From: Utricularia gibba
Taxonomy: Eukaryota > Streptophyta > Magnoliopsida > Lamiales > Lentibulariaceae
Direction: 5' to 3'
NCBI GenBank assembly: GCA_002189035.1
Contig: NEEC01000111.1
Location: forward strand, 32,501 to 67,500
Length of the DNA: 35,000 bases
How positions within the stretch are numbered: position 1 is the first letter of the stretch; each line of letters begins with the position of its first letter. Shown piece after piece: positions 1 to 35,000 of this stretch. The notes under the pieces are model-generated. The model was not told where the DNA came from and did not search any database. It saw nothing but the letters and a program-made list of their open reading frames with translations. The position numbers were made by a program, and so were the translations under genes.

Positions 1-190
1 CCGAGCGTCCGTGCGCTCGGCACCGCTACGCCGTCCCGCGCGCCATGCCCGCGCGGTCCTCAGCATGCTATATCGATTCCGCGAGCACGGGCGATGAGCG
101 TCGTGCGCACGCAGCATCGCCATCTCGTTCGTTGGCCCGCTCCGCCGGGCATTGGTGGGAGGGGGAACCCGCCCCTCCCCGGACGCCATA

Positions 191-203
191 CCGCGCGCGC
201 GCG
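191..203. repeat. CG dinucleotide run
   Basis: A short (CG)n tract (ccgcgcgcgcgcg) lies in the degenerate flank. It has Z-DNA-like alternation, but no function can be claimed. Confidence 0.7.
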
Positions 204-222
204 TCGTCCGTCGGCCGTCGGC

Positions 223-253
223 AAAGGCTAAGGCTAAGGCGCGCGCGCGCGCG
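223..253. repeat. GGCTAA-type and GC simple repeats
   Basis: Positions 223-240 hold about three copies of a hexamer (aaggct), followed directly by an alternating GC run to 253. The hexamer is not a known telomere repeat. Such simple sequence is not found inside the regular units, which marks this as array-edge DNA. Confidence 0.65.
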
Positions 254-369
254 TGGGGTGCTTCCGCACCCCCGCTCTTGCGCATCACCCGCTCCACCAT
301 GCCGCGGCGTGCCTGATTCCCACGGTTTCTCGATGCGCCACCCCGATCACCGTATCGCCGCGCCCCGCG

Positions 370-540
370 CATGGCGAGCATGGCGCGTCGCGGACACTCC
401 CGCGCGAGTCACCGCCCGCGCATGCTCGAGCGAGCCGTTACTAGGGCGAGCGTCCCGATCGAGTGACCGTTCCGCGCATGCTCGAGCGGGGCGTGCGTGC
501 GGCGTCCTGCGCGAGTCATTCCCCGCGCATGCTCGACCAA
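370..540 (+). repeat. Degenerate 52-bp monomers (edge)
   Basis: Four recognisable but mutated monomers start with CATG at 370, 421, 477 and 528. The first ends like m8 of the regular units (gcgagtcaccgcc). The third ends like m3/m6 (gagtcattccccgcg). The last runs into the linker (cttgaggggg) like m9. Lengths are about 51-56 bp. Substitutions are far more frequent than in the array interior. Confidence 0.75.
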
Positions 541-847
541 CTTGAGGGGGAACCCACCCTCCACGTCCGCACGCCGGGGCCACAAGGGCCCCAGAGGTGG
601 GCCCGGTGCCTCCAGGACACCTCCCCCCTCAAGAAGGGAGAACATGCCAAAACCTAGGTGACGGCACTGGACATCCAAATGTCGAAAAAAGCGTGACTTT
701 TTTCGGTGGGCCCACATGGCACCCTGAGGGTGGGCCCAGTGCCTCCAGAGACACCTCCCCCCTCAAGAAGGGAGATCATGCCAAAATGGAGGTGGCGGCA
801 CTGCACATCCAAATGTCGAAAAAAGCGTGACTTTTCGCACGAGCGCG
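541..847 (+). repeat. Divergent linker plus paired half-repeats (unit -1)
   Basis: A shortened linker is followed by two related halves beginning at 594 and 726, spaced 132 bp as in the regular units. Both carry cgaaaaaagcgtgactttt; the first has a perfect 9-bp stem (CGAAAAAAG with CTTTTTTCG around CGTGA). Differences from the array consensus include cctaggtgac for cccaggtggc and tgtcgaaaa for tgttgaaaa. The linker hairpin (tggagg...cctcca) and the ccggcgccgcacgcctgg part of the linker are absent. This is the most diverged copy that still shows clear half-repeat structure. Confidence 0.8.
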
Positions 848-1669
848 CCGAGCGTCCCTTGCGCGCGGTACCGCAGCGCCATCTCGCTCGCCATGCCCGC
901 GCGGCATCCCGCGCAAGCGCGCGCATGGCGAGCGGCCAGGCGTCCCGCGCGAGTCATTCCCCGCGCATGCTCGAGCACGGCGTGCGGGCGGGCGTCCCGC
1001 GCGAGGCCATCCCCGCGCATGTTCGATCATGGCGTGCGGGGGGCGTCCGCGCGAGGCCATGCCCGCCCATGTCCGAGCATGGCGCGCGGGCGGGCGTCCC
1101 GCGCGAGACATTCCCCGCCCATGTCCGAGCATGGCGTGCGGGCGGGCGTCCCGTGGGAGTCATTCCCCGCGCATGCTCGAGCATGGCGCGCGGCGCCGTC
1201 CGCGCGAGACATTCCCCGCGCATGCTCGAGCAAGGCGTGCGGGCGGGCGTCCATGGCGAGTCACCGCCCACGCATGGCGTGCGGACGCCCGTCCCCGCGC
1301 GAGACATCGAACGTGCTTGCTCGAGCATCTTGAGGGGGAACCCACCCTACTCGCCCGATGGAGGTGCTGCCTCCACGCCATGCCCACGGAGCCGGCGCCG
1401 CACGCCTGGGGCACACCGCCCCGAGGGTGGGCCGGGTGCCTCTCGAGACACCTCCCCCCTCAAGAAGGGAGAACATGCCAAAACCCAGGTGGCGGCACTG
1501 GACATCCAAATGTTGAAAAAAGCGTGGCTTTTTTCGGTGGGCCACAAGGCGCCCGAGGGTGGGCCCAGTGCCTCCAGAGACACCTCCCCCCTCAAGAAGG
1601 GAGATCATGCCAAAGGGAGGTGGCGGCACTGGACATCCAAATGCCAAAAAAGCATGACTTTTCTCGAAA
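848..1669 (+). repeat. Unit 0, edge unit with both A and B markers
   Basis: It starts with ccgagcgtccc (shared with base 1) instead of the usual leader, and m1-m2 are missing or unrecognisable. From about 966 the monomers are regular: m4, m5, then m6a (gcgagacattccccgcc, a B marker) near 1070, m6 (gtgggagtcatt, an A marker) near 1121, m7, m8 (gagcaagg, an A marker) near 1225, and m9. It is the only unit seen with both m6a and m8. Confidence 0.85.
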
Positions 1670-2487
1670 GGCCATTCTGGACGAGCCATCGCCTAGCATG
1701 CTCGAGCGCGGCGTGCGTCCCGCGCGAGGCATGCCCGCCCCATGTCGAGCATGGCGCGGGCGGGCGTCCCGCGGGAGACATTCCCCCCCATGTCCGAGCA
1801 TGGCGTGCAAGCGGGCGTCCATGTGAGTCATTCCCCGCGCATGCTCGAGCATGGCGTGCGGGCGGGCGTCCCGCGCGAGGCCATCCCCGCGCCGATCATG
1901 GCGTGCGGGGGGCGTCCCGCGCGAGGCCATGCCCCCATGTCCGAGCATGCGTGCGGGCGGGCGTCCCGTGGGAGTCATTCCCCGCGCATGCTCGAGCATG
2001 CGCGCGGGCGGCCGTCCCGCGCGAGACATTCCCCGCGCATGCTCGAGCAAGGCGTGCGGGCGGGCGTCCATGCGAGTCACCGCCCCACGCATGGCGTGCG
2101 GACGCCGTCCCGCGCGAGACATCGAACGTGCTTGCTCGAGCATCTTGAGGGGGAACCCACCCTACTCGCCCCGATGGAGGTGTGCCTGCCACGCCATGCC
2201 ACGGAGCCGGCGCCGCACGCCTGGGGCACACCGCCCCCGAGGGTGGGCCGGGTGCCTCTCGAGACACCTCCCCCTCAAGAAGGGAGAACATGCCAAAACC
2301 CAGGTGGCGGCACTGGACATCCAAATGTTGAAAAAAGCGTGGCTTTTTTCGGTGGGCCACAAGGCGCCCCGAGGGTGGGCCCAGTGCCTCCAGAGACACC
2401 TCCCCCCTCAAGAAGGGAGATCATGCCAAAAGGGAGGTGGCGGCACTGGACATCCAAATGCCCAAAAAAGCATGACTTTTCTCGAAA
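1670..2487 (+). repeat. Unit 1, type A, 818 bp
   Basis: Both A markers are present (gtgggagtcatt and gagcaagg...gtccatgcgagtcacc). The m5 start is clipped: gcgccgatcatgg replaces gcgcatgttcgatcatgg near 1890. Confidence 0.9.
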
Positions 2488-3315
2488 GGCCATTCTGGAC
2501 GAGCCATCGCCTAGCATGCTCGAGCGCGGCGTGCGTCCCGCGCGAGGCCATGCCCGCCATGTCCGAGCATGGCGCGCGGGCGGGCGTCCGCGGGAGACAT
2601 TCCCCGCCCATGTCCGAGCATGGCGTGCAAGCGGGCGTCCCTTGTGAGTCATTCCCCGCGCATGCTCGAGCATGGCGTGCGGGCGGGCGTCCCGCGCGAG
2701 GCCATCCCCGCGCATGTTCGATCATGGCGTGCGGGGGGGCGTCCCGCGCGAGGCCATGCCCGCCCATGTCCGAGCATGGCGTGCGGGCGGGCGTCCCGTG
2801 GGAGTCATTCCCCGCGCATGCTCGAGCATGGCGCGCGGGCGCCGTCGCGCGAGACATTCCCGCGCATGCTGGAGCAAGGCGTGCGGGCGGGCGTCCATGG
2901 CGAGTCACCGCCCACGCATGGCGTGCGGACGCCCGTCCCGCGCGAGACATCGAACGTGCTTGCTCGAGCATCTTGAGGGGGAACCCACCCCTACTCGCCC
3001 CGATGGAGGTGCTGCCTCCACGCCATGCCCACGGAGCCGGCGCCGCACGCCTGGGGCACACCCCCCGAGGGTGGGCCGGGTGCCTCTCGAGACACCTCCC
3101 CCCTCAAGAAGGGAGAACATGCCAAAACCCAGGTGGCGGCACTGGACATCCAAATGTTGAAAAAAGCGTGGCTTTTTTCGGTGGGCCACAAGGCGCCCCG
3201 AGGGTGGGCCCAGTGCCTCCAGAGACACCTCCCCCTCAAGAAGGGAGATCATGCCAAAAGGGAGGTGGCGGCACTGGACATCCAAATGCCCAAAAAAGCA
3301 TGACTTTTCTCGAAA
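2488..3315 (+). repeat. Unit 2, type A, 828 bp
   Basis: Regular A unit with gtgggagtcatt and the ctggagcaagg form of m8. Confidence 0.93.
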
Positions 3316-4122
3316 GGCCATTCTGGACGAGCCATCGCCTAGCATGCTCGAGCGCGGCGTGCGTCCCGCGCGAGGCCATGCCCGCCCATGTCCGAGCATG
3401 GCGCGCGGGCGGGCGTCCCGCGGGAGACATTCCCCGCCCATGTCCGAGCATGGCGTGCAAGCGGGCGTCCCTTGTGAGTCATTCCCCGCGCATGCTCGAG
3501 CATGGCGTGCGGGCGGGCGTCCCGCGCGAGGCCATCCCCGCGCATGTTCGATCATGGCGTGCGGGGGGCGTCCCGCGCGAGGCCATGCCCGCCCATGTCC
3601 GAGCATGGCGCGCGGGCGGCGTCCGCGCGAGACATTCCCCATGTCCGAGCATGTGCGGGCGGGCGTCCCGCGCGAGACATTCCCCGCGCATGCTCGAGCA
3701 TGGCGCGCGGGCGGGCCGTCCCGCGCGAGACATTCCCCGCATGGCGTGCGGACGCCCGTCCCGCGCGAGACCTCGAGCATCTTGAGGGGGAACCCACCCC
3801 TACTCGCCCGATGGAGGTGCTGCCTCCACGCCATGCCCACGGAGCCGGCGCCGCGCCTGGGGCACACCGCCCCCGAGGGTGGGCCGGGTGCCTCTCGAGA
3901 CACCTCCCCCTCAAGAAGGGAGAACATGCCAAAACCCAGGTGGCGGCACTGGACATCCAAATGTTGAAAAAAGCGTGGCTTTTTTCGGTGGGCCACAAGG
4001 CGCCCCGAGGGTGGGCCCAGTGCCTCCAGAGACACCTCCCCCTCAAGAAGGGAGATCATGCCAAAAGGGAGGTGGCGGCACTGGACATCCAAATGCCCAA
4101 AAAAGCATGACTTTTCTCGAAA
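3316..4122 (+). repeat. Unit 3, type B, 807 bp
   Basis: m6a is present and m8 absent. About 16 bases of m9 (around catcgaacgtgcttg) are missing near 3770, so gcgagac joins ctcgagcatc directly. m6b is shortened (catgtgcggg) near 3650. Confidence 0.9.
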
Positions 4123-4947
4123 GGCCATTCTGGACGAGCCATCGCCTAGCATGCTCGAGCGCGGCGTGCGTCCCGCGCGAGGCCATGCCCGCCCATGTCC
4201 GAGCATGGCGCGCGGGCGGGCGTCCCGCGGGAGACATTCCCCGCCCATGTCCGAGCATGGCGTGCAAGCGGGCGTCCCTTGTGAGTCATTCCCCGCGCAT
4301 GCTCGAGCATGGCGTGCGGGCGGGCGTCCCGCGCGAGGCCATCCCGCGCATGTTCGATCATGGCGTGCGGGGGGCGTCCGCGCGAGGCCATGCCCGCCCA
4401 TGTCCGAGCATGGCGCGCGGGCGGGCGTCCCGCGCGAGACATTCCCCCATGTCGAGCATGGCGTGCGGCGGGCGTCCCGCGCGAGACATTCCCGCGCATG
4501 CTCGAGCATGGCGCGCGGGCGGCCGTCCCGCGCGAGACATTCCCCGCGCATGGCGTGCGGACGCGTCCCGCGCGAGACATCGAACGTGCTTGCTCGAGCA
4601 TCTTGAGGGGGAACCCACCCCTACTCGCCCCGATGGAGGTGCTGCCTCCACGCCATGCCCACGGAGCCGGCGCCGCACGCCTGGGGCACACCGCCCCCGA
4701 GGGTGGGCCGGGTGCCTCTCGAGACACCTCCCCCCTCAAGAAGGGAGAACATGCCAAAACCCAGGTGGCGGCACTGGACATCCAAATGTTGAAAAAAGCG
4801 TGGCTTTTTTCGGTGGGCCACAAGGCGCCCCGAGGGTGGGCCCAGTGCCTCCAGAGACACCTCCCCCTCAAGAAGGGAGATCATGCCAAAAGGGAGGTGG
4901 CGGCACTGGACATCCAAATGCCCAAAAAAGCATGACTTTTCTCGAAA
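4123..4947 (+). repeat. Unit 4, type B, 825 bp
   Basis: Regular B unit. m6b begins catgtcgagc, with one c lost. Confidence 0.92.
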
Positions 4948-5748
4948 GGCCATTCTGGACGAGCCATCGCCTAGCATGCTCGAGCGCGGCGTGCGTCCCG
5001 CGCGAGGCCATGCCCGCCCATGTCCGAGCATGGCGCGCGGGCGGGCGTCCCGCGGGAGACATTCCCGCCCATGTCCGAGCATGGCGTGCAAGCGGGCGTC
5101 CCTTGTGAGTCATTCCCCGCGCATGCTCGAGCATGGCGTGCGGGGGGCGTCCCGCGCGAGGCCATCCCGCGCATGTTCGATCATGGCGTGCGGGGGGGCG
5201 TCCCGCGCGAGGCCATGCCCGCCCATGTCCGAGCATGGCGCGCGATGCATGTCGAGCATGGCGTGCGGGCGGCGTCCCGCGCGAGACATTCCCCGCGCAT
5301 GCTCGAGCATGGCGCGCGGGCGGCCGTCCGCGCGAGACATTCCCGCGCATGGCGTGCGGACGCCCGTCCCGCGCGAGACATCGAACGTGCTTGCTCGAGC
5401 ATCTTGAGGGGGAACCCACCCCTACTCGCCCCGATGGAGGTGCTGCCTCCACGCCATGCCCACGGAGCCGGCGCCGCACGCCTGGGGCACACCGCCCCCG
5501 AGGGTGGGCCGGGTGCCTCTCGAGACACCTCCCCCTCAAGAAGGGAGAACATGCCAAAACCCAGGTGGCGGCACTGGACATCCAAATGTTGAAAAAAGCG
5601 TGGCTTTTTTCGGTGGGCCACAAGGCGCCCCGAGGGTGGGCCCAGTGCCTCCAGAGACACCTCCCCCCTCAAGAAGGGAGATCATGCCAAAAGGGAGGTG
5701 GCGGCACTGGACATCCAAATGCCCAAAAAAGCATGACTTTTCTCGAAA
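4948..5748 (+). repeat. Unit 5, type B, 801 bp
   Basis: m6a is almost wholly deleted: gcgcgatgcatgtcgagc at about 5239-5256 joins its first bases to m6b. m8 is absent. Confidence 0.88.
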
Positions 5749-6575
5749 GGCCATTCTGGACGAGCCATCGCCTAGCATGCTCGAGCGCGGCGTGCGTCCG
5801 CGCGAGGCCATGCCCGCCCATGTCCGAGCATGGCGCGCGGGCGGGCGTCCCGCGGGAGACATTCCCGCCCATGTCCGAGCATGGCGTGCAAGCGGGCGTC
5901 CCTTGTGAGTCATTCCCCCGCATGCTCGAGCATGGCGTGCGGCGGGCGTCCCGCGCGAGGCCATCCCGCGCATGTTCGATCATGGCGTGCGGGGGGGCGT
6001 CCCGCGCGAGGCCATGCCCGCCCATGTCCGAGCATGGCGTGCGGGCGGGCGTCCCGTGGGAGTCATTCCCGCGCATGCTCGAGCATGGCGCGCGGGCGGC
6101 CGTCCCGCGCGAGACATTCCCCGCGCATGCTGGAGCAAGGCGTGCGGGCGGGCGTCCATGGCGAGTCACCGCCCCGCATGGCGTGCGGACGCCCGTCCCG
6201 CGCGAGACATCGAACGTGCTTGCTCGAGCATCTTGAGGGGGAACCCACCCCTACTCGCCCCGATGGAGGTGCTGCCTCCACGCCATGCCCACGGAGCCGG
6301 CGCCGCACGCCTGGGGCACACCGCCCCCGAGGGTGGGCCGGGTGCCTCTCGAGACACCTCCCCCCTCAAGAAGGGAGAACATGCCAAAACCCAGGTGGCG
6401 GCACTGGACATCCAAATGTTGAAAAAAGCGTGGCTTTTTTCGGTGGGCCACAAGGCGCCCCGAGGGTGGGCCCAGTGCCTCCAGAGACACCCCCCTCAAG
6501 AAGGGAGATCATGCCAAAAGGGAGGTGGCGGCACTGGACATCCAAATGCCCAAAAAAGCATGACTTTTCTCGAAA
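5749..6575 (+). repeat. Unit 6, type A, 827 bp
   Basis: Regular A unit. m8 ends accgccccgcatgg, with two bases lost; the same lesion is in unit 17, also the first A of a run. Confidence 0.92.
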
Positions 6576-7407
6576 GGCCATTCTGGACGAGCCATCGCCT
6601 AGCATGCTCGAGCGCGGCGTGCGTCCCGCGCGAGGCCATGCCCGCCCATGTCCGAGCATGGCGCGCGGCGGGCGTCCCGCGGGAGACATTCCCCGCCCAT
6701 GTCCGAGCATGGCGTGCAAGCGGGCGTCCCTTGTGAGTCATTCCCCGCGCATGCTCGAGCATGGCGTGCGGGCGGGCGTCCCGCGAGGCCATCCCGCGCA
6801 TGTTCGATCATGGCGTGCGGGGGGCGTCCCGCGCGAGGCCATGCCCGCCCATGTCCGAGCATGGCGTGCGGGCGGGCGTCCCGTGGGAGTCATTCCCCGC
6901 GCATGCTCGAGCATGGCGCGCGGGCGGCCGTCCCGCGCGAGACATTCCCCGCGCATGCTGGAGCAAGGCGTGCGGGCGGGCGTCCATGGCGAGTCACCGC
7001 CCCACGCATGGCGTGCGGACGCCCGTCCCGCGCGAGACATCGAACGTGCTTGCTCGAGCATCTTGAGGGGGAACCCACCCCTACTCGCCCCGATGGAGGT
7101 GCTGCCTCCACGCCATGCCCACGGAGCCGGCGCCGCACGCCTGGGGCACACCGCCCCCCGAGGGTGGGCCGGGTGCCTCTCGAGACACCTCCCCCTCAAG
7201 AAGGGAGAACATGCCAAAACCCAGGTGGCGGCACTGGACATCCAAATGTTGAAAAAAGCGTGGCTTTTTTCGGTGGGCCACAAGGCGCCCCGAGGGTGGG
7301 CCCAGTGCCTCCAGAGACACCTCCCCCTCAAGAAGGGAGATCATGCCAAAAGGGAGGTGGCGGCACTGGACATCCAAATGCCCAAAAAAGCATGACTTTT
7401 CTCGAAA
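6576..7407 (+). repeat. Unit 7, type A, 832 bp
   Basis: Regular A unit with the ctggagcaagg form of m8. Confidence 0.93.
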
Positions 7408-8238
7408 GGCCATTCTGGACGAGCCATCGCCTAGCATGCTCGAGCGCGGCGTGCGTCCCGCGCGAGGCCATGCCCGCCCATGTCCGAGCATGGCGCGCGG
7501 GCGGGCGTCCCGCGGGAGACATTCCCGCCCATGTCCGAGCATGGCGTGCAAGCGGGCGTCCCTTGTGAGTCATTCCCCGCGCATGCTCGAGCATGGCGTG
7601 CGGGCGGGCGTCCCGCGCGAGGCCATCCCCGCGCATGTTCGATCATGGCGTGCGGGGGCGTCCGCGCGAGGCATGCCCCGCCCATGTCCGAGCATGGCGT
7701 GCGGGCGGGCGTCCCGTGGGAGTCATTCCCCGCGCATGCTCGAGCATGGCGCGCGGGCGGCCGTCCGCGCGAGACATTCCCGCGCATGCTCGAGCAAGGC
7801 GTGCGGGCGGGCGTCCATGGCGAGTCACGCCCCACGCATGGCGTGCGGACGCCCGTCCCGCGCGAGACATCGAACGTGCTTGCTCGAGCATCTTGAGGGG
7901 GAACCCACCCCTACTCGCCCCGATGGAGGTGCTGCCTCACGCCATGCCCACGGAGCCGGCGCCGCACGCCTGGGGCACACCGCCCCCCGAGGGTGGGCCG
8001 GGTGCCTCTCGAGACACCTCCCCCCTCAAGAAGGGAGAACATGCCAAAACCCAGGTGGCGGCACTGGACATCCAAATGTTGAAAAAAGCGTGGCTTTTTT
8101 CGGTGGGCCACAAGGCGCCCCGAGGGTGGGCCCAGTGCCTCCAGAGACACCTCCCCCCTCAAGAAGGGAGATCATGCCAAAAGGGAGGTGGCGGCACTGG
8201 ACATCCAAATGCCCAAAAAAGCATGACTTTTCTCGAAA
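7408..8238 (+). repeat. Unit 8, type A, 831 bp
   Basis: Regular A unit with the ctcgagcaagg form of m8. The m5/m6 junction reads gaggcatgccccgcc near 7670. Confidence 0.93.
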
Positions 8239-9063
8239 GGCCATTCTGGACGAGCCATCGCCTAGCATGCTCGAGCGCGGCGTGCGTCCCGCGCGAGGCC
8301 ATGCCCGCCCATGTCCGAGCATGGCGCGCGGGCGGCGTCCCGCGGGAGACATTCCCCCCATGTCCGAGCATGGCGTGCAAGCGGGCGTCCCTTGTGAGTC
8401 ATTCCCCGCGCATGCTCGAGCATGGCGTGCGGGCGGGCGTCCCGCGCGAGGCCATCCCCGCGCATGTTCGATCATGGCGTGCGGGGGGGCGTCCCGCGCG
8501 AGGCCATGCCCGCCCATGTCCGAGCATGGCGTCCCGCGCGAGACATTCCCCGCCCATGTCCGAGCATGGCGTGCGGGCGGGCGTCCCGCGCGAGACATTC
8601 CCGCGCATGCTCGAGCATGGCGCGCGGGCGGCCGTCCCGCGCGAGACATTCCCCGCGCATGGCGTGCGGACGCCCGTCCCGCGCGAGACATCGAACGTGC
8701 TTGCTCGAGCATCTTGAGGGGGAACCCACCCCTACTCGCCCCGATGGAGGTGCTGCCTCCACGCCATGCCCACGGAGCCGGCGCCGCACGCCTGGGGCAC
8801 ACCGCCCCCCGAGGGTGGGTGGGCCGGGTGCCTCTCGAGACACCTCCCCCTCAAGAAGGGAGAACATGCCAAAACCCAGGTGGCGGCACTGGACATCCAA
8901 ATGTTGAAAAAAGCGTGGCTTTTTTCGGTGGGCCACAAGGCGCCCCGAGGGTGGGCCCAGTGCCTCCAGAGACACCTCCCCCCTCAAGAAGGGAGATCAT
9001 GCCAAAAGGGAGGTGGCGGCACTGGACATCCAAATGCCCAAAAAAGCATGACTTTTCTCGAAA
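8239..9063 (+). repeat. Unit 9, type B, 825 bp
   Basis: m6a has lost its GC core (catggcgtcccgcgcgagac near 8525). The first half-repeat carries a 4-bp gggt insertion near 8817. Confidence 0.9.
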
Positions 9064-9862
9064 GGCCATTCTGGACGAGCCATCGCCTAGCATGCTCGAG
9101 CGCGGCGTGCGTCCCGCGCGAGGCCATGCCCGCCCATGTCCGAGCATGGCGCGCGGGCGGGCGTCCCGCGGGAGACATTCCCCGCCCATGTCCGAGCATG
9201 GCGTGCAAGCGGGCGTCCCTTGTGAGTCATTCCCCGCGCATGCTCGAGCATGGCGTGCGGGCGGGCGTCCCGCGCGAGGCCATCCCGCGCATGTTCGATC
9301 ATGGCGTGCGGGGGGGCGTCCCGCGCGAGGCCATGGCCATGTCGAGCATGAGACATTCCCGCCCATGTCCGAGCATGGCGTGCGGGCGGGCGTCCGCGCG
9401 AGACATTCCCCGCGCATGCTCGAGCATGGCGCGCGGGCGGCCGTCCCGCGCGAGACATTCCCCGCATGGCGTGCGGACGCCCGTCCCGCGCGAGACATCG
9501 AACGTGCTTGCTCGAGCATCTTGAGGGGAACCCACCCCTACTCGCCCCGATGGAGGTGCTGCCTCCACGCCATGCCCACGGAGCCGGCGCCGCACGCCTG
9601 GGGCACACCGCCCCCGAGGGTGGGCCGGGTGCCTCTCGAGACACCTCCCCCTCAAGAAGGGAGAACATGCCAAAACCCAGGTGGCGGCACTGGACATCCA
9701 AATGTTGAAAAAAGCGTGGCTTTTTTCGGGGGCCACAAGGCGCCCCGAGGGTGGGCCCAGTGCCTCCAGAGACACCTCCCCCTCAAGAAGGGAGATCATG
9801 CCAAAAGGGAGGTGGCGGCACTGGACATCCAAATGCCCAAAAAAGCATGACTTTTCTCGAAA
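9064..9862 (+). repeat. Unit 10, type B, 799 bp
   Basis: The m5/m6a junction is scrambled and shortened at about 9331-9352 (ccatggccatgtcgagcatg). m6b and m7 follow, and m8 is absent. Confidence 0.87.
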
Positions 9863-10694
9863 GGCCATTCTGGACGAGCCATCGCCTAGCATGCTCGAGC
9901 GCGGCGTGCGTCCCGCGCGAGGCCATGCCCGCCCATGTCCGAGCATGGCGCGCGGGCGGGCGTCCCGCGGGAGACATTCCCGCCCATGTCCGAGCATGGC
10001 GTGCAAGCGGGCGTCCCTTGTGAGTCATTCCCCGCGCATGCTCGAGCATGGCGTGCGGGCGGGCGTCCCGCGCGAGGCCATCCCCGCGCATGTTCGATCA
10101 TGGCGTGCGGGGGGCGTCCCGCGCGAGGCCATGCCCGCCCATGTCCGAGCATGGCGCGCGGGCGGGCGTCCCGCGCGAGACATTCCCCGCCCATGTCCGA
10201 GCATGGCGTGCGGGCGGGCGTCCCGCGGAGACATTCCCCGCGCATGCTCGAGCATGGCGCGCGGGCGGCCGTCCCGCGCGAGACATTCCCCGCGCATGGC
10301 GTGCGGACGCCCGTCGCGCGAGACATCGAACGTGCTTGCTCGAGCATCTTGAGGGGGAACCCACCCCTACTCGCCCCGATGGAGGTGCTGCCTCCACGCC
10401 ATGCCCACGGAGCCGGCGCCGCACGCCTGGGGCACACCGCCCCCCGAGGGTGGGCCGGGTGCCTCTCGAGACACCTCCCCCTCAAGAAGGGAGAACATGC
10501 CAAAACCCAGGTGGCGGCACTGGACATCCAAATGTTGAAAAAAGCGTGGCTTTTTTCGGTGGGCCACAAGGCGCCCCGAGGGTGGGCCCAGTGCCTCCAG
10601 AGACACCTCCCCCCTCAAGAAGGGAGATCATGCCAAAAGGGAGGTGGCGGCACTGGACATCCAAATGCCCAAAAAAGCATGACTTTTCTCGAAA
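9863..10694 (+). repeat. Unit 11, type B reference, 832 bp
   Basis: A complete B unit. After m5 come m6a at 10140-10191, m6b at 10192-10242, m7 at 10243-10294 and m9 from 10295. m8 is missing. The nine monomers give the same overall length as an A unit. Confidence 0.94.
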
Positions 10695-11508
10695 GGCCAT
10701 TCTGGACGAGCCATCGCCTAGCATGCTCGAGCGCGGCGTGCGTCCCGCGCGAGGCCATGCCCGCCCATGTCCGAGCATGGCGCGCGGGCGGGCGTCCCGC
10801 GGGAGACATTCCCCGCCCATGTCCGAGCATGGCGTGCAAGCGGGCGTCCCTTGTGAGTCATTCCCCGCGCATGCTCGAGCATGGCGTGCGGGCGGGCGTC
10901 CCGCGCGAGGCCATCCCCGCGCATGTTCGATCATGGCGTGCGGGGGGGTCCCGCGCGAGGCCATGCCCGCCCATGTCCGAGCATGGCGTGCGGGGCGTCC
11001 CGGCCGCGCGAGTCATTCCCGCGCATGCTCGAGCATGGCGCGCGGGCGCCGTCCCGCGCGAGACATTCCCCGCGCATGCTGCGGCGTGCGGGCGGGCGTC
11101 CACGCCCGCATGGCGTGCGACGCCCGTCCCGCGCGAGACATCGAACGTGCTTGCTCGAGCATCTTGAGGGGGAACCCACCCCTACTCGCCCCGATGGAGG
11201 TGCTGCCTCCACGCCATGCCCACGGAGCCGGCGCCGCACGCCTGGGGCACACCGCCCCCGAGGGTGGGCCGGGTGCCTCTCGAGACACCTCCCCCCTCAA
11301 GAAGGGAGAACATGCCAAAACCCAGGTGGCGGCACTGGACATCCAAATGTTGAAAAAAGCGTGGCTTTTTTCGGTGGGCCACAAGGCGCCCCGAGGGTGG
11401 GCCCAGTGCCTCCAGAGACACCTCCCCCTCAAGAAGGGAGATCATGCCAAAAGGGAGGTGGCGGCACTGGACATCCAAATGCCCAAAAAAGCATGACTTT
11501 TCTCGAAA
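10695..11508 (+). repeat. Unit 12, type A, eroded m8, 814 bp
   Basis: A single catgtccgag monomer after m5 and gagtcatt in m6 place it with A. m8 is reduced (catgctgcggcgtgcggg then gtccacgcccgcatgg) near 11077-11111. Confidence 0.83.
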
Positions 11509-11683
11509 GGCCATTCTGGACGAGCCATCGCCTAGCATGCTCGAGCGCGGCGTGCGTCCCGCGCGAGGCCATGCCCGCCCATGTCCGAGCATGGCGCGCG
11601 GGCGGGCGTCCCGCGGGAGACATTCCCCGCCCATGTCCGAGCATGGCGTGCAAGCGGGCGTCCCTTGTGAGTCATTCCCCGCG

Positions 11684-11697
11684 CATGCTCGAGCATG
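11684..11697. other. Perfect 14-bp palindrome in m4
   Basis: CATGCTCGAGCATG is its own reverse complement and holds an XhoI core. It recurs at the start of m4 in nearly every unit. It could be a dimeric protein site or merely a by-product of monomer sequence. Confidence 0.9.
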
Positions 11698-11838
11698 GCG
11701 TGCGGGCGGGCGTCCCGCGCGAGGCCATCCCCGCGCATGTTCGATCATGGCGTGCGGGGGGCGTCCCGCGCGAGGCCATGCCCGCCCATGTCCGAGCATG
11801 GCGTGCGGGCGGGCGTCCCGTGGGAGTCATTCCCCGCG

Positions 11839-11852
11839 CATGCTCGAGCATG
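11839..11852. other. Perfect 14-bp palindrome in m7
   Basis: Second copy of CATGCTCGAGCATG in the unit, 155 bp after the m4 copy. m5 and m6, between them, carry imperfect versions with TTCGAT and TCCGAG cores. Confidence 0.9.
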
Positions 11853-12030
11853 GCGCGCGGGCGGCCGTCCCGCGCGAGACATTCCCCGCGCATGCTGGAG
11901 CAAGGCGTGCGGGCGGGCGTCCATGGCGAGTCACCGCCCCACGCATGGCGTGCGGACGCCCGTCCCGCGCGAGACATCGAACGTGCTTGCTCGAGCATCT
12001 TGAGGGGGAACCCACCCCTACTCGCCCCGA

Positions 12031-12047
12031 TGGAGGTGCTGCCTCCA
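12031..12047. other. Linker hairpin
   Basis: TGGAGG and CCTCCA pair across a 5-base loop (TGCTG). It is conserved in the regular units and absent from the divergent unit -1. Confidence 0.75.
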
Positions 12048-12125
12048 CGCCATGCCCACGGAGCCGGCGCCGCACGCCTGGGGCACACCGCCCCCCGAGG
12101 GTGGGCCGGGTGCCTCTCGAGACAC

Positions 12126-12145
12126 CTCCCCCCTCAAGAAGGGAG
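12126..12145. other. CTCCC/GGGAG inverted repeat
   Basis: Five-base arms around a 10-base loop in half-repeat 1, repeated in half-repeat 2. It is weak alone but strictly conserved. Confidence 0.5.
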
Positions 12146-12188
12146 AACATGCCAAAACCCAGGTGGCGGCACTGGACATCCAAATGTT

Positions 12189-12209
12189 GAAAAAAGCGTG
12201 GCTTTTTTC
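12189..12209. other. A-tract/T-tract perfect hairpin
   Basis: GAAAAAAGC (12189-12197) and GCTTTTTTC (12201-12209) form a 9-bp perfect stem with loop GTG. It is present in half-repeat 1 of nearly every unit (for example 1515-1535). On the + strand it resembles a stem followed within the right arm by a T-run, as in a terminator. Function is not shown. Confidence 0.85.
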
Positions 12210-12346
12210 GGTGGGCCACAAGGCGCCCCGAGGGTGGGCCCAGTGCCTCCAGAGACACCTCCCCCCTCAAGAAGGGAGATCATGCCAAAAGGGAGGTGGC
12301 GGCACTGGACATCCAAATGCCCAAAAAAGCATGACTTTTCTCGAAA

Positions 12347-13106
12347 GGCCATTCTGGACGAGCCATCGCCTAGCATGCTCGAGCGCGGCGTGCGTCCCGC
12401 GCGAGGCCATGCCCGCCCATGTCCGAGCATGGCGCGCGGGCGGGCGTCCCGCGGGAGACATTCCCCGCCCATGTCGAGCATGGCGTGCAAGCGGCGTCCC
12501 TTGTGAGTCATTCCCGCGCATGCTCGAGCATGGCGTGCGGCGGGCGTCCCGCGCGAGGCCATCCCGCGCATGTTCGATCATGGCGTGCGGGGGGCGTTGC
12601 CCGCCCATGTCCGAGCATGGCGTGCGGGCGGGCGTCCCGGCATTCCCCGCGCATGCTCGAGCATGGCGCGCGGGCGGCCGTCCGCGCGAGACATTCCCCG
12701 CGCATGCCCGTGCGGGCCACGCCCGTCCGCGCGAGACATCGAACGTGCTTGCTCGAGCATCTTGAGGGGGAACCCACCCCTACTCGCCCCGATGGAGGTG
12801 CTGCCTCCACGCCATGCCCACGGAGCCGGCGCGCACGCCTGGGGCACACCGCCCCCCGAGGGTGGGCCGGGTGCCTCTCGAGACACCTCCCCCCTCAAGA
12901 AGGGAGAACATGCCAAAACCCAGGTGGCGGCACTGGACATCCAAATGTTGAAAAAAGCGTGGCTTTTTTCGGTGGGCCACAAGGCGCCCCGAGGGTGGGC
13001 CCAGTGCCTCCAGAGACACCTCCCCCTCAAGAAGGGAGATCATGCCAAAAGGGAGGTGGCGGCACTGGACATCCAAATGCCCAAAAAAGCATGACTTTTC
13101 TCGAAA
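12347..13106 (+). repeat. Unit 14, short, probably type A, 760 bp
   Basis: Several internal losses: m5 runs ggggggcgttgcccgcc near 12590, m6 ends cccggcattcc, and m8 is reduced to catgcccgtgcgggcc near 12704. One catgtccgag monomer after m5 favours A. Confidence 0.75.
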
Positions 13107-13868
13107 GGCCATTCTGGACGAGCCATCGCCTAGCATGCTCGAGCGCGGCGTGCGTCCGCGCGAGGCCATGCCCGCCCATGTCCGAGCATGCGCGCGGCGG
13201 GCGTCCCGGGAGACATTCCCCGCCCATGTCCGAGCATGGCGTGCAAGCGGGCGTCCCTTGTGAGTCATTCCCCGCGCATGCTCGAGCATGGCGTGCGGGC
13301 GGGCGTCCCGCGCGAGGCCATCCCGCGCATGTTCGATCATGGCGTGCGGGCGGGCGTCCCGCGCGATTCCCCGCCATGTCCGAGCATGGTGCGGGCGGCG
13401 TCCCGCATTCCCGCGCATGCTCGAGCATGGCGCGCGGGCGGCCGTCCGCGAGACATTCCCGCGCATGGCGTGCGCCCGTCGCCGCGTCCCGCGCGAGACA
13501 TCGAACGTGCTTGCTCGAGCATCTTGAGGGGGAACCCACCCCTACTCGCCCCGATGGAGGTGCTGCCTCCACGCCATGCCCACGGAGCCGGCGCCGCACG
13601 CCTGGGGCACACCGCCCCCGAGGGTGGGCCGGGTGCCTCTCGAGACACCTCCCCCCTCAAGAAGGGAGAACATGCCAAAACCCAGGTGGCGGCACTGGAC
13701 ATCCAAATGTTGAAAAAAGCGTGGCTTTTTTCGGTGGGCCACAAGGCGCCCCGAGGGTGGGCCCAGTGCCTCCAGAGACACCTCCCCCTCAAGAAGGGAG
13801 ATCATGCCAAAAGGGAGGTGGCGGCACTGGACATCCAAATGCCCAAAAAAGCATGACTTTTCTCGAAA
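13107..13868 (+). repeat. Unit 15, short, probably type B, 762 bp
   Basis: m5 and m6a appear fused (gcgtgcgggcgggcgtccc then gcgcgattccccgcc) near 13340-13375, followed by a reduced m6b (catggtgcggg). m8 is absent. m2 is also clipped near 13190. Confidence 0.72.
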
Positions 13869-14145
13869 GGCCATTCTGGACGAGCCATCGCCTAGCATGC
13901 TCGAGCGCGGCGTGCGTCCCGCGCGAGGCCATGCCCGCCCATGTCCGAGCATCCAAATGCGGGCGGGCGTCCCGAAAAGAAGCGTGGCTTTTGTTCCGAG
14001 CATGGCGCCAAGCGGCGCGTCCCTTGTGAGCCAGTTCCCGCGCGCAGAGACAGCATCTCCCCCCTCAAGAAGCGGAGCGTCATGCCAGGGGAGGTGGCGG
14101 CACTGGACGCGCAAATGCCCAAGATCAGCATGACGTGGGGGGAAA
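13869..14145 (+). repeat. Unit 16, chimeric 277-bp unit
   Basis: The leader and m1 are normal to 13949. From 13950 the sequence interleaves two phases of the unit: catgtccgag runs into catccaaatg, then gcgggcgggcgtcccgaaaag, agcgtggctttt, tccgagcatggcgcc, cgtcccttgtgag, then a distorted half-repeat 2 (catctcccccctcaagaagcgg). The end reads gacgtggggggaaagg instead of gacttttctcgaaagg. Confidence 0.85.
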
Positions 14146-14971
14146 GGCCATTCTGGACGAGCCATCGCCTAGCATGCTCGAGCGCGGCGTGCGTCCCGCG
14201 CGAGGCCATGCCCGCCCATGTCCGAGCATGGCGCGCGGCGGCGTCCGCGGGAGACATTCCCCGCCCATGTCCGAGCATGGCGTGCAAGCGGGCGTCCCTT
14301 GTGAGTCATTCCCCGCCATGCTCGAGCATGGCGTGCGGGCGGGCGTCCCGCGCGAGGCCATCCCCGCGCATGTTCGATCATGGCGTGCGGGGGGCGTCCC
14401 GCGCGAGCCATGCCCGCCCATGTCCGAGCATGGCGTGCGGGCGGGCGTCCCGGGAGTCATTCCCCGCGCATGCTCGAGCATGGCGCGCGGGCGGCCGTCC
14501 CGCGCGAGACATTCCCCGCGCATGCTGAGCAAGGCGTGCGGGCGGGCGTCCATGGCGAGTCACCGCCCCGCATGGCGTGCGGACGCCCGTCCCGCGCGAG
14601 ACATCGAACGTGCTTGCTCGAGCATCTTGAGGGGGAACCCACCCCTACTCGCCCCGATGGAGGTGCTGCCTCCACGCCATGCCCACGGAGCCGGCGCCGC
14701 ACGCCTGGGGCACACCGCCCCCGAGGGTGGGCCGGGTGCCTCTCGAGACACCTCCCCCTCAAGAAGGGAGAACATGCCAAAACCCAGGTGGCGGCACTGG
14801 ACATCCAAATGTTGAAAAAAGCGTGGCTTTTTTCGGTGGGCCACAAGGCGCCCCGAGGGTGGGCCCAGTGCCTCCAGAGACACCTCCCCCCTCAAGAAGG
14901 GAGATCATGCCAAAAGGGAGGTGGCGGCACTGGACATCCAAATGCCCAAAAAAGCATGACTTTTCTCGAAA
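14146..14971 (+). repeat. Unit 17, type A, 826 bp
   Basis: A markers are present; m6 is ccgggagtcatt and m8 has the ctgagcaagg form. m8 ends accgccccgcatgg as in unit 6. Confidence 0.9.
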
Positions 14972-15799
14972 GGCCATTCTGGACGAGCCATCGCCTAGCA
15001 TGCTCGAGCGCGGCGTGCGTCCCGCGCGAGGCCATGCCCGCCCATGTCCGAGCATGGCGCGCGGGCGGGCGTCCCGCGGGAGACATTCCCCGCCCATGTC
15101 CGAGCATGGCGTGCAAGCGGGCGTCCCTTGTGAGTCATTCCCCGCGCATGCTCGAGCATGGCGTGCGGCGGGCGTCCCGCGCGAGGCCATCCCCGCGCAT
15201 GTTCGATCATGGCGTGCGGGGGGCGTCCCGCGCGAGGCCATGCCCGCCCATGTCCGAGCATGGCGTGCGGGCGGGCGTCCCGTGGGAGTCATTCCCCGCG
15301 CATGCTCGAGCATGGCGCGCGGGCGGCCGTCCCGCGCGAGACATTCCCGCGCATGCTCGAGCAAGGCGTGCGGGCGTCCATGGCGAGTCACCGCCCCACG
15401 CATGGCGTGCGGACGCCCGTCCCGCGCGAGACATCGAACGTGCTTGCTCGAGCATCTTGAGGGGAACCCACCCCTACTCGCCCCGATGGAGGTGCTGCCT
15501 CCACGCCATGCCCACGGAGCCGGCGCCGCACGCCTGGGGCACACCGCCCCCCGAGGTGGGCCGGGTGCCTCTCGAGACACCTCCCCCCTCAAGAAGGAGA
15601 ACATGCCAAAACCCAGGTGGCGGCACTGGACATCCAAATGTTGAAAAAAGCGTGGCTTTTTTCGGTGGGCCACAAGGCGCCCCGAGGGTGGGCCCAGTGC
15701 CTCCAGAGACACCTCCCCCTCAAGAAGGGAGATCATGCCAAAAGGGAGGTGGCGGCACTGGACATCCAAATGCCCAAAAAAGCATGACTTTTCTCGAAA
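14972..15799 (+). repeat. Unit 18, type A, 828 bp
   Basis: Regular A unit. m8 is shortened (gcgtgcgggcgtccatgg), and the linker has four g in cttgagggg. Confidence 0.92.
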
Positions 15800-16628
15800 G
15801 GCCATTCTGGACGAGCCATCGCCTAGCATGCTCGAGCGCGGCGTGCGTCCCGCGCGAGGCCATGCCCGCCCATGTCCGAGCATGGCGCGCGGGCGGGCGT
15901 CCCGCGGGAGACATTCCCCGCCCATGTCCGAGCATGGCGTGCAAGCGGGCGTCCCTTGTGAGTCATTCCCCGCGCATGCTCGAGCATGGCGTGCGGCGGG
16001 CGTCCCGCGCGAGGCCATCCCCGCGCATGTTCGATCATGGCGTGCGGGGGGGCGTCCCGCGCGAGGCCATGCCCGCCCATGTCCGAGCATGGCGTGCGTC
16101 CCGTGGGAGTCATTCCCCGCGCATGCTCGAGCATGGCGCGCGGGCGGCCGTCCCGCGCGAGACATTCCCCGCGCATGCTCGAGCAAGGCGTGCGGGCGGG
16201 CGTCCATGGCGAGTCACCGCCCCACGCATGCGCGCGGACGCCCGTCCCGCGCGAGACATCGAACGTGCTTGCTCGAGCATCTTGAGGGGGAACCCACCCC
16301 TACTCGCCCCGATGGAGGTGCTGCCTCCACGCCATGCCCACGGAGCCGGCGCCGCACGCCTGGGGCACACCGCCCCCCGAGGGTGGGCCGGGTGCCTCTC
16401 GAGACACCTCCCCCCTCAAGAAGGGAGAACATGCCAAAACCCAGGTGGCGGCACTGGACATCCAAATGTTGAAAAAAGCGTGGCTTTTTTCGGTGGGCCA
16501 CAAGGCGCCCCGAGGGTGGGCCCAGTGCCTCCAGAGACACCTCCCCCCTCAAGAAGGGAGATCATGCCAAAAGGGAGGTGGCGGCACTGGACATCCAAAT
16601 GCCCAAAAAAGCATGACTTTTCTCGAAA
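15800..16628 (+). repeat. Unit 19, type A, 829 bp
   Basis: Regular A unit. m6 is clipped (catggcgtgcgtcccgtggg) and m9 begins catgcgcgcgg. Confidence 0.92.
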
Positions 16629-17457
16629 GGCCATTCTGGACGAGCCATCGCCTAGCATGCTCGAGCGCGGCGTGCGTCCGCGCGAGGCCATGCCCGCCCA
16701 TGTCCGAGCATGGCGCGCGGGCGGGCGTCCCGCGGGAGACATTCCCCGCCCATGTCCGAGCATGGCGTGCAAGCGGGCGTCCCTTGTGAGTCATTCCCCG
16801 CGCATGCTCGAGCATGGCGTGCGGGCGGGCGTCCCGCGCGAGGCCATCCCCGCGCATGTTCGATCATGGCGTGCGGGGGGCGTCCCGCGCGAGCCATGCC
16901 GCCCATGTCCGAGCATGGCGCGCGGGCGGGCGTCCCGCGCGAGACATTCCCCCCCATGTCCGAGCATGGCGTGCGGCGGGCGTCCGCGCGAGACATTCCC
17001 CGCGCATGCTCGAGCATGGCGCGCGGGCGGCCGTCCCCGCGCGAGACATTCCCCGCGCATGGCGTGCGGACGCCCGTCCCGCGCGAGACATCGAACGTGC
17101 TTGCTCGAGCATCTTGAGGGGAACCCACCCCTACTCGCCCCGATGGAGGTGCTGCCTCCACGCCATGCCCACGGAGCCGGCGCCGCACGCCTGGGGCACA
17201 CCGCCCCCGAGGGTGGGCCGGGTGCCTCTCGAGACACCTCCCCCTCAAGAAGGGAGAACATGCCAAAACCCAGGTGGCGGCACTGGACATCCAAATGTTG
17301 AAAAAAGCGTGGCTTTTTTCGGTGGGCCACAAGGCGCCCCGAGGGTGGGCCCAGTGCCTCCAGAGACACCTCCCCCCTCAAGAAGGGAGATCATGCCAAA
17401 AGGGAGGTGGCGGCACTGGACATCCAAATGCCCAAAAAAGCATGACTTTTCTCGAAA
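16629..17457 (+). repeat. Unit 20, type B, 829 bp
   Basis: m6a and m6b are present and m8 is absent. m5/m6a reads gcgagccatgccgccc. Confidence 0.92.
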
Positions 17458-18244
17458 GGCCATTCTGGACGAGCCATCGCCTAGCATGCTCGAGCGCGGC
17501 GTGCGTCCCGCGCGAGGCCATGCCCGCCCATGTCCGAGCATGGCGCGCGGGCGGGCGTCCCGCGGGAGACATTCCCCGCCCATGTCCGAGCATGGCGTGC
17601 AAGCGGGCGTCCCTTGTGAGTCATTCCCCGCGCATGCTCGAGCATGGCGTGGGCGGGCGTCCGCGCGAGGCCATCCCCGCGCATGTTCGATCATGGCGTG
17701 CGGGGGCGTCCCGCGCGCCATGCCGCCCATGTCCGAGCATGGCGCGCGCGGGCGTCCCGCGCGAGACATTCCCCGCCCATGTCCGAGCATGGCGTGCGGG
17801 CGGGGCGTCCCGCGCGAGACATTCCCCGCGCATGCTCGAGCATGTGCGAGCCGCGCAGACGCCCGTCCCCGCGAGACATCGAACGTGCTTGCTCGAGCAT
17901 CTTGAGGGGAACCCACCCCTACTCGCCCCGATGGAGGTGCTGCCTCCACGCCATGCCCACGGAGCCGGCGCCGCACGCCTGGGGCACACCGCCCCCGAGG
18001 GTGGGCCGGGTGCCTCTCGAGACACCTCCCCCCTCAAGAAGGGAGAACATGCCAAAACCCAGGTGGCGGCACTGGACATCCAAATGTTGAAAAAAGCGTG
18101 GCTTTTTTCGGTGGGCCACAAGCGCCCCGAGGTGGGCCCAGTGCCTCCAGAGACACCTCCCCCCTCAAGAAGGGAGATCATGCCAAAAGGGAGGTGGCGG
18201 CACTGGACATCCAAATGCCCAAAAAAGCATGACTTTTCTCGAAA
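17458..18244 (+). repeat. Unit 21, type B, 787 bp
   Basis: m6a and m6b are present. m7 and m9 are fused through a deletion near 17843-17862 (gagcatgtgcgagccgcgcagacgcc), removing most of m7 and the start of m9. Confidence 0.87.
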
Positions 18245-19054
18245 GGCCATTCTGGACGAGCCATCGCCTAGCATGCTCGAGCGCGGCGTGCGTCCCGCGC
18301 GAGGCCATGCCCGCCCATGTCCGAGCATGGCGCGCGGGCGGGCGTCCCGCGGAGACATTCCCCGCCCATGTCCGAGCATGGCGTGCAAGCGGGCGTCCCT
18401 TGTGAGTCATTCCCGCGCATGCTCGAGCATGCGTGCGGGCGGGCGTCCGCGCGAGGCCATCCCCGCGCATGTTCGATCATGGCGTGCGGGGGGCGTCCCG
18501 CGCGAGCCATGCCCGCCCATGTCCGAGCATGGCGCGCGGGCGGGCGTCCCGCGCGAGACACATGCGAGCATGGCGGCGCGGGCGTCCCGCGCAGACATTC
18601 CCCGCGCATGCTCGAGCATGGCGCGCGGGCGGGCCGTCCGCGCGAGACATTCCCCGCGCATGGCGTGCGGACGTCCCGCGCGAGACATCGAACGTGCTTG
18701 CTCGAGCATCTTGAGGGGAACCCACCCCTACTCGCCCCGATGGAGGTGCTGCCTCCACGCCATGCCCACGGAGCCGGCGCCGCACGCCTGGGGCACACCG
18801 CCCCCGAGGGTGGGCCGGGTGCCTCTCGAGACACCTCCCCCCTCAAGAAGGGAGAACATGCCAAAACCCAGGTGGCGGCACTGGACATCCAAATGTTGAA
18901 AAAAGCGTGGCTTTTTTCGGTGGGCCACAAGGCGCCCCGAGGGTGGGCCCAGTGCCTCCAGAGACACCTCCCCCCTCAAGAAGGGAGATCATGCCAAAAG
19001 GGAGTGGCGGCACTGGACATCCAAATGCCCAAAAAAGCATGACTTTTCTCGAAA
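18245..19054 (+). repeat. Unit 22, type B, 810 bp
   Basis: m6a is present but m6b is broken (gagacacatgcgagcatgg) near 18556-18575. m8 is absent and m9 is clipped (gcggacgtcccg). Confidence 0.87.
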
Positions 19055-19874
19055 GGCCATTCTGGACGAGCCATCGCCTAGCATGCTCGAGCGCGGCGTG
19101 CGTCCCGCGCGAGGCCATGCCCGCCCATGTCCGAGCATGGCCGCGGGCGGCGTCCCGCGGGAGACATTCCCCGCCCATGTCCGAGCATGGCGTGCAAGCG
19201 GGCGTCCCTTGTGAGTCATTCCCCGCGCATGCTCGAGCATGGCGTGCGGGCGGGCGTCCCGCGCGAGGCCATCCCCGCGCATGTTCGATCATGGCGGCGG
19301 GGGCGTCCCGCGCGAGGCCATGCCCGCCCATGTCCGAGCATGGCGTGCGGCGGGCGTCCCGTGGGAGTCATTCCCCGCGCATGCTCGAGCATGGCGCGCG
19401 GGCGGCCGTCCCGCGCGAGACATTCCCGCGCATGCTCGAGCAACGGCGGGCGTCCATGGCGAGTCACCGCCCCACGCATGGCGTGCGGACGCCCGTCCCG
19501 CGCGAGACATCGAACGTGCTTGCTCGAGCATCTTGAGGGGGAACCCACCCCTACTCGCCCCGATGGAGGTGCTGCCTCCACGCCATGCCCACGAGCCGGC
19601 GCCGCACGCCTGGGCACACCGCCCCCCGAGGGTGGGCCGGGTGCCTCTCGAGACACCTCCCCCCTCAAGAAGGGAGAACATGCCAAAACCCAGGTGGCGG
19701 CACTGGACATCCAAATGTTGAAAAAAGCGTGGCTTTTTTCGGTGGGCCACAAGGCGCCCCGAGGGTGGGCCCAGTGCCTCCAGAGACACCTCCCCCCTCA
19801 AGAAGGGAGATCATGCCAAAGGGAGGTGGCGGCACTGGACATCCAAATGTCAAAAAACATGACTTTTCTCGAAA
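19055..19874 (+). repeat. Unit 23, type A, 820 bp
   Basis: A markers are present with a damaged m8 (gagcaacggcgggcg). Half-repeat 2 ends tgtcaaaaaacatgac instead of tgcccaaaaaagcatgac, a private variant just before the disturbed zone. Confidence 0.88.
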
Positions 19875-20549
19875 GGCCATTCTGGACGAGCCATCGCCTA
19901 GCCCCGCGCATGCTCGAGCATGGCGTGCGGGCGGGCGTCCCGCGCGAGGCCATCCCCGCGCATGTTCGATCATGCGTGCGGGGGGCGTGCCATGCCCCCC
20001 ATGTCCGAGCATGGCGCGCGCGGGCGTCCCGCGCGAGACATTCCCGCCCATGTCCGAGCATGGCGTGCGGGCGGGCGTCCCGCGCGAGACATTCCCCGCG
20101 CATGCTCGAGCATGGCGCGCGGGGCCGTCCCGCGCGAGACATTCCCCGCGCATGGCGTGCGGACGCCCGTCCCGCGCGAGACATCGAACGTGCTTGCTCG
20201 AGCATCTTGAGGGGAACCCACCCCTACTCGCCCCGATGGAGGTGCTGCCTCCACGCCATGCCCACGGAGCCGGCGCCGCACGCCTGGGGCACACCGCCCC
20301 CGAGGGTGGGCCGGGTGCCTCTCGAGACACCTCCCCCCTCAAGAAGGGAGAACATGCCAAAACCCAGGTGGCGGCACTGGACATCCAAATGTTGAAAAAA
20401 GCGTGGCTTTTTTCGGTGGGCCACAAGGCGCCCCGAGGGTGGCCCAGTGCCTCCAGAGACACCTCCCCCTCAAGAAGGGAGATCATGCCAAAAGGGAGGT
20501 GGCGGCACTGGACATCCAAATGCCCAAAAAAGCATGACTTTTCTCGAAA
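19875..20549 (+). repeat. Unit 24, type B with m1-m3 deleted, 675 bp
   Basis: The leader ends gcctag at 19901 and continues directly with ccccgcgcatgctcgag, the m3/m4 junction. The loss matches m1+m2+m3 (about 148 bp). m6a and m6b follow; m8 is absent. Confidence 0.88.
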
Positions 20550-20956
20550 GGCCATTCTGGACGAGCCATCGCCTAGCATGCTCGAGCGCGGCGTGCGTCC
20601 CGCGCGAGGCCATGCCCGCCCATGTCCGAGCATGGCGCGCGGCGGGCGTCCGCGGGAGACATTCCCCGCCCATGTCCGAGCATGGCGTGCAAGCGGGCGT
20701 CCCTTGTGAGTCATTCCCCGCGCATGCTCGAGCATGGCGTGCGGGCGGCGTCCCGCGCGAGGCCATCCGCGCATGTTCGATCATGGCGTGCGGGGGCGTC
20801 CCGCGCGAGGCCATGCCCGCCCATGTCCGGCCCGGGCGGGCGTCCCGTGGGAGTGCCTCCAGAGACACCTCCCCCCTCAAGAAGGGAGATCATGCCAAAA
20901 GGGAGGTGGCGGCACTGGACATCCAAATGCCCAAAAAAGCATGACTTTTCTCGAAA
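20550..20956 (+). repeat. Unit 25, internal deletion, 407 bp
   Basis: m1-m5 are present. A broken m6 (catgtccggcccgggcgg, then cccgtgggagt) joins half-repeat 2 (gcctccagagac) at about 20852-20854. m7-m9, the linker and half-repeat 1 are gone. The cccgtgggag remnant suggests a type A parent. Confidence 0.88.
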
Positions 20957-21849
20957 GGCCATTCTGGACGAGCCATCGCCTAGCATGCTCGAGCGCGGCG
21001 TGCGTCCCGCGCGAGGCCATGCCCGCCCATGTCCGAGCATGGCGCGCGGGCGGCGTCCCGCGGGAGACATTCCCCGCCCATGTCCGAGCATGGCGTGCAA
21101 GCGGGCGTCCCTTGTGAGTCATTCCCGCGCATGCTCGAGCATGGCGTGCGGGCGGGCGTCCCGCGCGAGGCCATCCCCGCGCATGTTCGATCATGGCGTG
21201 CGGGGGGCGTCCCGCGCGAGGGTGGGCCATGCCTCCCCGCCCATGTCCGAGCATGGCGGACGAGCCATCGCGGGCGGGCGTCCCGAGGCCATGCATTCCC
21301 CGCGCGGCGGCGTCCCGCGGGATGCCCATCGAGCATGGCGCGCGGGCGTCCCCGCGCGAGACATTCCCCGCGCATGCTCGAGCATGGCGTGCGGGCGGGC
21401 GTCCCGAGGCGCATGCGGGCGGCGTCCATGGCGAGTCACCGCCCACGCATGGCGTGCGGACGCCCGTCCCGCGCGAGACATCGAACGTGCTTGCTCGAGC
21501 ATCTTGAGGGGAACCCACCCCTACTCGCCCCGATGGAGGTGCTGCCTCCACGCCATGCCCACGGAGCCGGCGCCGCACGCCTGGGGCACACCGCCCCCCG
21601 AGGGTGGGCCGGGTGCCTCTCGAGACACCTCCCCCCTCAAGAAGGGAGAACATGCCAAAACCCAGGTGGCGGCACTGGACATCCAAATGTTGAAAAAAGC
21701 GTGGCTTTTTTCGGTGGGCCACAAGGCGCCCCGAGGGTGGGCCCAGTGCCTCCAGAGACACCTCCCCCCTCAAGAAGGGAGATCATGCCAAAAGGGAGGT
21801 GGCGGCACTGGACATCCAAATGCCCAAAAAAGCATGACTTTTCTCGAAA
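20957..21849 (+). repeat. Unit 26, mosaic expanded unit, 893 bp
   Basis: m1-m5 are normal. Positions 21218-21420 mix fragments from other parts of the unit: gagggtgggcca then tgcctcc (half-repeat start), ggacgagccatcgc (leader), and partial m2/m6/m7 pieces. The sequence then resumes in m8 (gtccatggcgagtcacc), an A marker. Confidence 0.85.
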
Positions 21850-22646
21850 GGCCATTCTGGACGAGCCATCGCCTAGCATGCTCGAGCGCGGCGTGCGTCC
21901 CGCGCGAGGCCATGCCCGCCCATGTCCGAGCATGGCGCGCGGCGGGCGTCCCGCGGGAGACATTCCCCGCCCATGTCCGAGCATGGCGTGCAAGCGGGCG
22001 TCCCTTGTGAGTCATTCCCCGCGCATGCTCGAGCATGGCGTGCGGCGGGCGTCCCGCGCGAGGCCATCCCCGCGCATGTTCGATCATGGCGTGCGGGGGT
22101 CCCGCGCGAGCCATGCCGCCCATGTCCGAGCATGGCCCCGCGCGAGACATTCCCCGCCCATGTCCGAGCATGGCGCGGGCGGGCGTCCCGCGCGAGACAT
22201 TCCCCGCGCATGCTCGAGCACGCGTCCCGCGCGAGACATTCCCCGCGCATGGCGTGCGGACGCCCGTGCGCGAGACATCGAACGTGCTTGCTCGAGCATC
22301 TTGAGGGGGAACCCACCCCTACTCGCCCCGATGGAGGTGCTGCCTCCACGCCATGCCCACGGAGCCGGCGCCGCACGCCTGGGGCACACCGCCCCCCGAG
22401 GGTGGGCCGGGTGCCTCTCGAGACACCTCCCCCTCAAGAAGGGAGAACATGCCAAAACCCAGGTGGCGGCACTGGACATCCAAATGTTGAAAAAAGCGTG
22501 GCTTTTTTCGGTGGGCCACAAGGCGCCCCGAGGGTGGGCCCAGTGCCTCCAGAGACACCTCCCCCCTCAAGAAGGGAGATCATGCCAAAAGGGAGGTGGC
22601 GGCACTGGACATCCAAATGCCCAAAAAAGCATGACTTTTCTCGAAA
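21850..22646 (+). repeat. Unit 27, type B, 797 bp
   Basis: m6a is truncated (catggccccgcgcgagac) near 22130 and m7 is truncated (gagcacgcgtcccg) near 22220. m8 is absent. Confidence 0.87.
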
Positions 22647-23478
22647 GGCCATTCTGGACGAGCCATCGCCTAGCATGCTCGAGCGCGGCGTGCGTCCCGC
22701 GCGAGGCCATGCCCGCCCATGTCCGAGCATGGCGCGCGGGCGGGCGTCCCGCGGGAGACATTCCCCGCCCATGTCCGAGCATGGCGTGCAAGCGGGCGTC
22801 CCTTGTGAGTCATTCCCCGCGCATGCTCGAGCATGGCGTGCGGGCGGGCGTCCCGCGCGAGGCCATCCCCGCGCATGTTCGATCATGGCGTGCGGGGGCG
22901 TCCGCGCGAGGCCATGCCCGCCCATGTCCGAGCATGGCGCGCGGGCGGGCGTCCGCGCGAGACATTCCCCGCCCATGTCCGAGCATGGCGTGCGGCGGGC
23001 GTCCCGCGCGAGACATTCCCCGCGCATGCTCGAGCATGGCGCGCGGGCGGCCGTCCCGCGCGAGACATTCCCCGCGCATGGCGTGCGGACGCCCGTCCCG
23101 CGCGAGACATCGAACGTGCTTGCTCGAGCATCTTGAGGGGGAACCCACCCCTACTCGCCCCGATGGAGGTGCTGCCTCCACGCCATGCCCACGGAGCCGG
23201 CGCCGCACGCCTGGGGCACACCGCCCCCGAGGGTGGGCCGGGTGCCTCTCGAGACACCTCCCCCCTCAAGAAGGGAGAACATGCCAAAACCCAGGTGGCG
23301 GCACTGGACATCCAAATGTTGAAAAAAGCGTGGCTTTTTTCGGTGGGCCACAAGGCGCCCCGAGGGTGGGCCCAGTGCCTCCAGAGACACCTCCCCCCTC
23401 AAGAAGGGAGATCATGCCAAAAGGGAGGTGGCGGCACTGGACATCCAAATGCCCAAAAAAGCATGACTTTTCTCGAAA
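22647..23478 (+). repeat. Unit 28, type B, 832 bp
   Basis: Regular B unit with m6a, m6b, m7, m9. Confidence 0.93.
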
Positions 23479-24307
23479 GGCCATTCTGGACGAGCCATCG
23501 CCTAGCATGCTCGAGCGCGGCGTGCGTCCCGCGCGAGGCCATGCCCGCCCATGTCCGAGCATGGCGCGGGCGGGCGTCCCGCGGGAGACATTCCCCGCCC
23601 ATGTCCGAGCATGGCGTGCAAGCGGGCGTCCCTTGTGAGTCATTCCCCGCGCATGCTCGAGCATGGCGTGCGGGCGGGCGTCCCGCGCGAGGCCATCCCC
23701 GCGCATGTTCGATCATGGCGTGCGGGGGGCGTCCCGCGCGAGGCCATGCCCGCCCATGTCCGAGCATGGCGTGCGGGCGGGCGTCCCGGGAGTCATTCCC
23801 CGCGCATGCTCGAGCATGGCGCGCGGGCGGCCGTCCCGCGCGAGACATTCCCCGCGCATGCGCAAGGCGTGCGGGCGGGCGTCCATGGCGAGTCACCGCC
23901 CCACGCATGGCGTGCGGACGCCCGTCCCGCGCGAGACATCGAACGTGCTTGCTCGAGCATCTTGAGGGGGAACCCACCCCTACTCGCCCCGATGGAGGTG
24001 CTGCCTCCACGCCATGCCCACGGAGCCGGCGCCGCACGCCTGGGGCACACCGCCCCCGAGGGTGGGCCGGGTGCCTCTCGAGACACCTCCCCCCTCAAGA
24101 AGGGAGAACATGCCAAAACCCAGGTGGCGGCACTGGACATCCAAATGTTGAAAAAAGCGTGGCTTTTTTCGGTGGGCCACAAGGCGCCCCGAGGGTGGGC
24201 CCAGTGCCTCCAGAGACACCTCCCCCCTCAAGAAGGGAGATCATGCCAAAAGGGAGGTGGCGGCACTGGACATCCAAATGCCCAAAAAAGCATGACTTTT
24301 CTCGAAA
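23479..24307 (+). repeat. Unit 29, type A, 829 bp
   Basis: A markers are present; m6 is cccgggagtcatt and m8 starts catgcgcaagg, three bases or so shorter. Confidence 0.91.
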
Positions 24308-25142
24308 GGCCATTCTGGACGAGCCATCGCCTAGCATGCTCGAGCGCGGCGTGCGTCCCGCGCGAGGCCATGCCCGCCCATGTCCGAGCATGGCGCGCGG
24401 GCGGGCGTCCCGCGGGAGACATTCCCCGCCCATGTCCGAGCATGGCGTGCAAGCGGGCGTCCCTTGTGAGTCATTCCCCGCGCATGCTCGAGCATGGCGT
24501 GCGGGCGGGCGTCCCGCGCGAGGCCATCCCCGCGCATGTTCGATCATGGCGTGCGGGGGGCGTCCCGCGCGAGGCCATGCCCGCCCATGTCCGAGCATGG
24601 CGTGCGGGCGGCGTCCCGTGGGAGTCATTCCCCGCGCATGCTCGAGCATGGCGCGCGGCGGCCGTCCCGCGCGAGACATTCCCCGCGCATGCTGAGCAAG
24701 GCGTGCGGGCGGGCGTCCATGGCGAGTCACCGCCCCACGCATGGCGTGCGGACGCCCGTCCCGCGCGAGACATCGAACGTGCTTGCTCGAGCATCTTGAG
24801 GGGGAACCCACCCCTACTCGCCCCGATGGAGGTGCTGCCTCCACGCCATGCCCACGGAGCCGGCGCCGCACGCCTGGGGCACACCGCCCCCCGAGGGTGG
24901 GCCGGGTGCCTCTCGAGACACCTCCCCCCTCAAGAAGGGAGAACATGCCAAAACCCAGGTGGCGGCACTGGACATCCAAATGTTGAAAAAAGCGTGGCTT
25001 TTTTCGGTGGGCACAAAGGCGCCCCGAGGGTGGGCCCAGTGCCTCCAGAGACACCTCCCCCCTCAAGAAGGGAGATCATGCCAAAAGGGAGGTGGCGGCA
25101 CTGGACATCCAAATGCCCAAAAAAGCATGACTTTTCTCGAAA
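24308..25142 (+). repeat. Unit 30, type A, 835 bp
   Basis: Regular A unit with the ctgagcaagg form of m8. gggcacaaagg replaces gggccacaagg after the hairpin. Confidence 0.93.
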
Positions 25143-25935
25143 GGCCATTCTGGACGAGCCATCGCCTAGCATGCTCGAGCGCGGCGTGCGTCCCGCGCGA
25201 GGCCATGCCCGCCCATGTCCGAGCATGGCGCGCGGGGGCGTCCCGCGGGAGACATTCCCCGCCCATGTCCGAGCATGGCGTGCAAGCGGGCGTCCCTTGT
25301 GAGTCATTCCCCGCGCATGCTCGAGCATGGCGTGCGGCGGGCGTCCCGCGCGAGGCCATCCCGCGCATGTTCGATCATGGCGTGCGGGGGCGTCCCGCGC
25401 CATGCCCGCCCATGTCGAGCAGCGTCCCGCGCCATTCCCCGCCCATGTCCGAGCATGGCGCGGGCGGGCGTCCCGCGCGAGACATTCCCCGCGCATGCTC
25501 GAGCATGGGCGCGGGCGCCGTCCGCGCCCCCGCGCATGGCGTGCGGACGCCCGTCCCGCGCGAGACATCGAACGTGCTTGCTCGAGCATCTTGAGGGGAA
25601 CCCACCCCTACTCGCCCCGATGGAGGTGCTGCCTCCACGCCATGCCCACGGAGCCGGCGCCGCACGCCTGGGGCACACCGCCCCCCGAGGGTGGGCCGGG
25701 TGCCTCTCGAGACACCTCCCCCCTCAAGAAGGGAGAACATGCCAAAACCCAGGTGGCGGCACTGGACATCCAAATGTTGAAAAAAGCGTGGCTTTTTTCG
25801 GTGGGCCACAAGGCGCCCCGAGGGTGGGCCCAGTGCCTCCAGAGACACCTCCCCCCTCAGAAGGGAGATCATGCCAAAAGGGAGGTGGCGGCACTGGACA
25901 TCCAAATGCCCAAAAAAGCATGACTTTTCTCGAAA
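25143..25935 (+). repeat. Unit 31, type B, 793 bp
   Basis: The m5/m6a/m6b region is eroded (ccgcgccatgcccgcc; catgtcgagcagcgtcccg) near 25395-25440. m8 is absent. Confidence 0.86.
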
Positions 25936-26761
25936 GGCCATTCTGGACGAGCCATCGCCTAGCATGCTCGAGCGCGGCGTGCGTCCCGCGCGAGGCCATG
26001 CCCGCCCATGTCCGAGCATGGCGCGCGGGCGGGCGTCCCGCGGAGACATTCCCCGCCCATGTCCGAGCATGGCGTGCAAGCGGGCGTCCCTTGTGAGTCA
26101 TTCCCCGCGCATGCTCGAGCATGGCGTGCGGGCGGGCGTCCCGCGCAGGCCATCCCCGCGCATGTTCGATCATGGCGTGCGGGGGGCGTCCGCGCGAGGC
26201 CATGCCCGCCCATGTCCGAGCATGGCGCGCGGGCGGCGTCCGCGCGAGACATTCCCCGCCCATGTCCGAGCATGGCGTGCGGGCGGGCGCCGCGCGAGAC
26301 ATTCCCCGCGCATGCTCGAGCATGGCGCGCGGGCGGCCGTCCCCGCGAGACATTCCCGCGCATGGCGTGCGGACGCCCGTCCGCGCGAGACATCGAACGT
26401 GCTTGCTCGAGCATCTTGAGGGGGAACCCACCCCTACTCGCCCCGATGGAGGTGCTGCCTCCACGCCATGCCCACGGAGCCGGCGCCGCACGCCTGGGGC
26501 ACACCGCCCCCGAGGGTGGGCCGGGTGCCTCTCGAGACACCTCCCCCCTCAAGAAGGGAGAACATGCCAAAACCCAGGTGGCGGCACTGGACATCCAAAT
26601 GTTGAAAAAAGCGTGGCTTTTTTCGGTGGGCCACAAGGCGCCCCGAGGGTGGGCCCAGTGCCTCCAGAGACACCTCCCCCCTCAAGAAGGGAGATCATGC
26701 CAAAAGGGAGGTGGCGGCACTGGACATCCAAATGCCCAAAAAAGCATGACTTTTCTCGAAA
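25936..26761 (+). repeat. Unit 32, type B, 826 bp
   Basis: Regular B unit with minor single-base losses (cgcggagac, gcgcaggcc, gggcgccgcgcg). Confidence 0.92.
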
Positions 26762-27590
26762 GGCCATTCTGGACGAGCCATCGCCTAGCATGCTCGAGCG
26801 CGGCGTGCGTCCCGCGCGAGGCCATGCCCGCCCATGTCCGAGCATGGCGCGCGGGCGGGCGTCCCGCGGGAGACATTCCCCGCCCATGTCCGAGCATGGC
26901 GTGCAAGCGGGCGTCCCTTGTGAGTCATTCCCCGCGCATGCTCGAGCATGGCGTGCGGGCGGGCGTCCCGCGCGAGGCCATCCCCGCGCATGTTCGATCA
27001 TGGCGTGCGGGGGGGCGTCCCGCGCGAGGCCATGCCCGCCCATGTCCGAGCATGGCGTGCGGGCGGGCGTCCCGTGGGAGTCATTCCCCGCGCATGCTCG
27101 AGCATGGCGCGCGGGCCGTCCCGCGCGAGACATTCCCCGCGCATGCTGAGCAAGGCGTGCGGGCGGGCGTCCATGGCGAGTCACCGCCCCACGCATGGCG
27201 TGCGGACGCCCGTCCGCGCGAGACATCGAACGTGCTTGCTCGAGCATCTTGAGGGGGAACCCACCCCTACTCGCCCCGATGGAGGTGCTGCCTCCACGCC
27301 ATGCCCACGGAGCCGGCGCCGCACGCCTGGGGCACACCGCCCCCGAGGTGGGCCGGGTGCCTCTCGAGACACCTCCCCCCTCAAGAAGGGAGAACATGCC
27401 AAAACCCAGGTGCGGCACTGGACATCCAAATGTTGAAAAAAGCGTGGCTTTTTTCGGTGGGCCACAAGGCGCCCGAGGGTGGGCCCAGTGCCTCCAGAGA
27501 CACCTCCCCCCTCAAGAAGGGAGATCATGCCAAAAGGGAGGTGCGGCACTGGACATCCAAATGCCCAAAAAAGCATGACTTTTCTCGAAA
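26762..27590 (+). repeat. Unit 33, type A, 829 bp
   Basis: Regular A unit with the ctgagcaagg form of m8. Both half-repeats read ggtgcggcactgg, one g-g-c step short. Confidence 0.93.
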
Positions 27591-28413
27591 GGCCATTCTG
27601 GACGAGCCATCGCCTAGCATGCTCGAGCGCGGCGTGCGTCCCGCGCGGCCATGCCCGCCCATGTCCGAGCATGGCGCGCGCGGGCGTCCCGCGGGAGACA
27701 TTCCCCGCCCATGTCCGAGCATGGCGCAAGCGGGCGTCCCTTGTGAGTCATTCCCCGCGCATGCTCGAGCATGGCGTGCGGCGGGCGTCCCGCGCGAGGC
27801 CATCCCGCGCATGTTCGATCATGGCGTGCGGGGGGCGTCCCGCGCGAGGCCATGCCCGCCCATGTCCGAGCATGGCGTGCGGCGGGCGTCCCGTGGAGTC
27901 ATTCCCCGCGCATGCTCGAGCATGGCGCGCGCGGCGGCCGTCCCGCGCGAGACATTCCCGCGCATGCTGGAGCAAGGCGTGCGGGCGGCGTCCATGGCGA
28001 GTCACCGCCCCACGCATGGCGTGCGGACGCCCGTCCCGCGCGAGACATCGAACGTGCTTGCTCGAGCATCTTGAGGGGAACCCACCCCTACTCCCCGATG
28101 GAGGTGCTGCCTCCACGCCATGCCCACGGAGCCGGCGCCGCACGCCTGGGCACACCGCCCCCCCGAGGGTGGGCCGGGTGCCTCTCGAGACACCTCCCCC
28201 CTCAAGAAGGGAGAACATGCCAAAACCCAGGTGGCGGCACTGGACATCCAAATGTTGAAAAAAGCGTGGCTTTTTTCGGTGGGCCACAAGGCGCCCCGAG
28301 GGTGGGCCCAGTGCCTCCAGAGACACCTCCCCCCTCAAGAAGGGAGATCATGCCAAAAGGAGGTGGCGGCACTGGACATCCAAATGCCCAAAAAAGCATG
28401 ACTTTTCTCGAAA
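27591..28413 (+). repeat. Unit 34, type A, 823 bp
   Basis: A markers are present with the ctggagcaagg form of m8. m3 begins catggcgcaagcggg. Confidence 0.91.
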
Positions 28414-29194
28414 GGCCATTCTGGACGAGCCATCGCCTAGCATGCTCGAGCGCGGCGTGCGTCCCGCGCGAGGCCATGCCCGCCCATGTCCGAGCATGGC
28501 GCGCGGGCGGGCGTCCCGCGGGAGACATTCCCCGCCCATGTCCGAGCATGGCGTGCAAGCGGGCGTCCCTTGTGAGTCATTCCCCGCGCATGCTCGAGCA
28601 TGGCGTGCGGGCGGGCGTCCCGCGCGAGGCCATCCCCGCGCATGTTCGATCATGGCGTGCGGGGGGTCCCGCGCGAGGCCATGCCCGCCCATGTCGAGCA
28701 TGTGCGGGTCATTCCCCGCGCATGCTCGAGCATGGCGCGCGGCGGCCGTCCCGCGCGAGACATTCCCCGCGCATGCGCGGCGTGACATTCCCCGCATGGC
28801 GTGCGGACGCCCGTCCCGCGCGAGACATCGAACGTGCTTGCTCGAGCATCTTGAGGGGAACCCACCCCTACTCGCCCCGATGGAGGTGCTGCCTCCACGC
28901 CATGCCCACGGAGCCGGCGCCGCACGCCTGGGGCACACCGCCCCCCGAGGGTGGGCCGGGTGCCTCTCGAGACACCTCCCCCCTCAAGAAGGGAGAACAT
29001 GCCAAAACCCAGGTGGCGGCACTGGACATCCAAATGTTGAAAAAAGCGTGGCTTTTTTCGGTGGCCACAAGGCGCCCCGAGGGTGGGCCCAGTGCCTCCA
29101 GAGACACCTCCCCCCTCAAGAAGGGAGATCATGCCAAAAGGGAGGTGCGGCACTGGACATCCAAATGCCCAAAAAAGCATGACTTTTCTCGAAA
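28414..29194 (+). repeat. Unit 35, eroded, probably type A, 781 bp
   Basis: m6 is cut to catgtcgagcatgtgcgg then gtcattcc near 28690, and m8 is reduced to catgcgcggcgtgacattcc near 28773. One monomer between m5 and m7 favours A. Confidence 0.72.
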
Positions 29195-29922
29195 GGCCAT
29201 TCTGGACGAGCCATCGCCTAGCATGCTCGAGCGCGGCGTGCGTCCCCGCGTGCCCTGTGGCATGCCGCGCGGGCGGGCGGGCTTTGGAGGGCGGGTCGGG
29301 CGCCCAAGTCATTCCCCGCGCATGCTCGAGCATGGCGTGCGGGCGGGCGTCCCGCGCGAGGCCATCCCCGCGCATGTTCGATCATGGCGTGCGGGGGGGG
29401 TCCCGCGCGAGGCCATGCCCGCCCATGTCCGAGCATGGCGGGCGTCCCGCGCGAGTCATGTCCCCGCGCATGCTCTCGAGCATGGCGCGCGGGCGGCCGT
29501 CCCGCGCGAGACATTCCCCGCGCATGGCATGCGGAGTCACCGTCCCGCGCGAGACATCGAACGTGCTTGCTCGAGCATCTTGAGGGGGAACCCACCCCTA
29601 CTCGCCCCGATGGAGGTGCTGCCTCCACGCCATGCCCACGGAGCCGGCGCCGCACGCCTGGGGCACACCGCCCCCCGAGGTGGGCCGGGTGCCTCTCGAG
29701 ACACCTCCCCCCTCAAGAAGGAGAACATGCCAAAACCCAGGTGGCGGCACTGGACATCCAAATGTTGAAAAAAGCGTGGCTTTTTTCGGTGGGCCACAAG
29801 GCGCCCCGAGGGTGGCCCAGTGCCTCCAGAGACACCTCCCCCCTCAAGAAGGGAGATCATGCCAAAAGGAGGTGGCGGCACTGGACATCCAAATGCCCAA
29901 AAAAGCATGACTTTTCTCGAAA
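29195..29922 (+). repeat. Unit 36, m1-m3 replaced, 728 bp
   Basis: After gcgtgcgtcc, positions 29247-29308 (including gccctgtggcatgccg and gctttggagggcgggtcgg) do not match m1-m3. The unit resumes at gtcattccccgcg, the end of m3. A gagtcaccg remnant in m8/m9 near 29535 favours A. Confidence 0.78.
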
Positions 29923-30720
29923 GGCCATTCTGGACGAGCCATCGCCTAGCATGCTCGAGCGCGGCGTGCGTCCCGCGCGAGGCCATGCCCGCCCATGTCC
30001 GAGCATGGCGCGCGCGGCGCGGCGTCCCGCGGGAGACATTCCCCGCCCATGTCCGAGCATGGCGTGCAAGCGGGCGTCCCTTGTGAGTCATTCCCCGCGC
30101 ATGCTCGAGCATGGCGTGCGGCGGCGTCCCGCGCGAGGCCATCCCGCGCATGTTCGATCATGGCGTGCGGGGCGTCCCGCGCGAGGCCATGCCCGCCCAT
30201 GTCCGAGCATGGCGCGCCCGCGCGAGCCGCGCATGTCCGAGCATGGCGTTCCCGCGCGAGACATTCCCGCGCATGCTCGAGCATGGCGCGCGGCGCGTCC
30301 CGCGCGAGACATTCCCCGCGCATGGCGTGCGGACGCCCGTCCCGCGCGAGACATCGAACGTGCTTGCTCGAGCATCTTGAGGGGAACCCACCCCTACTCG
30401 CCCCGATGGAGGTGCTGCCTCCACGCCATGCCCACGGAGCCGGCGCCGCACGCCTGGGGCACACCGCCCCCCGAGGGTGGGCCGGGTGCCTCTCGAGACA
30501 CCTCCCCCCTCAAGAAGGGAGAACATGCCAAAACCCAGGTGGCGGCACTGGACATCCAAATGTTGAAAAAAGCGTGGCTTTTTTCGGTGGCCACAAGGCG
30601 CCCCGAGGGTGGGCCCAGTGCCTCCAGAGACACCTCCCCCCTCAAGAAGGGAGATCATGCCAAAAGGAGGTGGCGGCACTGGACATCCAAATGCCCAAAA
30701 AAGCATGACTTTTCTCGAAA
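29923..30720 (+). repeat. Unit 37, type B, 798 bp
   Basis: m6a is shortened (gcgcgcccgcgcgagccgcg) and m6b is shortened (catggcgttcccgcg) near 30210-30260. m8 is absent. Confidence 0.85.
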
Positions 30721-31545
30721 GGCCATTCTGGACGAGCCATCGCCTAGCATGCTCGAGCGCGGCGTGCGTCCCGCGCGAGGCCATGCCCGCCCATGTCCGA
30801 GCATGGCGCGCGGGCGGGCGTCCCGCGGGAGACATTCCCCGCCCATGTCCGAGCATGGCGTGCAAGCGGGCGTCCCTTGTGAGTCATTCCCCGCGCATGC
30901 TCGAGCATGGCGTGCGGCGGGCGTCCCGCGCGAGGCCATCCCCGCGCATGTTCGATCATGGCGTGCGGGGGGCGTCCCGCGCGAGGCCATGCCCGCCCAT
31001 GTCCGAGCATGGCGCGCGGCGGGCGTCCCGCGCGAGACATTCCCCGCCCATGCGAGCATGGCGTGCGCGGGCGTCCCGCGCGAGACATTCCCCGCGCATG
31101 CTCGAGCATGGCGCGCGGGCGGCCGCGCGCGAGACATTCCCCGCGCATGGCGTGCGGACGCCCGTCCCGCGCGAGACATCGAACGTGCTTGCTCGAGCAT
31201 CTTGAGGGGAACCCACCCCTACTCGCCCCGATGGAGGTGCTGCCTCCACGCCATGCCCACGGAGCCGGCGCCGCACGCCTGGGGCACACCGCCCCCGAGG
31301 GTGGGCCGGGTGCCTCTCGAGACACCTCCCCCCTCAAGAAGGGAGAACATGCCAAAACCCAGGTGGCGGCACTGGACATCCAAATGTTGAAAAAAGCGTG
31401 GCTTTTTTCGTGGGCCACAAGGCGCCCCGAGGGTGGGCCCAGTGCCTCCAGAGACACCTCCCCCCTCAAGAAGGGAGATCATGCCAAAAGGGAGGTGGCG
31501 GCACTGGACATCCAAATGCCCAAAAAAGCATGACTTTTCTCGAAA
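30721..31545 (+). repeat. Unit 38, type B, 825 bp
   Basis: m6a is present and m6b starts catgcgagcatgg. m8 is absent, and the first T-arm is followed by cgtggg with one g lost. Confidence 0.9.
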
Positions 31546-32376
31546 GGCCATTCTGGACGAGCCATCGCCTAGCATGCTCGAGCGCGGCGTGCGTCCCGCG
31601 CGAGGCCATGCCCGCCCATGTCCGAGCATGGCGCGCGGGCATGCGTCCCGCGGGAGACATTCCCGCCCATGTCCGAGCATGGCGTGCAAGCGGGCGTCCC
31701 TTGTGAGTCATTCCCCGCGCATCGAGCATGGCGTGCGGGGCGGGCGTCCCGCGCGAGGCCATCCCGCGCATGTTCGATCATGGCGTGCGGGGGGCGTCCC
31801 GCGCGAGGCCATGCCCGCCCATGTCCGAGCATGGCGTGCGGCGGGCGTCCCGTGGGAGTCATTCCCCGCGCATGCTCGAGCATGGCGCGCGGGCGGCCGT
31901 CCCGCGCGAGACATTCCCGCGCATGCTGAGCAAGGCGTGCGGGCGGGCGTCCATGGCGAGTCACCGCCCCACGCATGGCGTGCGGACGCCCGTCCCGCGC
32001 GCGACATCGAACGTGCTTGCTCGAGCATCTTGAGGGGGAACCCACCCCTACTCGCCCCGATGGAGGTGCTGCCTCCACGCCATGCCCACGGAGCCGGCGC
32101 CGCACGCCTGGGGCACACCGCCCCCCGAGGGTGGCCGGGTGCCTCTCGAGACACCTCCCCCCTCAAGAAAGGGAGAACATGCCAAAACCCAGGTGGCGGC
32201 ACTGGACATCCAAATGTTGAAAAAAGCGTGGCTTTTTTCGGTGGGCCACAAGGCGCCCCGAGGGTGGGCCCAGTGCCTCCAGAGACACCTCCCCCCTCAA
32301 GAAGGGAGATCATGCCAAAAGGGAGGTGGCGGCACTGGACATCCAAATGCCCAAAAAAGCATGACTTTTCTCGAAA
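31546..32376 (+). repeat. Unit 39, type A, 831 bp
   Basis: A markers are present with the ctgagcaagg form of m8. m4 starts catcgagcatgg, so its palindrome is broken; m2 has gcgggcatgcgtccc near 31637. Confidence 0.91.
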
Positions 32377-33202
32377 GGCCATTCTGGACGAGCCATCGCC
32401 TAGCATGCTCGAGCGCGGCGTGCGTCCCGCGCGAGGCCATGCCCGCCCATGTCCGAGCATGGCGCGCGGGCGGGCGTCCCGCGGGAGACATTCCCCGCCC
32501 ATGTCCGAGCACAAGCGGGCGTCCCTTGTGAGTCATTCCCCGCGCATGCTCGAGCATGGCGTGCGGGCGGGCGTCCCGCGCGAGCCATCCCCATCATGTT
32601 CGATCATGGCGTGCGGGGGGCGTCCGTCCCGCGCGAGGCCATGCCCGCCCATGTCCGAGCATGGCGCGCGGGCGGGCGTCCGCGCGAGACATTCCCCGCC
32701 ATGTCCGAGCATGGCGTGCGGGCGGGCGTCCCGCGCGAGACATTCCCCGCGCATGCTCGAGCATGGCGCGCGGGCGGCCGTCCCGCGCGAGACATCCCCG
32801 CGCATGGCGTGCGGACGCCCGTCCCGCGCGAGACATCGAACGTGCTTGCTCGAGCATCTTTGGGGGAACCCACCCCTACTCGCCCCGATGGAGGTGCTGC
32901 CTCCACGCCATGCCCACGGAGCCGGCGCCGCACGCCTGGGGCACACCGCCCCCCGAGGGTGGGCCGGGTGCCTCTCGAGACACCTCCCCCCTCAAGAAGG
33001 GAGAACATGCCAAAACCCAGGTGGCGGCACTGGACATCCAAATGTTGAAAAAAGCGTGGCTTTTTTCGTGGGCCACAAGGCGCCCCGAGGTGGGCCCAGT
33101 GCCTCCAGAGACACCTCCCCCCTCAAGAAGGGAGATCATGCCAAAAGGGAGGTGGCGGCACTGGACATCCAAATGCCCAAAAAAGCATGACTTTTCTCGA
33201 AA
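32377..33202 (+). repeat. Unit 40, type B, 826 bp
   Basis: m3 is clipped (gagcacaagcggg), m5 starts catcatgttcg, and the linker begins cttTgggggaacc instead of cttgagggggaacc near 32858. Confidence 0.9.
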
Positions 33203-34034
33203 GGCCATTCTGGACGAGCCATCGCCTAGCATGCTCGAGCGCGGCGTGCGTCCCGCGCGAGGCCATGCCCGCCCATGTCCGAGCATGGCGCGCGGGCGGG
33301 CGTCCCGCGGGAGACATTCCCGCCCATGTCCGAGCATGGCGTGCAAGCGGGCGTCCCTTGTGAGTCATTCCCCGCGCATGCTCGAGCATGGCGTGCGGGC
33401 GGGCGTCCCGCGCGAGGCCATCCCCGCGCATGTTCGATCATGGCGTGCGGGGGGCGTCCCGCGCGAGGCCATGCCCGCCCATGTCCGAGCATGGCGTGCG
33501 GGCGGGCGTCCCGTGGGAGTCATTCCCCGCGCATGCTCGAGCATGGCGCGCGGGCGGCCGTCCCGCGCGAGACATTCCCCGCGCATGCTGAGCAAGGCGT
33601 GCGGGCGGCGTCCATGGCGAGTCACCGCCCCACGCATGGCGTGCGGACGCCCGTCCCGCGCGAGACATCGAACGTGCTTGCTCGAGCATCTTGAGGGGGA
33701 ACCCACCCCTACTCGCCCCGATGGAGGTGCTGCCTCCACGCCATGCCCACGGAGCCGGCGCCGCACGCCTGGGGCACACCGCCCCCGAGGGTGGGCCGGG
33801 TGCCTCTCGAGACACCTCCCCCCTCAAGAAGGGAGAACATGCCAAAACCCAGGTGGCGGCACTGGACATCCAAATGTTGAAAAAAGCGTGGCTTTTTTCG
33901 GTGGGCCACAAGGCGCCCGAGGGTGGGCCCAGTGCCTCCAGAGACACCTCCCCCCTCAAGAAGGGAGATCATGCCAAAAGGGAGTGGCGGCACTGGACAT
34001 CCAAATGCCCAAAAAAGCATGACTTTTCTCGAAA
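33203..34034 (+). repeat. Unit 41, type A, 832 bp
   Basis: Regular A unit with the ctgagcaagg form of m8. Confidence 0.93.
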
Positions 34035-34845
34035 GGCCATTCTGGACGAGCCATCGCCTAGCATGCTCGAGCGCGGCGTGCGTCCCGCGCGAGGCCATGC
34101 CCGCCCATGTCCGAGCATGGCGCGCGGGCGGGCGTCCCGCGGGAGACATTCCCCGCCCATGTCCGAGCATGGCGTGCAAGCGGGCGTCCCTTGTGAGTCA
34201 TTCCCCGCGCATGCTCGAGCATGGCGTGCGGGCGGGCGTCCCGCGCGAGCCATCCCCGCGCATGTTCGATCATGGCGTGCGGGGGGCGTCCGCGCGAGGC
34301 CATGCCCGCCCATGTCCGAGCATGGCGTGCGGCGGGCGTCCCGTGGGACATTCCCCGCGCATGCTCGAGCATGGCGCGCGGGCGGCCGCCGCGCGAGACA
34401 TTCCCGCGCATGCTCGAGCAAGGCCGGGCGTCCATGGCGACGCGCATGGCGTGGACGCCCGTCCCGCGCGAGACATCGAACGTGCTTGCTCGAGCATCTT
34501 GAGGGGGAACCCACCCCTACTCGCCCCGATGGAGGTGCTGCCTCCACGCCATGCCCACGGAGCCGGCGCCGCACGCCTGGGGCACACCGCCCCCCGAGGG
34601 TGGGCCGGGTGCCTCTCGAGACACCTCCCCCCTCAAGAAGGGAGAACATGCCAAAACCCAGGTGGCGGCACTGGACATCCAAATGTTGAAAAAAGCGTGG
34701 CTTTTTTCGGTGGGCCACAAGGCGCCCCGAGGGTGGGCCCAGTGCCTCCAGAGACACCTCCCCCCTCAAGAAGGGAGATCATGCCAAAAGGGAGGTGGCG
34801 GCACTGGACATCCAAATGCCCAAAAAAGCATGACTTTTCTCGAAA
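34035..34845 (+). repeat. Unit 42, type A, 811 bp
   Basis: A markers are present but m8/m9 are shortened (gcaaggccgggcgtcc, ggcgacgcgcatggcgtggacgcc) near 34415-34460. Confidence 0.9.
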
Positions 34846-35000
34846 GGCCATTCTGGACGAGCCATCGCCTAGCATGCTCGAGCGCGGCGTGCGTCCCGCG
34901 CGAGGCCATGCCCGCCCATGTCCGAGCATGGCGCGCGGGCGGGCGTCCCGCGGGAGACATTCCCCGCCCATGTCCGAGCATGGCGTGCAAGCGGGCGTCC
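34846..35000 (+). repeat. Unit 43, cut by window end
   Basis: Leader, m1, m2 and most of m3 are visible and regular. The array plainly continues beyond the window. Confidence 0.95.

Follow-up and report, generated by a model that had tools for sequence, protein, structure and literature searches.

The window analyzed here is a 35,000-nucleotide stretch of contig C31 (C31:32501-67500) in a genome of 100,091,633 bases and 516 contigs, which is probably the PacBio assembly of Utricularia gibba. In PMC6982007, the U. gibba assembly measures 101 Mb and carries accessions NEEC01000001-518. The genome has 46 matches to the chlorophyll a/b-binding family; for one of these proteins, the best relatives of solved structure include LHCB proteins such as AB80 of pea, with a longer LHCI-2 chain ranked first. 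We read this as the genome of a plant, and of a flowering one. Almost the whole window is occupied by a tandem array of an ~0.83-kb unit, which runs from position 848 to the right edge, with 42 exact unit anchors between 1679 and 34855. A unit is made up of roughly eight 52-bp monomers plus a constant part in which a 133-bp element occurs twice. Positions 1 to 847 are the left part of a spacer; they align to six other spacers and correspond to a repeated block found ahead of the array elsewhere in the genome (similar blocks repeat in locus L038). These and the following features are assigned to the minus strand, the presumed sense of rRNA transcription judged from locus L035, except for three garbled zones that carry no strand.

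The 0.83-kb unit was found in many other contigs of the genome, recurring once per repeat at a constant 12.1 to 12.2 kb in five of them (C467, C389, C501, C502, and C468), as expected of an rDNA spacer. C31 itself contains two spacer anchors 12,174 bp apart (9022 and 21196), followed by those inside the window and then others from 78420, with N blocks between spacers. Since the window's own flanks read N, the rDNA context was read from sister contigs. The tail that follows the array in C89 (L009:5000-5956) matches C388:24323-25273 at 98%, and in C388 positions 2915 to 3401 of the LSU rRNA (3,401 positions) start 2 bp past this match, on the opposite strand. Because the C388 spacer that follows the array runs into the LSU rRNA 3′ end, with 25S adjoining on one side, we place the array within the rDNA intergenic spacer. 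The orientation of L035 and C388 suggests the minus strand of the window as the sense strand for rRNA. No SSU rRNA match was detected in the loci scanned, where the 18S side is cut off or N. Rfam searches returned no match in the window at gathering scores, none in L001 to L004 (mostly N), and two LSU rRNA matches, one at the cutoff, in eight more loci. At E values up to 1, seven further loci yielded two subthreshold riboswitch matches, judged to be due to chance. A genome search for 5.8S rRNA returned no match in the 39 scored of 2,618 candidates, which is not evidence of absence. Given the rDNA context, a centromeric nature is unlikely, and the repeat unit is an rDNA intergenic spacer subrepeat.

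Standard spacers that could be seen whole (e.g., L009 and L035) contain a junction unit S, one unit each of types A and C, and a partial unit; L008 and L013 hold more. Measured in C31 coordinates, the unit that follows S starts at 22210 in the left spacer, at 34179 for u01 of the window, and at 81170 in the right spacer. The right-hand distance (46,991 bp) exceeds the left-hand distance (11,969 bp) by ~35 kb, equivalent to about 42 units. Of this excess, up to 1.75 kb may be due to an additional left block present in the right-hand C31 spacer. The spacer is most likely enlarged by about 33 to 35 kb.

The constant part of the units carries CTTGAGGGGG elements on the sense strand. Sense-strand TATAAGGGGG was present in two of nine loci scanned (L009 and L035), ~0.7 kb after the 25S end, and the array units there carry CTTGAGGGGG, with 82 pattern matches in the window. 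The two elements are related and may resemble plant Pol I promoters. We would guess that the CTTGAGGGGG elements serve as putative spacer promoters and that the array is of the ordinary kind of spacer repeat, whose elements resemble promoters or enhancers.

Consensus sequences built from chosen clean units (12 A and 11 B) measure 838 bp for A and 836 bp for B and differ in a linked stretch at approximately positions 286 to 425, plus one homopolymer letter. The two unit types that had been distinguished at first reading were therefore recovered, and their order agrees with the earlier calls. Standard spacers also contain a longer unit, C, with both diagnostic monomers, and C-like units of 1.02 kb occur in the arrays of C13, C23, and C495. 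A and B may each derive from a longer unit by a different deletion, A having lost one 52-bp monomer and B another stretch, with a few substitutions. A scan for B junctions that tolerated up to three edits gave 15 sites in the window and, outside it, hits in 4 of the 37 letter-holding loci scanned (L005, L006, L007, and L002, where the unit is a mosaic); B units are present in contigs C31, C308, C309, and C310. By alignment, position 380 is C in all 18 standard A units and G mostly in expanded arrays, and 148A is found in 10 of the 18 standard A units and in u01. We regard the differences at positions 380 and 148 as real variants. By a hand count, allele 380 may also mark the last A ahead of a B block, which is suggestive only.

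The array falls into four clean segments separated by the three garbled zones. It begins beside the left block with S (u00; 848 to 1678), which is neither A nor B (weak A/B call), differs from the A consensus by 35 substitutions, and is the best match of L005:772-1601. It is followed by u01 (1679 to 2496), a type A unit that has 148A and 380C, the alleles of standard spacers. Both are distinct from the inner units, so that of the first AAA block in the initial annotation only u02 stands as an ordinary A. Segment 1 (2497 to 12355; u02 to u13, with weak calls at u10 and u12) reads A BBB AAA BBB AA. The first garbled zone (12356 to 14154; u14 to u16) contains two deletions, of 38 and 51 bp, as well as a unit of just 277 bp with interleaved letters. 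Segment 2 (14155 to 19883; u17 to u23a) reads AAA BBB A, and the zone that follows (19884 to 21858; u23b to u25) comprises a 675-bp unit, a 407-bp unit with a 417-bp jump, and an 893-bp unit. Segment 3 (21859 to 28422; u26 to u33) reads BB AA BB AA. Beyond a third zone with weak calls only (28423 to 29931; u34 and u35), segment 4 (29932 to 34854; u36 to u41) reads BB A B A A. The next unit starts with an exact anchor at 34855 and runs to 35000, and the record reads N beyond the window.

For order statistics, we kept 34 typed units (18 A and 16 B), retaining u10 and u12 despite their weak calls and leaving out u14, u15, u16, u23b, u24, u25, u34, and u35 as weak or short, together with u00 and the cut u42. 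The typed segments are AABBBAAABBBAA (u01 to u13), AAABBBA (u17 to u23a), BBAABBAA (u26 to u33), and BBABAA (u36 to u41). In the left half, units three positions apart were of opposite type in 14 of 14 cases (permutation P = 1 × 10−4; 0 of 20,000 runs under a Markov null with equal switch rate), and units six apart were of the same type in 10 of 11 (permutation P = 0.004; Markov null P = 0.008); the left/right split behind these values was taken from the earlier finding, and the lag statistics involve some post hoc choice. A local six-unit A3B3 alternation is present, and in that limited sense the array acts as a higher-order repeat. The alternation of AAA and BBB blocks was thereby confirmed for the left half, and the same pattern was found in C310. 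There, an S unit is followed by B-AA-BBB-AAA-B, for which the best register in the window starts at u01 with the first B skipped (distance of 18.1, compared to 19.5 for the next register). Because its allele-380 states differ from those of the window at this register, C310 seems to be a distinct copy. L006 and L007 were also considered as second versions of the right end of the window; no register was clearly better, the differences being too small.

If the two types were instead alleles mixed at random with some local copying, the threes would be due to chance. Consistent with such mixing, the overall number of A/B switches was ordinary (12 of 30 neighbors; P = 0.14), and from u26 onward neither the agreement at lag 4 (same type in 4 of 8 cases; P = 0.61) nor the opposition at lag 2 (8 of 10; P = 0.06) was significant. 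However, random mixing does not account for the 14 of 14 opposite pairs, which stand against both nulls, nor for the recurrence of the pattern in C310, and we regard it as very improbable. The regime of blocks of two that had been proposed for ~21.8 to 28.4 kb was not confirmed by this comparison: counted by hand, the four lag-4 agreements all lie within the eight units u26 to u33 (4 of 4), with 0 of 4 elsewhere, and two of the misses span a garbled zone. Because garbled zones fall between the four clean segments, a change from threes to twos is inseparable from assembly joins.

The initial annotation had also cited shared small lesions as support for the copying of multiunit blocks. The strings themselves are there: exact accgccccgcatgg occurs only in u06 and u17 (the underlying 2-bp deletion is also called in u34), and ctgagcaagg, which is the G allele (ctggagcaagg) minus one G, occurs only in u17, u29, u32, u38, and u40. 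As evidence for block copying, they fail. Shared lesions, mostly homopolymer deletions, showed no excess at lag 6 or lag 4 by permutation among 36 units (five dropped), either for nonhomopolymer features (P = 1.0 at lag 6 left; P = 0.50 at lag 4 right) or for homopolymer-class features (P = 0.15 and P = 0.29, respectively), and near and far unit pairs did not differ significantly in shared features (P = 0.11 and P = 0.53). The predicted identity peaks at offsets of 6 and 4 units were likewise not recovered within types. Across all pairs in the left half, whole-unit distance reached its minimum, 18.0, at lag 6. When pairs were restricted to a single type, however, the values of 19.5 for lag 6 and 18.9 for lag 4 were no lower than those for lags 1, 2, 10, and 11 (17.7 to 18.9). 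Blocks were not more alike than neighboring units; only the A/B type repeats, in a comparison limited by base-level noise.

These results bear on the proposal that the array is a higher-order satellite of centromeric kind, built by amplification of multiunit blocks and passing from an A3B3 to an A2B2 regime. In centromeric alpha satellites, blocks of unlike units are repeated as a block, and the window shares this property. It differs in that its two types diverge over one stretch of ~140 bp, in that it spans only some two to three periods, and in its place in the rDNA spacer. The A3B3 order of the left half and the BBAABBAA of segment 3, with its four hand-counted lag-4 agreements, are what such a satellite would display. 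However, the unit is that of an rDNA spacer, neither within-type identity nor lesions peak at lag 6 or 4, and the right part agrees at lag 4 in only half of the cases. Of the proposal, the local alternation is retained, and a centromere-like satellite is very improbable.

The small lesions are dominated by one kind of change. Across 58 units (the window and L005 to L007), deletions (503) far outnumbered insertions (75) and substitutions (33) among departures from consensus, with one-base deletion rates rising from 0.1% per single letter to 13 to 14% per run of five to six. The left flank (window positions 1 to 1678 or most of them) differed from six other spacers by 0 to 7 substitutions and 25 to 41 gap events (0 and 25, respectively, for L020). 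Gap events averaged 10.1 per window unit (37 units; range, 0 to 18) and 3.3 per standard A unit (18 units, of which 13 carry 1 to 4). From the kind of change, the small lesions look like long-read consensus error more than mutation, a caution that, where GC-rich repeats are assembled from long reads, such lesions can mimic copying marks. The garbled zones, at 12.4 to 14.2, 19.9 to 21.9, and 28.4 to 29.9 kb, point in the same direction, since the 277-bp unit at 13878, in which letters of the constant and subrepeat domains are interleaved, resembles what a consensus of misaligned reads would give.

Such noise raises the possibility that the array is an assembly artifact, in which the true array is much shorter, several near-identical spacer stretches of 5 to 10 kb were chained, and the recurring AAABBB runs all stem from a single genuine one. 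The alternation of clean segments and garbled zones, one of which interleaves two registers, would fit such chaining, as would indel-dominated noise about three times that of standard units and the pattern common to segments 1 and 2 and C310. Moreover, if this is the U. gibba PacBio assembly for which PMC5793159 gives mean subreads of 10,385 bases, the reads would be too short for 34 kb. Against chaining, B units are found in four contigs, allele 380 differs at matching places of segments 1 and 2 (G in u07, C in u18), C310 starts differently, with B ahead of AA, and the neighboring C31 spacers are regularly spaced. We consider an artifact of this extent unlikely, though far from negligible.

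Taken at face value, the assembly would describe a single ~47-kb rDNA unit with a true nascent A3B3 higher-order repeat in its spacer and terminal units outside exchange, in a genome of ~100 Mb. This is conceivable but doubtful. If it is true, the window is a snapshot of spacer subrepeats beginning to become a satellite.

We favor, as probable though by no means certain, a reading in which one 25S-18S rDNA intergenic spacer carries the 0.83-kb subrepeat expanded to ~40 units or more, with a short A3B3 pattern and fine detail much of which looks like assembly noise. The standard 12.1- to 12.2-kb repeat holds few subrepeats, and the expansion would have taken place in this spacer. Unequal exchange or conversion between misaligned repeats may then have amplified three- and six-unit stretches, which would leave a short A3B3 pattern on the left, at the end of the array farther from 25S. 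If, as we infer, error-prone long reads went into the assembly of the array, no reliance can be placed on the small lesions, on the garbled zones, on how many periods there are, or on the shift to twos. The length and register of the A3B3 pattern cannot be guaranteed from the assembly. Against this reading, the noise is not unique to the window, with five of the 18 standard A units carrying 5 to 8 gap events, and a few of the longer deletions may be genuine. Should the expansion prove real, the window would show in one place how unequal exchange can build higher-order structure from two main spacer repeat types, and the unexpanded sister copies alongside serve as a starting point.

The window belongs to an ordinary class, rDNA spacer subrepeats, and is of unusual length if the assembly is right. 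According to PMC8724763, plant 35S rDNA spacer subrepeats vary in copy number, often within one individual. The window resembles these arrays in having subrepeats of variable number between 25S and 18S and differs in its ~40 units of 0.83 kb in two alternating types, which the literature consulted does not describe. In the Daphnia pulex complex, spacer repeats change copy number by unequal exchange and conversion, and terminal repeats are rarely involved, according to the abstract of PMC3036644. The window likewise has terminal units set apart (S and the standard-like first A); the Daphnia system is unlike it in being animal, and an A/B block order is not mentioned in that abstract. A tomato satellite arose from one rDNA spacer subrepeat greatly amplified by segmental duplication, according to PMC2679016. 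Like the window, it derives from a single spacer subrepeat; in contrast, the tomato arrays lost adjoining rDNA sequence, whereas the spacers neighboring the window keep rDNA spacing. Among the papers listed by our literature search, none dealt with the rDNA spacer of Utricularia, and none with the order of A/B blocks in a spacer of this kind. The window also contains 133 open reading frames of at least 150 amino acids over all frames, which we attribute to the GC-rich repeats.

At position 380 of the type A units, all 18 of the 18 standard A units from unexpanded spacers carried C by alignment, and G was common in A units of the expanded arrays, which include window positions 848 to 35000. By hand count, the C allele seems often to occupy the last A unit ahead of a block of B units.

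Regular tandem arrays in which the unit takes a longer form, of 1.02 kb, were observed at three loci in other contigs, L031 (C13:2501-7500), L032 (C23:5001-12500), and L034 (C495:1-5000), each containing three to five consecutive whole units and one cut unit. The junction diagnostic of type B was not found in the 1.02-kb unit arrays of these three loci.

The element TATAAGGGGG was located on the sense strand approximately 0.7 kb past the 25S end in two loci, L009 and L035; related elements without the TATA occurred twice per array unit.

In contig C346, a short internal LSU rRNA match (locus L036, positions 2017 to 2137; 50.5 bits against a cutoff of 50) lay close to 25S-side spacer sequence and is perhaps a broken rDNA copy. 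Several diverged pieces of the 25S-side spacer region, at 73 to 93% identity, were also observed at positions 3385954-3392491 of C451, a contig of more than 3.3 Mb; these pieces may represent spacer DNA relocated outside the rDNA.
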